Shown here: positions 1 through 64,000 of the stretch, one piece after another | Layout: each line of letters starts with the position of its first letter | Position numbering within the stretch: position 1 is the stretch's first letter | Assembly: GCA_024275575.1 (NCBI GenBank) | Contig: JAJRYV010000134.1 | Location: 62,001 to 126,000 of the forward strand | DNA from: a bacterium | GTDB lineage: Bacteria; Zhuqueibacterota; Zhuqueibacteria; Zhuqueibacterales; Geothermadaptataceae | DNA: 64,000 bases | Direction of reading: 5' to 3' | Position numbers and translations under genes: made by a program | Notes under the pieces: generated by a model | The model's database searches: none | Seen by the model: only the letters and a program-made list of their open reading frames with translations | What the model was told of the DNA's origin: nothing

Positions 1-1470
1 ATCGTGGTCAATACTTTTGCCGCAGGCAAGACTGTCTATTCCGGTGCGCTGCCCGGCATTTACGCTGATCCGGCGTGGAACTGGCCGCTGAACTGGCAGC
101 ATTTTATCGTCAATGCGGTTGAATGGACCAGCCATGATAATTACCTGACCGAGATCGGTTTTTGGCCAAAGGGCAACCGCTCGGCTTTTGTTTTTTCCAG
201 TGATACGGAAACCCCGGACATGGCCACTGCTGTGCCGCTTATTCTCGACTTGTTCAGCGAGCTGGGTTTGAAAAATTATGGCACTTTTTACGTTGTCGGA
301 CAGGCCGGTGGGGATGAGGGCACGCAAGGCGCTGTTGAACATCCGCAGGTCGTGCAAATGATCGCCGCGCGCGGCAGCGAAGTCGCCGGCCATGGCGACG
401 TGCACACCGGTTTCCTACAAGGTACGTTGGTCGATCAACAAACGCGGTTACAGGCGATGGTGGATATTCTCAACCCGTTACTGGCGCCATATGGCGAAGT
501 CTGTCGCGGTTTTCGCGCCCCGCATGTGGATTTCACCCGCGAGACCTTCGAAGCCGCCAAACGGGTCGGTCTGCTTTATGAAAGCAGCGATATCGACGTC
601 TGGTCCGAAACCACTTTCCCGACGTTCAACAAAATCTGGGAAGCGACGCCGACCATGCCTATGGACTGGTTTCTCTTCGAGCATTTTAAATTATCCGACT
701 CCATCGCGCTTGAAATTTTCACCGACAAATTTGAATACACCTATGCCAAACGCAGCATGTTCAACATGCTGACGCACCCCTGGGTCATCGACGGGCATCT
801 CGAAGTGCTGCGGGATCTGCTGCAGGCTGCCATGGGCAAAAACGACGTCTGGATGGTGCGGCAGGATAGATTGATCGAATGGTGGCGGCAACGGTTCAAA
901 TTGTTGCTGGTCAATTCTGTTCGCGCGGGCACACGCCTGCGGATGCACATTGCGAATTCCGGCGATCAGACCGTGATCAATGCCGCTGCGCTGTTGCGCC
1001 TGCCGGAAGGCAGTGCAGCGGAAAATGTGCAAGTCCGCCTGGCGGGGCAGACATTGGAAATACGCAACCGCCGTCATAATGAAATGGATTTTATCGTCGC
1101 GATTATTCCCATGATCAGCGCCGGTGATACCGTGATGATTGAGTTTAGCGGTCTTACCCCCACTTCAGTAAAATCATTTAAATCCGGGGCGCTGAAACCG
1201 TTTAAAATTTACCAGAATTTCCCCAATCCATTTAATCCGGAAACGGAGATTCCATTTGATCTCGAAAATGAGGAATATGTCCGTCTGACCGTCTTTGATG
1301 TGCAGGGGCGGCAAGTTACAAACTTGCTGGATGAGCACATAAAAGCCGGGCGGCATTCCGTCGTTTGGAATGCCGGCGATGAACACCCGAAACCGGCCAG
1401 CGGTTTGTATCTGGCGAGAATGCAGGCCGGCGGACAGACGAAAAGCATAAAGTTATTGTTGCTGAAATAA
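1..1470 (+). CDS. Secreted polysaccharide deacetylase with T9SS sorting domain (5' partial)
   Basis: The reading frame is open from the first base of the window, so the N-terminus lies upstream. Numbering from the GTG at position 4, residues 1-45 look like the end of a glutamine-amidotransferase-like or ThuA-like domain (NWQHFIVNAVEW). A NodB-like deacetylase core follows: SDTE at 66-69 takes the place of the usual catalytic/metal Asp motif, HGDVH at 130-134 supplies the metal-binding histidines, and RGFRAPH at 168-174 corresponds to the RxPxG-type motif. The last 90 residues are a type A sorting domain starting at FPNPFNP and ending in KSIKLLLLK, which implies export through the outer membrane by T9SS. 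The family removes acetyl groups from chitin, peptidoglycan or xylan; the substrate here cannot be told. It lies upstream of two other secreted proteins. Confidence 0.82.
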   Translation: MVVNTFAAGKTVYSGALPGIYADPAWNWPLNWQHFIVNAVEWTSHDNYLTEIGFWPKGNRSAFVFSSDTETPDMATAVPLILDLFSELGLKNYGTFYVVGQAGGDEGTQGAVEHPQVVQMIAARGSEVAGHGDVHTGFLQGTLVDQQTRLQAMVDILNPLLAPYGEVCRGFRAPHVDFTRETFEAAKRVGLLYESSDIDVWSETTFPTFNKIWEATPTMPMDWFLFEHFKLSDSIALEIFTDKFEYTYAKRSMFNMLTHPWVIDGHLEVLRDLLQAAMGKNDVWMVRQDRLIEWWRQRFKLLLVNSVRAGTRLRMHIANSGDQTVINAAALLRLPEGSAAENVQVRLAGQTLEIRNRRHNEMDFIVAIIPMISAGDTVMIEFSGLTPTSVKSFKSGALKPFKIYQNFPNPFNPETEIPFDLENEEYVRLTVFDVQGRQVTNLLDEHIKAGRHSVVWNAGDEHPKPASGLYLARMQAGGQTKSIKLLLLK

Positions 1471-1572
1471 GGAAAAAACACCCCATGGGCCCATGAGGTA
1501 CTTTAGATTTAATCGTTGTTTTTTTTTAAACCAACATATTTTAAATCAAAAAAGTCAGGAGGGTTTTTAAGG

Positions 1573-3945
1573 ATGACAAATCAAAATTGTTTTGGATGGG
1601 GAAAAACTGCAAAGCAGGTGGTGCGGGCAATCGTTTTACTCTGTGCTTATATGTTGATTTTATTCGTGAATGACATTTCTGCTCAGGATCCACGTTCCTG
1701 GCAACATGGCGTCGATTTTGTGCCTCGGGGCAATGGTAATTACTGGCTCATCTGGGGTAGTTCCGGCAATCCGCCAACGGGCGAAGATCAAACCGGCAGT
1801 TGGATTCATGATATTTATTACTCGAACATCAACCCCGCCAATCCGGTCATCAGTCCGGTAACACTGATTTCCAAACCAGAAGCGCAGGAACCGCCAAGCT
1901 CCGCCGCCTCCGATGCAGGCACGATTTATATCACTATGGAAGACGGATGGAACGCCCAGAACTCTATCGCACAGCGTTACGGCGTCTATTCACAAAATGA
2001 TTTGAGCGACGTCATGCCCTATCCGCAAATGGTGCTCGATGGCGGTCATTCCGGGCACGTCGCCGCAGTGGGTTCCGATTTTGTCGTGGTTTATTCCGAC
2101 GGCTGGATCACCGGCGGCGGTTATGTCAATAACGGCTCCGGCGACGATATCTATGTGGAAGTCTACAATCAGAACGGCGTTTGGCAACGCACCGACGACG
2201 TCATTCTCGGCGCCACTCGCGACGACTGGCCGCTGATCGCCGGATCGAACAACCGGGCGTTGATGCTCTGGGAACAGGTCGTTGCCGGACAGGATTATTC
2301 ACCAATTTTATATGCCGTTTACAATCCGGCGAACGGTTCGCTGGTCAAGCAGCCGACGCAACTGGAAAACTGGGTCGGTTTTTATGCTTATGATGTGCAA
2401 TACCTGCCCACTATCAACCGCTTTCTCGTTGTTGGCAGTTATTGGGATGGTGGCGGTTTTGCCTATCTCATCGATAACAGCGGCACGGTGGTCACCAACG
2501 ATCTCAGCCTGCCGGACATCCCCAAAGAAGCGCAACTTGCTGTGCGCCAAACCGCCAATGGCCTGAAGGTCGCTTATCCGCGCTATCCCAGCGGTCTCGC
2601 CGTGCTCAAAGTCACCAGCTCCAGCATTTCACTCGATCAGGAAATCAACGACAGCTACCAATGGCAACAGCCACTGGGCATCGACGGCATTTTTGTGGAT
2701 GACGACAATGTTTATGTGGTGGCGCTTTCACAATCAGGGCTGGTGGAAAAGCATTTTTCGTTAAACGGTTCCGGCGGAACCAGCCCCAAACTGGCTACCG
2801 GTATTATCAACAACGTCGGCAGTTCCTGGAAGACGGTTAATCTTTCACAAAGCTATAACTCGATGGTCGTCGTCTGCTCGGCAAACTATTCATCATCCGA
2901 TGACCCGGCGGTTGTGCGTGTGCGCAATGCCTCCGGCAGCAGTTTTCAGATGAAGGTGCAGAATCCCGGCGGGACATGGCTCAGCGGTTACAAGGTACAT
3001 TATACAGTCGTTGAAGAGGGCGTGTACAGCCAGGCTGCGGACGGTGTGCAAATGGAAGCTATGAAAACCACTTCAACGATCACCGATCGTAAATATTCGT
3101 GGAGCGGTCAGTCCCTCTCTTACAGCAATTCTTACAGCTTTCCCGTGGTTGTTGGGCAGGTCATGAGCGCCAATGATGCAGATTGGTCGGTTTTTTGGGC
3201 GCGCGGCAGCAGCCGGGGAAACCCGCCTAGTTCATCCCGGCTCTATGTCGGCAAACACGTGGGTGAAGATTACGACAAAACGCGCGCCAATGAAACGCTT
3301 GGTTACATCGTTATCGAAGCCGGCAACGGCAGCATCGACGGGGTGAGCTATACCGCAGCCACGGGTAGCGATATCGTGCGCGGTATTGCCAGTTCGCCGC
3401 CATATACTTATTCCCTGAGCGGTTTGGCTTCCGCCAAGGTGGCTGTGGTTAGCCCGGCCGCTATGGACGGCGGCGACGGCGGCTGGCCGCAGCTCTACGG
3501 CAGCACGCCATTGACAGCCTCGAATCTCAAGCTGGCGATCGATGAAGACCAGATCGGGGATTCCGAGCGCTGGCACACGACGGAGCAGGTGGCCTACATT
3601 GTTTTCAGCTCCAGTGTGGCAAAAACCGGTGGTTTGCAGGAAGCTGAAGAAACGCTCTCGACTCAGCCAAACGATTTTCGTCTGCTGCAAAATTACCCGA
3701 ATCCGTTCAATCCATCCACCAATATTCGTTTTAGCCTGCCGGTAGATGGGCGCGTCACCCTGGGCATTTTTGATGTGCGCGGCCGGCAGATCGCAACCCT
3801 GGTTGACGGCAGGTTGCAAGCCGGTAACCATAATATAATCTGGAACGCGGCTGCGGGAAATCAGGCCGTGGACAGCGGTTTATACATCGCCAGGTTGCGT
3901 AGCGGCGGCCGGGTGAAGAGTATTAAATTGCTGTTAATTAAATAA
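1573..3945 (+). CDS. Secreted T9SS-sorted protein, EAQEP paralog family, copy A
   Basis: This encodes 790 residues from ATG 1573, chosen because a strong GGAGG lies about 12 bases upstream and the signal peptide begins there; an in-frame ATG at 1516 would add an implausible leader. The signal peptide ends near DISAQ. Residues about 45-410 form a repeat-rich beta region, probably a propeller, with markers KPEAQEP, ITMEDGWN and GGHSGHVAAVG shared with the gene at 4190 and, more weakly, the one at 16934. A second module at about 440-690 is absent from both paralogs and contains ETLGYIVIEAG and AIDEDQIGDSERWHTTEQ. The final ~85 residues, from NYPNPFNP, are a sorting domain. I do not recognise a catalytic site; a glycan-binding or hydrolytic surface protein is plausible but unproven. 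Confidence 0.8.
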   Translation: MTNQNCFGWGKTAKQVVRAIVLLCAYMLILFVNDISAQDPRSWQHGVDFVPRGNGNYWLIWGSSGNPPTGEDQTGSWIHDIYYSNINPANPVISPVTLISKPEAQEPPSSAASDAGTIYITMEDGWNAQNSIAQRYGVYSQNDLSDVMPYPQMVLDGGHSGHVAAVGSDFVVVYSDGWITGGGYVNNGSGDDIYVEVYNQNGVWQRTDDVILGATRDDWPLIAGSNNRALMLWEQVVAGQDYSPILYAVYNPANGSLVKQPTQLENWVGFYAYDVQYLPTINRFLVVGSYWDGGGFAYLIDNSGTVVTNDLSLPDIPKEAQLAVRQTANGLKVAYPRYPSGLAVLKVTSSSISLDQEINDSYQWQQPLGIDGIFVDDDNVYVVALSQSGLVEKHFSLNGSGGTSPKLATGIINNVGSSWKTVNLSQSYNSMVVVCSANYSSSDDPAVVRVRNASGSSFQMKVQNPGGTWLSGYKVHYTVVEEGVYSQAADGVQMEAMKTTSTITDRKYSWSGQSLSYSNSYSFPVVVGQVMSANDADWSVFWARGSSRGNPPSSSRLYVGKHVGEDYDKTRANETLGYIVIEAGNGSIDGVSYTAATGSDIVRGIASSPPYTYSLSGLASAKVAVVSPAAMDGGDGGWPQLYGSTPLTASNLKLAIDEDQIGDSERWHTTEQVAYIVFSSSVAKTGGLQEAEETLSTQPNDFRLLQNYPNPFNPSTNIRFSLPVDGRVTLGIFDVRGRQIATLVDGRLQAGNHNIIWNAAAGNQAVDSGLYIARLRSGGRVKSIKLLLIK

Positions 3946-4189
3946 AAAAACATGCGACGCACTTGCCCGAACAGCGAATGATGCATTTTATGAGTACTTC
4001 ACTTCTAACACGTAAAGTGCGTCGCACCTTGAATGCGGAGAAACAAGGGAGGTACGATGCACTTCAGCATGCAACTATCGATGCACCTGGGATATACTTT
4101 GATATTTGTTAGAAAAGTGCGTCGCACGTTTGTGAAAACCGGAGCTGTATCAAAATAAAATTTCATCGTACTCATAAACCACCTACTTT
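3946..4189. repeat. Intergenic region with three GTGCG(A/T)CGCAC palindromes
   Basis: The gap between the two paralogs holds ATGCGACGCACTT at 3952-3964 and two copies of the 11-base palindrome GTGCGTCGCAC at 4017-4027 and 4117-4127. TTCTAACA near 4003 and TGTTAGAA near 4108 are also complementary. The same core occurs at 16717-16748 and 44770-44844, so this is a dispersed intergenic repeat. It could fold as RNA hairpins (terminator or mRNA 3' end) or be a REP-like element. Confidence 0.7.
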
Positions 4190-5671
4190 ATGGATTTTAA
4201 AATGCAAATCATCAAATTTCTTCGCAACCTGGTTTTTGCGTTTAGCATCGCAGCGCTATCTTCCTTTTCATTTGCCCAGGATTTGCGTGAGTACCAGCAC
4301 GGCATCGATTTTGTGCCGCTGGTGGATGGTACTTACTGGCTTATCTGGTCGAGCTCGGGACATCCGCCCACTGGCGCCGACCGCAACGGCAGTTGGACCC
4401 ACGATGTTTACACCTCGCATATCGATCCCGCTGATCCGAAAATCGGGCCGAAAATCATCATCGCCAAACCGGAAGCCCAGGAGCCGGCCAGCTCCGCCAT
4501 AAACGATGACGGCCATATCATGATCACCATGGAAGACGGCTGGAATACCGACCGTACCGTCGCCCAACGCTACGGCGTCTACGACAGCGCCCTCAGCCCG
4601 GTTAAAGCCTATCCCAACGATGTATTTGACGGCGGCCATTCCGGGCACGTGGCGGCGGTGGGCAAACATTTCGTGGTTTTCTATTCCGATGAATGGGTCG
4701 ATGGCGGCGGCGTCGATGATCTCGGCTCCGGCGATGATGTTTTGTTGAAAGTTTATGATTCACAGGGGATACTGGAGAAACAGCGCGGTATCGTGGTGGG
4801 GAGCCGCACGCGGGACTGGTGGCCGCTGGTAGCCGGCGGCACAAGCAGGGCGCTGTTGCTCTGGCAACGTTTTGTCGACAACCAGGAGTTTGTCGATCTG
4901 ATGATAGCGGTTTACGACCCCGCCACGGGCAGGATAGAAGCCGGGCCGAAACGCATTGAGCAGCAGGTAAAATACTACACCTATGATGTGCAATACCTGT
5001 CCGGCCCCAGCCGTTTTCTGGTGCAAGGGGCTTTCAAAGCAGGCGGAGGTTTCGCCCACCTCATCGATGAGAGCGGTGATGTCATTGCTTCAGATACGAC
5101 GCTACCCGCTTTGGTTCGGGAAGCACAGCCGGCAATTCGCATGATAAATAGCGCTACAGTCGTACTTTACCCGAGCTATCCCACCGGGTTGATGGCATTG
5201 ACTGTAACCGATTCCAGCATCGCTCTGCACAGTAAAATTTCCGGCGCCTATGCTTGGCAGTACATGGGCACCGACGGCATTTTTCTCGATGACGAAACCG
5301 CCTGGTTCGTTTCTTTTTCGCGCCGGGGTTTGGTAGAGCAGCGCTTTGACAATATGAAGTTAGCAACGGCGATCAATGAAGAAAATTCAGACGAAAAAAA
5401 ATCATTTGAATTCAAACTTGGACAGAATTATCCAAATCCATTTCATGAGCGCACCTGCATTCCCTACTCTTTGAGTAAAGCCGCGTATGTTTCACTCTCG
5501 GTTTTTAATGTACGCGGGCAGGTCGAGGACTTGCTGGCTTTTGGCCGGCAGCAGGCCGGCAGCCATGCTGTGATATGGGAAGCGACGAACCGGGCCGACG
5601 GGGTTTATTTTTATCGCCTGCAAACGGCTGAGGGGTGGACGGATACCGGACGTTTATTGTTATTGAAGTGA
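4190..5671 (+). CDS. Secreted T9SS-sorted protein, EAQEP paralog family, copy B
   Basis: The product has 493 residues from ATG 4190; ATG 4202 is an equally possible start, and neither has a clear Shine-Dalgarno. The signal peptide ends near SFAQ. The mature part closely follows the first ~370 residues of the gene at 1573 (HGIDFVPL, KPEAQEPASSA, ITMEDGWN, GGHSGHVAAVGKHF) but lacks that protein's extra central module, going straight to the sorting domain at about residue 412 (NYPNPFHE, ending in GRLLLLK). The tandem arrangement points to a local duplication. The repeated W/Y-rich strands suggest a beta-propeller, but no Asp-box or known glycosidase motif is obvious. Function unknown. Confidence 0.78.
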   Translation: MDFKMQIIKFLRNLVFAFSIAALSSFSFAQDLREYQHGIDFVPLVDGTYWLIWSSSGHPPTGADRNGSWTHDVYTSHIDPADPKIGPKIIIAKPEAQEPASSAINDDGHIMITMEDGWNTDRTVAQRYGVYDSALSPVKAYPNDVFDGGHSGHVAAVGKHFVVFYSDEWVDGGGVDDLGSGDDVLLKVYDSQGILEKQRGIVVGSRTRDWWPLVAGGTSRALLLWQRFVDNQEFVDLMIAVYDPATGRIEAGPKRIEQQVKYYTYDVQYLSGPSRFLVQGAFKAGGGFAHLIDESGDVIASDTTLPALVREAQPAIRMINSATVVLYPSYPTGLMALTVTDSSIALHSKISGAYAWQYMGTDGIFLDDETAWFVSFSRRGLVEQRFDNMKLATAINEENSDEKKSFEFKLGQNYPNPFHERTCIPYSLSKAAYVSLSVFNVRGQVEDLLAFGRQQAGSHAVIWEATNRADGVYFYRLQTAEGWTDTGRLLLLK

Positions 5672-5717
5672 GAATTTTGAGCCGGGGTGAATAAAATCTG
5701 AGAATTACGAGGAGGAA

Positions 5718-6953
5718 ATGAAGAAAAATTATTACATCGTCGGGCTGATTTTCCTGACATACGCCGTCATTTCATTTTTGACGAACATACTCGGCCCGTT
5801 GATTCCGGACATCATCGATGGTTTTGGATTAAGCCTGACCCTGGCCGCATTTTTACCGTTTTCATTTTTTATCGCCTACGGCGTCATGTCGATTCCCTCG
5901 GGTGTGCTGGTGGAACTCTATGGCGAAAAACCGGTGATGACTGCCGGGTTTTTGTTCGCTTTTGTCGGCGCCGCCGCTTTTGCCGCGCTGTCCAATTATG
6001 AAGCGGCAATTCTGTCGCTGTTCATTATCGGCATCGGCATGGCCATGCTGCAAGTGGCGATCAATCCGCTGCTGCGCGAGGCCGGCGGCGAGGCGCAGTT
6101 TGCGTTTAACTCGGTGCTCGGACAGCTCATTTTTGGGTTGGCTTCCTTTCTCAGCCCGCAGGTCTATTCGCACCTGGTTACCAGCCTGAAAAACGGCGCT
6201 GCCGAACAGGATATCGTCGTGTCCACACTGGCACAGATCGTGCCGGTCAATCTGCCGTGGATCTCACTTTATTGGGTGCTGGCACTGGTTTCGCTGGCCA
6301 TGGTGTTGATCATCGGTTTTTCCCGCCTGCCGAATGTTGCGCTGAAAGACGACGAACGGCCAGGCGGCTGGGCGATGCACAAAACGCTTTTCAGCAATAA
6401 AACCGTCATCCTTTATTTTTGGGCGATTTTTGCCTATGTGGGCACCGAGCAGGGGGTGGCCAACTGGATTTCCAAACATCTCTCGCTCTACCACGGTCTC
6501 GATCCGCAAATAGACGGCGCCAACGTGGTCTCCTATTTTTGGGGCATGATCACGGCGGGCTGCCTGGCGGGGCTGGTTTTTCTCAAGCTCTTTGACAGCC
6601 GACGCGTCCTGATCTTCTTCACCGGCGGGGCGATTATTTGCCTGACTGCGGCGTTGTTCGGGCCTAAAACAGTGGCGCTGCTTTGTTTCCCTGCCGTGGG
6701 TTTGTTCATTTCGGTGATGTGGTCGATCATTTTCTCGCTGGCGCTGAATTCGCTCGATAAACACCACGGCTCATTTTCGGGAATTTTATGCACGGCTATC
6801 GTTGGCGGAGCGGTGGTGCCGTTGGCCATCGGCTGGTTGGGTGATCTCGCCGGTCTGCGCTTCGGCATGTTATTTTTATATGTGACCCTGGGTTACATTT
6901 TCAGCATTGGTTTCTGGGCGAAACCCCTGATTAAAAACAGGACGATTTTTTAG
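5718..6953 (+). CDS. MFS sugar permease, FHS (fucose/glucose/galactose) type
   Basis: This is a 411-residue polytopic inner-membrane protein with about 12 hydrophobic segments. The start is supported by GAGGAGG immediately upstream. The opening segment (LTNILGPLIPDIIDGFGLSL) and the FFIAYGVMSIPSGVLVELYGEKP stretch are typical of proton-coupled fucose/glucose permeases of the FucP/GlcP branch. The ROK-type sugar kinase begins 34 bases downstream on the same strand, so the pair probably imports and phosphorylates a free monosaccharide released by the secreted enzymes. The sugar itself cannot be read from the sequence. Confidence 0.85.
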   Translation: MKKNYYIVGLIFLTYAVISFLTNILGPLIPDIIDGFGLSLTLAAFLPFSFFIAYGVMSIPSGVLVELYGEKPVMTAGFLFAFVGAAAFAALSNYEAAILSLFIIGIGMAMLQVAINPLLREAGGEAQFAFNSVLGQLIFGLASFLSPQVYSHLVTSLKNGAAEQDIVVSTLAQIVPVNLPWISLYWVLALVSLAMVLIIGFSRLPNVALKDDERPGGWAMHKTLFSNKTVILYFWAIFAYVGTEQGVANWISKHLSLYHGLDPQIDGANVVSYFWGMITAGCLAGLVFLKLFDSRRVLIFFTGGAIICLTAALFGPKTVALLCFPAVGLFISVMWSIIFSLALNSLDKHHGSFSGILCTAIVGGAVVPLAIGWLGDLAGLRFGMLFLYVTLGYIFSIGFWAKPLIKNRTIF

Positions 6954-6987
6954 TCTGAATTATTTTGGTTGAAGAGGGAGAGGTGAT

Positions 6988-7836
6988 ATGCTACAGAACA
7001 CTTTTATCGGCGTCGATTTAGGCGGAACTACTGTGACGGCCGGCAGGGTGGAAGGTGCAGCGGTGGTGGAAAAAGAGACCCGGGCAATTACTGCGGACGC
7101 TGCTGTGGAGACGGTGCTGGAGGAAATCATCAGCGCTATCTCGCGGGTCATCACTCCGCAAACCGCCGGCGTCGGTGTCGGCGTTCCCAGCGTCGTCGAC
7201 GTTGAAAAAGGTATCGTCTATTCTGTGGTCAATATCCCCTCGTGGCAAAAAGTGGAGTTGAAAACAATTCTCGAAAAAAGATTTGACCTGCCGGTTTTTG
7301 TCAACAACGACGCCAATTGTTTTGCCGTCGGCGTTAAATATTTTGGCGCCGGCAAAGGCGTCCGCAATCTCGTCAGCATCACCCTGGGCACAGGATTGGG
7401 GGCCGGTATCGTCGTCGACAACCGGCTGTATAACGGCGCCAACTGCGGCGCCGGTGAGTTCGGCTGCATTCCCTATCTGCAGCACGATATCGAGTATTAC
7501 TGCAGCGGCGGCTGGTTTCGCCGGCAACACGGCGTCGAAGGGCGAGAGCTCTGCCGGCGCGCCGAACAGGGCAATGCAGCGGCGCTGAAAATTTTCTCTG
7601 AATTTGGCACGCATGTCGCTTCGGCCATCGCAACAGTGCTCTTCGCCGTCGATCCCGAACTCATTGTTCTCGGCGGTTCCGTCAGCGGGGCATGGCCGTT
7701 TTTTAAAGAATCCATGTGGCGCCGCTTGCGCGTATTTCCATTTCCCCGCACGGTGGAACGTCTGCAAATTACGGTTAATTCGAACACGGATATGGCGGTT
7801 TTGGGCGCAGTCGCCCTTTTTCGTAATTCAAATTGA
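6988..7836 (+). CDS. ROK-family sugar kinase, atypical, zinc motif missing
   Basis: The protein has 282 residues with GGTTV phosphate-binding residues near the N-terminus (FIGVDLGGTTV), the catalytic Asp in VNNDANC, and the glycine-rich TLGTGLGAGIV segment. The start has AGAGGGAGAGG upstream. ROK kinases usually carry an ExGH sugar-binding motif and a CxCGxxGC zinc site. Here the first reads GEFGCIPY, with Cys where His is expected, and the second region reads YYCSGGWF, so the zinc cluster is absent. It is presumably still a hexose or amino-sugar kinase acting in the cytoplasm with the permease upstream. The altered site makes substrate assignment to glucose or N-acetylglucosamine unsafe. Confidence 0.83.
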   Translation: MLQNTFIGVDLGGTTVTAGRVEGAAVVEKETRAITADAAVETVLEEIISAISRVITPQTAGVGVGVPSVVDVEKGIVYSVVNIPSWQKVELKTILEKRFDLPVFVNNDANCFAVGVKYFGAGKGVRNLVSITLGTGLGAGIVVDNRLYNGANCGAGEFGCIPYLQHDIEYYCSGGWFRRQHGVEGRELCRRAEQGNAAALKIFSEFGTHVASAIATVLFAVDPELIVLGGSVSGAWPFFKESMWRRLRVFPFPRTVERLQITVNSNTDMAVLGAVALFRNSN

Positions 7837-7913
7837 GCGATTTTGGCTTTAACAGACTGTTGCTGACGACAAACAGTCAAACTCTTGCAAAACAGTTGCT
7901 TTTAGATTGAGTC

Positions 7914-7967
7914 CGCAGCGCTGCGGCAGGGTTGCTGAACCGCTACCAAATCTATTTTGGATTTGGC
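7914..7967 (+). promoter_or_regulatory. Palindromes in the leader of the TonB receptor gene
   Basis: The 185-base gap before the receptor contains a perfect 14-base palindrome CCGCAGCGCTGCGG at 7914-7927 and an inverted pair CCAAATC/GATTTGG at 7947-7953 and 7961-7967. They lie 54-108 bases ahead of the start codon. They could be an operator, a terminator for the kinase gene, or a leader hairpin; the sequence does not decide. Confidence 0.4.
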
Positions 7968-8021
7968 ATGAATTTGTGAACAAAGATAAGAAGCATATTT
8001 CAAAATAATACGGAGGGCATT

Positions 8022-11000
8022 ATGCAAAAAATTGTTGTCTATGTTTTGCTTGGTATGAGTCTGGCTGCACAGAGTTTTGCCGGAACGACAGGCAAGGTTA
8101 GCGGCGTTGTCACCGATGGCGAAACCGGAGAAGCGCTGCCGGGCGCCAATATCATCATCGAAGGTTCGACGATGGGCGCAGCCTCGGATATGCAGGGGCG
8201 TTTCACCATCCTCAATATCCCGCCGGGGGTGTACGTCGTCAAAGCCTCGTTTCTGGGTTACGCCGCGCAAAGCCGCAGCGCTGTGCGGGTGCTGATCGAT
8301 CGCACCATCAGACTCAACTTCGAGTTGATTCCCCAAGCCCTGCAAACGGAAGAAATCACCATCGTGGCGGAGCAGGAAATGGTGCGGCAGGATGTTTCTT
8401 CCAGCCTCACCAATATTTCAGCGGAAGAAATGCTGGAGCTTCCGCTTAACGATTTGGCTAAAGTTATCGAATTGCAGGCGGGCATTGAAAAAGGCATGAC
8501 CATCCGCGGCAGCAGCATCGAACAGTCCGATTTTCTTATCGATGGCTTCAGCCTGCGCGATGAGCGCAATAACGAACCCATCACCACCGCTCTGCCCATG
8601 GCCGCCATTGAGGATATGGCCGTGATGTCCGGCGGTTTCAACGCCGAATACGGCCTGGTGCGTTCTGGTATTGTCAATTCGGCGATTAAGGAGGGGAAAC
8701 GCAGCAGTTACACCGGCAGTCTCAATATCAGCGCCAGCCCGCCGGGGAAAAAGCATTTCGGTCTTTCCCCTTTCGACCGCAATTCTTTCTGGCTGCGGCC
8801 CTATTTCGATGATGCCGTTGCTTTTACCGGCACTGAAAACGGCGGCTGGGATAAACATACCCGCAGGCAATATCCGCGTTTTGTCGGCTGGAACGAGATT
8901 TCCCGCCGCACGCTGGCCAATAACGATCCGACCGATGATCTGTCGCCCTCGGCAGCGCAGCGGCTTTTTGCCTGGCAGCATCGCAAGGAAGGCGCCGGTA
9001 CAAAAACGGATTATAATGTCGATTTGGGTTTCGGCGGGCCGGTGCCTTTTATCGGCAAAAAACTGGGCGGCCTGCGCTTTTTTACCGCTTTCAGAAAATT
9101 TCAGGATGAATACTTGGTGCCGCTTTCCCGCGATGCTTTTACAAACTATTCCTGGCTGATGAAACTCACCAGTTCCATCAAATCCAATATGAAGCTGAGC
9201 ATTACCAGTTTATTGGGTCAATCAGCCGGTACCTCCAGCGATCCCGAGGCCGGAGCACACAGTTTTCAATCGGTGGAAGATGTTGCCGGCGGCCTCGCCG
9301 ACGGTTATTTCCGCAATACACGTATGTTTTCCAACAGTTTTTTTAGCAACACCAATACGAACTACGGTATGTTTTCCGCCAAATTCACCCACACTTTAAA
9401 CGCCTCGTCATTTTATGAAATTAGCCTGCGCCAAACCCGCAAGAAGTACAGCGCCGGGCCGGTGGCGTTGCGCAACACTGAAGCCACGAACGAGATTTTC
9501 CCCGGCTACTTTGTCAACGAGGCCCCTTTCGGTTATGTGGACGCCTCGGTTGATGGCATCGCCGGGCTGATGATGGGCGGACACATCGGCGAAGCACGGG
9601 ATTTCAGTGAGATCGTCACCACCTCCGCCGGCAGCAAATATACCACGCAGCTCAACAGTCATAATGAAATCACCGCGGGTTTTGAACTGACACACACCAG
9701 CCTCGATCTGGAATATGGCGGTAAAAACAGCCAGTTCCCGACGCTGGTTTCGTGGAACGAGGTGAGGGAAACGCCGCTGCGGGCGTCGCTGCATCTGCAG
9801 GACAAACTGGAATTCGACGGTTTTGTCGCCAACCTCGGCATGCGCCTTGATTACAGCGATCCCAACACCCAGTGGATCGCCACCGATCCCTACAACCGCA
9901 CTTTTTTTTCTGATAAATACCGCCCGGCGGCGGAATCCGGATTTGATTTTAAAGCGGTGAAACCCAGGCTGACGTGGAGTCCGCGGGTCGGCATTGCCCA
10001 CCCCATTTCCAGTACCGCCAAGTTTTATTTTAACTATGGTCATTTCCGCCAGTTGCCCAGCGCCGAAGGCATCTATGAATTGCGCCGCACCGGGCTCAAC
10101 CAGCTCGTTTCGATCGGCGACCCGACTTTAGACCTGGAAAAAACCGTCGCCTATGAACTGGGTTACGAGCAGGAATTATTTAGCCTCTATCTCCTGCAGC
10201 TCTCGGCTTATTACAAAGATATCTCGGCTCAGCGCAGCTACGTACATTATGTCGATATCACCGAAAAAGTTAACTACTGGAAAGAAGAGAGCAACAATTA
10301 CGAAGACATTCGCGGCCTGGAGGTGACCCTGCGCAAGCGCGGCGGCCGCTGGTTTTCCGGTTTTGCCAATTACACCTACATGGTCAGCAGCAGCGGTTAT
10401 TTCGGTTTCGAGCAGCTTTTCGAAAATCCGGCGGAACAGCGGGACTTCAACGCAAAAAACCCGCAGCAATGGAAACCGGTGCCCCAGCCTTACGCTCGCG
10501 TCAATCTCGATTTGCATGTGCCGGAAAATTTCGGCCCGGAGATAGCCGGCCTGCGGCCTTTGCAGGATTGGCGCATGAATCTGCTCTACAACTGGCGCTC
10601 AGGCTGGTGGGATACGTGGAATCCCAACGACCGCGCCGGGGTGATCAACAATATCCAGTGGGCGGATTTTCACAATTTTAATGTGCGCCTTTCCAAACCA
10701 TTCAAGATGAAAAAGCTTAATTTGATTTTCTTCGCCGATATCAATAACCTGTTTAATACCAAACGTTTCAGCGGTTTTGGTTTTTACGATTTTCAGGACC
10801 GCCGCGATTATTTCGATTCACTGCACATGCCTAAAAATGTGGCTGCGGAAATCGGCAGCGTTTTCATTCCCGGCGATGACCGGCCGGGTGATTATCGCAA
10901 AACCGGCGTTGATTTCGTATCGCTCCGGCCCATCGGCAGCATCGACGTGCTCACTAACCCGGCTGACGGGCAGATTTATTACGACATGGCCACGGGAAAT

Positions 11001-11162
11001 TATATGGAATTTGTCGGCCAGAACTGGTCTGAAGTGAACGGCAGCCGCATCAAACGCATTCTCGATGATAAAGCTTATATCGATATGCCGAATATGAGTT
11101 CGTTTACCTTCCTGAATCCGCGCGATATTTTTATCGGTTTAAAGCTTTCTTTTAATTATTGA
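8022..11162 (+). CDS. TonB-dependent outer-membrane receptor with CarboxypepD_reg-like domain
   Basis: The protein has 1046 residues. A signal peptide ends near QSFAG, a carboxypeptidase-regulatory-like beta-sandwich follows (GVVTDGETGEALPGANIIIEG, about residues 26-110), then a plug domain (IRGSSIEQSDFLIDGFSLRD, GGFNAEYGLVRSGIVN) and a long beta-barrel with alternating aromatic strands ending in the terminal motif KLSFNY. The start has CGGAGG upstream. Such receptors import oligosaccharides or other ligands with TonB energy. There is no SusD-like lipoprotein beside it; a large exoprotein gene follows directly, overlapping region 11159 onward, and a PorV-like gene comes third. The gene at 37130 is a paralog in the same context. 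Confidence 0.9.
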   Translation: MQKIVVYVLLGMSLAAQSFAGTTGKVSGVVTDGETGEALPGANIIIEGSTMGAASDMQGRFTILNIPPGVYVVKASFLGYAAQSRSAVRVLIDRTIRLNFELIPQALQTEEITIVAEQEMVRQDVSSSLTNISAEEMLELPLNDLAKVIELQAGIEKGMTIRGSSIEQSDFLIDGFSLRDERNNEPITTALPMAAIEDMAVMSGGFNAEYGLVRSGIVNSAIKEGKRSSYTGSLNISASPPGKKHFGLSPFDRNSFWLRPYFDDAVAFTGTENGGWDKHTRRQYPRFVGWNEISRRTLANNDPTDDLSPSAAQRLFAWQHRKEGAGTKTDYNVDLGFGGPVPFIGKKLGGLRFFTAFRKFQDEYLVPLSRDAFTNYSWLMKLTSSIKSNMKLSITSLLGQSAGTSSDPEAGAHSFQSVEDVAGGLADGYFRNTRMFSNSFFSNTNTNYGMFSAKFTHTLNASSFYEISLRQTRKKYSAGPVALRNTEATNEIFPGYFVNEAPFGYVDASVDGIAGLMMGGHIGEARDFSEIVTTSAGSKYTTQLNSHNEITAGFELTHTSLDLEYGGKNSQFPTLVSWNEVRETPLRASLHLQDKLEFDGFVANLGMRLDYSDPNTQWIATDPYNRTFFSDKYRPAAESGFDFKAVKPRLTWSPRVGIAHPISSTAKFYFNYGHFRQLPSAEGIYELRRTGLNQLVSIGDPTLDLEKTVAYELGYEQELFSLYLLQLSAYYKDISAQRSYVHYVDITEKVNYWKEESNNYEDIRGLEVTLRKRGGRWFSGFANYTYMVSSSGYFGFEQLFENPAEQRDFNAKNPQQWKPVPQPYARVNLDLHVPENFGPEIAGLRPLQDWRMNLLYNWRSGWWDTWNPNDRAGVINNIQWADFHNFNVRLSKPFKMKKLNLIFFADINNLFNTKRFSGFGFYDFQDRRDYFDSLHMPKNVAAEIGSVFIPGDDRPGDYRKTGVDFVSLRPIGSIDVLTNPADGQIYYDMATGNYMEFVGQNWSEVNGSRIKRILDDKAYIDMPNMSSFTFLNPRDIFIGLKLSFNY

Positions 11163-11200
11163 TGACAGCAAATATGGGCGCCAAAAAAAGGATTGAAATT

Positions 11201-13321
11201 ATGATAAAATACAGAAACAGAACATGGCCGTATTGTGTGCTTCCGGCGATGTTGGCACTGCTCCTGTTGATCGGGCGAGCCGGTGCGCAGGAAGTGAAAT
11301 GGATTCAAGTCGGGCCGCTGCATAACTGGTATATGGACGCCGGCAGCGAACCTGAAGAAGGGCGTACCGGCAACGCCGGCGGCAACGAACAGCAGGACGG
11401 CCTGCGCTGGCCTGCGCTTTACCGCTGGCAGGATACCATGGTCGGCAAGTCGCTGTGGATCGGCACGGCCGATTACACCGACCCTGTAAGCAACGACCAT
11501 TATGACCACAAAGTCGTGGCCGTGGGCCCGCGCTCTCAGGCAATCGATACGGAGTTTACCCTGATGCCGGTGGAATTTAAGCTGATCGGCAGGTTTGATC
11601 ATCCACTGGTTTTGGTGGACGGGCTGGTGGCTTCCGATCTTGCATTTACCGACCGGCTGGATGAGGTGGATGAAAACCTGCCCACCGACCGCATGATTAT
11701 CAACAAAGTCAACAGCGCCATCGGTATTACCATGACCCGCAGGATTTACTACAATTCACAGCAGAATCACAATAATTATTTCATTTACGATTACGTCTTC
11801 AAAAATACCGGTATCATCAACCGCAAAGGCACGGTGGCGCAGCAGACGTTGAAAGACGTCGTATTTTTCTTTCAGTATCGCTATGGCATCGGCCACGAAG
11901 CCTGGCAGGAAGGCGCTTACCCCGACGAAGTGAACTGGGGGCGCAATGTGGTCAATGATGCACGCAATGAAAGCCCGATAGATGTCGGGCCGCCGCCAAT
12001 CTGGGGTGAAGACGCACCGCCGCGCTGCCTGTTTTCCTGGCATGGTCGCCATTCCGGCCTGCCTTTCGATAATATCGGCGGGCCGTTTATGCAAACAGAC
12101 GGGCACCTGTCGGCGCAACAGTTTGTCGGCATTATCACACTGCATGCCGATAAGTCTGGCAGCGATCACAGCGATGATCTTTTTCAGCCGGTCACAACCC
12201 AGTTCCAGGGCGCCGACGATGGAACGATCCAGTACGGCACCGGCACGGCCGCACAGTTCAACCGTACGGAGATGACCTCTCGTTATCTGGCGATGACTTC
12301 CGGCCATCCTCCTGCTGGTATGCGCCATGCCGACCTGGTGGGCGATAACCCCGCTAACGAATTCGGCACCGACGCCGGTGGTTACGTGCAGGCTCAGGGT
12401 TTCGGACCCTACACCTTGGCACCCGGCGACAGCATTCATCTCGTGCTCGCTGAAGGGGTCGCCGGGTTGAGCCGCGAACAGTGTTACGCGATCGGCGCCC
12501 AATGGCTGGCGGGCGTCAAAGGCGCTGCCAATAACTTCACTATGCCCGACGGCTCGACGACTTCCAACCCCGATGAATACAAAAATGCCTGGGTGTTCAC
12601 CGGCCGCGATTCGCTGTTTCAAACTTTCGAACGCGCGCAAAGCATGGTTTCCACCGGCATGAATGTGCCGCAGCCGCCGCCACCGCCCAAAGTTTTTGAA
12701 GTCAATTCCGGTGGTGACCGCATCGCCCTGAACTGGGCGAACAACGCCGAAGAATGGGACAATTTCAGAGGCTACAAAGTCTACCGCGCCGTAGGCAAGC
12801 GCGACAGCACCCATTGGCAGGAAATCTTCCGCAGTGAAAAACCGAACATCGTCAATGAATACGACGATACCAGCGCCATCCGCGGGCTCGATTATTACTA
12901 CTATATCGTGTCTTTTGATGACGGCTCCACCAACACGGTCGCTCCGGGAACGCCGTTGGAGAGCAGCTTGTTTTACACCCTGACCAGCGAACCGGCTTCG
13001 CTGCGCCGCCCGGCAAAGGAAAATCTCAACGACATCGTCATCGTGCCCAATCCTTTCGATATCCGTGCAAAGAAACTGCAATTTGGTGAAAATGCGCCGG
13101 ACCGGCTGGCCTTTTTTGGTTTGCCGCCGGTATGCACCATCAAAATTTTCACCGAGCGCGGGGATTTGGTGGAAACCATCGAACACACGGACGGTACCGG
13201 CGATGAATTCTGGAATTCCATTACCTCTTCGCGGCAGGTGGTGGTCAGCGGCGTTTATATCGCCCACATCAGCTCGCCGGACGGGCGTTCGGCGGTGAGA
13301 AAATTTGTGGTGATTCGGTAG
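11201..13321 (+). CDS. Large exoprotein with FN3-like domain and atypical C-terminal sorting-like domain
   Basis: The product is 706 residues from ATG 11201, which begins a clean signal peptide (MIKYRNRTWPYCVL, ending near GRAGAQ) and has AAGGA upstream; an in-frame ATG at 11159 overlaps the receptor stop and is less likely. Residues about 30-480 are an unrecognised beta-rich region (GKSLWIGTADYTD, NHNNYFIYDYVFKNTG, FGPYTLAPGDSIHLVLAEGV). A fibronectin-III-like domain occupies about 495-590 (FRGYKVYRAV, YYYYIVSFDDGS). The last ~95 residues, starting IVPNPFD and ending VSGVYIAHISS...KFVVIR, resemble a divergent sorting domain. The homolog at 40164 sits in the same order between receptor and PorV-like gene, suggesting the three work together at the outer surface. 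Confidence 0.8.
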   Translation: MIKYRNRTWPYCVLPAMLALLLLIGRAGAQEVKWIQVGPLHNWYMDAGSEPEEGRTGNAGGNEQQDGLRWPALYRWQDTMVGKSLWIGTADYTDPVSNDHYDHKVVAVGPRSQAIDTEFTLMPVEFKLIGRFDHPLVLVDGLVASDLAFTDRLDEVDENLPTDRMIINKVNSAIGITMTRRIYYNSQQNHNNYFIYDYVFKNTGIINRKGTVAQQTLKDVVFFFQYRYGIGHEAWQEGAYPDEVNWGRNVVNDARNESPIDVGPPPIWGEDAPPRCLFSWHGRHSGLPFDNIGGPFMQTDGHLSAQQFVGIITLHADKSGSDHSDDLFQPVTTQFQGADDGTIQYGTGTAAQFNRTEMTSRYLAMTSGHPPAGMRHADLVGDNPANEFGTDAGGYVQAQGFGPYTLAPGDSIHLVLAEGVAGLSREQCYAIGAQWLAGVKGAANNFTMPDGSTTSNPDEYKNAWVFTGRDSLFQTFERAQSMVSTGMNVPQPPPPPKVFEVNSGGDRIALNWANNAEEWDNFRGYKVYRAVGKRDSTHWQEIFRSEKPNIVNEYDDTSAIRGLDYYYYIVSFDDGSTNTVAPGTPLESSLFYTLTSEPASLRRPAKENLNDIVIVPNPFDIRAKKLQFGENAPDRLAFFGLPPVCTIKIFTERGDLVETIEHTDGTGDEFWNSITSSRQVVVSGVYIAHISSPDGRSAVRKFVVIR

Positions 13322-13365
13322 GCGTTCAGGTTGCAGGCCAATTATAAAAACAGGAGAAATCTTCA

Positions 13366-14358
13366 ATGATAAAAAAAATATTTTATCTGGGCTTCGTATT
13401 CGTGCTCATGCAGAGTTTGGCAGCACAGGCGCAGGAGAACCAAAAACTGGCGCAGACCGGTTTGCAATTCCTGAGTGTTGAACCGGACGCCCGCGCCGCA
13501 GCCCTGGCCCGCTCCGTGACAACGGCCGGTTTGCGCTCCAACTCTCTCTTTTTTAACCCCTCCGGTCTAACTGCAATCGACAGCCGGTTCGATTTCGCTT
13601 TTAACCGCTTTGAGTGGATTGCCGGCATCACCCACAATGCTTTTTCGTTGGCCTTCCGACCGTGGCAGGGTAATTACGGTGTTTTCGGCCTGAGCCTGGT
13701 TTCGGTGGATTACGGCGCCATCGTCGGCACACAGCGGGCTGATAATGAGCAGGGTTATATTAAAACCGGCGATTTCAGTCCCTCGGCATTTGCCCTTGGT
13801 TTGGGTTATGCCCGCGCTATTTCCGATAAATTCTCGGTTGGCGGGCAAATCAGGCTGGTGCGGCAAGACCTGGGGCAGAGCCGTATTCCGGTCACCGATT
13901 CCACCACCACAAATGTTGGCAATGAGATTTCACCGGTTTCGGTGGATTTCGGCACGGTGTACAAAACCGGGCTCAAAAGCCTGAAATTCGGCATGTACGT
14001 GCGCAATTTTTAGCAGGAGATCGAATTTGCCAGTGAAAGTTTTCAATTGCCGCTGGAATTTGTTTTCGGCATTTCTTTCGATGCTTTCGACCTGTGCGGC
14101 GGCTCCGAGACCCAGAAGCTGAACCTCTCTTTCGATGCAATGCATTACCGCAGCCATCCGGAAACGATCAACATCGGCGTCGAATACGTGCTGTTGGATC
14201 TGCTGGCGTTGCGCAGTGGTTACCGTTCCAATACCGAGGAAAATGCTTTTTCTTTCGGATTCGGTTTAAAACGATACGGTGTTGCGGTGGATTATGCCTA
14301 CACCCCGTTTGGCCTTTTTGATAACGTGCAGCGGTTCACCATTCGTTTGGCGCTGTGA
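13366..14358 (+). pseudogene. PorV/UPF0164-like outer-membrane barrel, interrupted by in-frame TAG
   Basis: The reading frame runs from ATG 13366 (CAGGAG upstream) through a signal peptide ending near AQAQE and the family's beta-barrel start (FLSVEPDARAAALARS, LFFNPSGL, VDYGAIVGTQR), reaches TAG at 14011-14013, then continues in the same frame with no further stop to TGA at 14356-14358. The downstream part matches the end of the intact homolog at 42269: NF-stop-QEIEFASESFQLPL here against NFSRDMVYWTEKFQMPM there, so the stop replaces a serine-like position. A single TCG to TAG change would explain it. PorV-like proteins shuttle T9SS cargo to the surface sortase. It is a recent pseudogene, a base-call error or a recoded stop; the sequence alone cannot separate these. 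Confidence 0.8.
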
Positions 14359-14390
14359 TTTTTTTGACGGGATATAAAAGGAGCTTTGAA

Positions 14391-15602
14391 ATGAAAAACA
14401 AGATACTGTGGCTGCTTATGTTGCTCATCACCGTTTTCGGTTGCAACGCTGATCAGCCTGCCGCTGTTTTCGACCCGGACAATACCGGCAGCCCGACGCC
14501 GGTGGTTCGGGCAATTGAACCCGCTCGGGCCGCTTTTGCCGGCGTGCAGCAGTTGCTAATCAAAGGGGAAAATTTTTCGCCGGACCGGCAGCGCAATATC
14601 GTCTCGGTCAATGGTGAAGTCACCGCAACCCTTTCAGCGAGTGGAAACGAGATGACGGTGGTCGCGCCGTTGGTCATCGGCGATTCATTGACCATCCGCG
14701 TCGATGTGCGCGGCGCTTACGAACCTGGCCTGTTCGCGCCTTACGATCTGAAACCGCCGTTCAACACTTTTTATAAATTTTCAGCGGAGGAAACGGTGCT
14801 GGATATCGCCTTCGACAACGCTGGAAATCTATATGCGCTGGTGGTCGCCGGCAGCGATCGCAGCATCGTGCGTTTTTCTCCCGACGGTGCGACTCGCGAG
14901 ACTTATGCCCGGGTGACCGTGCCGGTTGGCCCGCCCTCGCTGAAAATGGCGCCCGGCGGCGCACTGATGCTCGCCCGCAAGAACAACCGCAAGCTCTACC
15001 GCATTCCCCCGGGCGGCGGTTCGACGGAATTGTTTGTGCAACTGCCGAAGAAGGTGATCAACTTCGATTTTGATTCGGACGGCGCGCTCTACGCTGGCGG
15101 CAAAGGCCATAAACTTTACAAAGTGTTACCCGACGCCTCGTTTCAGGAAGTTGCAGATTATGGGGACATCGTCATCGTCGCTGTGCGGGTGGTTGCTGGT
15201 TATGTTTATCTCGCCGGATTTGTCTCCGAGCAAACACCGTCGGGTGTCGTGCTGCAGCAGAATATCTGGCGCCACGCCATCACCGTTGACGGCGTCGGCG
15301 AACGATTGCCGGTGCTCGACTGGACAGCCGAAATCGGCGACGCGGTCATCACCTCTCTGACCCTCTCGGCTGATGGCGAGCTGTTCATCGGCAACGACGG
15401 CGATGATCCTATTTTTGTACTGCGTCGGAATGGCGCTGTGGCGCCTTTTTTAGCCGGTCTGTTGCCCGGCCCGGTAATCATGTGCAGTTGGGGAGACGGT
15501 GATTTCCTTTATTATATCAATCACCTCATTTCTCCGCCGGAAACGAAAATTGTGCAACTCTATGTCGGCAAAGGCGGGGCCCCCTATGCCGGACGAAATT
15601 AA
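14391..15602 (+). CDS. TIG/IPT-domain lipoprotein with beta-propeller
   Basis: The product is 403 residues from ATG 14391, selected for the AAGGAG about 8 bases upstream and the lipoprotein signal (MKNKILWLLMLLITVFGC, lipid-anchored Cys18). Residues about 35-110 match an IPT/TIG immunoglobulin-like fold (IEPARAAFAGVQQLLIKGENF). Residues about 120-400 contain repeated short strands such as IAFDNAGNLYALV, FDFDSDGALYAGG and LTLSADGELFIGND, typical of NHL/SMP-30-type propellers. Similar lipoproteins sit next to TonB receptors in polysaccharide-utilisation loci and bind glycans on the cell surface; that role is inferred from position. Confidence 0.8.
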   Translation: MKNKILWLLMLLITVFGCNADQPAAVFDPDNTGSPTPVVRAIEPARAAFAGVQQLLIKGENFSPDRQRNIVSVNGEVTATLSASGNEMTVVAPLVIGDSLTIRVDVRGAYEPGLFAPYDLKPPFNTFYKFSAEETVLDIAFDNAGNLYALVVAGSDRSIVRFSPDGATRETYARVTVPVGPPSLKMAPGGALMLARKNNRKLYRIPPGGGSTELFVQLPKKVINFDFDSDGALYAGGKGHKLYKVLPDASFQEVADYGDIVIVAVRVVAGYVYLAGFVSEQTPSGVVLQQNIWRHAITVDGVGERLPVLDWTAEIGDAVITSLTLSADGELFIGNDGDDPIFVLRRNGAVAPFLAGLLPGPVIMCSWGDGDFLYYINHLISPPETKIVQLYVGKGGAPYAGRN

Positions 15603-15611
15603 AAAATACCG

Positions 15612-15642
15612 GCCTTGCAAAGATTTGCCATCTGTGCAAGGC
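15612..15642 (+). terminator. Hairpin after the TIG lipoprotein gene
   Basis: GCCTTGCA at 15612-15619 pairs with TGCAAGGC at 15635-15642 across a 15-base loop. There is no tight T-tract, so termination efficiency is uncertain; it may instead be an RNA processing or stability structure between the two surface-protein genes. Confidence 0.45.
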
Positions 15643-15734
15643 TTCATCGGAACCATAAAAAAAGAAAGGCGGTGATCGCGGCACTCTAATTGTTTTTAGT
15701 TCATCACTTATCCCCTAAAACTTTGGAGGAAAAA

Positions 15735-16709
15735 ATGAAGGTTTTGTACAGTATTCTCATCGTATTTTTTACAGTAACCGCTTTGTGTGCTCAGGTTCAG
15801 CTCGTGGAACCGTTCGACGGCGGCATCACTGAATGGCAGGATGAATGGTCATCCGGTGACGGCCATGCGAACATGAGTTATGACTCCACTCTGGCAGGCC
15901 GTGAAGGCGCGGCAGCGCTTAAAATCGATTGGCTGCTGGATGTTGTGGATTATGGTGGCGGCATCAGTTTTGCCCACAATCTTGAACCCGGGGACAATTG
16001 GGATTTCTCCAACCACAATTACCTGGTGATCGATTATTACGTTGAAACGCCCGGCACCTCCGAGCACGCCGACAGCATCGCATTCTCGCTGGTGCTGCGC
16101 GACCATCACGACCAGGCAGCTTACGACGCCAATCCCGGCGCCGCTGATCTTTGGCGCTATGACGATTTCACCGTTTTTTACAACGAAGTCGGCTGGCACC
16201 AAATTGTTGTGCCGCTGGAAGAAAGCGATGACGCCACCACCGGGCTCGTACACCAGGGTGATGATTACAACGGCCAGTTCGATCCCGAATTCATCAAAGG
16301 TTTCTATATCGAATGGGGAACATGGAGCACATCACTGGTGGATACTACAGGAACGATCGCTGATTCCGGAATCGTCTATTTCGACAACATGCGTCTCACC
16401 ACCGAAATACCAACTGGCGTGGCTGACCGTGCGGCGTCGGTTATCGAAACTTACCGTCTGCAGCAGAATTATCCCAACCCGTTCAACCCGCAGACGACGA
16501 TTGCTTACAGTATTCCTGCGACCGGCCATGTTGTGTTGGGCGTCTACAATATGATCGGCCAAAAAGTGGCCACGCTGGTGGACGGCGTGCAAAATGAAGG
16601 GGCGCATACAGTGACCTTCGACGCGCAGCATTTGACCACGGGCGCCTATTTTTATCAGGTTCAGTTCAACGGACAGGTGCAGACCCGCAAAATGACACTG
16701 CTCAAATAA
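15735..16709 (+). CDS. Secreted carbohydrate-binding-like protein with T9SS sorting domain
   Basis: The product is 324 residues from ATG 15735, which has TTTGGAGG upstream and starts the signal peptide (ending near ALCAQ). Residues about 22-230 form one jelly-roll-like domain (LVEPFDGGITEWQDEW, YLVIDYYVETPG, FKGFYIEWGTW-type edge strands, IVYFDNMRLT) resembling the complex/CBM11-like sandwich domains found on secreted glycanases. It is followed directly by a sorting domain from NYPNPFNP at about 248 to KMTLLK. No enzymatic domain is attached. It occupies the same place in this module as the unrelated-looking single-domain secreted protein at 43454 does in the second module. Confidence 0.8.
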   Translation: MKVLYSILIVFFTVTALCAQVQLVEPFDGGITEWQDEWSSGDGHANMSYDSTLAGREGAAALKIDWLLDVVDYGGGISFAHNLEPGDNWDFSNHNYLVIDYYVETPGTSEHADSIAFSLVLRDHHDQAAYDANPGAADLWRYDDFTVFYNEVGWHQIVVPLEESDDATTGLVHQGDDYNGQFDPEFIKGFYIEWGTWSTSLVDTTGTIADSGIVYFDNMRLTTEIPTGVADRAASVIETYRLQQNYPNPFNPQTTIAYSIPATGHVVLGVYNMIGQKVATLVDGVQNEGAHTVTFDAQHLTTGAYFYQVQFNGQVQTRKMTLLK

Positions 16710-16712
16710 GGA

Positions 16713-16752
16713 AAAGATGCGACGCACTTGCCGGAGCGTGCGTCGCATCTTT
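16713..16752 (+). terminator. Strong hairpin built from the GTGCG(A/T)CGCAC repeat
   Basis: AAAGATGCGACGCAC at 16713-16727 pairs perfectly over 15 bases with GTGCGTCGCATCTTT at 16738-16752 around a 10-base loop, starting 4 bases after the stop codon of the preceding gene. A T-rich run follows at about 16762-16769. It probably ends the receptor-module transcript. It uses the same core sequence as the repeats at 3952-4127 and 44770-44844. Confidence 0.65.
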
Positions 16753-16824
16753 GTTAGGCTTATTTTTTTTAATTCCGTACTTTACCGTAGAGTAAATGTA
16801 TCTCGTTCAAGTTGCTTCAAAACC

Positions 16825-16912
16825 AACCCTGACAGGGTTGACAGCAATTTCAAGTCTGGATTAAATTGAAGTTTAAACGCAGTTTTACTTCTTCTCGAAC
16901 CCTGTCAGGGTT
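16825..16912. repeat. Paired palindromes AACCCTG(A/T)CAGGGTT
   Basis: AACCCTGACAGGGTT lies at 16825-16839 and its reverse complement AACCCTGTCAGGGTT at 16898-16912, giving an 88-base unit whose two ends are each palindromic apart from the centre base. The second copy ends 21 bases before the next start codon. A related AACCCAGTCAGGGTT is at 24359-24373 ahead of parE. Confidence 0.7.
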
Positions 16913-16933
16913 AAATCTCATAGAAGGTGAAGA

Positions 16934-18496
16934 ATGAAAAAAGGAATCATCCTGCCGATTTTACTGCTCGTGCTCACGGCGCCGGTCTCGTCTCAGAATC
17001 TCGACCCGCTATGGGATATCTGGAAATATGAGCATGGCATTACCATGGAAGAATTCACCACCGCAGCCGGTGATGTGAATTATTACATCACCTGGTCGAG
17101 CTCGGCGGGTGATGCCTGGGGGCATGATATTTTTAACCGCATCGTCTCCATCGACGCCGGCGGCAGAGTGCAAACCGTGCAGAGCGACAAGCGTTACATT
17201 GCGACCTGGGAAGCACAGGAGCCTGTCAGCACCTCCATCAATCCGGCCAATAACATCATCTTTACTGTATTTGAGGATGGCAGCGATTCCCGAATTCCTG
17301 ATGAGGCTGTCAATGTGCACGGCCAACTGCATTTGCCCGACGGCACGATTATCAAAGAGAATTTTCTCATCGCCGGGGGGGCGGATGCGCAGCATTCTGC
17401 TGTCAGCGGCCATGTGCGGGGAAAATTTCTCGCTGTTTATGTGGATGATGATATGGGGAACAGCGGCGTCAGCGCCGTCAAAGTTCGTGTCTATGACGAC
17501 CAGAGCGGCGACTCCCTGCAAACCGTGAACCTCACGCCGCTGACAGAATACCACTGGTGGCCGGTGATCGCCGGCACCGATAATCACAGCCGCGCGCTCT
17601 GTGTATGGATTGTCAATACGCAGTATTTGAACGCACGCTTGATTTATGAGCGCAACGGCGAAATCGCTTTGACGCCGAACAAGCGCATTCTGAGCGGGGT
17701 GCAATTCGTCAACCAGCAGGTGAACTGGCTGCAGAACATTTCAAAATTCGTCGTGATTGCCAAAAAATTAAACAGCGATGAAAGCAAGCTCTGCCTGATT
17801 GATACCCTGGGCGACAAACTTTTAGAGCAAACCCTTGCCGGCGCAGTGTTTCAGGAAGCGAAACCGGCGGTGAAATGGGACGCCTTGGCACAGAGCTATA
17901 TTTATGTTTATCCCACCGGGAAAAATGATCTGAATATATTAAAAATCAGCGAGGGAGATATTGCATTTCAGCAGAAAATCACCGGCAACAGCAACCCGAC
18001 GCTGAAATATTATCAGTGGAAAGAAACCGGTATTTGGAGTGCGTTCATCCGCAGCGCCGACGGTGCAGACAAGTGGGATGATCATTTTATCGCATTATTT
18101 GCCATGGGTAATTATGCGACCAACGGCGTGCATCTCATTCCTGTGCACATCGCGGCGAATATTCTCATGGGGGTGAAAGACGCAGGACAGGCTGAGCGTT
18201 TCGGCCGGCGGATGAGCCTGCGGCAAAATTATCCCAATCCTTTCGGCAACACAGCATCGTCCCGCCAGGTGGAGCCCGCGATGACAACCATCGATTACAG
18301 CCTGGCTGAACCGGGAGTTGCCGGCATTAAAATTTACGACATCCGCGGTCGTCTAATCGCCACCCTCGCCGAGGGTTTTCACCCTGCCGGTGATTATCAG
18401 GTCAGGTGGTCTGCAGTTGGGCAGGCGAGCGGGCTTTATTTTTGTCAATTGCAATCAGGCGAGTTTTCGCGGGTGATTAAAATGATCGTCCGGTAG
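16934..18496 (+). CDS. Secreted T9SS-sorted protein, EAQEP paralog family, divergent copy C
   Basis: The product has 520 residues; GAAGGTGAAG precedes the ATG. The signal peptide ends near APVSSQ. The mature region is a distant relative of the genes at 1573 and 4190: EHGITMEEF, YYITWSSSAGDAWGHDIF, TWEAQEPVSTS and SGHVRGKFLAVYVDDD line up with the corresponding blocks there. The sorting domain starts at about residue 434 with NYPNPFGN and contains an insertion before IDYSLAEPG. No catalytic motif was recognised. Its position at the end of the receptor module suggests a surface role in glycan capture or processing, which is inference. Confidence 0.78.
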   Translation: MKKGIILPILLLVLTAPVSSQNLDPLWDIWKYEHGITMEEFTTAAGDVNYYITWSSSAGDAWGHDIFNRIVSIDAGGRVQTVQSDKRYIATWEAQEPVSTSINPANNIIFTVFEDGSDSRIPDEAVNVHGQLHLPDGTIIKENFLIAGGADAQHSAVSGHVRGKFLAVYVDDDMGNSGVSAVKVRVYDDQSGDSLQTVNLTPLTEYHWWPVIAGTDNHSRALCVWIVNTQYLNARLIYERNGEIALTPNKRILSGVQFVNQQVNWLQNISKFVVIAKKLNSDESKLCLIDTLGDKLLEQTLAGAVFQEAKPAVKWDALAQSYIYVYPTGKNDLNILKISEGDIAFQQKITGNSNPTLKYYQWKETGIWSAFIRSADGADKWDDHFIALFAMGNYATNGVHLIPVHIAANILMGVKDAGQAERFGRRMSLRQNYPNPFGNTASSRQVEPAMTTIDYSLAEPGVAGIKIYDIRGRLIATLAEGFHPAGDYQVRWSAVGQASGLYFCQLQSGEFSRVIKMIVR

Positions 18497-18546
18497 CCGA
18501 AATTCCCCCGGGGCCAACCCGAGACCAGGGGCATGGTGGTGCGAGA

Positions 18547-18578
18547 GGCGCACTCCGGTTGGATACAGCCGGAGCGCC
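18547..18578. terminator. Hairpin between convergent genes
   Basis: GGCG and CTCCGG at 18547-18558 pair with CCGGAG and CGCC at 18569-18578, with a two-base bulge and a 10-base loop, between two convergent genes. It has no T-tract, so this is a weak call. Confidence 0.35.
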
Positions 18579-18631
18579 GAATCGATTATGCACTCTTAAC
18601 TTTCTGTAAGCAGATTTATTACTCACTTGTC

Positions 18632-19231
18632 TTATTGCAACAATAGCATCCTTTTTGTAGAAATGAATTCTCCGACTCTTATTTCGTAAAAATACGATCC
18701 GCTGGCGGCTCGTCTTCCGGTATCATCCCTGCCATTCCATAGCACTGAATAGGCACCCGCCGGTTTGTTTTCATGAACCAGACTTCGGACTTGCCGTCCC
18801 AATAAATCATATATTTTCAGCATCACCTGGCCACTGTGGCCTACGGTATAATTGATCGTCGTTGACGGATTGAATGGATTGGGGTAATTCTGTTGCAATT
18901 GAAATGTGCGTGTATCGGCCGGCGGTGCTGTATCGACTGAAGTCGGCACACTCGGGCCGGTATTATCGATAATGAAGTTGATCATCGCGCTGTTGACCCC
19001 ACCGTTCCCGCTTTTTGCAAAAAACTCTGAGCCAGTATGCTTCATCTGCAAGGCTGTCCGTTTCGACGTGAAAAATATAGGGTGGAGCTGTCAATTGCTT
19101 TATCACAACAACAATTGGAGTTGTTTCAAGAAGGATCTTTTTTACCTCGGAGTAACCAAGCATAAAGGTGACCGTATCGATACCGGCGCTGTTTATTGTC
19201 CCTACATCGGGATTGAAGGCTGTCGCCTTGT
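18632..19231 (-). pseudogene. 3' remnant of surface-protein gene: Ig-like domain plus T9SS sorting domain
   Basis: This is the tail of a minus-strand gene cut by the IS21-type element at 19232-20538. Reading from 19231 down it encodes an Ig-like repeat (PYIFHVETDSLADEAYWLRV), then the frame shifts at the run of six A at 19019-19024. With one base fewer, the protein would read through LRVFAKSGNGG into SAMINFIIDNTGP, so a single-base insertion accounts for the break. The remainder is a complete sorting domain (NYPNPFNPSTTINYT, ending STKRMLLLQ). The matching 5' part is at 20539-21259. Confidence 0.8.
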
Positions 19232-20538
19232 TGTCGGCGGGCACTTTAAAACCGACCACTTCAAGTGTGAATTATTTTAGTGGTTTTATTATTGATAGTG
19301 TTTTAATCATTTATTTTGGTTTTTGCAATTGCTTTAAGTCTATAGCTTTTTCCGGGAATTTTAAGGAAATGTGCTTCTTTCAACAGCCGATCCAGGATTG
19401 CTGAAGTTGTCGCTGTATCACCAAGAATTTTGTCCCAATTTTCAATGGGTCTGTTTGTAGCAATGATATTAGCACCCTGATGGTATCTGCGATGAAAGGC
19501 AACGACTTTAGTTCCGTCTAATACTTTGACCCATTCGGCATTGAAATGCACATTAACGGTTTGGCCGAGATAGTGATGAGGAACGGAGTAATAAGCTTTG
19601 GCGACTTCGATGTGCCCGTCCGGTTGGACTTTGCGAGTACCGATTTTGAAATATTGAAAAAGTCTGATTGGTAGCGGCTGCAGGGCTTTTTGTTCCGTTT
19701 CAGTGAAGAGCGTCCAGACTTGTTTTTTGGTAGTGCCGTGAATGCGGGTTCGCGCCCATGTCCGGTTCCAGTTTCTGAGATGGGCATTCTGGGCTTGCAG
19801 GGATTCGAATTTCAGACCTTTTAAAGCATTGTCTTTGGTATAACCCACGCCGGATTCGGTTTTTCCTTTGTGTTCGGGTTTGCGCGGTAAACAGGGTAAA
19901 GGAGCAAAACCGGCATGTTTTGCAAAGGCTGCATAAAGTGGGTTGAGCTCCGGCTCGTAGAGATGCGCCTTGAGCACACCGGCTTTGAGGTTGTCGAGCC
20001 GGATGAGTTTTGGCACGCCGCCAAAGGCTTCGAAGGCGTGCTCGTGGCAGCGAATGAAAGTCTCGACATCTTGCGTCCAAACGACTTCTTCATAAGAATG
20101 GCGAGAGAAGGACAGCACTATTTTGAACTCCCAGGGCCGAACGTAGCGACTGTTCTTCAAGGTTGGTGCTGCCTGCCCAAAATCAACTTGCGCTTCTTCG
20201 CCCGGCGCTGTATGGATGCGGGCGAAAACTTTGGGCGCTTTCTTTTTAAGCTTTCGCACATAGCGTTTGACACTGTCATAGCCGTGGGGGAAAACATTTT
20301 CAACCACCAGGTCTTGATAAATCCGTTGCGCGGTTAAATCCTGGCGTAGTTTCTCGCGAATGATTTTGTCATAGGCTTGCGCCTGGCTAATGCGAGCAGG
20401 CTTTTTAAGCGCTGCGTTTTCGGGCAATCCATCGTCCAAACAGTTTGCTTGAGATGACTTTTCGGAAAAAGGACTCGGTGGGCACTTTGGTCGGTTTTAA
20501 AATGCCCACAACTGGTCGGTTTTAACCGCCCGCCGACT
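19232..20538. mobile_element. IS21-family remnant, about 1.3 kb, internally deleted
   Basis: The ends carry inverted repeats: GTCGGCGGGCACTTTAAAAC from 19233 on the left, and on the right GTTTTAACCGCCCGCCGAC ending about 20536. A further internal copy, TGGTCGGTTTTAAAATGCCC at 20488-20507, fits the multiple end repeats of IS21 elements. IS21 elements normally run about 2-2.5 kb with istA and istB; this one holds a single fused frame. I could not see a target-site duplication. It sits inside a minus-strand surface-protein gene whose two halves flank it. Confidence 0.8.
19303..20439 (-). pseudogene. IstA transposase truncated at the N-terminus and fused in frame to the IstB C-terminus
   Basis: The frame encodes 378 residues from a TTG. 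The DDE integrase core is present: Asp in AQVDFGQA, Asp in KLIRLDNLKAG and Glu in HKGKTESGVGY. The N-terminal helix-turn-helix expected before the YDKIIREKL region is missing. After the IstA C-terminal domain (AFHRRYHQGANI) the frame passes without a stop at about 19464 into IATNRPIENWDKILGD...AILDRLL...KSYRL, which is the end of the IstB ATPase. Most of istB, including its Walker motifs, is therefore deleted. Transposition activity is unlikely. Confidence 0.85.
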
Positions 20539-21259
20539 GGAAACCGTCCTGGTCAATATCTGCAAAACGGATGTTGTTCGGGTAACCATTGTAAAAATTG
20601 AGAGTAAACGGCTCGGGATCGAGTTGCCAGTTTGGTTTGGAAGCATTGCCGGTGTTCCAATAGAGTTTTAATCTGGAGTCGAAGTGTGTAATGGCATCAA
20701 GGTCATGGTCATTATCAAGATCGGCAAAGGCAATAAACTTGTTACCGATAATCGCGTGCATAATTGAATCAGCTTGCGCCCAGATGACATTGCCGGCGTT
20801 TCCAGTGTTTTGCCAGTATCTGAATGTGTTTGTATGATTATTCGGCAGAATCAGATCGGCTTTTCCATCGCCGTTCAAATCCGCTAAAGAGGGGATCTCG
20901 TTTCCGGTAAAATCTGGTATCGGATCAATCCCCCAGCCGGGGCGATTTTTAAAACCGATCGCAGTATTCAGACCTCAATTTTGGTACATACGCATGCCAA
21001 CCGAGTCCAATACGACTAAATCGAGCCAGGAGTCACCATCGATATCTCTGAGATCAATTCCGGCAGAACCAAAACTCTGAGCGCCGCCGGGATTAATGAG
21101 CAGATCATCCCGCACCCACTGCCCGTGTTGAGCGAAAACCGGCGTGATTATCAGAAGGTGAATCAATAGCAACAAAAGGAGATGGTTTTGAGAATATCTA
21201 AACGAAACATGATTTTTTAGCAAACCACGGCTGAGGTGAACGACCATGAACTGCGGCAC
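20539..21259 (-). pseudogene. 5' remnant of surface-protein gene: FG-GAP/VCBS repeats, with in-frame TGA
   Basis: This is the first half of the gene whose tail is at 18632-19231. It starts near 21259 (GTG) or 21247 (ATG), with a signal peptide ending near TPVFAQ, and encodes FG-GAP/VCBS-type repeats with Ca-binding-like loops (DLRDIDGDSWLDLVVL, DLNGDGKADLILPNN, DLDNDHDLDAITHFD, DIDQDG). A TGA at 20975-20977 interrupts the same frame (MYQN-stop-GLNTAIGFKNRP). The coding potential ends at the IS21 remnant. Such repeats are common in secreted adhesins and glycan-binding proteins of these phyla. A second broken relative lies at 53978. Confidence 0.78.
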
Positions 21260-21275
21260 ATTAATTTTTGAATTG

Positions 21276-22442
21276 TTATGTGTTTTTAACAGATTTCAGA
21301 ACAAAATAACCAACAATTCCCGACATGAATGACCCTGCGAGTATGGCTAATTTATCTGTGTATTGAAAAATACTATCGTCTTCGAACGCTAGTGAAGCTA
21401 TAAATAAACTCATCGTAAACCCAATACCTGTAAGCACCGATACCCCATAAAGATGCACCCAGTTACCGTCTTTTGGAAGTTTTGCCAGCTTAAGTTTTAT
21501 TGCAAGCCAACTGAAACCGAAAACACCAACCTGCTTGCCGATAAACAGCCCCAATATAATGCCTGTTGGCACGGCGCCGGACATTTGGCTTAGAGATATT
21601 TCAGTGATATTTACACCTGCATTTACGAAAGCAAATAATGGCAGAATGAAAAATGCAACCCAGAAATGGAGGTTATGTTCTATTTCTTTCAGGGGGGAAA
21701 TGGGTTTTTTGTTTTCATCTTTGACATTCAATGGAATTGTAAAGGCCAATGCGACCCCGGCTAATGTCGCATGGACTCCGGATTTAAGAACACTTACCCA
21801 TAATATTGTGCCGACAATAAAATAGGCGGCTTTTTTTGATACACCGAAGAGATTAAAAGTGATCAAAACAGCCAGCGAAATGATGGCAATTGCAATAGAT
21901 AATGTGGATAGCTCGGTAGTATAAAAAATAGCAATTATAATTATTGCCCCTAAATCATCAATAATAGCTAATGCCATTAAGAATATTTTAAGTGAAACCG
22001 GAACTCGATTACCCAACAGAGAAAGGATACCCAATGCAAAAGCAATATCGGTTGCTGTCGGTATTGCCCATCCACCAACAGCAATTGGGTTGTTTTGATT
22101 GAATAATAAATACACTGCTGCCGGAACAACCATTCCGCCAATAGCAGCCATTCCTGGTAGTGCAACTTGCCCCAAAGAAGATAGATGGCCTTCCAATATC
22201 TCTCTCTTGACTTCCATACCAATTAACAAAAAGAAAATGACCATCAGACCATCATTTACCCAATGATAAAGTGTCTTGTTAAGATGCAGTGCGCCAACTC
22301 GAATTTCTACAGGTATGTGTAAGAAAGAGGCATAGAGTGATGACATTCCGCTATTGCTTAACGCAAGCGCCAAAATCGTTGCAAATATCAACAAAATGCC
22401 GCTTGCAGATTCTTTTTTTATAAATTCTTCAATTGCTTTCAT
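21276..22442 (-). CDS. nhaA: Na+/H+ antiporter NhaA
   Basis: The 388-residue polytopic inner-membrane protein matches NhaA throughout: HWVNDGLMVIFFLLIGMEVKRE, GMAAIGGMVVPA, and the transport signature region GWAIPTATDIAFALGILSLLG with the paired aspartates of AIIDDLGAIIIIAIFY. NhaA exchanges cytoplasmic Na+ (or Li+) for external H+ in pH and salt homeostasis. The length is the family norm. The codon choice is clearly more AT-rich than that of neighbouring genes, and the gene lies between an IS remnant and a repeat-bearing gap, so recent acquisition is possible. Confidence 0.93.
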   Translation of the reverse strand: MKAIEEFIKKESASGILLIFATILALALSNSGMSSLYASFLHIPVEIRVGALHLNKTLYHWVNDGLMVIFFLLIGMEVKREILEGHLSSLGQVALPGMAAIGGMVVPAAVYLLFNQNNPIAVGGWAIPTATDIAFALGILSLLGNRVPVSLKIFLMALAIIDDLGAIIIIAIFYTTELSTLSIAIAIISLAVLITFNLFGVSKKAAYFIVGTILWVSVLKSGVHATLAGVALAFTIPLNVKDENKKPISPLKEIEHNLHFWVAFFILPLFAFVNAGVNITEISLSQMSGAVPTGIILGLFIGKQVGVFGFSWLAIKLKLAKLPKDGNWVHLYGVSVLTGIGFTMSLFIASLAFEDDSIFQYTDKLAILAGSFMSGIVGYFVLKSVKNT

Positions 22443-22977
22443 TTAATCCCTGTCTCCCTGGTCAAGTGCAATCTGTGGTGTGTGCCCGGTATGGCATCTG
22501 TTCAATATGTGTCAGAGAAGCGTCCCCTGAGCTTGCCGAAGCGAGACACAATCTCCCTGCAGAACTTGGCTTCTTCAAATTCAGCGTCCGCCTGATGCGC
22601 TGAACAGATATCCGGTATGGCTCGTGTGTATTTGATTATACTAAATATACACAGATTTTCCAGAGGGTGCAAGTTCTTATAAACAAGTTTGTCACTCCTG
22701 GTAGCCATAATTTTGCAGCAGCAATTCCGGCGCACTGAATTTGATGGAGTTTGTGGTTCGTGAGATAGCTGGAATTTCAAAAGTACCTTTCACCAGACGG
22801 ATACATACCTTAAATTGACGGGGCATACCCGTGTGGAAAAAATGGCTTCAGCCAATAAAATTGCAAAAAGAGAGACATTCAACTCAACTTCGCCAAAGGG
22901 TTGCATTCCGCTTAAATGTTTACTATATTTTTACGATCAAATCTTTATCCCCGTTAAAAACCCAAAGTGGAGTCTGT
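22443..22977. other. Intergenic region with a dispersed repeat
   Basis: No convincing gene is present. At 22507-22613 lies GAGAAGCG...CCTGAGCTTGCCGAAGCGA and, further on, TCAGCGTCCGC...CTGAACAG; both blocks occur in the same order at 61383-61516, and the first block also at about 46212. This is one of the dispersed intergenic repeats in the window. The remaining sequence looks featureless. Confidence 0.6.
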
Positions 22978-24156
22978 ATGGGTCAGGAATCCCCGCGGAA
23001 AGCGCAGAGTGCGGGCGCGTCAAAAGTATTTTCCAAAATTCAAGCCGACCGATTCAGTCGTTATTTTTTGTTCATCGTCATTATTTTTTCTGCTCTCCTG
23101 TTTTTTAAAATCATGAAATTTTTCCTCCTGCCTGTTTTTCTTGCCGCCATTTTCAGCGGTTTACTCTATCCTTTTTATGAAAAACTGCTGCGCTGGACCT
23201 CTGGCCGCAAAGGGCTGAGCGCTTTCCTGACATGTATTTTTCTGATGCTGGTGATCATCGTGCCCACTTATTTTGTCATCGATGTGGTGCGGGTGGAAGC
23301 GGTGCAGCTCTACCAAACCCACGAACAGACGATTACTGAATTCAGGAACAAGCTGCATTCGGGCACCTGGGGCGAGATCGTCAGCAGCACACGTGATCGC
23401 TACGGTATCAACCTCGAAGAATTCGATATCCTCAACACCATCAAAACAGCACTCACCGGGGTGGGGAATTTTCTCGTCACCGCGGTGAACAAAACCTGGC
23501 AGGGTACTTTTCAGTTTCTGATGGATTTTCTCATCATGTTTTTCACCATGTATTATTTTTTCAAAGACGGCGATCGGCTCATCGATTATTTGAAATATTT
23601 AAGCCCCCTGCGGGATGAGCATGAAGATCGGTTGATCCGGCAGTTTAATTCCATCTCCCGTGCCACCGTAAAAGGTACCCTGCTTATCGGCCTGACACAG
23701 GGCGGGCTCGGGGCATTGTTGCTGTGGGCTTTCGGCTTCAAGTCTCCGGTCGTATTCGGCATGGTGATGTTCATTCTGTCGGTCATTCCCATGGTCGGCG
23801 GTTGGCTGGTGCTCTATCCGGCAGCTATTTACGAACTCGTTCTCGGTCACTACTGGCAGGGGCTGGCGATCGTCATCATAACAGCAGTTATCATCAGCAA
23901 CATCGATAATTTCATGCGCCCGAAGCTGGTCGGCCGCGATACCGGCATGCATGACCTGCTGATTTTCTTCTCCTCCATCGGCGGTATCTATGTCTTTGGA
24001 GTTATGGGTTTCATTCTCGGCCCCATCATCACCGTCCTGTTTATGACCGTTCTTGACATTTACAGCATCGAATTTAAAGAACAACTGGACCTGGCGCAGG
24101 ACACGGAGACGGTGAAAAAAATCGAACCGGCGCAAGAGCAGGGTGAGACGACTTGA
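22978..24156 (+). CDS. AI-2E family (UPF0118/PerM-like) membrane transporter
   Basis: The product is 392 residues from ATG 22978 (GGAG about 7 bases upstream); upstream in-frame starts would add a non-hydrophobic leader encoded by intergenic-looking DNA. It has about seven to eight membrane segments in the family pattern: two N-terminal helices (YFLFIVIIFSALLFFKI, FLLPVFLAAIFSGLLYPFY), a long soluble middle region, then helices including MDFLIMFFTMYYFFKDG and GVMGFILGPIITVLF. Members export signal molecules or act as Na+/H+ antiporters, so the name does not settle the substrate. An acidic, Gln-rich tail ends the protein. Confidence 0.85.
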   Translation: MGQESPRKAQSAGASKVFSKIQADRFSRYFLFIVIIFSALLFFKIMKFFLLPVFLAAIFSGLLYPFYEKLLRWTSGRKGLSAFLTCIFLMLVIIVPTYFVIDVVRVEAVQLYQTHEQTITEFRNKLHSGTWGEIVSSTRDRYGINLEEFDILNTIKTALTGVGNFLVTAVNKTWQGTFQFLMDFLIMFFTMYYFFKDGDRLIDYLKYLSPLRDEHEDRLIRQFNSISRATVKGTLLIGLTQGGLGALLLWAFGFKSPVVFGMVMFILSVIPMVGGWLVLYPAAIYELVLGHYWQGLAIVIITAVIISNIDNFMRPKLVGRDTGMHDLLIFFSSIGGIYVFGVMGFILGPIITVLFMTVLDIYSIEFKEQLDLAQDTETVKKIEPAQEQGETT

Positions 24157-24358
24157 GCCTGTTGCATCATACCGCGAACCGCATAAAAGAGAACTACTGT
24201 ATTTATTTTCACCATTTTTTACTTGATTTGTGAGTTAAAACCTGTTATCATATCGAGTTATTTTTTTCAAAATTGAGCTCTGCCTCACAGCAACCTTTTG
24301 TTGTCGCCTTTCAAACCGGCCCCAATATCACGTTCTAAAACGCCGACAGGTTTTTTAG

Positions 24359-24373
24359 AACCCAGTCAGGGTT
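24359..24373. repeat. Variant palindromic repeat ahead of parE
   Basis: AACCCAGTCAGGGTT resembles the AACCCTGWCAGGGTT palindromes at 16825 and 16898, and ends 31 bases before the parE start. CGCCGACAGG just upstream (24341-24350) is a related half-site. The rest of the 24157-24404 gap is AT-rich and probably contains the parE promoter, but I cannot name the boxes. Confidence 0.5.
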
Positions 24374-24404
24374 GCATGGAAATCAACATAAACGAATGAG
24401 GATC

Positions 24405-26267
24405 ATGGAACATATTCAGTATACTGAGGAAAATATCCGCTCGCTGGACTGGCGTGAACATATCCGCATGCGGCCAGGCATGTATATCGGCAAAACCGGC
24501 GACGGTTCGAGCCCCGATGACGGCATTTATGTGCTGGTGAAAGAAATTATCGATAATTGCATCGATGAACATGTGATGGGATTCGGGCGCACTATCGAGA
24601 TCAGGATATCGGACCATAAAGTAACCGTGCGCGATTATGGCCGCGGTATTCCGTTGGGTAAAGTAGTCGATTGCGTTGCCAAGATCAATACCGGTGGCAA
24701 ATATGATTCGAAAGCCTTTAAAAAATCCGTCGGTATCAATGGCGTCGGTACCAAAGCCGTGAATGCTTTATCGAATTTTTTTATGGTGGAATCCATTCGC
24801 GATGGCAAGAGCAAAGTTGCTGAATTTCATCAGGGCGAGCTTACCAAAGACCATAAAATCGGCAAAACCGTGGAGCGCAACGGCACCCTCATCACTTTCG
24901 TCCCCGACAGTACTGTCTTTAAAAATTTTCGTTATATTCCCGATTTTCTCGATAATCAATTATGGAACTACGCCTACCTCAACTCCGGCCTGACAATCAA
25001 TTTCAACGGTAAAAAGTATTATTCGAAAAACGGTCTGCTCGATCTGCTTTCACGCAAAACCGAATCCGAAAACCTGCGCTATCCGATCATTCATCTCAAA
25101 GGGGATGACATCGAAATTGCGGTGACACATTGCGGTCAGTATGGCGAGCAATACTACAGCTTTGTCAACGGCCAGTATACCACCCAGGGCGGTACGCACC
25201 AGAGTGCTTTCCGCGAATTTTTCGTTAAAACCGTGCGTGAGTTTTATCAGAAAGATTTCGATGCGGCGGATATCCGGCAAACGATCGTTGGGGCGATCAG
25301 TGTGCGCATCGAAGAGCCGGTATTCGAATCACAGACGAAGACGAAGCTTGGTTCCGCCAATATTGCGCCCAATGGTCCGACGTTGCGCTCATGGATTAAT
25401 GATTTTCTTAAAAAAGCGCTCGATGATTATCTGCACAAACATCAGGATATCGCCGATGCGCTGTTGGCGCGTATTCAGCAATCAGAAAAAGAGCGCAAGG
25501 AAATGGCGGGTATTCGCAAACTCGCCAACCAGCGCGCCAAAAAAGCCAATTTACATAACAAAAAACTGCGCGACTGCCGGGCTCACCTCAACGACAAACG
25601 CGGTAACAAACAACTCGAAACCACCCTGTTTATCACCGAGGGCGATTCTGCCAGCGGGTCGATCACCAAATCGCGCAATGTCGATACCCAGGCGGTTTTC
25701 AGTTTGCGCGGTAAACCGTTGAATTCATTTGGCCTGTCGAAAAAAATCGTCTATGAAAATGAAGAATTCAACCTGCTGCAACATGCGCTCAATATCGAAG
25801 ACGGCATCGAGGGCCTGCGCTATAATAACGTCGTCATCGCCACCGATGCCGATGTCGACGGCATGCATATCCGGTTGCTGCTGTTGACTTTTATTCTGCA
25901 ATTCTTCCCGGAACTGGTGCGCAGCGGGCATTTGTATATTCTCGAAACACCGCTTTTTCGCGTCAGGAACAAGAAAGAGACCATCTACTGTTACGATGAA
26001 AATGAAAAACAGGCTGCTATCAAAAAAATCGGCAAAAACGCCGAGATCACCCGCTTCAAAGGGCTGGGAGAGATCAGCCCCGGCGAATTCGGTAATTTTA
26101 TTGGTGAGGATATCCGCCTGCTGCCGGTGCTGCTGGATGAGAGCGAACCCATCGAAAAAACTTTAAGCTATTACATGGGCAAAAATACGCCGGCACGACA
26201 GGAATTTATCATCGAAAATTTGAGAATTGAAAAAGATTTAGCGGATAAAAAAAATGGCAACGAATGA
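24405..26267 (+). CDS. parE: DNA topoisomerase IV subunit B
   Basis: The product is 620 residues from ATG 24405, chosen because AGGA precedes it and because the conserved N-terminus ([24 protein letters not shown]) begins nearby; ATG 24396 is an alternative. It carries the GHKL ATPase domain ([40 protein letters not shown]), the transducer domain and the TOPRIM motifs ([27 protein letters not shown]). With ParC it forms the heterotetramer that decatenates chromosomes using ATP. The sequence type is that of the Bacteroidetes group, where such proteins are also annotated as gyrase B-like. The stop overlaps the parC start by 14 bases, so the two are cotranscribed. Confidence 0.9.
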
Positions 26268-28842
26268 CATAAAAACTTCCGGCAACGGGAATAATGGCGA
26301 TGTGCTGCACGACCTGATACACGTCGATGGATTATATCAAAACTGGTTTCTCGATTACGCATCATACGTCATTCTCGAACGCGCCGTGCCCGCCCTTTAT
26401 GATGGATTGAAACCGGTGCAGCGGCGCATCCTGCATGCGATGAAAATAATGGATGACGGTCGATTTCACAAAGTCGCCAATATCATCGGCCAGACGATGC
26501 AATTTCACCCGCATGGTGATGCCGCGATCGGTGATGCGCTGGTCAATATGGGGCAGAAAGAATTGCTCATCGAACCGCAGGGAAACTGGGGCGATATTCG
26601 CACCGGTGATCGTGCTGCCGCGCCGCGCTATATTGAGGCGCGGCTGTCAAAATTTGCACTCGAAGTTATTTTCAACCCACAAACGACAGCGTGGCAGCTC
26701 TCCTATGACGGCCGTAAAAATGAGCCGGTGCTGCTGCCGGTCAAATTTCCGCTGGTTCTCGCCCAGGGCACCGAAGGCATTGCGGTGGGGCTGGCGACGA
26801 AAATTATGCCACATAACTTTATCGAGATCATCGATGCTTCGATCGAGGTGCTGAAAGGCAATGAAACAGCGATTCTGCCGGATTTTCCAACCGGCGGCCT
26901 GGCTGATTTTTCCAATTATAACCACGGGCAGCGCGCGGGCAAAATTCGCGTACGCGCCAGGATTGAATCACACGACAAACGACTGCTCATCATCCGCGAT
27001 ATCCCCTACGGCACCACCACCACTGGTTTGATGGATTCCATTGTTAAAGCCAATGATAACGGCAAAATTAAAATCAAGAAAGTCGTCGATAATACGGCAC
27101 AGGATGTGGAAATTCAGATAGAGCTGCCCTCCGGCGTCTCCCCCGATGTCACCATCGATGCGCTCTACGCCTTTACCGATTGCGAAGTTTCCATTTCACC
27201 GAACTGCTGCATCATCATCGATGAAAAACCCTGCTTTATGAGCGTCGATGAAGTTCTGCGAATTTCCACGGCGCAAACCATGCAGTTGCTGAAAAAAGAG
27301 CTGGAAATCCGCCTGACCGAATTGGCTGAAAAATGGCATTTCAGCTCGCTGGAAAAGATTTTTATCGAAAATCGCATCTACCGCGATATCGAAGAATGCG
27401 AAGCCTGGGAAGCTGTGCTTGCGGCAATCGACCGAGGGCTGGCGCCTTTTAAAAAGCTGCTGAAAAGGGAAGTGACGACCGATGACATTATCCGGCTGAC
27501 GGAAATTCGCATAAAACGCATTTCAAAATATAACACCTTTAAAGCAGATGGGTTGATCCGGTCACTGGATGATGAAATGAAAGAAGTGCGTCATAATTTA
27601 AAATATCTGACCGAATACGCAATTCGGTATTTCGAACGGCTGAAAGAAAAATTCGGAAAAGGCCGTGAACGACGCACCGAAATTCGCAGATTTGATACCA
27701 TCGCCGTACAGCAGGTGGCGGTGGCGAATCAGAAGCTCTACGTCAACCGCGCAGATGGATTTATCGGTTACGGGCTGAAAAAAGATGAGTTGATCAGCGA
27801 ATGCTCCGAACTCGACGATGTAATCGTGTTTTTGCGCAACAGCACTTTCAAAGTCGTAAAAATCGCCCCGAAAGTTTTTATCGGCAAAGACATCATCTAT
27901 GCCTCGGTGTGGAAAAAAGGCGATGAGCGGCGCATCTACAACATGGTTTACCGCAATCTCGAGAACGGCAAATCGTTCATCAAGCGATTCGCGGTCAAAA
28001 GCATAACCCGTGACCGTGAATACAATCTTGCAGGCAATGCCGGTGGCGCAAAAGTGCTCTATTTTACCTCAAATCCCAATGGAGAAACCGAGGTCGTCAC
28101 GGTGACGCTGAACAGCCGCTGCCGCGCGCGCAACAAAGTTTTTGATCTCGATTTTGCCGGGATCGCTATTAAAGGCCGCAGTTCACAGGGGAATACGGTG
28201 ACTAAATATCCGGTGACTAAAATTGTCCAAAAAAAGGTCGGCGAATCCACTTTCGGCGATCTCGATATCTGGTACGATCCGACGATTGGTCGGCTGAACA
28301 CCGATAATCGCGGAAATTTTCTCGGCACTTTCGATTCGCACGATCTCATTCTGGCACTGTACAAAGACGGCAGCTACCAGCTTACAGAACCCGAATTGAC
28401 CAACCATTACGAACACGAGGCGATCGAGATTCTGTTGAAATTTGATGCGAAAACAGTGATCACAGCAGTTCATTACGATGGTGCGAAAAAACATCATTAT
28501 GTCAAACGTTTTCGCATTGAGACACAGACGCTCGGCAAGAAATTCAGTTATATTTCAGACCATCGCAACTCGCGCTTGCTCTTTGTTTCTGTCGCCGACC
28601 AGCCGCATATCGTACTCGATTACGAAAAGGGACGCAATCGGGAACGCCTGCAGGAACTGATCAATCTCACCGAATTGATCGAGATCAAAGGCTGGCGCGC
28701 TATCGGCAACCGTCTGACGATGTATCAATTCGTCACCCTCAAACCCATCGAAATTCATCTGCAAAAGGAGAACCCGCCCGGCGAAAAAAATCGAAAACCG
28801 GATGGACATGCATCCGGCAATGGACAGATCGAATTGCTATAA
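26254..28842 (+). CDS. parC: DNA topoisomerase IV subunit A
   Basis: The protein has 862 residues. The winged-helix cleavage domain has the conserved [26 protein letters not shown] and [13 protein letters not shown] motifs, with catalytic Tyr126. A tower and coiled-coil region follows (about 330-470), and the C-terminal ~380 residues are a degenerate beta-pinwheel that would bend DNA. It acts with ParE in chromosome decatenation. The start overlaps the end of parE, and a strong terminator follows immediately, so parE-parC is a two-gene operon. The long low-similarity tail is usual for this phylum group. Confidence 0.9.
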
Positions 28843-28878
28843 AAAAAAGCCCCGGCACATGTGCCGGGGCTTTTTTTT
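28841..28878 (+). terminator. Rho-independent terminator of parE-parC
   Basis: GCCCCGGCAC (28849-28858) pairs with GTGCCGGGGC (28861-28870) around a two-base spacer, flanked by A8 before and T8 after. It begins at the stop codon of parC. The A/T tracts make it potentially bidirectional. Confidence 0.95.
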
Positions 28879-28920
28879 ATTTTGCAAGAATAAGGGCGCA
28901 TAGCAGCCTCTCAAGTTAAG

Positions 28921-29003
28921 CCCGGGAAATCACGATGTACTAATACAGTACACGATTCATCCGGAAAGGCCGGGACTTTCACACCAACCTTCGGGAGGCG
29001 ATC
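28921..29003 (+). promoter_or_regulatory. Possible structured leader upstream of the PilZ gene
   Basis: Between the parC terminator and the PilZ start the sequence can pair CCCGG 28921-28925 with CCGGG 28970-28974, with an inner TGTAC/GTACA stem at 28936-28952, and the Shine-Dalgarno GGGAGG (28993-28998) lies against ACCTT just upstream. This suggests a folded 5' leader. I compared it by eye with the c-di-GMP-I riboswitch and did not find its conserved bases, so no class is assigned. Confidence 0.3.
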
Positions 29004-29411
29004 ATGCAGCACCCACTTTTTAACTTGGAAAGAAGAGACCGCGATCGTAAAAAAATCTGGAAAAATATTGCCTTTGAGACAGATGAAGGCTGGAAGGTTG
29101 GTTTTGCGAGAGATATAAGCGAAACCGGTATCAATATCATCACGAGCAAATTGCTCAATCCGGGCGACATCATGGTCATCACAATGCAAAACTTTCTCAA
29201 TCTCGAAAAACGTGTCATTTTTGGCAAAGTCGCATGGAGTGATCCACACAAGCTCATCGCCGGGACCAGCCACCGCGCCCCGGCGATGGGCATCGAATTT
29301 TTCGAATCGCAGCCGATTCAAACCCTTGGGGCCATCGATGAACTCGATCTGGCGATGAGACTTTTCAACGCTGAAGAAATGGCGCCTTCGGAAGTTGAAA
29401 AACAAATATAA
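29004..29411 (+). CDS. PilZ-domain protein
   Basis: The protein has 135 residues with a single PilZ domain: an Arg-rich start (LERRDRDRKKIW) in place of the RxxxR motif and RDISETGINI for the D/NxSxxG motif. Both are the residues that grip cyclic di-GMP in characterised PilZ domains, so it probably binds this second messenger in the cytoplasm. The start has GGGAGG upstream. It stands alone between the parC terminator and an AT-rich gap. A second PilZ protein is at 32042-32410. Confidence 0.85.
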   Translation: MQHPLFNLERRDRDRKKIWKNIAFETDEGWKVGFARDISETGINIITSKLLNPGDIMVITMQNFLNLEKRVIFGKVAWSDPHKLIAGTSHRAPAMGIEFFESQPIQTLGAIDELDLAMRLFNAEEMAPSEVEKQI

Positions 29412-29813
29412 CAAAATTAGCCGTTGCAGGCGTCTTCTTGGCGAATGTCTGATAACGCTCCTGTTTGTTCGAACGAATTCATTTGTCCACCCCTCGATAT
29501 GCTCTGTAAAAAGCATCAGGGTATAAAGGCACTTCACACCAGCGCTGAAAGCTTAATTTTTCCGGGAATCCAGTCATTTTCCGTAATAATCGAATTAAAA
29601 GCATACCGTCAAAAAAAATTAGAAAGAAATCGTTCCATTTAACTTATTTTTTTTTATAATAATAGAGAAACGATCAAAATTTTAATAATCGTGCGCTTCA
29701 GCGTGGAAATGGATAAGTCTTATATAGCTCGACATCGTGGAAAAGCCTTGATTTTTAATCGGGCTGTTTTTCCTGTTTACCTGAATTTTTTAATCCTTTT
29801 GGAGGAAAAATTA
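29412..29813. other. AT-rich intergenic region
   Basis: I see no supported gene or repeat. The middle (about 29640-29700) is very AT-rich and could hold the promoter for the CcmH-like gene, which has TTTGGAGG just before its start. Confidence 0.5.
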
Positions 29814-30326
29814 ATGTGCCGAATAAAGCAGACCCTTCTCATAATTTTACTCAATCTGAGCCTGGTTTTGTCATTGCACGCCCAGGATAAAGAAACTAAA
29901 ACAACGGCTCAGGGAGAAGCTCACCAGCATGAAGTCGTACCCCAGGAAGAGGTCGATGCGATTACCTCGAGATTGATTGCTCCCTGTTGCTGGAGTGAAA
30001 CCGCCAATTTGCATAAATCACCGGCAGCAAGAAAAGTGCAGCAGGCTGTTCTGAAAGGACTGCAGGATGGCAAATCTGCGGAAGAAATTAAAGCTGCACT
30101 GGTTGCCAAATATGGCGAGCGAATTCTCGCCACTCCGAAACTGGAAGGCTTCAATTATTTGGTTTTCATCCTGCCTGTAGCAGCACTTTGCATTGGCGGT
30201 ATTATCGTTTGGGGGTATCTTAACCGCTCACAATCGATTGAGAATAAGGGAGGCGTGAAAAAGAACAAATCGAGCGATAGTTATTCATCACAGATCGAAA
30301 AAGAACTGCAAGATTTCGAAAATTAA
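29814..30326 (+). CDS. CcmH/NrfF-like protein with CCW motif
   Basis: The product is 170 residues from ATG 29814, supported by TTTGGAGG and the signal peptide (LHAQ cleavage near residue 24). A CcmH-like periplasmic domain at about 45-110 contains APCCWSETANLHKSP where classical CcmH has LRCxxC, then the family's three-helix pattern (VQQAVLKGLQDGKSAEEI, KYGERILATP) and one membrane helix at about 115-136. CcmH reduces apocytochrome c for haem attachment. The adjacent Cys58-Cys59 pair is a known variant form in some phyla but cannot work exactly as a CxxC pair. No other cytochrome maturation genes are nearby. Confidence 0.82.
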   Translation: MCRIKQTLLIILLNLSLVLSLHAQDKETKTTAQGEAHQHEVVPQEEVDAITSRLIAPCCWSETANLHKSPAARKVQQAVLKGLQDGKSAEEIKAALVAKYGERILATPKLEGFNYLVFILPVAALCIGGIIVWGYLNRSQSIENKGGVKKNKSSDSYSSQIEKELQDFEN

Positions 30327-30429
30327 TGCTCGTACGATTTTCACAGGCTGCGGTGAGAAGAAGACGGGGGCGGTGCAGGGGAAATGAATCGAAGCCGGGC
30401 GATGCGATGAAATCTACGCTTAAATAGTG

Positions 30430-30507
30430 CGCATCCGGGATTGTCATTTCGACGTCTTTTCCAGCGGAGAAATCTTCAGCATTGAGCGCAGCAAAGATTT
30501 CTCACAC
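30430..30507. repeat. Dispersed GTCATTTCGA...GAGAAATCTT inverted repeat
   Basis: TTGTCATTTCGACG at 30441-30454 leads into GAGAAATCTT (30467-30476), which pairs with AAGATTTCTC (30494-30503). This resembles an intergenic repeat seen in many Bacteroidetes-group genomes. It lies in the 358-base gap between the CcmH-like gene and glgC, which otherwise shows nothing I can name. Confidence 0.6.
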
Positions 30508-30684
30508 TAAAAAATTGTGTTCAACTGACAGAAAAGGTGCATTCCCGGACGTGCACTAAATATCCTGGTCGGTCTTAGCATACATTTTTTCTTTTTTCAC
30601 TCCGGAGTCATATCGGTTTTTATTGAAAGAAATGCTTATTTCCACGGGCAGAGGGTGAATTATATTTGCGCATAATTAAAAGGG

Positions 30685-31986
30685 ATGGAGAAGATGCAGC
30701 TCGTTGATAATTTAATTGCTGTCGTGCTTGCGGGCGGACAGGGAGCGCGGCTGAGTCCGTTGACAAAAAACCGTTCAAAACCAGCGATGCCAATCGCCGG
30801 TAAATTTCGCTTAATTGACATCGCCATGAGCAATTGTCTGCATTCCGGTATTCGGAAAATGTTTGTTCTGACCCAGTTTGCTTCAGAATCCCTGCATCGG
30901 CACCTGACGCAAACCTACCCATTTCCGCCGTGGTCCAATGGTTTTGCACAGATTCTCGCGGCGCAACAAACGGCCGATAATACCAACTGGTATCAGGGAA
31001 CCGCTGATGCTGTGCGGCAGAATCTGACCTATCTCGGGGCGAAAAATTTTGACTACTTCGTCATCCTTTCCGGCGACCACCTCTATCGCATGGACTACCG
31101 TAAAATGCTCGATACTCATAAAGCGAATCATGCTGATGTAACGGTTTCGGTACTACCGATCGTCAGCGAAGACGCTTACCAGTTCGGGGTGTTGAAAACG
31201 GATAATCAGGGGAAAATCAACAGCTTTTATGAAAAACCGGACACTGCTGCTTTGTTGCAGGAATATGCGCCCAATATGCAGTGGGTGCGCGAACAGGGTT
31301 ATGAGGGTTCCGACGCCTGTATGCTGGCTTCGATGGGTATCTACATTTTTTCCCGCGAGGCGCTTTTCGCAATGCTCAGAAATAGCGATGCGAGCGATTT
31401 CGGCAAAGGCATTTTTCCCGAAGCCATTAAAAGCCACCGCGTCTTTGCACATTACTTTGATGACTACTGGGAAGATATCGGTACGATTAAGTCATTTTAT
31501 AACGCGATGATCAATCTGACCAAAGCCCGGCCGAAGTTCAATTTTTACGATGAAAAGCGGCCGATTTATACACATGCGCGTTTTCTGCCCGGCGCCCAGG
31601 TCGATTGCTGCGAATTGCATGAGACGGTGATTTGTGATGCAGCACGCATCGATCATGCAAAAATTTCTGAAACTATAGTCGGTGTGCGTAGTGTCGTGCA
31701 GCAGGGGTGTATCCTCCAGGGCGTAGTGCTCATGGGCGCTGATTATCTGGAAACGCAAACGGAAATGGCAGGGTCACAATCAGGTGGTAAACCTGCGGTC
31801 GGTATTGGTGAAAATTCCGTCATCGAAAAAGCGATAATCGATAAAAATGCGAGAATCGGACGCAATGTGCAAATGCGTCTCGCCGGCCGCTGCCGGGAAA
31901 AGGTTTGTGATAATTATTCTATCCACGATGGCATTCTTGTTGTTCCCAAAAATGCCATCATCCCTGATAATTCGGTAATTCTTTAA
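30685..31986 (+). CDS. glgC: Glucose-1-phosphate adenylyltransferase
   Basis: The protein has 433 residues; ATG 30685 and ATG 30694 are both possible starts, with AGGGATGGAG upstream. The nucleotidyltransferase fold begins VVLAGGQGARLSPLTKNRSK, with SKPAMPIAGKFRLIDI, QGTADAVRQNL and FVILSGDHLYRMDY, all typical of GlgC. The C-terminal ~130 residues form the left-handed beta-helix (IDHAKISETIVGVRSVV, VIEKAIIDKNARIGRN) that carries allosteric control. It makes ADP-glucose from glucose-1-phosphate and ATP, the committed step of bacterial glycogen synthesis. No glgA is adjacent. Two amylases farther along give a wider alpha-glucan context. Confidence 0.94.
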   Translation: MEKMQLVDNLIAVVLAGGQGARLSPLTKNRSKPAMPIAGKFRLIDIAMSNCLHSGIRKMFVLTQFASESLHRHLTQTYPFPPWSNGFAQILAAQQTADNTNWYQGTADAVRQNLTYLGAKNFDYFVILSGDHLYRMDYRKMLDTHKANHADVTVSVLPIVSEDAYQFGVLKTDNQGKINSFYEKPDTAALLQEYAPNMQWVREQGYEGSDACMLASMGIYIFSREALFAMLRNSDASDFGKGIFPEAIKSHRVFAHYFDDYWEDIGTIKSFYNAMINLTKARPKFNFYDEKRPIYTHARFLPGAQVDCCELHETVICDAARIDHAKISETIVGVRSVVQQGCILQGVVLMGADYLETQTEMAGSQSGGKPAVGIGENSVIEKAIIDKNARIGRNVQMRLAGRCREKVCDNYSIHDGILVVPKNAIIPDNSVIL

Positions 31987-32002
31987 ACGCTTAGGGAGAA
32001 GA

Positions 32003-32026
32003 GCCCGGTTTTGTGCTGAACCGGGC
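32003..32026. terminator. Hairpin between glgC and the convergent PilZ gene
   Basis: GCCCGGTT (32003-32010) pairs with AACCGGGC (32019-32026) around an 8-base loop. It sits 17 bases after glgC and just before the end of the minus-strand PilZ gene. The T-tract is imperfect in both directions. Confidence 0.6.
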
Positions 32027-32041
32027 AGGTTAATTTTGCAG

Positions 32042-32410
32042 CTATTTTAAATTGTTGCTTTTAGCAAATTCCGCAGCATCGACCGGTAACTTGCTGGAAA
32101 ATTCGATCCCCATACTCGGCGCAATCCAGTTTTTTGATTCGAACGGCGAGAGCTCGCTTTTCCACTTCACCTCACCCGTCAGGGTGCGGCTGCGAAAAGT
32201 CCCCGGTTCATCAAAACTCACCTTCACCTTGCTGCCCGTATCCAGTGGGTGCAGGGTGACGATGTGAATCCCTGTATCACTGATGTCGGTAGCGATACCG
32301 CGCTCCCAGGTCGCGTTGTGATGAAATTGCAGGCTGCACCAACAACCAAATCTTTCAGCGTTGCGTTTGTCCTTAAAACCAATTTGGTTGGCTAAAACAG
32401 CTTCTTGCAT
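32042..32410 (-). CDS. PilZ-domain protein
   Basis: The protein has 122 residues. RNAERFGCWC at about 16-25 and ATDISDTGIHIVT at about 40-52 supply the arginine and DxSxxG positions that bind cyclic di-GMP in PilZ domains, and the rest follows the beta-barrel pattern (GSKVKVSFDEPG, TLTGEVKW, SMGIEFSSKLP). AAAGGAAAC lies upstream of the start. It resembles the PilZ protein at 29004 in length and architecture, so the pair may be responders to the same signal. It is a single gene, convergent with glgC. Confidence 0.83.
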   Translation of the reverse strand: MQEAVLANQIGFKDKRNAERFGCWCSLQFHHNATWERGIATDISDTGIHIVTLHPLDTGSKVKVSFDEPGTFRSRTLTGEVKWKSELSPFESKNWIAPSMGIEFSSKLPVDAAEFAKSNNLK

Positions 32411-32670
32411 ATTGTTTCCTTTCTTTGACTTAGCGAAATTTCGTACGCATCGGTTCCTTTGCCAATGTCAAAATTCAAGATGACCTCAAATCTTACTATC
32501 GGTGTCGTGCCGGCAAAGCATAATACCGAATCATCGGTTTTTTGTTAATTCATTTTAAAAAGGACTGGAATTCTTTATTAAACAGCAAATGAAGTCGATG
32601 TTTGTAACAGGTTTTTCACGGCTTGTAAACGGGTATGCGGGCCCGGGGATTAATTTTTAAGGAGTTGCGA

Positions 32671-33072
32671 ATGGACTTATCGTATAACAGCGCGGGCGGC
32701 GACCGTGTTACACGGGTAGAGGCGGATGTCGATTTTGATGAACTACTGGAGCGCGTCGGCGGTGATACTGAATTTTTGCAGGAATTATTTGATCTTTTTT
32801 TGGAAGATAGTGCAGGTTTGCTCGATGAAATCAAAGAAAATATTGCCAAAGGCGATCATGAAGCGCTATCGCGAACGGCTCACAAACTGAAAGGTTCGAT
32901 CGCCAATTTCGCGCCCACAGGCCCGGTGTTTGACGCGGCCAAATCCCTCGAATTTATGGGCAAAGATAAGGATCTTGGGAATGCTGACAGCAGCTATCAG
33001 GAATTGGCTGAGCAACTTAATACACTACATGCAACAATTCGGCAATATGGTGATAGTTTGGCAAATGAGTAA
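32671..33072 (+). CDS. Lone HPt (histidine phosphotransfer) protein
   Basis: The product is 133 residues from ATG 32671, preceded by AAGGAG; the in-frame ATG at 32635 lacks such a site. It is an all-helical protein with the HPt core LSRTAHKLKGSIANF, where His71 is the phosphorylated residue, and an FLxELFDLFLEDS helix before it. Such proteins relay phosphate between hybrid histidine kinases and response regulators in the cytoplasm. Neither partner is encoded in the window, so it must serve a kinase elsewhere. A good terminator follows. Confidence 0.87.
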   Translation: MDLSYNSAGGDRVTRVEADVDFDELLERVGGDTEFLQELFDLFLEDSAGLLDEIKENIAKGDHEALSRTAHKLKGSIANFAPTGPVFDAAKSLEFMGKDKDLGNADSSYQELAEQLNTLHATIRQYGDSLANE

Positions 33073-33073
33073 A

Positions 33074-33105
33074 AAAAAGTGCAGCCATTTTTGACTGCAC
33101 TTTTT
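33074..33105. terminator. Bidirectional terminator between HPt and aldolase genes
   Basis: AAAAAGTGCAG (33074-33084) pairs with CTGCACTTTTT (33095-33105) around a 10-base loop, between convergent genes. A and T tracts on both sides suit termination in both directions. Confidence 0.92.
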
Positions 33106-33126
33106 AAATTCATCTATCGGTTCTGA

Positions 33127-34122
33127 TCAGGCCTTGCCGGCACTGCCGAGCACATGTGTATTTTTATCAATGATCACTTTTTGGAGTTCATCCCGGGCCG
33201 GGCCGAGGTATTTTCGCGGGTCGAATTCGGCCGGTTTTTCATTGAAAACCTTGCGAATCATCCCGGTTACCACGAGACGACCGTCGGAATCGATATTGAT
33301 TTTGCATACCGCGGATTTTGCCGCTTTGCGCAATTGCTCCGCCGGGATGCCAACCGCTGCCTGTAGTTCACCACCATTATTGTTTATCAGTTCGACATAT
33401 TGGGGCAGTACCGAGCTCGCACCATGCAATACGATGGGAAATCCGGGAATGCGTTTCTCGATTTCTTCGAGAATATCGAAGCGCAACGGCGGTGGAACCA
33501 GCACCCCGTCTTCATTTTTTGTACACTGTTCCGGTTTAAATTTAAAGGCTCCGTGCGAGGTGCCGATGGAAATCGCCAAAGAATCCACACCGGTGCGGGT
33601 GACAAAATCTTCCACCTCATCCGGCTGCGTGTAAATGGATTTTGCAGCCACAACATCGTCTTCTATCCCGGCCAGCACACCGAGCTCACCTTCAACGGTG
33701 ACATCAAATTCGTGGGCATATTCCACGACCTTGCGCGTCAGGGCAACATTCTCTTCGTAGGGGTGGTGTGATCCATCGATCATAACGCTGGAAAAACCGC
33801 TTTCGATGCAGGAAACACAAAGCTCGAATGTGTCGCCGTGGTCAAGATGTAAAGCGATGGGGATATCGTAGCCTTTGTTTTTTGCCATTTGTACGGCGCC
33901 TTCGGCCATGTAGCGCAGCATGGTTTGGTCGGCATACTTGCGGGCACCGCTGGAAACCTGCAGAATGACTGGCGATCTGGATTCTCCGCAGCCGTTGATA
34001 ACCGCCTGGATTTGTTCGAGATTGTTGAAATTATAAGCCGGGATAGCGTAACCGCCGCCGCCGGCTTTTTTGAACATTTCCCGGGTATTGACAAAACCGA
34101 GAGCTTTGTAATGTGTGGCCAT
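33127..34122 (-). CDS. fba: Class II fructose-bisphosphate aldolase
   Basis: The protein has 331 residues. Zinc and catalytic motifs are clear: LHLDHGD at 91-97 (catalytic Asp94, zinc ligand His95), MIDGSHHPYEEN around 114-125, GELGVLAGIED, ISIGTSHGAFKF and IVLHGASSV. It cleaves fructose-1,6-bisphosphate to two triose phosphates in glycolysis, or the reverse in gluconeogenesis. The start follows AGAGGTACC on the minus strand. It is a single gene between a shared terminator and a 600-base gap. Related class II enzymes acting on tagatose- or sedoheptulose-bisphosphate cannot be fully excluded. Confidence 0.92.
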   Translation of the reverse strand: MATHYKALGFVNTREMFKKAGGGGYAIPAYNFNNLEQIQAVINGCGESRSPVILQVSSGARKYADQTMLRYMAEGAVQMAKNKGYDIPIALHLDHGDTFELCVSCIESGFSSVMIDGSHHPYEENVALTRKVVEYAHEFDVTVEGELGVLAGIEDDVVAAKSIYTQPDEVEDFVTRTGVDSLAISIGTSHGAFKFKPEQCTKNEDGVLVPPPLRFDILEEIEKRIPGFPIVLHGASSVLPQYVELINNNGGELQAAVGIPAEQLRKAAKSAVCKINIDSDGRLVVTGMIRKVFNEKPAEFDPRKYLGPARDELQKVIIDKNTHVLGSAGKA

Positions 34123-34728
34123 ATTGGTACCTCTTTATCGATTATTGATCATATTGGTAATGTGAAAAATCAGGGACTAACGTCTATAAAGTATTTTATT
34201 TTAACGACAAATGCAAGTATCTGTTCAGCCATAACTGAATGTCCCCCGTTTTTTAGTTGATCATCGATTTAAAATCATTTGTTTCACGCAAAGCCGCAAA
34301 GCACACAAAGAAAAGCGAGTCTCTCTTTGCCTATCTCAGCGTTTTCGCGTCTTTGCGTAAGAAGAGACCAGGGTTTTTCTGTTTATTAGTTTCTCAGGTT
34401 TCACAGAGTATTTTTTGAGTTTACTTTAAATACAAAGTGAGTGCTTTTTGTTATTCGGAGTCAATTTCAAATTACTGAAAATAAAATAACCGGGATTTAA
34501 AAATGTGACAACATCTGTAATTCTGTGAACGGCTGATGAAATACAGCTTATTTTTATCAACCGTCGCAATCTGCGTGGTCTCATTTTTATGCTTCCAGCA
34601 TACCGGGTTTTTGTCGCCGATTGCCTGTAAAATCATTCTTTGCTTTGAATTTACAGGAACTTGCGTTATCTTTACAATTCTAAATTACGTGGGTTGAATT
34701 CTCGGATTATTTTTATGCCAGGATACAA
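34123..34728. repeat. Intergenic region with a CGCAAAG/CTTTGCG repeat
   Basis: At about 34284-34369 TTCACGCAAAGCCGCAAAGC is followed by CGCGTCTTTGCGTAAG, forming a loose inverted repeat of a type scattered through many bacterial genomes. A related CTTTGCGTGAG is at about 57873. No gene is supported in the gap. The segment just before 34729 is AT-rich and may contain a promoter. Confidence 0.55.
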
Positions 34729-35433
34729 ATGAATTGGGCACAGTTCAAACGGGACTATGCTTCCGCCGGATTGAAAGGATTGCTTGGTGATTTTTTCATC
34801 CGTTTCGTCAATCTTTTTACAGTTTTTAAAGTCTTGAACTGTCTATCGATTGAAGAAGCCGTACTGCACCCGGAAATTAAAGGACTGCACTTGCAGTATC
34901 GCGACAAGTTTTTATCCGCCAGTGAAGTGGAAGCCTATATGCGTATTGCCATCAACCGCATACCTGAATATGTCGCCGAAATGGGTATGAATAAAAAAGA
35001 TGAATGCCTGGGGCTGCTCGATAATGGCAAGTTGATCAATTATTGCTGGTATTCCGATTTGCCGACGCGGCTTTGTCCCGACCTCGAAGTGCACTTCAGT
35101 CCGGACTACAAATATGCCTACCGTTCGTATACCATCGTACCTTTCCGCGGTCAGCGGTTGCAGGGGTTGAACCTTTATCGTGCGTTGAAATTCTACCAGA
35201 AAAAAGGCTTTAAAGGGGTTGTCGCTTATGTTGACAGCAATAATTTCAACTCTATCCGCTCTCTCAATCACCTCGGTTTTCAATTCTTTGCACGTATCAT
35301 CATCCTGAAAATTTGTAACACTTATTATATTTTTCAGCCGCGGCAGCACAACCCCTATTGCTTTGAAATCCATCTCACAAAAAGCGCAAATCTGAAGCGT
35401 AAAATTAAAAATATCGTTTACGGATTCAGATAA
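34729..35433 (+). CDS. GNAT-like acyltransferase domain protein
   Basis: The protein has 234 residues. The C-terminal half has the shape of a GNAT fold: PDLEVHFSPDYKYAYRSYTIVPFRGQRLQGLNLYRAL corresponds to the strand-4, CoA-binding loop and helix-3 region, and KGVVAYVDSNNFNSIRSLNHLGFQFFARI to strand 5 and the following helix. The pyrophosphate loop reads FRGQRLQG rather than QxxGxG/A, so activity is uncertain. The N-terminal ~90 residues are unrecognised. Its end overlaps the convergent C45-family gene by 16 bases. No operon partners. Confidence 0.6.
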   Translation: MNWAQFKRDYASAGLKGLLGDFFIRFVNLFTVFKVLNCLSIEEAVLHPEIKGLHLQYRDKFLSASEVEAYMRIAINRIPEYVAEMGMNKKDECLGLLDNGKLINYCWYSDLPTRLCPDLEVHFSPDYKYAYRSYTIVPFRGQRLQGLNLYRALKFYQKKGFKGVVAYVDSNNFNSIRSLNHLGFQFFARIIILKICNTYYIFQPRQHNPYCFEIHLTKSANLKRKIKNIVYGFR

Positions 35434-36551
35434 TCCAGCAACTGTAACTCGACATATTCTCTCGATGCCGCATCCTGATTTTTTCCCGCATAAGCAACCC
35501 ACATACGTAACGCTGTCGCGTCATAAATGATATTAAGCAGATTACCGCCTTCAGCGGCCAGCCGGCGCGATAATGCGATCATTTTTTCTGCATCAAACGT
35601 GCCGCTGTTTTCCTGTAAATTTTGCAGCGCCGCCTGGTTATCCATGGTGTAATAAATACAATCGGGTAAAACGCCGGGCACGGTGTTGTCATTTTTATCG
35701 GCATCGCTAAACCTGCGTAATTTAACCGTATCAGGTGTTGATATCTGGTATTTTACCGCGCCCATGCTTTCCGGTTTGCCATCACTGACATAAAAAAAGT
35801 AACGCTTGATCAGGGGTGCGGTCTCGATCATGGAGGCGGCTTCCTGCAACGATTGCGCATCGTACAGTATTTGCCTGAAAAGAAACGAAAAATGGACGCC
35901 GTCGACATCGAACGGCGCTTCGGAGTGGGGGGATTCCCCTTTTTCACCGAGAACGATGCCGCGTTCATTCATGCCGGAATGGGCGCCGACATAACCGGCG
36001 AAGGTGGCTATCGTGTGCGCCTGCCCTGCTTTGGGTCGGTAGATGACGATCACCGGATAATCTTGCAGATGTGCCTGTTTAATAAAATCGAGATTGCGCA
36101 AATGATATAAATGGCCGTCGATGCTGGCTTTTCCCCAAAGGGCCACACCGCTGCAGGCAAAATCGGCAAGAGCCGGAATGGCATGGGCGCGTTGAATTTT
36201 CACGAGAGGGAAACCGCTGCCATCGGCCAGACCGCGCATTTCTTCTTTGATGCGTTCATCGATGTGTGTGGCGAGAATTTCCCATGTTTTATCGAGGGTG
36301 CGTTCGCTGAAGCCTTGCGGTTGCTGCCCGGCAAATTCGAGAAAACCGCCCAGGCAGGCGTTGATTTTTTCCCCGAGTTTTTGACCGAGCTGATATCCCA
36401 TTTCGTAAGCCGTACCACTGACAACGATGACCGGGATTTGGTCGGCGCCGGAACCGATTGTTATCATTGTTGCGCCGGCAGGTTGATTGCCGGAATCACA
36501 TCCGGTGATCAGGCCGGCGCCCAGCAGAAATGCGACAAGAAGTTTTTTCAT
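35418..36551 (-). CDS. C45-family autoproteolytic acyltransferase/hydrolase, lipoprotein
   Basis: The protein has 377 residues with a lipoprotein signal (MKKLLVAFLLGAGLITGC, Cys18). The core matches the isopenicillin-N-acyltransferase-like (C45/AAT) family: EMGYQLGQKLGEKI, the autoprocessing site FACSGVALWGKAS where Cys133 would become the N-terminal nucleophile, HLYHLRNLDF, and GAHSGMNERGIVLGEKG. Members cleave or transfer acyl groups on amides after self-cleavage. The lipid anchor places it at the periplasmic or outer surface. The substrate is unknown. GGAATT precedes the start. Confidence 0.82.
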   Translation of the reverse strand: MKKLLVAFLLGAGLITGCDSGNQPAGATMITIGSGADQIPVIVVSGTAYEMGYQLGQKLGEKINACLGGFLEFAGQQPQGFSERTLDKTWEILATHIDERIKEEMRGLADGSGFPLVKIQRAHAIPALADFACSGVALWGKASIDGHLYHLRNLDFIKQAHLQDYPVIVIYRPKAGQAHTIATFAGYVGAHSGMNERGIVLGEKGESPHSEAPFDVDGVHFSFLFRQILYDAQSLQEAASMIETAPLIKRYFFYVSDGKPESMGAVKYQISTPDTVKLRRFSDADKNDNTVPGVLPDCIYYTMDNQAALQNLQENSGTFDAEKMIALSRRLAAEGGNLLNIIYDATALRMWVAYAGKNQDAASREYVELQLLDYLNP

Positions 36552-37129
36552 ATTAATTCCTTTCGAGATGAATGCTGATCGAATGATAATATTTTTTGCA
36601 AAAAAATATATCCGGTGAACCTCGTCGTCGACGCAAGATCGCAGGATGATATCGTCAATATCTCTTTATACAGCACAGTATTTCAGGTAAATATAATCAT
36701 TTTAATAAAAATCAACCATTCTCATTTTGAAGCAGACACTGTTTCTGACGCTTTTCAGGCTGTATCAGATTTGTAAAAAAATGTATCTTCAAATGTTGTT
36801 TGTAACATTTTTATTGGATTTTAATTTAGGCTTAATATTTTTAGACACCTGCCAGATTTGCGTATAAGCGGCCATTGATGCAATTTAATGATAAATAAAT
36901 CTCATAGAAACTGAAGTTTATATTTCGTGTCACGTGTCAGGGTTTTTTCTCTGTATACTGAACAGGTACCAGGCTTCAGCAGCGATTGTTAGCAACAAAA
37001 CAGAAATGTTAGTTTTTTATCGACAGAATGATGCAAACGATTGCTTCGTTGGTCTATGGGATGATATCAGGGGAAGTAAAAGTCGGAGAGAGTGGAAAGA
37101 AAATGGTCTAAATCCTGTGAGGATTGCGC
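36552..37129. other. Long AT-rich gap ahead of the second receptor module
   Basis: No gene is supported. The stretch at about 36700-36900 is strongly AT-rich between two GC-richer coding regions, and lies between divergent genes, so it should hold promoters for the receptor module at 37130 and the lipoprotein gene at 36551. I cannot identify exact promoter boxes. Confidence 0.5.
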
Positions 37130-40120
37130 ATGAAACGTTTGTTATGGATTTTAGTCGCGGTTGTGCTGGCCAATGTGCCGGTGCAAACCTTTGGAGGAAT
37201 TACCGGGAAGATTAGGGGAACTGTTCACGATGCAAATACTGGAGAGCCGCTGCCTGGTGCGAATGTCGTCATTGACGGCACTTCCTACGGGGCGGCAGCA
37301 GGAGGGGATGGCAGTTTTATCATACTCTATTTACCACCGGGAAAATATACTGTTCGCGCTTCGATGATCGGCTATAAAACATCAGTTAAACAAGATGTTA
37401 AAGTTGAAGCCGACCGCAGTACGCACATCGAGTTTTCCATGGTCGAGTCGGTCATCGAAGGCCAGGAGGTCGTCATCATTGCGCCGGTGGAACTGGTCAA
37501 ATTAGATGTTTCGGCTTCGGAAACACGGGTAACCCAGGCCGATATGGCCAACACACCGTTTTCCAACCGTATCGAGGACGCCATCAGCTACCAAGCCGGA
37601 GTCCAGGGAAACCTGATCGAAGGCGAGCTGCAGATTCGGGCCGGCGACGCCTCGGAAGCGGCTATTTTAGTAGATGGCTACTCCATGGTCGACCCCAATT
37701 TTAACCGCTCAATTGTCACGATTGCCCCGAGCAGTGTCGAGGAAATCAATGTTATTCGCGGTGGGTATAATGCGGAATATGGTAAAGCGCGTTCCGGCAT
37801 TATCAATATCGTGAGCAAAACGCCGTCGCAGGAATTTCGTGTGGATCTGGATTATCAGTTGAACCCCGCCCGCCAGCGCCATGCCGGCAGTAGCCGCTAC
37901 AGCGCCAATAATTTTTGGCCGCAGGAATTGTACGGCAGCGAGGCCGCCTTGAACGAATACTATGTTATTCGGACCGAAGGCATAACGCCTGATACCATCC
38001 GTTGGGAAGGCTGGAATGCTTATGCTGAAAGATTGCTGACGGATTCCAACCCGGATAACGATCTGACCGCAGAAGAAGCGAGGGAATTGTGGAACTGGCG
38101 CCACCGTCCAATCAAATATGATGACGAAACAGGGCATAATATTGCTTTAACATTGAGCGATGGTTTTATCATCACCCCCGACTGGAAGCTGAGTGTTATG
38201 TCGACATTCTCCTGGGAAAAGCGGCCCTATACTTATCCGCAGCCCATCGACGCCTATCAATCGAAAACGATTTTGTATAAAATTATCAGTGATTTTGGCA
38301 ACAAGCACAAATTTACCCTGTTTGGTACACACAATTTGACCAGCACGGTGACCAGAAATTATGCCACGAGCAACTGGGATGCTTATGATGAATTATCCTA
38401 CAGCGGCGGTTCAAGCGAGATGTTTTATGTTGGCCGCAAACCATTGGTTGATCGCAAGGCGACCATGCTGGGTTTAAAATACCAGTATCTGGCTTCGGAA
38501 ACGCGGTTTATCGAAGCGGATGTCAGTTATTATGGTTCCAGATGGGATGTGCGCCATTCGAAGAAAGCCAAAGAAGAAGACGGACGTTATTTCCACGGCA
38601 GGCTCTATCTCGACCCGCAGTCGGGCTGGATTCCTAAAAATATCTGGTCGGAAGAAAAACAGGACTGGGAGATCAACCCGCTGGCAAGAGCGGATGATGG
38701 AACCAATTACAACATGTTTGGCGGCGGCGTCACCTGGGATGATTCCTATGGCAATAACCTGAATATAAAGTTATCGATGACCGATCAGTTCCATCCGGCA
38801 CATGAGCTAAAAGCCGGATTGGAGTTTACTTCGAATAAAATTGTGCAGGATCGCAAACATTGGCATGATGATGATCCGACAAAAGAGTTTTTAACAAATT
38901 ATGATGTCAAACCGCTAGAGATCGCCGCCTATATTCAGGATAAAATTGAGTTTCGTGGCATGGTGGCCAATATTGGTTTGCGTTTTGACCGCTATGATCC
39001 CAACGGTATTTTTTATGATGTTCACCGCATTTTGGAATATGCGACAAACCAGGAAGCTTATGATGCGGTGAAAGCGGATAGCTTTTTTACCAGAAAAGCC
39101 AACGCAAGCTGGCATTTCAGCCCGAGAGTCGGCGTCTCATTTCCCATAACCGAAGACAGCAAAGTCTATTTTAACTATGGCCATTTTGTACAAATGACAC
39201 AAAACGAGGCTTTGTATCCGACAACCCTGGATGGAGAAAAATACAGGGTTCAATGGATGGGTAATCCTCATCTCAATTTCCAGAAAAGTTACAATTTTGA
39301 GCTTGGTTATGATCAGAATGTCTTTGATCAATTTCAGGTTCACATCGGGGCATTTTATAAAGATTACAGCGATGTGGAAAGCGGCATGGTTTACGCCCAT
39401 TCCAGCCAGGCGCTCATCACAGAATGGGCGGACCAGCGGGAATACCGTGAAATTCGCGGACTGGATATTGAAATCCGTAAAAAATCCGGCCGTTTCTTTA
39501 CAGGTTTTTTCAATTTCAATATCACCAGCAAAAGTGTCAGCGATCTCTCGGTGCCCGGTATCAGCCAGATTCCGGTGATCACCGATGATCCTGCTCTGGG
39601 CGTGAACGGTGAGTTGAAAGGTGTGCCGCGGCCGGAAATCGTCGAGCTCGTACCTTACGGCCGCGGTATTTTCGTCTTTGCCACGCCGCGAAAATGGGGA
39701 CCGAGGCTTTGGAACTACCCCATTCTGCATCGCACTTCGGCCAGCTTTTCACTTAATTATACCGGGCCGCAGTATGTTCGGCATCCGGACAGAACTTTCC
39801 GCGAACAGCATCCCGATGTGCAGTTCCATACTTTACCTATTATCTCAAGCAATTTGCGCCTTGGACGCGATTTTGATGTCGGCAATGGCTCCAGCCTGAA
39901 ATTCTATATGGATATCAGTAACTTATGGACATCCAAATACCGTTATCCTCCGGGCGGCCAGGCTGGAAGGGATTATTATAACGACCTTTATGAAAACGGT
40001 AAAAAAGATCAGGTGGGTACGGATGAGGTTTCCGATAAACGGATTTTGCGCACCCACAGAGAAGTCAATTATGCTGGAGCATTCCGTTCTTTTATCATCG
40101 GCATGCGTTTTACTAAATAA
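37130..40120 (+). CDS. TonB-dependent outer-membrane receptor, second module
   Basis: The product is 996 residues from ATG 37130 (GAGGA upstream); an in-frame TTG lies two codons before. The signal peptide ends near VQTFGG, then the CarboxypepD_reg-like domain (GTVHDANTGEPLPGANVVIDG), plug (LQIRAGDASEAAILVDGYSM, GGYNAEYGKARSGIINIVSK) and barrel, finishing in a short terminal strand (FRSFIIGMRFTK). It is a paralog of the receptor at 8022 with the same gene order downstream. It should import a ligand supplied by the neighbouring exoproteins, which cannot be identified from sequence. Confidence 0.9.
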   Translation: MKRLLWILVAVVLANVPVQTFGGITGKIRGTVHDANTGEPLPGANVVIDGTSYGAAAGGDGSFIILYLPPGKYTVRASMIGYKTSVKQDVKVEADRSTHIEFSMVESVIEGQEVVIIAPVELVKLDVSASETRVTQADMANTPFSNRIEDAISYQAGVQGNLIEGELQIRAGDASEAAILVDGYSMVDPNFNRSIVTIAPSSVEEINVIRGGYNAEYGKARSGIINIVSKTPSQEFRVDLDYQLNPARQRHAGSSRYSANNFWPQELYGSEAALNEYYVIRTEGITPDTIRWEGWNAYAERLLTDSNPDNDLTAEEARELWNWRHRPIKYDDETGHNIALTLSDGFIITPDWKLSVMSTFSWEKRPYTYPQPIDAYQSKTILYKIISDFGNKHKFTLFGTHNLTSTVTRNYATSNWDAYDELSYSGGSSEMFYVGRKPLVDRKATMLGLKYQYLASETRFIEADVSYYGSRWDVRHSKKAKEEDGRYFHGRLYLDPQSGWIPKNIWSEEKQDWEINPLARADDGTNYNMFGGGVTWDDSYGNNLNIKLSMTDQFHPAHELKAGLEFTSNKIVQDRKHWHDDDPTKEFLTNYDVKPLEIAAYIQDKIEFRGMVANIGLRFDRYDPNGIFYDVHRILEYATNQEAYDAVKADSFFTRKANASWHFSPRVGVSFPITEDSKVYFNYGHFVQMTQNEALYPTTLDGEKYRVQWMGNPHLNFQKSYNFELGYDQNVFDQFQVHIGAFYKDYSDVESGMVYAHSSQALITEWADQREYREIRGLDIEIRKKSGRFFTGFFNFNITSKSVSDLSVPGISQIPVITDDPALGVNGELKGVPRPEIVELVPYGRGIFVFATPRKWGPRLWNYPILHRTSASFSLNYTGPQYVRHPDRTFREQHPDVQFHTLPIISSNLRLGRDFDVGNGSSLKFYMDISNLWTSKYRYPPGGQAGRDYYNDLYENGKKDQVGTDEVSDKRILRTHREVNYAGAFRSFIIGMRFTK

Positions 40121-40163
40121 TTTTGCTGATCAACATCACCCCGAACAAGTAACCGGAGGGATT

Positions 40164-42248
40164 ATGTTTTCAACAAGGCATTACCCTTTATATAAAAATA
40201 GATTTAAAATTTTTATATTCCTTTTCTGCCTGATTTTTTCGCAGAATTTATCAGGCCAGGAAATCAAAAGCCATGAAATCGGCCTGCTGTGGGACACCAT
40301 GTTTGCCACCGGCACGATTCCCGGATATGCACCTATCGATGACCGCATGACCTACCCCGGTGGTGATTTCTGGCTGCAAACCGGAAAAAATCTGGTCGGC
40401 CGCGGCACCTGGATCGGCGTGACTGACTGGACTGACCATACCGGTGTATTTCATCCGTCCTATGTTTAAGAAGGCGGCTTTGCCAATGACGCCGCCAATG
40501 GGTTTACTTTTCCAATTTCAAATAAAAAGAAAATTCGTAATCGATTGCCTAATGTTATGGTCAATGGCACGGCCGACGTCCGTGTGCTCGATACCCGCGA
40601 AGGAAGCTCGAAATCTTTCAGTCTGAAAGCAGATGAAATGATCGAAACCAAATGGGCCACCAATACAGGTATTTCCGTGCGCCGGCGCAGCTATGCTTTT
40701 GCCAACCAGAACCATAACAGCTATATTATCCTAGAATACCGCTTTACCAACGACGGCAATACGGATATCGATACCAGATCAAAAGAACTTGCCGGGCAGG
40801 ATTTAAAAGGGGTTTATTTTGGTTTTCAATACTACCTGCTTCCCGGTGGTGACCGCGGTCATCAACAAGTGAATGAACATGATGACTGGGCGGAATACTA
40901 CGGCAACCAGCCTGGCGATAGCTTGCGCGGCCTGCTGTTTTTGTATGATGGTGATTCAAAAATAAAAACCTATGATGATGTCGGCGATCCTGATCAGGCT
41001 ACCGGCGAATTTTTATCGCCGCAGTATCCCGGCATTGGTGTCCTACATGCCGATACCGGCTGGGATAATCGGGATGATGACCGCAGTCAGCCATCTACAG
41101 TGGATATCAAACCTCAGGTTCGTTTTAAAACCTATACAAAAGGCAGCACTGAAAATGAAATGTACACTGAAATGAGTTCCGGTATACAATCCCGCGGAAC
41201 CGTTGGTGTCTCAGCAAATCCTTACGACACAGATGTGCGGATTCCGGTGGCTTTGCTTTCTTTTGGTCCCTATGATTTACCGCCCGGCAAAACTATTAAT
41301 ATCGTTCTTTATGAAGCCGTTGGTGCGATCAATAAATCACTGGCCATCAGCGCTGGACGTGAATGGATGGAAGGTACCCTTGCTTTTGCCGGCAAAACCG
41401 GTGATGAAGCCAAGAATGCCCTGATCGCAACAGGCCGGGATTCGTTATTTATGCATGCTTCCCGCGCTGAATATGCCTGGGAAATCGGCCTGAAAAACAT
41501 TCCCACACCGCCGCCTTCGCCAAATCTTTTCATGAATTCCGGTCCGGGGCGCATCGAACTCATGTGGCTGACCGGCGATGATCCGGAAAATCCCCATCCG
41601 CGCGATGCCGATTTTGCCGGCTACCGGGTTTACCGCTCCAATCGGGCAAATGACAACCTCTATCAAATGGTCTGGCAATGCGGCGGCAATACCGGCATTG
41701 AAGTGACCAACGAATATTTTGACTATGATGTCGAACGCGGCAAAAGCTACTATTACTACGTCACCGCTTACGATGATGGCTCCGATAATACGACGGGTAT
41801 TTTCCCCGGCCAGTCGCTGGAATCAAGCCCTTTTTATAACCGGAATTATCAGAATGGCGCCAAAGCTGCCGTGCCACCGGCTTCAAATATGGATTCAGTG
41901 CTCGTTGTACCCAACCCTTATCATTTGCAGGGATTGGCTTTTGGCGGCACATTTGAAGAAGATTATCTTGAAACACCGCGCCCGGAAGATCAAATTTCGT
42001 TCGTCGGGTTACCGGCTAAAGCGATCATTCGGATATTTACCGTGCACGGTAATCTTGTTGAAACAATTCATCACCCTAATCCGGAGAACCCGCGATCGAT
42101 TCCTGACTCGGCGGATGAGGCCTGGTTCCAGGTTACCCAGAGTTATCAGAACATCAAATCAGGTGTTTATTTCTTTTATGTGGAAGGTTGGGACCGTGAC
42201 GGCAAAGCCCTGGGTACAACCACCGGCAAATTTGTGATAATTCGCTAA
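40164..42248 (+). pseudogene. Large exoprotein of the second module, interrupted by in-frame TAA
   Basis: The start at ATG 40164 has CCGGAGGG upstream and gives a signal peptide ending near NLSGQ. The frame meets TAA at 40467-40469 (FHPSYV-stop-EGGFANDAANG) and continues in the same frame without another stop to TAA 42246-42248. Both halves align with the intact gene at 11201: GRGTWIGVTDWTD, NHNSYIILEYRFTN, FGPYDLPPGKTINIVLYEAV, an FN3-like domain (FAGYRVYRSNRANDN) and the C-terminal domain from VVPNPYHLQG to KFVIIR. A single substitution (for example CAA or GAA to TAA) would explain it. It may be inactivated, misread, or translated from an internal start. Confidence 0.8.
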
Positions 42249-42268
42249 GCGAGGATGAGGAGACAAAA

Positions 42269-43303
42269 ATGAAACATAAAACAGGTTTGATTTGTGTGCT
42301 GATTTTCGCTGTTCTGTCCCTTGATGCCGGCTCAGCCTCAGCACAAAAGAAAAAAGTCGCCCAGAGCGGTATGACTTACCTCGGTATCAGCTTGAGTGCG
42401 CGCCAAAGCGGTATGGGAAACGCCAGCGTTGCTTCGGTTAACGGCGCCCAGGGGCTTTTCTACAACCCGGCCGCCATCACCCAGTTGCAAAAGAACAGCC
42501 TGATCATCAATCAGGTGAACTGGCTTGTGGATACTCAGATTTATGGCCTGGGGGCCATCGTTCCGCTCAATCAGTGGGGCGCTATCGGTCTCGATATCGT
42601 ATACATGGATTACGGCACCATTATCGGCACCCAACGGGTTGACAAAAGTGTGGATGACCGAGGCTACATTACTACGGGGGATATCGGGGTGCAAGATTAT
42701 GCCCTCGGGCTCACCTACGCTTATAGTGTGAGCGATCGTTTCTCATTTGGTCTCAAACTCAAATTTGCACACGAATCTCTCGGAAACGCCGATTATGCGG
42801 TTGCGGTGATCGATGAAGAAAGTGGTGAATTTGAATACAGCAATAAGGAATGGAAACTGAACCAGTGGGGATTTGACTTTGGTGGCTATTACGATACCGG
42901 TTACCGCAGCCTGGTTTTTGCCGTCGCTTTCCAGAATTTTTCCCGCGATATGGTTTACTGGACGGAAAAATTTCAAATGCCGATGATATTGCGAATGGGA
43001 TTGGCTGCTGATATGAACCAGTTTTTTAATCTCGGGCTGAGCGACCTGCAGCTCAATGCTTCTGTCGATGCCATGCATCCTATCGATTATACCGAGCAGG
43101 TCAACGTTGGCGGTGAGATCGTTTATAAAAATCGTTTTGCCATTCGCTCCGGCTATCAATTCAATCAGGATACGGAAAACCTGAGCTTTGGATTTGGCGT
43201 CAATTTCAGATACCAGGGCACCGAAGCCTTCTTTGATTATGCTTTTACCCAGGCACAATACTTTGAAGATATCAATCGTTTTAGTCTGAGCTTTTCGTTT
43301 TAA
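42269..43303 (+). CDS. PorV/UPF0164-like outer-membrane barrel protein
   Basis: The protein has 344 residues; AGGAGA precedes the start. The signal peptide ends near GSASAQ, followed by GMTYLGISLSARQSGMGNASVASVNGAQGLFYNPAAI, the family hallmark, then alternating barrel strands (MDYGTIIGTQRVD, YALGLTYAYSVSDRFSFGLKL) to a terminal SLSFSF. T9SS PorV and PorV-like proteins bind the sorting domain of secreted cargo and pass it to the surface sortase. Following the receptor and exoprotein genes, it may serve this module. It is the intact counterpart of the interrupted gene at 13366. Confidence 0.82.
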   Translation: MKHKTGLICVLIFAVLSLDAGSASAQKKKVAQSGMTYLGISLSARQSGMGNASVASVNGAQGLFYNPAAITQLQKNSLIINQVNWLVDTQIYGLGAIVPLNQWGAIGLDIVYMDYGTIIGTQRVDKSVDDRGYITTGDIGVQDYALGLTYAYSVSDRFSFGLKLKFAHESLGNADYAVAVIDEESGEFEYSNKEWKLNQWGFDFGGYYDTGYRSLVFAVAFQNFSRDMVYWTEKFQMPMILRMGLAADMNQFFNLGLSDLQLNASVDAMHPIDYTEQVNVGGEIVYKNRFAIRSGYQFNQDTENLSFGFGVNFRYQGTEAFFDYAFTQAQYFEDINRFSLSFSF

Positions 43304-43453
43304 TTTAGTAAAAAAACATTCTTGTTCAGCCGAATTGTTCAATTTGCCTCCGGCGAGATCAAAAAAAGAGCTGATTTCACCGGACGAAGTAGCATCAGTA
43401 GCAAAACAATCCGGGCTGAACAGCACCTCAAACCCTATCACCAGGAGGATCGT

Positions 43454-44614
43454 ATGAAAAATGTTACAAAATGGAGCATAATGGCTCTCGTCTTGTGCCT
43501 GTTCCTTGCTGCAGGTTTATCCGCGCAAACGCCGACAGCCGATTATCTGTATTGGGAAGATAATTTTAATGATACGGCGGAAGATTCAATCCTTCACAAA
43601 AATGTCGGCTGGTTTTATTATGGCCCCAATGATGGCCTGGTCGGTCAGGTTGTGAAACAGGTAAATGATGAAGCTTATATCCTGCAGGGAAATTATGCGA
43701 ACTTTGCCGGTGCCGGCCTCATTCAGACGAACGGCGTTCCATTTCTTAATGAAGACGACGAAACTGCAACTCATGCTGCTTTGGTTGAAAACAATTACAG
43801 CCATCCCAATCAGGTTATCCAGTGCCGTTTGAATATTGCAAAAATGCGCGCTGAATCGTGGTTCCTGCTGGCAACACGTATGGTGCAAACAGACTCCTCC
43901 GAAACTTTTCCCGATTCTGATCCTACGGAAGGTGCTGCATATTTTCTGCATCTTAATCCGATAACAAATCTCATTCAGATTGCCAAATATGATACAGCCG
44001 AATTCAACCTTTTAAATCCGGCGACTTTTCAGGATATCGCTCAGAGAACTGACATCGATCTCGAACTGAATGTTTACTACTGGATCAAGTTTTATCTCAA
44101 TGAAGCTGACCTTAAAGTGAAAATCTGGGAAGGCGACGCTACGGATGAGCCGGATGAATGGCTGCTTGAAGGAACCGATCCCGAACCGCGGGTTACCGGC
44201 AAATATACCATGTTTGCAATGATGGGAACACCGCCCGCTACCGATGATGACAAAGATATTTTCTATGTCGACGACATCACCGTCAGCGGTTTTGTTGAAC
44301 TCACAGCCGTTCGTGCTAATGAAGACGTCATCCCGGCCGAATTTGCTCTGGGCAACAACTATCCCAATCCGTTCAATCCGGAAACCACCATCAATTTTTC
44401 TCTCAATAAAGCCGAAGCAGTTACTTTACGCATTTATAACGCTACCGGCCAACTGGTTCGTACTCTCGTTAACGAGCGGATGCAGGCCGGTGAGTGGAAA
44501 ATCAATTTCAACGGTCTGGATAGTTATGGCCGCAGCCTGAGCAGTGGTGTATATTTTTATCAACTGCAAAGCGCTACGCAGCAAATCACCAAAAAAATGG
44601 TTCTGCTCAAATAA
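43454..44614 (+). CDS. Secreted protein with T9SS sorting domain
   Basis: The product is 386 residues from ATG 43454, the first ATG after CAGGAGG and the start of a signal peptide ending near GLSAQ. Residues about 30-285 appear to be a single beta-sandwich (YLYWEDNFNDTAEDSI, VIQCRLNIAKMRAESWFLLATRM, NVYYWIKFYLNEADLKVKIWEG, FYVDDITVSGF) of the concanavalin-A/LamG-like kind, with no catalytic residues I can name. The sorting domain runs from NYPNPFNPETTINFS at about 303 to KKMVLLK. It closes the second receptor module, in the place of the CBM-like protein at 15735. Confidence 0.8.
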   Translation: MKNVTKWSIMALVLCLFLAAGLSAQTPTADYLYWEDNFNDTAEDSILHKNVGWFYYGPNDGLVGQVVKQVNDEAYILQGNYANFAGAGLIQTNGVPFLNEDDETATHAALVENNYSHPNQVIQCRLNIAKMRAESWFLLATRMVQTDSSETFPDSDPTEGAAYFLHLNPITNLIQIAKYDTAEFNLLNPATFQDIAQRTDIDLELNVYYWIKFYLNEADLKVKIWEGDATDEPDEWLLEGTDPEPRVTGKYTMFAMMGTPPATDDDKDIFYVDDITVSGFVELTAVRANEDVIPAEFALGNNYPNPFNPETTINFSLNKAEAVTLRIYNATGQLVRTLVNERMQAGEWKINFNGLDSYGRSLSSGVYFYQLQSATQQITKKMVLLK

Positions 44615-44717
44615 GTGTGATGAGGTCGCTGCTTTTTAACGATGTTGTCGTTATCCTGGCACAGAATTATTGCTATTTTTATAGTACGATGGTCGCAATT
44701 AAAAGGCGTGCCCGAAC

Positions 44718-44758
44718 CACTTTGATTCCATCCATCATTTGGTGATGGAATCAAAGTG
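44718..44758. terminator. Perfect 15-base hairpin
   Basis: CACTTTGATTCCATC (44718-44732) pairs exactly with GATGGAATCAAAGTG (44744-44758) around an 11-base loop, about 100 bases after the preceding gene. No T-tract follows. It is adjacent to the repeat pair at 44770-44844. Confidence 0.55.
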
Positions 44759-44769
44759 CGTGGATCTAT

Positions 44770-44844
44770 GTGCGACGCACTTCATTTCAGAAAGCCCGGT
44801 TGCTTTCAAGTTCCGTGATATTATGTTAGAAAAGTGCGTCGCAC
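44770..44844. repeat. Inverted pair of GTGCG(A/T)CGCAC palindromes
   Basis: GTGCGACGCACTT (44770-44782) and AAGTGCGTCGCAC (44832-44844) are exact reverse complements 49 bases apart, and each contains its own 11-base palindrome. TTAGAAAAGTGCGTCGCACGTT here also occurs at about 4109-4130. It lies in the 347-base gap before the sialidase-like gene. Confidence 0.7.
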
Positions 44845-44961
44845 GTTAACTATGGGTTGATCCTCTGAGCAGACCGGGAAGGTGCAAACTATCCCCAATA
44901 TAAAGCTCAGCAGGTTCAGTCCATTTTTTTTAACTCACATTCCTCATTTGATGAAAAGACG

Positions 44962-46137
44962 ATGAATAAAACCAAAACCGCTGTTTTACTTGCGCTGCTA
45001 CTGCTCGACGTAACCATATTACCGGCACAAAAACTTGTCGATTCCCAACTTGTTTTTCCACCGCAGGAAAAACATGTGCATAGCAGCAGCATCGTCGCCT
45101 GCCCCAACGGTGATCTGCTGGCGTGCTGGTTCGAAGGTTCCGGTGAGCGCAGCGCCGATGATGTGCGCATCCGCGGCGCCAGATTAATCCGGGGTGCAAA
45201 AAGCTGGAGCCCGGTCTTTGAAATGGCTGATACGCCCGATTATCCCGATTGTAACCCAGTCTTGTTTCTCGATAATGAACAGCGGCTTGTGCTTATATGG
45301 GCTGTCGTGCGCGCCAACCGCTGGGAAGCGGCTGAGTTGAAATACCGGATTTCCAATGATTTTCAGAAAGCCGGACCACCGCAATGGCAATGGCAAGATA
45401 TCATTTTACTGAAGAATAAGGATAGATTTCGTGATACCATCCGTGAGGGTTTTGACAAATTGCCATCGACCGGCCATACCTGGGCTGAATATGCGCCGGA
45501 ATATGAACGATTGATTCTCGAATCCGCCGCTGATGCGGTCAAACGGGAAATGGGCTGGATGCCCCGTATCGCGCCGACAATATTACCCGGCGGACGCATT
45601 TTATTGCCGTTATATTCCGATGGCTTCAATCTGTCGCTCATCGCAATTTCCGATGACAACGGCGCTACCTGGCGGCCCTCGGCACCCATCGTCGGGCGTG
45701 GTAATGTTCAACCGGTTATTTTCCGGCGTAAATCCGCTGAATTACTCGCGTTGATGCGCGATAACGGTAACCCGCCAGGGCGAATTATGCAAAGCTCTTC
45801 CCGCGATAACGGTGAAACCTGGTCGCCGGTTATGGATATCGATTTGCCCAATCCCGGCGCCAGCATCGCCGGACTTGTGCTTGAAAATGGCGTTTGGTGC
45901 CTGGTTTTTAACGATCAGGAAGAGGGGCGCTTTAATCTTTCTCTGGCACTTTCCCGCGATGAAGGAAGATCCTGGGTTATAAAAATGATTATTGAAAAGT
46001 CGGCAGATGAAAAAAATCAATTTTCATATCCTGCGATCATTCAATCTGCTGATGGACGAATTCATCTCACATATACGTGGCGCCGGGATAAAAAAAGTAT
46101 CAAACATGTCATTCTTGATGAAATTCATAAAGAATAA
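44962..46137 (+). CDS. Secreted sialidase-like BNR-repeat protein
   Basis: The protein has 391 residues with a signal peptide ending near ILPAQ. It is a six-bladed-propeller type: Asp-box-like motifs occur in SDDNGATWRP, SSRDNGETWSPV and SRDEGRSWVI, and the N-terminal block HVHSSSIVACPNGDLLACWFEGSGER is typical of exo-alpha-sialidase-family domains. Similar proteins act as sialidases, but many relatives hydrolyse other sugars or only bind. Arg residues needed for a sialic-acid pocket cannot be confirmed by eye. It precedes the GH2 enzyme on the same strand and probably shares a pathway with it. Confidence 0.75.
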   Translation: MNKTKTAVLLALLLLDVTILPAQKLVDSQLVFPPQEKHVHSSSIVACPNGDLLACWFEGSGERSADDVRIRGARLIRGAKSWSPVFEMADTPDYPDCNPVLFLDNEQRLVLIWAVVRANRWEAAELKYRISNDFQKAGPPQWQWQDIILLKNKDRFRDTIREGFDKLPSTGHTWAEYAPEYERLILESAADAVKREMGWMPRIAPTILPGGRILLPLYSDGFNLSLIAISDDNGATWRPSAPIVGRGNVQPVIFRRKSAELLALMRDNGNPPGRIMQSSSRDNGETWSPVMDIDLPNPGASIAGLVLENGVWCLVFNDQEEGRFNLSLALSRDEGRSWVIKMIIEKSADEKNQFSYPAIIQSADGRIHLTYTWRRDKKSIKHVILDEIHKE

Positions 46138-46195
46138 AACATAGCTGTTCCGCCGAAGATGTCCACGTTATGTTTCAGAAAATCACAAAAAATAT

Positions 46196-46256
46196 AGAGC
46201 GAAGCGATGTCCTGAGCTTGCCGAAGCGAGCATCCCGCCGGGCGGCACGAACTTCG
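46196..46256. repeat. Dispersed CCTGAGCTTGCCGAAGCGA repeat copy
   Basis: CCTGAGCTTGCCGAAGCGA at about 46212-46230 matches the blocks at about 22530 and 61394. It lies directly before the GH2 gene, ending close to its start. Confidence 0.55.
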
Positions 46257-46278
46257 GGAATTGAAGAATTATGAAAAC

Positions 46279-48849
46279 ATGACAAATAAAACCCAATTGC
46301 ACAGCGGCTGGCGCATTCAGGCTGCATCTGAAATTGCCGCACCTGTGGAATTCATCGCAGCGGCAGGATTTGACGCAAGTGATTGGCACGATGCTCGATT
46401 ACCCGGCACCGTGCTTGGCGCGCTGGTCTGCGAGGGCATTTTCACAGACCCTTTTCGCGGTACGAATTTAGAAAAAATTCCGACTGAAATGTTCAACCAA
46501 CCGTGGTGGTATCGCAAAGAATTTTTCGTTGCTGAGGTTTTACCGGCAAAATATTCTTTGCTCGAAATCGACGGCATCAACTACCGGGCGGAAATTTGGC
46601 TCAACAGCATTGAAATCAGTAAAAACAATCCTGTCCGGGGCGCGTTTCGCCGTTACGTCTACGATATTTCAGATGCGCTGACTGCCGGAAAAAATGTGCT
46701 CGCTCTCAAAGTCAGCCCACCGCAGCCCGGTGATTTTTCCATCGGTTTTGTCGATTGGAACCCGCCGCCGCCGGATAAAAATATGGGCATTTTTCGCCCT
46801 CTGTGCTTGCATCAACACCGCGGCGTCACGCTCTCAAATCCTTTTGTATCGGCTGATTTCAATACTGCTTTCACCAGCGCCGATTTAAAAATCGCTGTTG
46901 ATTTACAGAATCATACTGCGGAAAAATCGCGCTGTAAACTGAGTGTTGAATTCGATGGGAAAATTCTGATAAAATCTGTGGACTTGCTGCAAGCTGAACA
47001 GCGGCATATCAAATTGACGAGCCTGGAATTTTCGCAATTACACCTTAAAAATCCGCGCCTGTGGTGGCCGAATAATATGGGTGAACCGGCGCTTTACTGT
47101 ATAAAAATATCACTCGAAGTCGATGGTCTTGTTTCTGATAGCCATTCTTTCTTTTTGGGATTGCGACAGATCGATTCGTGGCTCAACGCTGCAGGCCATC
47201 GTATCTTTGCCATCAACGGGCGGGAGATTTTAATCAAAGGGGCAGGCTGGACCGACGATATTTTTATTCGTGATAATAACCGTTCGTTGGCTGCACAAAT
47301 TCGTTATGTCAAAGAGATGAATTTGAACTGTATCCGGCTCGAAGGTTTTTGGGGAAAAGATCACCAGTTATATGACCTGTGCGATCAAAACGGTATTTTG
47401 GTCATGGTCGGCTGGAGCTGCCACTGGGAGCATGAACAATATCTCGGCAAACCTGTCGATGAGCGTTTTGGCGGTGTAACCGAAGCTGATGAAATCGAAC
47501 TTGTGGCCGAGTCTTTCCGCGATCAGGTCTTGTGGCTGCGTCATCATGCCGGCATTTTTTGCTGGACACTCGCCAGCGACATGGTGCCGCATGCGGATTT
47601 GGAAGCGCATTATATAGAAATTTTGCAGGAAATCGACCCGGTGCGGCCACGGCTGAATTCCACCGGCGGCGTTGGCAGCGACCAGAATATCGTTACGAAT
47701 TCGATTATCGAAAGTGATCTCACCGGTTCATCCGGTCTGAAAATGCTCGGCCCTTATGCTTATACGCCGCCGGTTTACTGGTACGCCGATAAAAAACTGG
47801 GTGGCGCCTATGGATTTAACAGTGAAACCTGTCCCGGCGCCAACGTGCCGCCACTCGATAGCTTGCAAAAAATGTTTACTGAAGAAAATCTCTGGCCCAT
47901 CGGTCGCGAGTGGGATTTTCACGGGGGGCGCAACAGTTTTGCCACACTCGACCGCATCGTTGCCGCCATCAAAAATCGTTACGGCGAAGCTGAATCGTTG
48001 CAAGATTTCGCCTTCAAAGCGCAGATTTTAAACTATGAATTGATGCGCCCGATGTTCGAGGCTTTCCAGGTCAATTTTCCCCGCGCCACCGGCATTATCC
48101 AGTGGATGCTCAACGCTGCCTGGCCGAAAACCTCGTGGCAGTTGTATGACCATTTTCTACGGCCGAACGGTGCATTCTTCGGCGCTAAAAAGGGATGTGA
48201 ACCACAACATCTGGTGTACAACTACGGCGACGGCGGTATTTATATTGTCGATGAATCCGGCATGAACAGTGAACCGCTGACAGCGTTGGTTCGCACCTTT
48301 GATTTCAATTCCAAATTGAGGTTCGAAAAAAGAATAGCGATCGAAAATGAACAGGGAGCAGCACGATGCATTTTCCGCTTGCCCGCTATTCAGGAATTGA
48401 CTTTTCTCGATTTGCGCCTTTTGAGCGAAAATGATGTTGAACGGAGCTTGAATTTTTACTGGCTCTCGCCAATAGCGGATGTTTTGGATTATGATGCCGA
48501 ATTCGACGACTGGGCGTTTTACACCCCGACAAAAGTATATGCTGATTTTACCGGTCTCGCTCAAATGCCGCCGGTTTCGCTGGTATTTTCGCAGAAAATC
48601 CGGGTCGCCGATGATTTTACCGAAATGGAAATTACGATCGAAAATACGGGCGAAAAAATCGCTTTTTTTGTCGAATTGAATGTTGTAAAATCAGAAACGA
48701 AAATGCATGTGCTGCCCGTTTTTTGGCAGGACAATTACCTCAGCCTGTTGCCTTTTGAAAAACGAAAAATCAGTGTGAGTTTTCCAAACTATGCGCTTGA
48801 TCAAAACCGCCCGACAATAGCGCTTCGAGGCTGGAACTTGAAAAAATGA
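46279..48849 (+). CDS. GH2-family exo-beta-glucosaminidase-like enzyme
   Basis: The product is 856 residues from ATG 46279; no strong Shine-Dalgarno is seen and a TTG at 46261 is in frame. The order is a sugar-binding jelly roll (WHDARLPGTVLGALV, PWWYRKEFFV), an Ig-like domain, and a TIM barrel with NCIRLEGFWGKDHQLYDLCDQ and GILVMVGWSCHWEHE. By analogy with CsxA-type exo-chitosanases, Asp434 (LASDMVPH) is the acid/base and Glu516 (GFNSETCPG) the nucleophile; GPYAYTPPVYWYAD also fits that subgroup. No signal peptide is visible, so action on imported oligosaccharides is likely. Beta-mannosidase is the main alternative. Confidence 0.82.
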   Translation: MTNKTQLHSGWRIQAASEIAAPVEFIAAAGFDASDWHDARLPGTVLGALVCEGIFTDPFRGTNLEKIPTEMFNQPWWYRKEFFVAEVLPAKYSLLEIDGINYRAEIWLNSIEISKNNPVRGAFRRYVYDISDALTAGKNVLALKVSPPQPGDFSIGFVDWNPPPPDKNMGIFRPLCLHQHRGVTLSNPFVSADFNTAFTSADLKIAVDLQNHTAEKSRCKLSVEFDGKILIKSVDLLQAEQRHIKLTSLEFSQLHLKNPRLWWPNNMGEPALYCIKISLEVDGLVSDSHSFFLGLRQIDSWLNAAGHRIFAINGREILIKGAGWTDDIFIRDNNRSLAAQIRYVKEMNLNCIRLEGFWGKDHQLYDLCDQNGILVMVGWSCHWEHEQYLGKPVDERFGGVTEADEIELVAESFRDQVLWLRHHAGIFCWTLASDMVPHADLEAHYIEILQEIDPVRPRLNSTGGVGSDQNIVTNSIIESDLTGSSGLKMLGPYAYTPPVYWYADKKLGGAYGFNSETCPGANVPPLDSLQKMFTEENLWPIGREWDFHGGRNSFATLDRIVAAIKNRYGEAESLQDFAFKAQILNYELMRPMFEAFQVNFPRATGIIQWMLNAAWPKTSWQLYDHFLRPNGAFFGAKKGCEPQHLVYNYGDGGIYIVDESGMNSEPLTALVRTFDFNSKLRFEKRIAIENEQGAARCIFRLPAIQELTFLDLRLLSENDVERSLNFYWLSPIADVLDYDAEFDDWAFYTPTKVYADFTGLAQMPPVSLVFSQKIRVADDFTEMEITIENTGEKIAFFVELNVVKSETKMHVLPVFWQDNYLSLLPFEKRKISVSFPNYALDQNRPTIALRGWNLKK

Positions 48850-49013
48850 GTTTAGCAAGGATGATAGATTAATGGCTTCTGCTCCCCGGTAAGTCGTTTT
48901 GCAAGAACATTTCGATAATTTCAGTTGATGTACAAATACAGCAATCGGTCTTCATAAAAGATCGGTACATGCTGATAAATACCCGTCCATTTTCCCAAAG
49001 AAGGAGATCAGTG

Positions 49014-50309
49014 ATGAATAAATTAGCCATCGCAGGGGGGCTGCCGGTTCGTGATGCTGCCCAAAACCCCTGGCCGAAGTGGCCGGTTTGGGATCAGGCC
49101 GAAGAAACCGGATTACTGCAGGTCTTAAGTAGCGGAGTGTGGTCTTACAATGGCCCGAAAGAAGTTGAATTTAATCAGGCTTATGCCGATTTCATCGGCA
49201 GCAAATACTGCATTTCTGCAGCAAACGGTACAGTAACGCTGCAGCTCGCTCTTGAAGCCTGCGGCATCGGGCTGGGTGATGAAGTCATCGTTCCCGGGCT
49301 CACCTGGCAGGCCACCGCCGCCGCTGTGCTCGATGTCAATGCGCGACCGGTTTTCGCAGATGTAGATCGACGTACCTGGTGTATCGATCCGCAGGATGTT
49401 CGCGCCAAAATTTCACCGGCCACAAAGGCCATTATTCCGGTGCACCTCTATGGTTGCATGGCCGATATGGACAGCATACTCGCCATTGCGAAAGAACATG
49501 CATTATTCGTCATTGAAGATTGCGCCCATAAACACGGCGGCGAATGGAAAGAGCAGAAAGCCGGGGCTATTGGCGATATCGGCAGTTTCAGCTTTCAGCT
49601 TTCCAAATTGCTGACTGCCGGAGAGGGCGGCGCTTTGACCACCAGCTCTGCAGAGCTGTGGGAAAAATTGGACGCGTTGCGCAATTGCGGCCGCCGCCCG
49701 GAGCAGGGTGGGGAAGAGCAGGATAAAGGCGCCGGTGTCTATGATGATGATGGCAATTTTATTCAGTCCGGCAATTATCGTCTCACCGATTTTCAGGCCG
49801 CGCTGCTGCTTGAAGGCTTGCGCCGTTTGCCGCAACAAAATGCCTTGCGCGAAGAAAATGCCGCTTACATGAATTCACTTTTGCAGCAAATTCCGGGTGT
49901 CGAACCCATGTTTCACGATGCGCGCGAAACGCAAAAAGTTTTTTTCAATTATTCGTTCCGCTATAATAGCGCCGAATTTGACGGCTTGCCTGCCGATACG
50001 TTTCGCCGGGCGTTGATGGCCGAACTCGGTTGTCATATCGAATCCTGCTATGAACCTTTGAACGATTGCTCGCTTTATCGACCGCATACGAAACCGGCAA
50101 GACATAAACTGAGTGAAGATTATTGGCGGCAAATCGACCCCGATACCGCGCGGTTGCCGGTTTGTGAAAAAGTTTTTAAAGAACAGGCGGTTTGTTTCCA
50201 CCATCTCGTGCTGATGGCGGATAAATCGGGCATGGAGCAGATTGCGCAGGCCATCGGGAAAATTAGGACAAACGTGGCGGAACTCATTTTACAGCCTGAA
50301 GTGGTGTAA
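49014..50309 (+). CDS. DegT/DnrJ/EryC1/StrS-family aminotransferase
   Basis: The product is 431 residues from ATG 49014, which follows AAGGAG; a longer leader from 48969 is unlikely. It is a PLP enzyme of fold type I: SGVWSYNGPKEVEFNQAYA, SAANGTVTLQLALEACGIG, FVIEDCAHKHGG and the Schiff-base lysine in FQLSKLLTAGEGGAL. Relatives aminate keto-sugars or cyclitols (for example scyllo-inosose or sugar nucleotide precursors). The oxidoreductase that follows overlaps by one base, so keto-sugar formation and transamination are probably coupled. The substrate is not identifiable. Confidence 0.88.
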   Translation: MNKLAIAGGLPVRDAAQNPWPKWPVWDQAEETGLLQVLSSGVWSYNGPKEVEFNQAYADFIGSKYCISAANGTVTLQLALEACGIGLGDEVIVPGLTWQATAAAVLDVNARPVFADVDRRTWCIDPQDVRAKISPATKAIIPVHLYGCMADMDSILAIAKEHALFVIEDCAHKHGGEWKEQKAGAIGDIGSFSFQLSKLLTAGEGGALTTSSAELWEKLDALRNCGRRPEQGGEEQDKGAGVYDDDGNFIQSGNYRLTDFQAALLLEGLRRLPQQNALREENAAYMNSLLQQIPGVEPMFHDARETQKVFFNYSFRYNSAEFDGLPADTFRRALMAELGCHIESCYEPLNDCSLYRPHTKPARHKLSEDYWRQIDPDTARLPVCEKVFKEQAVCFHHLVLMADKSGMEQIAQAIGKIRTNVAELILQPEVV

Positions 50310-51328
50310 TGATGAACGATAAAATTTTGCGAGTTGGAATTGTTGGCGCCGGGTTCATTGCGCATTACCATGCCCGCGCTGCACTCGAACAAAAAAATGT
50401 AACACTTGCTGCCGTCTGTGATCTCGATCTTGACAAGGCGCGGCAATTTGCTGAAAAATATAAAATTGCACAGATCTTGCAATCGCACATGGAGTTATTG
50501 CAGAAAAGCAACTGCGATGCGGTGATTTTATGCCTGCCCAATGCCCTGCACGTGCCGGTAGCGCTGGATTTTATCGATGCCGGGAAAGATGTTTTTATCG
50601 AAAAACCGCTTGGCGTCAATGCCGCCGAAGGCGAAAAGCTGAAAGCGGCAATGCTCGAACACAATCGCCGGGTAATGATCGGGCATATGTGGCGTTTCGA
50701 TGCACAAACTCGCTTTGTTCACGATATGATCACCGCAGGAAAGATCGGGAAAATTGTTAAAACAAAGGGTTACGGCATCCATGTTGACTGGGGCCCTGAA
50801 GGCTGGTTTACACAAAAAAGATTGGCCGGCGGTGGTGCATTGGCCGATATGGGGGTGCATGCCATCGATACGGTGCGCTTTCTTTTGGGCGATCCGCAGC
50901 CGCTCAGCGTTTATGCGGTGATCAAGACCTGTTTTGGCGATTATGACGTGGATGATCTCGGTGTGCTGATGATCCATTGGGATAATGGCGCCGTTTCGCT
51001 GGTGGAAAGCGGCTGGTGGCACCCACAGAGCGATGGTCCGGAGGCCTCGACGCAACTGGTGGGTACAAAAGGTTATGCCCGCCTTTATCCGACTTCAGCG
51101 GAAATTCCTCTGGAAAAAAATGGCGGCCGGCAAATCACCCGGCTTGCGGAAAAGGAAGAACACTGCGATCAGGCGATGTATTCGGTGCAGATGGCACATT
51201 TTATCCACTGCGTGCGCAATCATTTGACGCCGTGTCCGGGAGTTGAGGAAGGCCTGGTAGTGCAGCGCATCGTCGATGCGGCCTATCGCTCTGCGGCAAC
51301 CGGGGAAGTTCAAAAGCTGAACATTTAA
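50309..51328 (+). CDS. Gfo/Idh/MocA-family NAD(P)-dependent oxidoreductase
   Basis: The protein has 339 residues; the start codon overlaps the previous stop (TAATG), with a second ATG immediately after. The Rossmann fold carries the VGIVGAGFIAHYHARAA dinucleotide-binding loop, then EKPLGVNAAEGEKL, a hallmark of the family with the catalytic-region lysine, and GGGALADMGVHAIDTVRFLLG. These enzymes oxidise or reduce hydroxyls on sugars and cyclitols. Translational coupling to the DegT aminotransferase suggests a paired dehydrogenase-aminotransferase route for an amino-sugar or amino-cyclitol. Confidence 0.9.
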   Translation: MMNDKILRVGIVGAGFIAHYHARAALEQKNVTLAAVCDLDLDKARQFAEKYKIAQILQSHMELLQKSNCDAVILCLPNALHVPVALDFIDAGKDVFIEKPLGVNAAEGEKLKAAMLEHNRRVMIGHMWRFDAQTRFVHDMITAGKIGKIVKTKGYGIHVDWGPEGWFTQKRLAGGGALADMGVHAIDTVRFLLGDPQPLSVYAVIKTCFGDYDVDDLGVLMIHWDNGAVSLVESGWWHPQSDGPEASTQLVGTKGYARLYPTSAEIPLEKNGGRQITRLAEKEEHCDQAMYSVQMAHFIHCVRNHLTPCPGVEEGLVVQRIVDAAYRSAATGEVQKLNI

Positions 51329-51964
51329 TATCCGGCCGGCAAAAAGCGCTATGGCAGGCATGAGTAAATTAACAGGGCTGTACTCGCCGTTCTGTGCAGT
51401 GGTGCTGTATAAACTTATAAATAAAGTCCCACCGCGAGAGTACTTCTCGGATTGTTTCAGGACGAGGAGTAACAGGGAGGCTATCACATCTCTGAGCGTT
51501 GCAATACACCAATCCCACGCTGATTCAATTTACCGGTGGGATTCTCGCAGCCATTTTTTGGAAATGGGAAATGATGGATGTGCGACATTCCCGCCGGCGC
51601 GATTTCACTATAAACCCGCCATGCTCAACCTGACTATCATGAATATAATCGATTTTCTGCTGCATCATGGCGGGATTCATGATTTTTTACGGTTGTGAAC
51701 CTTGCTGTCAGAAGCGGTATTCGCAATCGTTGCGGCGTGGTAATTTGTCTTGCCGCAGCTGTTTTAGCAGGGAACGGTTTTTTGGTATCAGGAGCGCCTC
51801 ATTTTATTCCTTTCGTATGTGGATTTCGATCTGATCATACAATACCAAGTGATCAATGAGAGATGTTTTTCCCCTTTGAATTCCAGGTAAAAATTCTATA
51901 TTTGCAAACCCTCAAGCCTTTTAAAAGCCTTAAGGTTGCAGAATATATATTTCGGAGCATAAAT
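51329..51964. other. Intergenic region without a supported gene
   Basis: Open frames here lack ribosome sites and homology that I can recognise. A small imperfect hairpin, CCGCGAGAGTACTTCTCGG at 51431-51449, is present. The last part is AT-rich and leads into prfC. Confidence 0.5.
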
Positions 51965-53551
51965 TTGAATTCAAAATTAAAAACTGAAGTCGATAAAAGG
52001 CGCAATTTTGCCATCATCAGTCACCCCGATGCGGGCAAGACGACGCTCACCGAAAAATTGCTGCTTTTCGGTGGCGCCATCCAAATGGCGGGTGCGGTGA
52101 AATCGCGCAAAGCAGTTAGCCACGCCACCAGCGACTGGATGGCCATCGAAAAAGAGCGCGGCATCTCGGTCACCAGTTCGGTGATGAAATTCAACTATCG
52201 TGATTTTGAGATCAACCTGCTCGATACACCCGGGCACCAGGATTTTTCCGAGGATACTTACCGCGTGCTCACAGCGGTGGACAGCGCCATCATGGTCATC
52301 GATAACGCCAAAGGGGTGGAGCCGCAAACGCGCAAACTGATGGAAATTTGCCGCATGCGCAATACACCGATCATCACTTTTATCAATAAGCTTGACCGTG
52401 AAGGTCTGGAGCCGTTGGAGGTGATGCACGATATCGAAGAAAAGTTACAGATCGAATGCACGCCGTTGACCTGGCCTATCGGCATGGGCAAACGATTTCG
52501 CGGTGTCTATAATTTATACAAAAACAAACTGCGGCTCTTTCAGCCGGGACAACAAACGCGCGATTTCGAGGGCATCACCATTTCCGACCTCACTGATACC
52601 CGCCTCGATGCCGCCCTGGACCAGCAGGCGCAGCAATTGCGCGATGATGTTGAATTGCTGCAGGAAGCAGCCAATCCGCTGGAGTTGTCCCACTATATCA
52701 AAGCCAATCAGACGCCGGTTTTTTTCGGCAGTGCAATCAATAATTTCGGTGTGCAGGAAATGTTGGATGCTTTTGTGGAAATGTCACCGCCGCCGAAAGA
52801 ACATCAAGCGACGACACGTATCGTTTCACCCTATGAAAAAGAATTTACCGGTTTTGCCTTTAAAATCCAGGCTAATATGGACCCCGCGCACCGCGACCGC
52901 ATCGCCTTTGTGCGCATTTGTTCTGGTAAATTTACCCGCGGTATGAAAGTGCGGCACCACCGCATCGGCAAGGAGGTGACCCTGGCCAATGCGACAATTT
53001 TTATGGCGCAGGACCGCACCGCCGTGGAGGAAGCCTGGCCTGGAGATATTATCGGCTTGCACAACCACGGCACCATCAAAATCGGTGATACTTTTACCGA
53101 AAAGGAAGAACTGAAATTCACCGGTATCCCTAACTTTGCGCCGGAACATTTTCGCCGTGTACGGCTGAAAAACCCTATCAAATTCAAGCAATTGCAGAAA
53201 GGCCTGCAACAGCTTTCCGAGGAGGGGGCGGTGCAGGTTTTCAAGCCGTTAGCCGGCAGTGATTACATCCTTGGTGCTGTCGGTGTACTCCAGTTCGAAG
53301 TCACCATGGCGCGACTGAAAGCAGAATACGGCGCTGAGGCGGTGTACGAACCCGTGGATTACGCCACCGCCCGTTGGGTGAGTGCCGATGATGCGAAAAA
53401 AATGGCCGAGTTCGAAAAAGCCAAGTACAGCGATCTCGCCCGTGATGCTGAAGGTTACCTGACTTTTCTCGCCAGCAGCCAGTGGCGTTTGGAGTTTGAA
53501 ATGGAAAAATGGCCGGACATCATTTTCTCACAGACGCGGGAGTTTGATTAG
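51965..53551 (+). CDS. prfC: Peptide chain release factor 3
   Basis: The product is 528 residues from TTG 51965, preferred over ATG 51863 because CGGAG lies just upstream and the conserved protein starts at [22 protein letters not shown]; the length then equals the family norm. GTPase motifs are SHPDAGKTT (P-loop), DTPGHQDF and FINKLDREG, followed by the RF3-specific C-terminal domains ([31 protein letters not shown]). RF3 uses GTP to eject RF1 and RF2 from the ribosome after termination. It is a single gene. Confidence 0.95.
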
Positions 53552-53564
53552 AGATAATCGAAAA

Positions 53565-53599
53565 CCGGCAAGATTGCGAAAACTTTGAGCATTTGCCGG
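53565..53599 (+). terminator. Weak hairpin after prfC
   Basis: CCGGCAA (53565-53571) pairs with TTGCCGG (53593-53599) over a 21-base loop, 14 bases after the prfC stop. There is no strong T-tract. Confidence 0.4.
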
Positions 53600-53747
53600 C
53601 CTGTATTCAGAGATCGGGGTGTGAGTGAAAATATTAAAACGGCATTTTTTTTAGTATCTGCCTGTCACTAAAATTGATCGGTGACTCTAAGCACCTGGAT
53701 GAATTGTATGGTAAAAATCTGCTCAACTTCCACAAGTTCTGCAAAAG

Positions 53748-53873
53748 GTTACTGTTTAGCCTCTCTCTCGATAAATAGCAGCGAAAACGTCCAGCTGAGC
53801 GTAACGCTCGAGCCGCTCGGCGAGCATGCCTTCGCTCTCTAATGTTCAAAAATTGTGCAGGCTAAACAGTCAC
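53748..53873. repeat. 126-base element bounded by inverted repeats, MITE-like
   Basis: GTTACTGTTTAGCCT (53748-53762) and AGGCTAAACAGTCAC (53859-53873) match in inverted orientation at 14 of 15 positions. The interior has further GC-rich self-complementary segments (AGCGTAACGCTCG, CCGCTCGGCG). No coding frame. The layout resembles a non-autonomous mobile element, though a long RNA hairpin is also possible. Confidence 0.5.
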
Positions 53874-53977
53874 TGCATAAGAGTTGTTAAAACAGCAGAA
53901 TCCTGAAATTGTGTTCAGAAAATTGAAACAAAACATGGGATAGTCATGCCAGAAAAAAACTTCTACAGCTTCTGATA

Positions 53978-54698
53978 ATGCCTGGAATTCTGATAGCAGA
54001 AACGAGTTTCGCTCAACAATGGCAGTGGACTCGTGATGATTATGTGCTCAATCCTTCAGGCATCGGTTATCAAACCAATACGGCACAGTTTCAAACTCTG
54101 GACTGGAATGACGACGGCGCACTGGAGTATTACGAGCAGGCAACGGACGATTCCTTGCGCTGGCAAAAACGCGAACTGAATTTACCTATGATCGGGCTAA
54201 CTGCAGCTATGCATGGCAGCTACGGGCTACCAAAAAAATTTCAGTTTATTGATTGGGACAAAGACGGGGATTTCGACCTTACTGCAGACAGCAGTAAATT
54301 CTGGTGGAACACAGGCAGCAATGCGAATCCAGTCTGGCGACCTGGATCTGGTCGTGGGCAATGCAGGCGGCCGGCTGCTTTACTTCATAAATGAATCGAC
54401 TGTGTTTGTGTCGGATAGGGAAAGTTCACCGCCACCAAAATTCAGCCTCGGGCAAAACTATCCGAACCCCTTCAACTCAAGCACAACCATTGCTTTTGCA
54501 TTGCCGTGACAGGTTCATGTGCGATTATCGCTTTTCGATATTCTGAGCAGAGAAGTCGCGGTTATCGTGGATCGGCAATTGACTGCCGGCTCCCATAAAG
54601 TCGAGTTTGAGGCCGCAGATTTGGCCTCAGGAATATATTTCATCCGCATGCACGCCGGCTCTTTTGAAGCGATAAGGCGTCTATTGCTTTTGAAATAA
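53978..54698 (+). pseudogene. Decayed FG-GAP/T9SS surface-protein gene
   Basis: The first part encodes a hydrophobic leader (ending TSFAQQ; the true start may be upstream) and repeat-like residues (FQTLDWNDDGALEYYEQ, FIDWDKDGDFDLTADSS) related to the gene at 20539-21259. At about 54335-54345 the frame shifts from NPVW into GDLDLVVGNAGGRLLYFINES, which looks like the join of an internal deletion. The sorting domain starts NYPNPFNSSTTIAFALP and then meets an in-frame TGA at 54507-54509, after which it continues (VRLSLFDILSREV...RRLLLLK) to 54698. Two independent lesions make it a pseudogene. Confidence 0.82.
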
Positions 54699-54852
54699 GG
54701 AAAGCCTTTTAATGCGGTAAACATAACTGCGTCCCAACTTGAACCTCAACTGTCCTTCGGTGATCTTTGATCACCAAAACCATTTGCACTTTCAGCTAAA
54801 GTTTCTATTTTATCTTAATTTTGGAACCGCTTTTATCTCAGGGAGAGTTATC

Positions 54853-56622
54853 ATGACGAAATGCGTTTTCTTCTTTCTAATCATAAGTTTAACGCTGCTG
54901 AGTTGTCAAATGGAAAAACCGTACAAAGCTGAAATTGCCGCTCGTTATTTTTTTGTCCACGATAGCAGTGATACCGGTCTGAAAGCGAAATGGTATCAGA
55001 ACCCGCCGGCTGATAGCGATTTACAACCCTTCTCGGAAGATTTAAAATCATTACAGGAAAAAGGCACCGGCTGGTATTTCACCCAGTTTTTAATTCCGCC
55101 GTTAGCGGACCCGAAGCTCGTTCTCGTCTTTGAAAGTATCGCCGGAAAAGCCGAAGTCTGGGTAAACGGCCGCTACGTTGGGCACGACAAGGGCGCCGGA
55201 AAAATGTTTGCCCTGAATATTTCAGCAGCTGCAAAACAGGGGGTGAACAATCTGACATTGAGAATCAGCAATGGTGATAAACCCGGGCGTATTGACGGCA
55301 AAATCTCTCTTGAGCGATACGATGAAAAAATTCACAAACTCAAGGGTGAGTTGCACGAATCTACAGCTCGGCGCAGTGAAGACTGGATTAAGGATGCGGT
55401 CATCTACGAAGTTTTTGTGCGCAGTTTTTCTCCCGAAGGCACGTTCAAAGGCGTAGAAAAACAGTTGCCCCGGCTAAAAGACCTGGGCGTTTCCATCATC
55501 TGGCTGATGCCGGTGCATCCGGTGGGTGAGAAAAATCGCAAGGGCCGTCTTGGTTCGCCCTATGCCGTGCAGGATTATTATGGCGTCAATTCGCGTTTCG
55601 GTACGATGCAGGATTTTAAAGACCTGGTGAAAACAACACATGATCTCGGTATGCGCATCATCATCGACATCGTCGCCAACCACACTGCCTGGGATGGCCC
55701 GATGATCGAAAAACATCCCGAGTGGTACACAAAAAATCACAAAGGTGAGATTACATATCCACCGGGAACCGACTGGACAGACGTCGCTGATCTCAATTAC
55801 GAGGTGCCGGAACTGCGCCAATACATGGCTGAAATGCTGTGCTGGTGGGTGCGCGAAATGGATTTGGACGGTTTCCGCTGCGATGTCGCCGAAATGGTGC
55901 CGCTGGATTTCTGGGAGGCTGCCCGCAAAAAACTCGACGCCATCAAACCCGTCATCATGCTAGCGGAGGGTGCGGCGCCGGAGTTGCAGATGATGGCTTT
56001 CGATATGACTTATTCGTGGACGGTTTTTCATGCTACACGGCGTGTATTTGAACAGTATTTTCCGGCAGACCACATCGTTTTCGCTGAAACCGGCGAACGC
56101 CTCAAATTCCCGCAGGAAAGCACGATCCTACATTTCACCAGCAATCATGATGAAAACGCCTGGCAGGCGCCGGCGCCAAAGATGTACGGTGCCAAAGGCA
56201 TGAAAGCCGCTGCCGTGCTCGCATTTACCCAGCCGGGTGTGCCGCTTATTTATAACGGTCAGGAAAGCGGCAATGCGAAAACCCTCAAACTTTTTGAAGC
56301 GGTAAAAATCGATTGGTCGCGGGATGCACAGCAAATGGGAGAATTCTATAAAAAACTCGCGCAGATCAGGCGGGAAAACACGGCATTCACCAGTGGCTCG
56401 ATCCAGTATGTCGCCACCGGTGCGGAGAGTGAACTGGTGGCTTTTTACCGGGGTGCGGGTTCCAAAAAAATGCTGGTTGTGGTGAACGTGAAGGCGACGA
56501 CTGTACCATTCAGCCTGCCGCTGCAGGGACAGGATTTAAAAGTGATTTTCGGCCGGTTGGTCATGGATAACGACAAGGCGCAATTGCCACCATTCGGCTA
56601 TTTCATCGCGGAAGTTAGATGA
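54853..56622 (+). CDS. GH13 alpha-amylase-family lipoprotein
   Basis: The product is 589 residues from ATG 54853 (AGGGAGAG upstream), starting a lipoprotein signal with Cys18 (LTLLSC). Residues about 60-170 are a beta-sandwich like the sugar-binding domain of GH2 enzymes (LVLVFESIAGKAEVWVNGRYVGHD), unusual at the front of an amylase. The GH13 barrel begins DAVIYEVFVRSFSPEG; the nucleophile is Asp344 (GFRCD), the acid/base Glu372 (MLAEGA) and the transition-state Asp433 (SNHDEN). It hydrolyses alpha-glucans, probably maltodextrins at the cell surface. Confidence 0.9.
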   Translation: MTKCVFFFLIISLTLLSCQMEKPYKAEIAARYFFVHDSSDTGLKAKWYQNPPADSDLQPFSEDLKSLQEKGTGWYFTQFLIPPLADPKLVLVFESIAGKAEVWVNGRYVGHDKGAGKMFALNISAAAKQGVNNLTLRISNGDKPGRIDGKISLERYDEKIHKLKGELHESTARRSEDWIKDAVIYEVFVRSFSPEGTFKGVEKQLPRLKDLGVSIIWLMPVHPVGEKNRKGRLGSPYAVQDYYGVNSRFGTMQDFKDLVKTTHDLGMRIIIDIVANHTAWDGPMIEKHPEWYTKNHKGEITYPPGTDWTDVADLNYEVPELRQYMAEMLCWWVREMDLDGFRCDVAEMVPLDFWEAARKKLDAIKPVIMLAEGAAPELQMMAFDMTYSWTVFHATRRVFEQYFPADHIVFAETGERLKFPQESTILHFTSNHDENAWQAPAPKMYGAKGMKAAAVLAFTQPGVPLIYNGQESGNAKTLKLFEAVKIDWSRDAQQMGEFYKKLAQIRRENTAFTSGSIQYVATGAESELVAFYRGAGSKKMLVVVNVKATTVPFSLPLQGQDLKVIFGRLVMDNDKAQLPPFGYFIAEVR

Positions 56623-56708
56623 TCCGGTTTGAGCAGAATTCAGAACAGGGACAGCGATTTCCTCGCCTGGGGTGTGCTGCATTCGCAGTCCCGATTGCCG
56701 GAAGCAAA

Positions 56709-57344
56709 TCAAACGATATTTAAAATCGAAAAGAAGTGTAAAACACTGCCCCCTAAAACAAAGCCGTGCCAGATTGCGTGGTTAAACGGCAATTTTTTCC
56801 AGGCGTAAAAGATTACGCCGGTCGTATAAGCGAGCCCGCCGGCGATAAGCAAAATCAGACTGGTTTCCGGCACATACAGCAGCATTTGTTTGAAAGCAAT
56901 CACGCATAACCAGCCCATGAAAACATAAATAACCGTGCTGAGCCTGGAGAATTTATGGACGAAAAACATTTTTAAAATCACTCCCGCCAAAGCCAAACCC
57001 CAGATGACGCCAAAAATGCTCCAGCCCCAGGGGCCACGCAAATTGACCAGCATGAACGGTGTATACGAACCGGCGATGAGCAGAAATATGGCGGCGTGAT
57101 CAAGTTTTTTGAGGAAAGTTTTCCACGAAGGATTGGGCAAACTGTGATAGAGTGTTGAAGCAAAGTACAGAATGATCAGCGTGCTGCCAAAAATCGTGAA
57201 ACTGACGACATGCCAGACCGTGCCGTGCATTACCGCAGAAACGATGAGCACAACCAGACCGACCACACTCAATAATGCACCGATTCCATGACTGATGCTG
57301 TTCACCAGTTCTTCCGCAAAAGAATAATTTACTGCCGGTTTCAT
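56709..57344 (-). CDS. Hemolysin III/PAQR-family membrane protein
   Basis: The 211-residue protein has seven predicted membrane helices and the family pattern: NSISHGIGALLSVVGLVVLI, ASTLYHSLPNP, KLDHAAIFLLIAGSYTPFML and the C-terminal HAIWHGFVLGGSVLHFFSI, whose histidines with Asp form the metal site of PAQR proteins. Members are inner-membrane proteins, perhaps hydrolases of ceramide-like lipids; true haemolytic function is doubtful. The ATG follows GAGGAAAT on the minus strand. Single gene. Confidence 0.9.
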   Translation of the reverse strand: MKPAVNYSFAEELVNSISHGIGALLSVVGLVVLIVSAVMHGTVWHVVSFTIFGSTLIILYFASTLYHSLPNPSWKTFLKKLDHAAIFLLIAGSYTPFMLVNLRGPWGWSIFGVIWGLALAGVILKMFFVHKFSRLSTVIYVFMGWLCVIAFKQMLLYVPETSLILLIAGGLAYTTGVIFYAWKKLPFNHAIWHGFVLGGSVLHFFSILNIV

Positions 57345-57955
57345 TTCTATTTCCTCTGTTGAACAATTTTTCCAACCTGATCAATTCATTAATTGATGAC
57401 AATTTTGTTAGCAATCGTACTGCCTGCACCGGTTTGTGTTATTCAGGTGACCCGTTTAAAAAATCCGTGCCCATCCGCCCAATCCGTGTCCTGTTTTTGA
57501 AAAGCTTTGAACCCGGTAAAACGCTACGAAATGACAACAGAATAACCTGTGATTGTTTTTTTGCCTTTATCATTCTCGTGGAGAAGCAGTGGTGCGGAGA
57601 AAAGCAGCATAAAATATTTAAAAGCAAAACTCTGCGTCACAGCGACTCGGCGAGATAATTTCTTTTAAAAAACAGGTTTCCAGCCATGGTCTGGAAGAAC
57701 TACACTGAAATCAATTAGTTATCAAACCTTTTTAAGAATTCCAACCCCAAAAAAGTATCTCGTTCAATACATCAGGCGGACGCTGTGCTTGCCGAAGCGG
57801 GAGCCCTGCGATAGTTTTTTGCGGCTGAATAATTCTCACCCAGAGAAAAAATTTTTGCGTTCTCCGTGCGCTTTGCGTGAGATGTTTTTAATAATCTGTG
57901 TGGATCCGAGGCTAAAACTGAATACACTTAAGATTATTAACACAGGAATGATCTC
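57345..57955. other. Intergenic region with scattered repeats
   Basis: No gene is supported. CAGGCGGACGCTG followed by TGCTTGCCGAAGCGGGAG (about 57772-57801) is the dispersed repeat seen at 22507 and 61383, its first block reversed. CTTTGCGTGAG near 57873 matches the repeat at 34284. Confidence 0.5.
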
Positions 57956-60802
57956 TTACCGCAGCAAAACAGCCTTGCGCACGGTGGTGAAGTTTTTTGC
58001 GGTGATGCGCACAAAATATACGCCCCCGGCGGCCGCGTTTCCGGAATTATCGCGGCCGTTCCATTTAATTTCGTGCAGACCGGCTTGCAATGGGCTGTCC
58101 AGCAAAGTTCGCACTTCACGGCCGAGTACGTTGTAAATTTTCAGCGAAACCCGGCTTTTTTCAGCCAGGGAAAAAGGGATCAGCGTCTCCGGGTTGAAAG
58201 GATTGGGGTAGTTTTGCAGCAGATGAAAACCGAACACAGCCGCGGCTGTTTCCTGTGCTACACCGGTGGCCAGTTTGGTCTGCGGCACGGGCAGGGGAAC
58301 GGTAGTATAAATATGAAATTCCCCGGCCGCCAGCGTCATCTGCATGCCCGTATCACTGAGGTCGAGGCTGTCGCCGGTGAAATAATCGTACCAGCGGCCG
58401 TCGTGCTGAAATCCTGCCGCCGCCTGCGCCGCATTGACAGCAAAATTGCCGATGACAAAAATATCCATGCTGCTATGGTTGAGCTTGATGCGTTTCAGAC
58501 TGCCGCCAACGCTGAGCGAAAAATCGGTGGTGCGGAAGGCTTCGTATTGCCTGAGTGTGGTTAGAGCGGCGAAAACATCGTACACATCGCGACGCCATTC
58601 ATTTTGCAGATAATCCCAGCGAATGGGTTTTTTGCCTACCCTGCCGTTATAATCGATACTGTAATCATAACCCAGCTCACCAAATTGCCAGAGCATCTTC
58701 GGCCCGGGGATTGTGAAGAAAAAAGCAGCCGCCAGTTTAATACGATCCAATGCTGTATTTAAATTTTTCACCGAATAAGCGCCGCTGCTATTGCCCCAGC
58801 GCAGGTTTTTGTACATCAGGCGCTCTTCATCGTGGCTTTCCATGTAGCTCACAAGGTGGGGCTGCTGCCAGCCAAGTTTTTTGTATGAGGTCCAGGAGAA
58901 ATTAGACTTGCCACCATCATTCCAGCCCATGGTCGCTTCGTTGTAGTTATAATTGGCATTGCCCCAGAGCAGCATACCGTAGTCGGCTAATGTTTTAATT
59001 TCGTCGGCATCATCGACGAGATGCTCGAAGATAACATATGCAGATGAATTTTCCAGCCAGATTTGATCGGCCATTCTTTTTAAAATGATGATGCGCGAAG
59101 CATCATAAGGCCCGCTGCCGCCGGCTTTATTGGTGAAGCCGCGGGTGAAATCGAAACGAAATCCATCCACCTTAAATTCGTTGAGCCAGAAAGCGTTCAC
59201 CCGATCGATAAAAGCCTGTGTTGCCGGGCTTTCATGATTAAAATCACGGCCCCAGCTATAATCGGTATGTGGCGCAATCTGGTTATACCACGGATTTTTT
59301 TCCATCTCCGAAATGTAAAGCTGCACCAGCGGTGACTGGTCGTAGGAGTGATTCAAAACCATGTCGAGAACCACCGCCATGCCGCGGCTGTGCGCCTCAT
59401 CCACCAGGCGTTTCAGATCGCTTGCCGGGCCGTAGTATTTATCCACAGCAAAATAAAACGATGGATTGTACCCCCAACTGTCGTTGCCTTCAAATTCATT
59501 CACCGGCATCAGTTCGATGGCATTAATACCGAGGTTTTGCAAATAATCAAGGGTGTCGATGAGTGTGGCAAAATCGTGTTTGGCTAAAAAATCCCGCATC
59601 AATAATTCGTAAATCACCAGATCGGTTTTTTCCGGCGGTCTGTAACCGGTCGTCTGCCAGAGATATTCATCTTTGTTGATTTTAAAAGTCGAAACCATGT
59701 GTTTGGTCTTATCCTTCGGATAGGGCTTGAGGTTTGGATAAGTCGCAGCGCTGATCCATTTGTCGTTCCACGGATCGAGCACTTTTTCAGTGTAGGGATC
59801 GGCGATGCGAATTTTGCCGTCGACGTAGTACTGGAAGGCGTATTCAGTGTCGGGATCGAGATTGTCGATTTCGAGCCAGAAAGACATCTGATCGGGTGAG
59901 GTGGTATGGCGTTTCATCATGTATTCGTCGGAGATTTTCCAGTCGTTGAAATCGCCGATGACATAGACAAAATCTTTGAATGGCGCGAACAGCGACAGCA
60001 CCACCGAGTTGGATTTCAAATTGATGCCGTCGATAACGGCTGCGGGAATGGGCGCTGAAAGCGGCTGCGGTTTGATGACGATCGCCACGACCATACTGTC
60101 GATTTTGTCCGAGGTGTCGCTGACGACGATTTTTGCGTGGTGCAGGCCGCGGGAATAATCGGCAGCAATGAAATCGAATAAAATAGAATCAGCAGTCGTT
60201 TGCTCAACCACGGCGCCATCGATCGACAGGGAAAAATCGGCGACTTGCGTGCCGATGGCAACGCCAAATACTTTGAAGTGCAGCGTATCGCTGATATCCG
60301 TAAAAACGGGCGCCCGGTCCGGGTCGCCGAAATCGTCATAAATTTGCGGCGAGACCAGCGACAGACTGAGTCCTGGTTCGAATAATTCGAGAAAAATATC
60401 ATCGCCACCGACGGCACGGCCACTGCGTGAATTATCGGCGCTGCGAAAAACCATAGCGATGGCAGCGATTTTTTCCGAATGCGGGGCGCTGTAAAATTTG
60501 TAGGGATCACCGATGGTCAGTTGCCAGAGATCGCTCGCGATTTTTTGCAATTTCGGTTGTGCATTGTTATCGCCCCAGTCACCGATGACGTATTGCCATT
60601 TTTTCGTCGCCGTATTGATGCCGGTGTGCACGTAAACATCACCGTTAAAACCCATGAGCCCACGATCACCCTCATCCGCGTGGAACAGAATGATGATGGA
60701 ATCATTGGTTGTCGCGAATTGTGGAATCGAGGTGACAACCTGCGAAAAAAGAGAGTTTTGCAGGCTGATAAAAAGAAGCAGAGAAAAAATTATAGAACGC
60801 AT
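57956..60802 (-). CDS. T9SS-exported GH13 alpha-amylase
   Basis: The protein has 948 residues with a signal peptide ending near SLFSQ. Order: an N-terminal starch-binding-like domain (DRGLMGFNGDVYVHTG), a linker sandwich, an E-set/CBM48-like domain (VYVIGDFNDWKISDEY, about 275-360), the GH13 barrel (YELLMRDFLAKHDFATL, NAIELMPVNEFEGNDSWGYNP) with nucleophile Asp551, acid/base Glu593 (IFEHLVDD) and Asp658 (ESHDEER), a C-terminal sandwich and a sorting domain from NYPNPFNP to RKAVLLR. It acts on extracellular starch or glycogen. It complements the lipoprotein amylase at 54853. Confidence 0.92.
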   Translation of the reverse strand: MRSIIFSLLLFISLQNSLFSQVVTSIPQFATTNDSIIILFHADEGDRGLMGFNGDVYVHTGINTATKKWQYVIGDWGDNNAQPKLQKIASDLWQLTIGDPYKFYSAPHSEKIAAIAMVFRSADNSRSGRAVGGDDIFLELFEPGLSLSLVSPQIYDDFGDPDRAPVFTDISDTLHFKVFGVAIGTQVADFSLSIDGAVVEQTTADSILFDFIAADYSRGLHHAKIVVSDTSDKIDSMVVAIVIKPQPLSAPIPAAVIDGINLKSNSVVLSLFAPFKDFVYVIGDFNDWKISDEYMMKRHTTSPDQMSFWLEIDNLDPDTEYAFQYYVDGKIRIADPYTEKVLDPWNDKWISAATYPNLKPYPKDKTKHMVSTFKINKDEYLWQTTGYRPPEKTDLVIYELLMRDFLAKHDFATLIDTLDYLQNLGINAIELMPVNEFEGNDSWGYNPSFYFAVDKYYGPASDLKRLVDEAHSRGMAVVLDMVLNHSYDQSPLVQLYISEMEKNPWYNQIAPHTDYSWGRDFNHESPATQAFIDRVNAFWLNEFKVDGFRFDFTRGFTNKAGGSGPYDASRIIILKRMADQIWLENSSAYVIFEHLVDDADEIKTLADYGMLLWGNANYNYNEATMGWNDGGKSNFSWTSYKKLGWQQPHLVSYMESHDEERLMYKNLRWGNSSGAYSVKNLNTALDRIKLAAAFFFTIPGPKMLWQFGELGYDYSIDYNGRVGKKPIRWDYLQNEWRRDVYDVFAALTTLRQYEAFRTTDFSLSVGGSLKRIKLNHSSMDIFVIGNFAVNAAQAAAGFQHDGRWYDYFTGDSLDLSDTGMQMTLAAGEFHIYTTVPLPVPQTKLATGVAQETAAAVFGFHLLQNYPNPFNPETLIPFSLAEKSRVSLKIYNVLGREVRTLLDSPLQAGLHEIKWNGRDNSGNAAAGGVYFVRITAKNFTTVRKAVLLR

Positions 60803-60860
60803 ATTAAATTCCTGAGTGAAGTTTCTTTGTAATCTATCGGATGTTTGTTAATTTAAGCAC

Positions 60861-61154
60861 ATGCATAAAAAAGTCATCGACATTATCGCACAAATTCCTG
60901 CGGGCAAAGTCGCAACTTACGGTCAGATCGCCGCGATGGCCGGTTACCCTGGCCGCGCCCGCCATGTCGGCTGGATATTAAACCGGACAAATACTGTAAA
61001 TCTTCCCTGGCACCGGGTGATCAACAGCAAAGGCAGCATTTCCCTGCCGCACAACGGACAATATGAGCTGCAGAAAACCTTGCTGCAAAGCGAAGGAGTG
61101 CTATTCAGCGACGATGATATTGTCGACTTGAAATTTTTTTGTTGGCGGCCCTGA
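60861..61154 (+). CDS. Alkyltransferase-like (ATL) DNA-damage recognition protein
   Basis: This 97-residue protein has the MGMT DNA-binding fold: IAQIPAGKVATYGQIAAMAGYPGRARHVGWILNRT. The alkyl-acceptor site that reads PCHR in methyltransferases reads PWHR here (residues 49-52, Trp at 50), the hallmark of ATL proteins. ATLs bind O6-alkylguanine without removing the alkyl group and hand the lesion to nucleotide excision repair. It is divergent from the amylase gene, 58 bases apart. Confidence 0.9.
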   Translation: MHKKVIDIIAQIPAGKVATYGQIAAMAGYPGRARHVGWILNRTNTVNLPWHRVINSKGSISLPHNGQYELQKTLLQSEGVLFSDDDIVDLKFFCWRP

Positions 61155-61585
61155 ATCCGAAAATTAAACACTCAGCAGCTTTTCATTTGCATCTCGTCTG
61201 AATGTGCCACAGGTTGCGACTGGTATTGGCCGGTTTTTATTTAATGGAAGCGGTTTCATTAAAGATAAAATTTCTCTCTTAAATGAAAACAAAATTATGC
61301 CCCCGATGAAGAATTAATGCATCTTTGGTGCAATTACTGTGTCGATGCGGGGTTACATTCTTTTGTATCTTGTTCGACGTGCACGAGAGAAGCGCTCCCT
61401 GAGCTTGCCGAAGCGATGTCCTGAGTTTACTGAAGGGGGCGCGTTTCGGACAAAATGAGAAGATGCTCCTGCTTCGATACTTCGTCAGGCTCAGCGTCCG
61501 CACTGTGTGTTGAACAGAGACATTCTTTTACGCTTTGCTCGTGATTTTTAATTGATTTAAAGGGGAATAATACGTTTTTTTCAAA
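61155..61585. repeat. Intergenic region with the fullest copy of the dispersed repeat
   Basis: At 61383-61516 lie GAGAAGCGCTCCCTGAGCTTGCCGAAGC-type sequence, a second degenerate copy (CCTGAGTTTACTGAAGG at 61420-61436) and an opposing CTTCGTCAGGCTCAGCGTCC at about 61480. The opposed blocks could pair into a long hairpin. Shared with 22507-22613 in the same order. No gene is supported. Confidence 0.6.
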
Positions 61586-62560
61586 ATGATAAAAAAACAC
61601 ATTACTCTGCTGGCGCTGCTCTCGCTTTTCGCTTGCGCCTGTACAAGACATTGGCAACCCGGTGAAAAAACACCATCCGGATATGCTAATAATACACTCC
61701 TCAAAGCCGCTTATTTTCTCGGCTTTATCAAACTTGTCGATAAAAATCCCCCGGTGCCGAATGAATTGATCGAAACAAAAAGCATCAGTTACAAAACTAT
61801 CGACTCAATTTCTTTAAAATTAGATATTTATAGAAAAAAAGAAATGGGGCGTCCGGCACCGCTGCTGATTTTTATCCACGGTGGCGGTTGGCGCAAAGGA
61901 CAGCGGGAAGATTATCTGCTCTATCTCATCGATTTTGCCAAACGCGGTTACGTCACCGCATCGATTTCCTACCGGCTTCTGCCCGGGGCCAAATTCCCGG
62001 CTGCAGTCGAAGATGTTAAATGCGCTGTGCGCTGGTTACGGCTTCACGCTGGGGAGTTCGATATCGATCCCGGGAAAATTGCTTTAATCGGTGGCTCAGC
62101 CGGTGGCCATCTCGCCACCTTTGTCGGTTATTCTGCTGATGAAAGCCGATTTGATGGCCAGTGCACAGCCGACTCCGTAAGCAGCCGGGTGCAGGCAGTG
62201 ATCAATTTATACGGGCCGACGGACCTGACGACGGAATATGCTCAAACACATCCGACGATAACTGCTTTTCTCGAAACACCCTATGTTGATAATCCACAGT
62301 TATATATCGAGGCCTCCCCCGTGCATTATCTCTCTGCCGACGACCCTCCCACATTAATTTTTCATGGCACCATCGATGAACTCGTGCCGGTTTCACAATC
62401 GGATTCGTTATATCAGCGACTGCAAAACATGGGCATTCCCGTTGAATATCACCGGATGCAAGGGTGGCCGCATACGCTGGATTTGGTGCAGGTGATCAAT
62501 GTGTATTGCCAATATCACATGACTAAATTTTTGAGCAAATACCTGCCTGTTCCATATTAA
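61586..62560 (+). CDS. Alpha/beta-hydrolase (esterase-like) lipoprotein
   Basis: The protein has 324 residues. The N-terminus is hydrophobic with possible lipidation at Cys17 or Cys19 (LLSLFACACT). The fold carries the oxyanion motif HGGGW at 98-102, the nucleophile Ser171 in GGSAGG, and later PPTLIFHGTIDELVPVSQ and a histidine in GWPHTLDL for the triad. This is the BD-FAE/acetyl-esterase group, which removes acetyl or feruloyl groups from plant polysaccharides, or acts on small esters. The polysaccharide role is inferred from the neighbours. Start codon has no clear Shine-Dalgarno. Confidence 0.85.
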   Translation: MIKKHITLLALLSLFACACTRHWQPGEKTPSGYANNTLLKAAYFLGFIKLVDKNPPVPNELIETKSISYKTIDSISLKLDIYRKKEMGRPAPLLIFIHGGGWRKGQREDYLLYLIDFAKRGYVTASISYRLLPGAKFPAAVEDVKCAVRWLRLHAGEFDIDPGKIALIGGSAGGHLATFVGYSADESRFDGQCTADSVSSRVQAVINLYGPTDLTTEYAQTHPTITAFLETPYVDNPQLYIEASPVHYLSADDPPTLIFHGTIDELVPVSQSDSLYQRLQNMGIPVEYHRMQGWPHTLDLVQVINVYCQYHMTKFLSKYLPVPY

Positions 62561-62599
62561 AATGCACTGAAAATTGAGAGAATGAACGGAGGATGAGCA

Positions 62600-63889
62600 A
62601 TGTCAAAAAGCAAAATGATATGGATCACTGCGCTCATTTTAGGCCTTGGCTGGTCTGTTCGCGGCCATTTTGGTCATGAATGGGGTGCCTCATGGGCAGG
62701 GGCCATGGCGACACTGGCTGTTCTCGCGACGGCAAGAAATGAAAGCTGGGCGCAAAGGGCGCCGGCTCTTGTGGCGTTGGGTGCTATCGGCTGGGCGGTG
62801 GCAGGCATGGCGAGTTACGGCATTATCGTTGGATATTGCCGCGGTATTCATTTTGGCAATGTGCTTTACGGCTATTCAATGCTCGCCGTCGTGGGCGGGC
62901 TTTATGGTTTTATCGGCGGCGGTTTGTTCGGCCTCGGCCTCGAAACCAGTGATGAAAAATCCCCGGACTGGCCAAAACTGATCACGGAAATGATGGTGGG
63001 CGGATTGCTTTTCTGGGGCCTTTTTATCTACCAACTGGAATGGTTCATGACGCCGCCACGCTCCGAGATGTGGGCGGGCGCTATGGGTGCATCACTGGCA
63101 CTGAGCTGGTATTTATGGCGCCATGGTTTTCGCAAAGCGCTGCGCGTTGCCGGGTATACAGCGCTCGGCGCCGGATTTGGCTTCGCTTTTGGCAATTTTA
63201 TTCAAACCTTCGGCGCCACCACCGGCAGCGGTTATAACTGGTGGAATGTGATGGAGTTCACCCTCGGTTTTTGCGGCGGACTCGGGCTCGCGTGGTCGGT
63301 GGCGACCTGCGAATGGCCGGAAAAAGCCACGCCCTCGAAAACCGCCAACTGGTATGGACTTTTGCTGGTCATTTTTGTTATTCCTCTGATCAATTATGTC
63401 GACAGCATGACGCTGGAATATTTTAATAAAATGGCTGCCGGATGGGGCATCAGTGACAGCGGCGGATTTGCGGCGAGGCAACTGTGGAGCAGTTTTTTCA
63501 TCCTGTTATTTTTTACCGTGGGCGGAACTTTCCTCTGGCGCCGGGCGCAATGGGACAGGAACAAGCTGATCAATCTTTATTTGCCGATCATGCTTTTTGG
63601 CCATTCAGCTTATTATATGCTCTTTGGATTCATCAAAAAAGGCATGTTTTACAAAGGTTTCCATCTACGATATTCAGACAGTCTTTATTTTCCCGTTCTT
63701 GTCATTGTCGCTGTTCTGTGGTATATTGGCCATCGCCACGATAAACCGATAACTGCGCCACCAATACGTGAAAGCTGGCAATGCCAGGTTTTTCTCTTTG
63801 CGGGGCTGGTTGTCATTTTGATGCTCCTCACATTTGTTTCCATCAATATGCATGACGGCATCGCAGGCTATCATGAGCGATTTAAATAA
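62600..63889 (+). CDS. Polytopic membrane protein of unknown function
   Basis: The 429-residue protein has about ten or more hydrophobic segments, starting MIWITALILGLGWSVRGHFGHEWGASWAGAM; the start has CGGAGG upstream. The polar-aromatic first segment with GHFGHEWG and several buried charged residues suggest a transporter or membrane enzyme, but I do not recognise the family. A central soluble loop contains EWPEKATPSK. It follows the esterase-like gene by 39 bases on the same strand and may share its transcript. Confidence 0.75.
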   Translation: MSKSKMIWITALILGLGWSVRGHFGHEWGASWAGAMATLAVLATARNESWAQRAPALVALGAIGWAVAGMASYGIIVGYCRGIHFGNVLYGYSMLAVVGGLYGFIGGGLFGLGLETSDEKSPDWPKLITEMMVGGLLFWGLFIYQLEWFMTPPRSEMWAGAMGASLALSWYLWRHGFRKALRVAGYTALGAGFGFAFGNFIQTFGATTGSGYNWWNVMEFTLGFCGGLGLAWSVATCEWPEKATPSKTANWYGLLLVIFVIPLINYVDSMTLEYFNKMAAGWGISDSGGFAARQLWSSFFILLFFTVGGTFLWRRAQWDRNKLINLYLPIMLFGHSAYYMLFGFIKKGMFYKGFHLRYSDSLYFPVLVIVAVLWYIGHRHDKPITAPPIRESWQCQVFLFAGLVVILMLLTFVSINMHDGIAGYHERFK

Positions 63890-64000
63890 GGAATCGCCAA
63901 TGTGTGCGGAAGGTTACGGATAGGAAAGAAACCACCCCTCGATACACAGGCAAAAACCACCTGCTACTCGGGATGTCACGATTTTTCTTGCATCAGCGGG

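What the first reader, a model, noticed from the sequence alone, without database searches (positions are those of the whole stretch)
8022..44614. Duplicated TonB receptor / exoprotein / PorV cassette with complementary broken genes
Two modules (8022-16709 and 37130-44614) share the order receptor, large FN3-like exoprotein, PorV/UPF0164-like barrel, secreted sorting-domain protein. No SusD is present. The exoproteins share blocks throughout and end in an atypical sorting-like domain (VPNPF/VPNPY to KFVVIR/KFVIIR). This looks like an alternative to SusC-SusD in which a T9SS-type exoprotein, placed by a dedicated PorV-like protein, is the receptor's partner. In module 1 the PorV gene has an in-frame stop, in module 2 the exoprotein does, so only together do they give one intact set. 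The functional idea is inference; the synteny and lesions are direct.
Basis: partly seen in the sequence, partly recalled or inferred. Interest (0 to 1): 0.72.

Follow-up and report, generated by a model that had tools for sequence, protein, structure and literature searches.

The report
TonB receptor–exoprotein–PorV surface cassette
Bacteria of several little-studied phyla carry many copies of a three-gene set (an outer-membrane transporter, a secreted surface protein and a dedicated anchoring barrel) that may be an alternative to the SusC-SusD nutrient-uptake system of gut Bacteroidota; the two broken genes seen in this window look incidental.

Summary
The gene order is real and far more general than one genome. 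A TonB-dependent receptor (T), an exoprotein with a PorZ-like type IX sorting domain (E) and a PorV-family barrel (V) lie side by side for 8 of 8 strong sorting-domain hits in this genome (7 as T-E-V, 1 as T-V-E), 28 of 28 further copies in two Latescibacteria chromosomes, 20 of 20 loci from 20 more genomes of that phylum, but only 8 of 11 in a Calditrichia genome. In relatives, 92 of 97 assessable exoproteins have a receptor directly upstream, against 0 of 81 type A sorting proteins. Twenty triads in one chromosome diverged together (r about 0.9). The genome has SprA, PorU and a separate canonical PorV, and no match to SusD_RagB. Best reading: the exoprotein is delivered by the T9SS, held by its own PorV-type barrel, and acts as surface partner of the receptor in uptake, perhaps of glycans (inferred). 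The 'complementary broken genes' idea fails: the modules are two old subfamilies (about 30% identical), a third, intact set lies on contig C40, and sequence on both sides of each stop is still conserved, so the stops are recent, polymorphic or artefacts.

The parts
8022..11162 (+). Module 1 TonB-dependent receptor (CarboxypepD_reg-like domain, plug, barrel)
   Evidence: Pfam PF13715, PF13620, PF07715; AF2 model (mean pLDDT 55) matches TonB-dependent transporters PfeA, Cir, SusC
11201..13321 (+). Module 1 exoprotein (EXO1), signal peptide by eye, FN3-like domain, PorZ-like C-terminal sorting domain; intact
   Evidence: relatives in 76 of 82 genomes of the phylum, own included
12665..12940 (+). 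FN3-like domain of EXO1 (approximate)
   Evidence: AF2/Foldseek: FN3 tandem matches, best E 6e-7
12983..13318 (+). Sorting-like C-terminal domain of EXO1 (VPNPF to KFVVIR), called CTD-X here
   Evidence: NF052228 PorZ E 2.7e-7, TIGR04183 20.0 bits against a cut-off of 23
13366..14358 (+). Module 1 PorV-family barrel gene, interrupted by an in-frame stop
   Evidence: NF033709 on both sides of the stop, 117 and 56 bits; 183 bits over the whole, 1 TAG
14011..14013 (+). In-frame TAG in PorV1
14391..15602 (+). TIG/NHL surface lipoprotein, fourth gene of this subfamily's cassette
   Evidence: TIG PF01833; the same family follows PorV at 44 of 70 assessable sites
15735..16709 (+). Type A T9SS sorting-domain protein
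   Evidence: PF18962 37 bits; CBM_11 only at E 0.039, below cut-off
5718..7836 (+). MFS transporter (5718-6953) and ROK family protein (6988-7836) just upstream of module 1
   Evidence: PF07690, PF00480
37130..40120 (+). Module 2 TonB-dependent receptor
   Evidence: PF13715, PF07715, PF00593; 78% identical to the same-genus copy in L180
40164..42248 (+). Module 2 exoprotein (EXO2), interrupted by an in-frame stop after codon 101
   Evidence: 33% identical to EXO1; 86% identical to an intact same-genus copy in L180
40467..40469 (+). In-frame TAA in EXO2
41841..42245 (+). CTD-X of EXO2 (VPNPY to KFVIIR)
42269..43303 (+). Module 2 PorV-family barrel, intact
   Evidence: NF033709 170 bits, cut-off 90
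43454..44614 (+). Type A T9SS sorting-domain protein
   Evidence: PF18962, TIGR04183
44962..48849 (+). BNR-repeat (sialidase-like) protein (44962-46137) and glycoside hydrolase family 2 protein (46261-48849) downstream of module 2
   Evidence: PF13088, PF00703, PF18368

Best explanation
Each cassette encodes one outer-membrane uptake unit. (1) The receptor is a plugged TonB-dependent transporter (shown by family and predicted fold). (2) The exoprotein crosses the inner membrane by its signal peptide and the outer membrane by the type IX translocon SprA, recognised through a C-terminal domain of the PorZ type (homology shown, transport inferred). (3) Its neighbour, a PorV-family barrel distinct from the genome's canonical PorV, collects that domain and keeps it, as PorQ keeps PorZ and SprF keeps SprB, so the exoprotein stays on the surface beside its receptor (inferred from homology, pairing and co-divergence). 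(4) There the exoprotein's body captures ligand and/or gates the receptor, the role that the lipoprotein SusD plays for SusC (inferred). Carbohydrate or sulfated-glycan breakdown products are the likeliest cargo (weak, from neighbours). The stops in this window are recent lesions, strain polymorphism or assembly errors and have no part in how it works.
For: Order: own genome, 8 of 8 CTD-X proteins over 70 bits have a receptor and a PorV gene beside them (7 T-E-V, 1 T-V-E); 80 loci from 64 genomes hold 103 exoproteins, receptor directly upstream in 92 of 97 assessable, PorV downstream in 76 of 85 assessable, against 0 of 81 and 7 of 75 for type A sorting proteins; named loci L027-L038, receptor 13 of 13 and PorV 10 of 11 assessable; Latescibacteria chromosomes G085 19 of 19 and G087 9 of 9 further CTD-X genes; one locus from each of 20 more genomes, 20 of 20. 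Co-divergence of 20 triads inside one chromosome: T-E r 0.90, E-V 0.89, T-V 0.89, Mantel P 0.0002 each. Sorting domain: 13 of 13 match PorZ's model, 12 of 13 the type A model, at E up to 1. T9SS: SprA 945 bits, PorU 840 bits, canonical PorV 263 bits on C15 against 59-88 bits for four cassette PorVs of the same genome, cut-off 250; SprA in 12 of 12 other cassette genomes. Cassette PorVs cluster: 4 label changes against 15.9 shuffled. By a crude pattern, exoproteins lack a lipobox (2 of 116 have one), TIG/NHL proteins have one (37 of 52). No PF07980 here. Precedents, read in passages: PMC10202324, PMC8545088, PMC12618676, PMC9143113.
Against: No direct evidence of contact, secretion or transport. 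The exoprotein and receptor models are poor (mean pLDDT 54 and 55) and the body (about residues 30-480) has no recognised family. Co-divergence of linked genes also follows from duplication as a block, and partial correlations do not tell which part follows which. Not a strict replacement of SusD: 30 of 82 genomes of the phylum and 4 of 6 named ones have SusD_RagB hits. In the Calditrichia genome G082, 3 of 11 assessable further CTD-X genes (L227, L230, L233) lack an adjacent receptor, and L234, cut at the contig end upstream, has no PorV beside it. 9 of 85 exoproteins lack a PorV downstream and 5 of 97 a receptor. The strict distance rule, measured from the matched stretch and not from the gene start, misses the own-genome receptors of L017, L020 and L021 (and the PorV of L020); their adjacency rests on the gene layout. 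Cassette PorVs fall in three groups whose mutual branching is unresolved.
Confidence: 0.55

Rival explanations
1. Co-regulated but separate: the exoprotein is a T9SS-secreted hydrolase or binding protein for the same substrate, anchored by its own barrel, and does not touch the receptor.
For: Modules lie beside glycan genes; FN3 domains are common in secreted enzymes (recalled); PorV genes also follow some sorting proteins that have no receptor beside them (7 of 75 assessable type A proteins).
Against: The receptor is beside the gene almost without exception even when the exoprotein body is unlike EXO1; no enzyme family matched EXO1 or EXO2; receptor and exoprotein body co-diverge as tightly as exoprotein and PorV.
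Confidence: 0.27
2. The receptor is not a nutrient importer for the exoprotein's ligand but part of assembly or signalling for the surface protein, for example a TonB-powered step in its export or display.
For: Receptor and exoprotein occur as near-invariable pairs; TonB-dependent barrels can do more than import (recalled, no call).
Against: The SprA translocon is present and could export the protein; some exoproteins stand in tandem behind a single receptor (L124, L132); transporter, ROK and hydrolase neighbours fit import.
Confidence: 0.1
3. One reading: the two broken modules together supply one working set.
For: The stops exist and hit different genes of the set.
Against: An intact close set on C40 and five more distant triads; modules are about 30% identical and of different subfamilies, so parts may not be exchangeable; constraint continues on both sides of the EXO2 stop (dN/dS about 0.10 and 0.04 against L180, the second with dS near saturation), so the stop is recent or not real.
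Confidence: 0.02
4. Readthrough or recoding of the stop codons yields full-length proteins in this organism.
For: Sequence beyond both stops stays open and conserved.
Against: The stops are two different codons; 26 of 27 PorV-family matches and 8 of 9 matches to EXO1 in this genome have none, so no general recoding.
Confidence: 0.05

Closest known systems
SusC-SusD / RagA-RagB nutrient importers of Bacteroidota
   Same: TonB-dependent barrel with N-terminal carboxypeptidase-like domain, encoded next to a large surface partner, many paralogous pairs per genome, sugar-utilisation neighbours, often a further surface lipoprotein (the SusCD side is recalled)
   Different: The partner is not SusD-like, mostly has no lipobox and ends in a T9SS-type sorting domain; a PorV-family barrel is a regular third gene; the receptors reach only 61-73 bits on the SusC model (cut-off 368)
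T9SS type B substrates with their own PorP/SprF shuttle (SprB-SprF, Fjoh_3952-3951, PG1035-PorP)
   Same: Sorting-domain protein paired with a dedicated outer-membrane barrel, often encoded directly downstream; PG1035 keeps its domain and is anchored by PorP (PMC12618676, PMC9143113, passages)
   Different: Here the sorting domain is PorZ/type A-like, the barrel is of the PorV family, and a TonB receptor belongs to the set
PorZ-PorQ and PorU-PorV of the T9SS attachment complex
   Same: Uncleaved Ig-like C-terminal domain held by a PorV/PorQ-family barrel (PMC10202324, PMC8545088, passages); the domain here matches PorZ best
   Different: PorZ has two beta-propellers and serves the secretion machine itself; the exoproteins have an unrelated body and a receptor beside them
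BamG-BamH of the Bacteroidota BAM complex
   Same: A FadL-type barrel that binds a surface protein through its extracellular loops (PMC12578637, passage)
   Different: Part of outer-membrane protein assembly; its authors think a PorV-like role unlikely

Membership tests
SusC-SusD importer | TonB-dependent receptor of the SusC/RagA subfamily (TIGR04056) | tested here: not met
   61 and 73 bits, N-terminal domains only, cut-off 368
SusC-SusD importer | Adjacent SusD/RagB lipoprotein | tested here: not met
   No PF07980 match in the genome (other SusD-like families not searched); exoproteins carry a lipobox in 2 of 116 by a crude pattern
SusC-SusD importer | Partner caps the receptor and imports glycans or peptides | not testable with these tools
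   No complex modelling or assay available
TonB-dependent transporter | Plug domain and TonB-dependent receptor barrel | tested here: met
   PF07715 in both, PF00593 in module 2; predicted fold of receptor 1 matches PfeA, Cir, SusC. Barrel strands were not counted
T9SS cargo, type A (TIGR04183/PF18962) | Sorting domain over the curated cut-off | tested here: inconclusive
   12 of 13 CTD-X match TIGR04183 at E up to 1, best 1.1e-6; EXO1 20.0 bits against cut-off 23; 15.2 bits with the whole protein; no PF18962 hit in EXO1 or EXO2
T9SS cargo, type B (TIGR04131) | Type B sorting domain | tested here: not met
   1 of 13 at E 0.11
T9SS cargo, type C (ChiA type) | Type C sorting domain | not tested
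   Named in PMC10202324; no type C model was compared directly
T9SS cargo in general | SprA translocon and PorU in the same genome | tested here: met
   SprA, PorU; motor and ring genes were not searched
T9SS cargo in general | Secretion depends on the T9SS | not testable with these tools
   needs a mutant
PorV shuttle (NF033710 equivalog) | Score over 250 bits | tested here: not met
   PorV2 62, C40 88, C96 82, C83 59 bits; C15, outside the cassettes, reaches 263
PorV/PorQ family (NF033709) | Score over 90 bits | tested here: met
   PorV2 170 bits, PorV1 183 bits over both halves

The most novel reading that the evidence does not exclude
A third architecture of TonB-dependent uptake, beside lone receptors and SusCD: a receptor whose surface partner is exported by the type IX system and permanently held by its own PorV-type barrel, repeated up to about 20 times per genome in Calditrichota, KSB1, Latescibacterota and relatives, and serving as their main outer-membrane route for complex organic matter.
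Probability: 0.42. Interest if true: 0.88.

Novelty: new variant of a known kind. Interest (0 to 1): 0.72.

Why it matters
One genome paper on Latescibacteria found extensive polymer-degrading capacity, assigned monomer uptake to non-specific porins and its TonB receptors to vitamin B12 and iron (PMC4454575, passages). This cassette would supply a dedicated outer-membrane route instead. It also shows T9SS-type sorting domains with dedicated PorV-family barrels outside Bacteroidota: a 2023 review restricts such domains to Bacteroidota (PMC10202324, passages), though another review's abstract already places the T9SS in the Fibrobacteres-Bacteroidetes-Chlorobi superphylum (PMC11205867, listing only). 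And it gives a natural test of the first review's suggestion that cognate PorV-like barrels protect sorting domains from cleavage.

Tried and rejected
Complementary broken modules: rejected. General stop-codon recoding: rejected. Membership in SusC-SusD: tested, not met. Type B sorting: not met. A sequence search of solved structures with the exoprotein profile gave FN3 proteins, an endo-pectate lyase and PG93, which is PorZ (recalled), all with E of 0.03 or more; the receptor alone gave none. The structure model was too uncertain for the exoprotein body; the 50 Foldseek rows shown (of 840) are mostly FN3 tandems. Partial correlations do not clearly separate 'sorting domain follows PorV' from 'body follows receptor' (0.40/0.30 and 0.47/0.47 in G085; 0.38/0.23 and 0.57/0.27 in G087). 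Literature: five searches on PorV or the T9SS with receptors, phyla and sorting domains, two on SusD (68, 90), one on UPF0164 (69): judged by titles and starts of abstracts, the rows listed hold no description of the triad. Listings were capped (20 of 115, 20 of 176, 12 of 16), and the library lacks most subscription papers and all preprints.

Rows dropped or not sampled before counts; 75 genomes besides the own one have the exoprotein; I took loci from 64 of them, out of a capped list; exoproteins at contig ends (6 for the receptor, 18 for PorV) were set aside; the 5 without a receptor are 2 second copies of tandems (L124, L132), 1 partial second copy at a contig end (L136), 1 split copy (L184) and 1 distant relative (L192); 12 of the 13 further CTD-X genes of G082 were fetched; the further CTD-X genes of G083, G084 and G086 were not; 20 of the 60 genomes, picked from a capped list; of 119 flanking proteins listed (all from G085) went into the tally; three PorVs labelled 'other' inside the cassette group (L120, L122, L171) lie on contigs that end at the exoprotein, so a receptor could not be seen.


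Full report
What is there. The window is G000:C116:62001-126000 of a 4.96 Mb, 144-contig genome. Module 2 holds a receptor, an exoprotein (EXO2) with one TAA, an intact PorV-family gene and a type A sorting protein. Gaps between receptor, exoprotein and PorV are 20 to 44 bases, as in an operon (from the coordinates, starts chosen by eye).

The modules are not a recent duplication. Identity is 33% (exoproteins), 28% (receptors) and 30% (PorVs). In a quick tree of 56 PorV proteins they fall in different starred groups, each with its own relatives across the phylum. The genome has a third close set on C40 (49% identical exoprotein) with receptor, PorV and TIG/NHL protein and no stops, and five more distant sets on C23, C96, C25, C78 and C83 whose exoproteins share mainly the last 110 residues or so. 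So the statement that only the two modules together make one intact set is wrong for this genome.

The stops. EXO2 is 86% identical to an intact copy in a same-genus genome (L180). dN/dS is about 0.10 before and 0.04 after the stop (dS 0.96 and 2.3, the second near saturation); the intact PorV and receptor of the same module give about 0.06 and 0.07. PorV1 is about as similar to five relatives after the stop as before it (50-53% and 50-58%); there dS is saturated or nearly so, so only identity can be compared. I saw no further stop or frameshift in either gene. Of 27 PorV-family matches in the genome only PorV1 has a stop. These are recent mutations, strain variants or assembly errors; reads were not available.

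How general the order is. The exoprotein family is found in 76 of 82 genomes of the phylum, own included. I took 80 loci (the best listed hit from each of 64 genomes and 16 more, own genome left out). They hold 103 exoproteins: receptor directly upstream in 92, absent in 5, contig end in 6; PorV downstream in 76, absent in 9, contig end in 18. For 84 type A sorting proteins in the fetched loci: receptor upstream in 0 of 81 assessable, PorV downstream in 7 of 75. Named relatives (12 loci) are labelled Calditrichota or Calditrichia (2), KSB1 (2), Latescibacteria or Latescibacterota (7) and Gemmatimonadota (1); in them a receptor is upstream in 13 of 13 and PorV downstream in 10 of 11 assessable exoproteins. 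A model of the terminal domain alone (CTD-X) finds further proteins whose bodies differ more: 20 in one Latescibacteria chromosome and 10 in another. Of the other 19 and 9, 28 of 28 sit between a receptor and a PorV gene on one strand. In the Calditrichia genome G082 8 of 11 assessable do. CTD-X occurs in 51 of 60 genomes of the Latescibacteria genome's phylum. One locus from each of 20 of these, picked from the list of domain hits before any neighbour was seen, gives 20 of 20; in two the receptor is cut by the contig end (L244, and L251 with only a 17-bit match) and in one it lies in two overlapping frames (L255). The domain model holds no information on neighbours, and these last two sets of loci had no part in building the receptor and PorV models.

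In the own genome the strict distance rule, measured from the matched stretch, does not count the receptors of L017, L020 and L021 or the PorV of L020; the gene layout shows them next to the exoprotein gene, in L020 in the order T-V-E. A ninth, weaker CTD-X hit (C62, 56 bits, in a 159-residue frame) has neither.

Co-divergence. Distances between the 20 triads of one chromosome correlate at 0.90 (receptor-exoprotein), 0.89 (exoprotein-PorV) and 0.89 (receptor-PorV), Mantel P 0.0002 each; the second chromosome (10 triads) gives 0.89, 0.83 and 0.86. Triads therefore duplicated and diverged largely as units. This fits a complex but also simple linkage.

What the parts are. The receptors have a carboxypeptidase-like domain and a plug; receptor 1 has a predicted fold like TonB-dependent transporters; neither is of the SusC subfamily. 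The exoproteins have a signal peptide by pattern, mostly no lipobox (2 of 116; crude pattern), a body without any family match (EXO1 and EXO2), an FN3-like domain and CTD-X. All 13 CTD-X tested match PorZ in NCBIfam at E up to 1 (best 3.6e-8; EXO1 aligns with PorZ's C-terminus), 12 match the type A model, 9 PorU, 4 FlgD, and 1 type B at E 0.11. PorZ and PorU are T9SS proteins whose domain is not cleaved and stays bound to PorQ and PorV; a review suggests that cognate PorV-like barrels may protect the domain from cleavage (PMC10202324, passages; also PMC8545088, passages). The genome has SprA, PorU and one canonical PorV on C15 (263 bits, cut-off 250) among the own PorVs tested on that model; four cassette PorVs reach 59-88 bits. 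In the PorV tree, rows from cassettes need 4 label changes against 15.9 for shuffled labels, 0 of 500 as low; they form a 34-row group spanning phyla (three rows in it are labelled 'other' only because their contigs end), a 4-row and a 2-row group, whose mutual branching is unresolved. SprA is present in 12 of 12 other genomes tested.

Role. Module 1 follows an MFS transporter and a ROK family protein; module 2 precedes a BNR (sialidase-like) protein and a family 2 glycoside hydrolase. Near two other triads of this genome are family 2 and 9 glycoside hydrolases, an ABC permease, a LacI regulator and PPIC rotamases. In the Latescibacteria chromosome, of 74 scanned flanking proteins 9 match DUF6785 and 7 DUF6784, 6 TPR models, 5 a small outer-membrane barrel model, 3 sulfatases and 3 Gfo/Idh/MocA oxidoreductases. 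This suggests sugar or sulfated-glycan use, without proof, and no control set of other flanks was scanned. A TIG/NHL protein follows PorV at 44 of 70 assessable sites and usually has a lipobox (37 of 52), a likely extra surface binder. The genome and its two same-genus relatives have no PF07980 match; 30 of 82 genomes of the phylum do, so the two systems can coexist.

Explanation. I take the cassette for a receptor with a T9SS-delivered surface partner that a dedicated PorV-type barrel holds in place. Shown: families, order, generality, PorVs distinct from the canonical one, SprA and PorU, co-divergence. Inferred: export by the T9SS, retention by the barrel, contact with the receptor, uptake and substrate. 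The nearest described logic is the type B substrate with its own SprF/PorP barrel (PMC12618676, PMC9143113, passages), here with a PorV-family barrel, a PorZ-like domain and a receptor added. Literature searches listed no description of the triad; that covers an open-access library and capped listings only.

Noticed in passing
window 18632-21259, minus strand: A run of short frames on one strand, the last ending in a type A sorting domain, looks like a decayed secreted protein (FG-GAP-like by eye) with several lesions.
   Followed up: no
L195-L213 (Latescibacteria chromosome of L035): DUF6785/DUF6784 proteins recur beside the triads (9 of 74 flanking proteins scanned), several right after the PorV gene; they may be an inner-membrane partner of the uptake system.
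   Followed up: partly
for example L202:2042-2767, L201:1998-2813, L209:2087-2839: A small gene of about 240 aa stands directly before the receptor in many Latescibacteria triads; 5 of 74 flanking proteins match an outer-membrane barrel model (PF13505). Perhaps a fourth member.
   Followed up: partly
L124, L132 (G061:C14, G059:C18): Tandem exoproteins behind a single receptor (T-E-E-V), followed by another cassette on the same contig.
   Followed up: no
G000:C15 (L022:4080-5147 and 5243-8338): Canonical PorV gene beside a protein like the M6-type inactivated metalloprotease (580 bits, cut-off 600) with a type A sorting domain.
   Followed up: partly
window 57956-60802, minus strand: Alpha-amylase-like protein with a T9SS sorting domain, a further sign of glycan use.
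   Followed up: no
L184 (G034:C273): Another exoprotein with one in-frame TAA, in a different genus of the same phylum.
   Followed up: no
G000:C62:23755-24045 (L024): Lone CTD-X fragment in a 159-residue frame without receptor or PorV beside it, probably a remnant.
   Followed up: no
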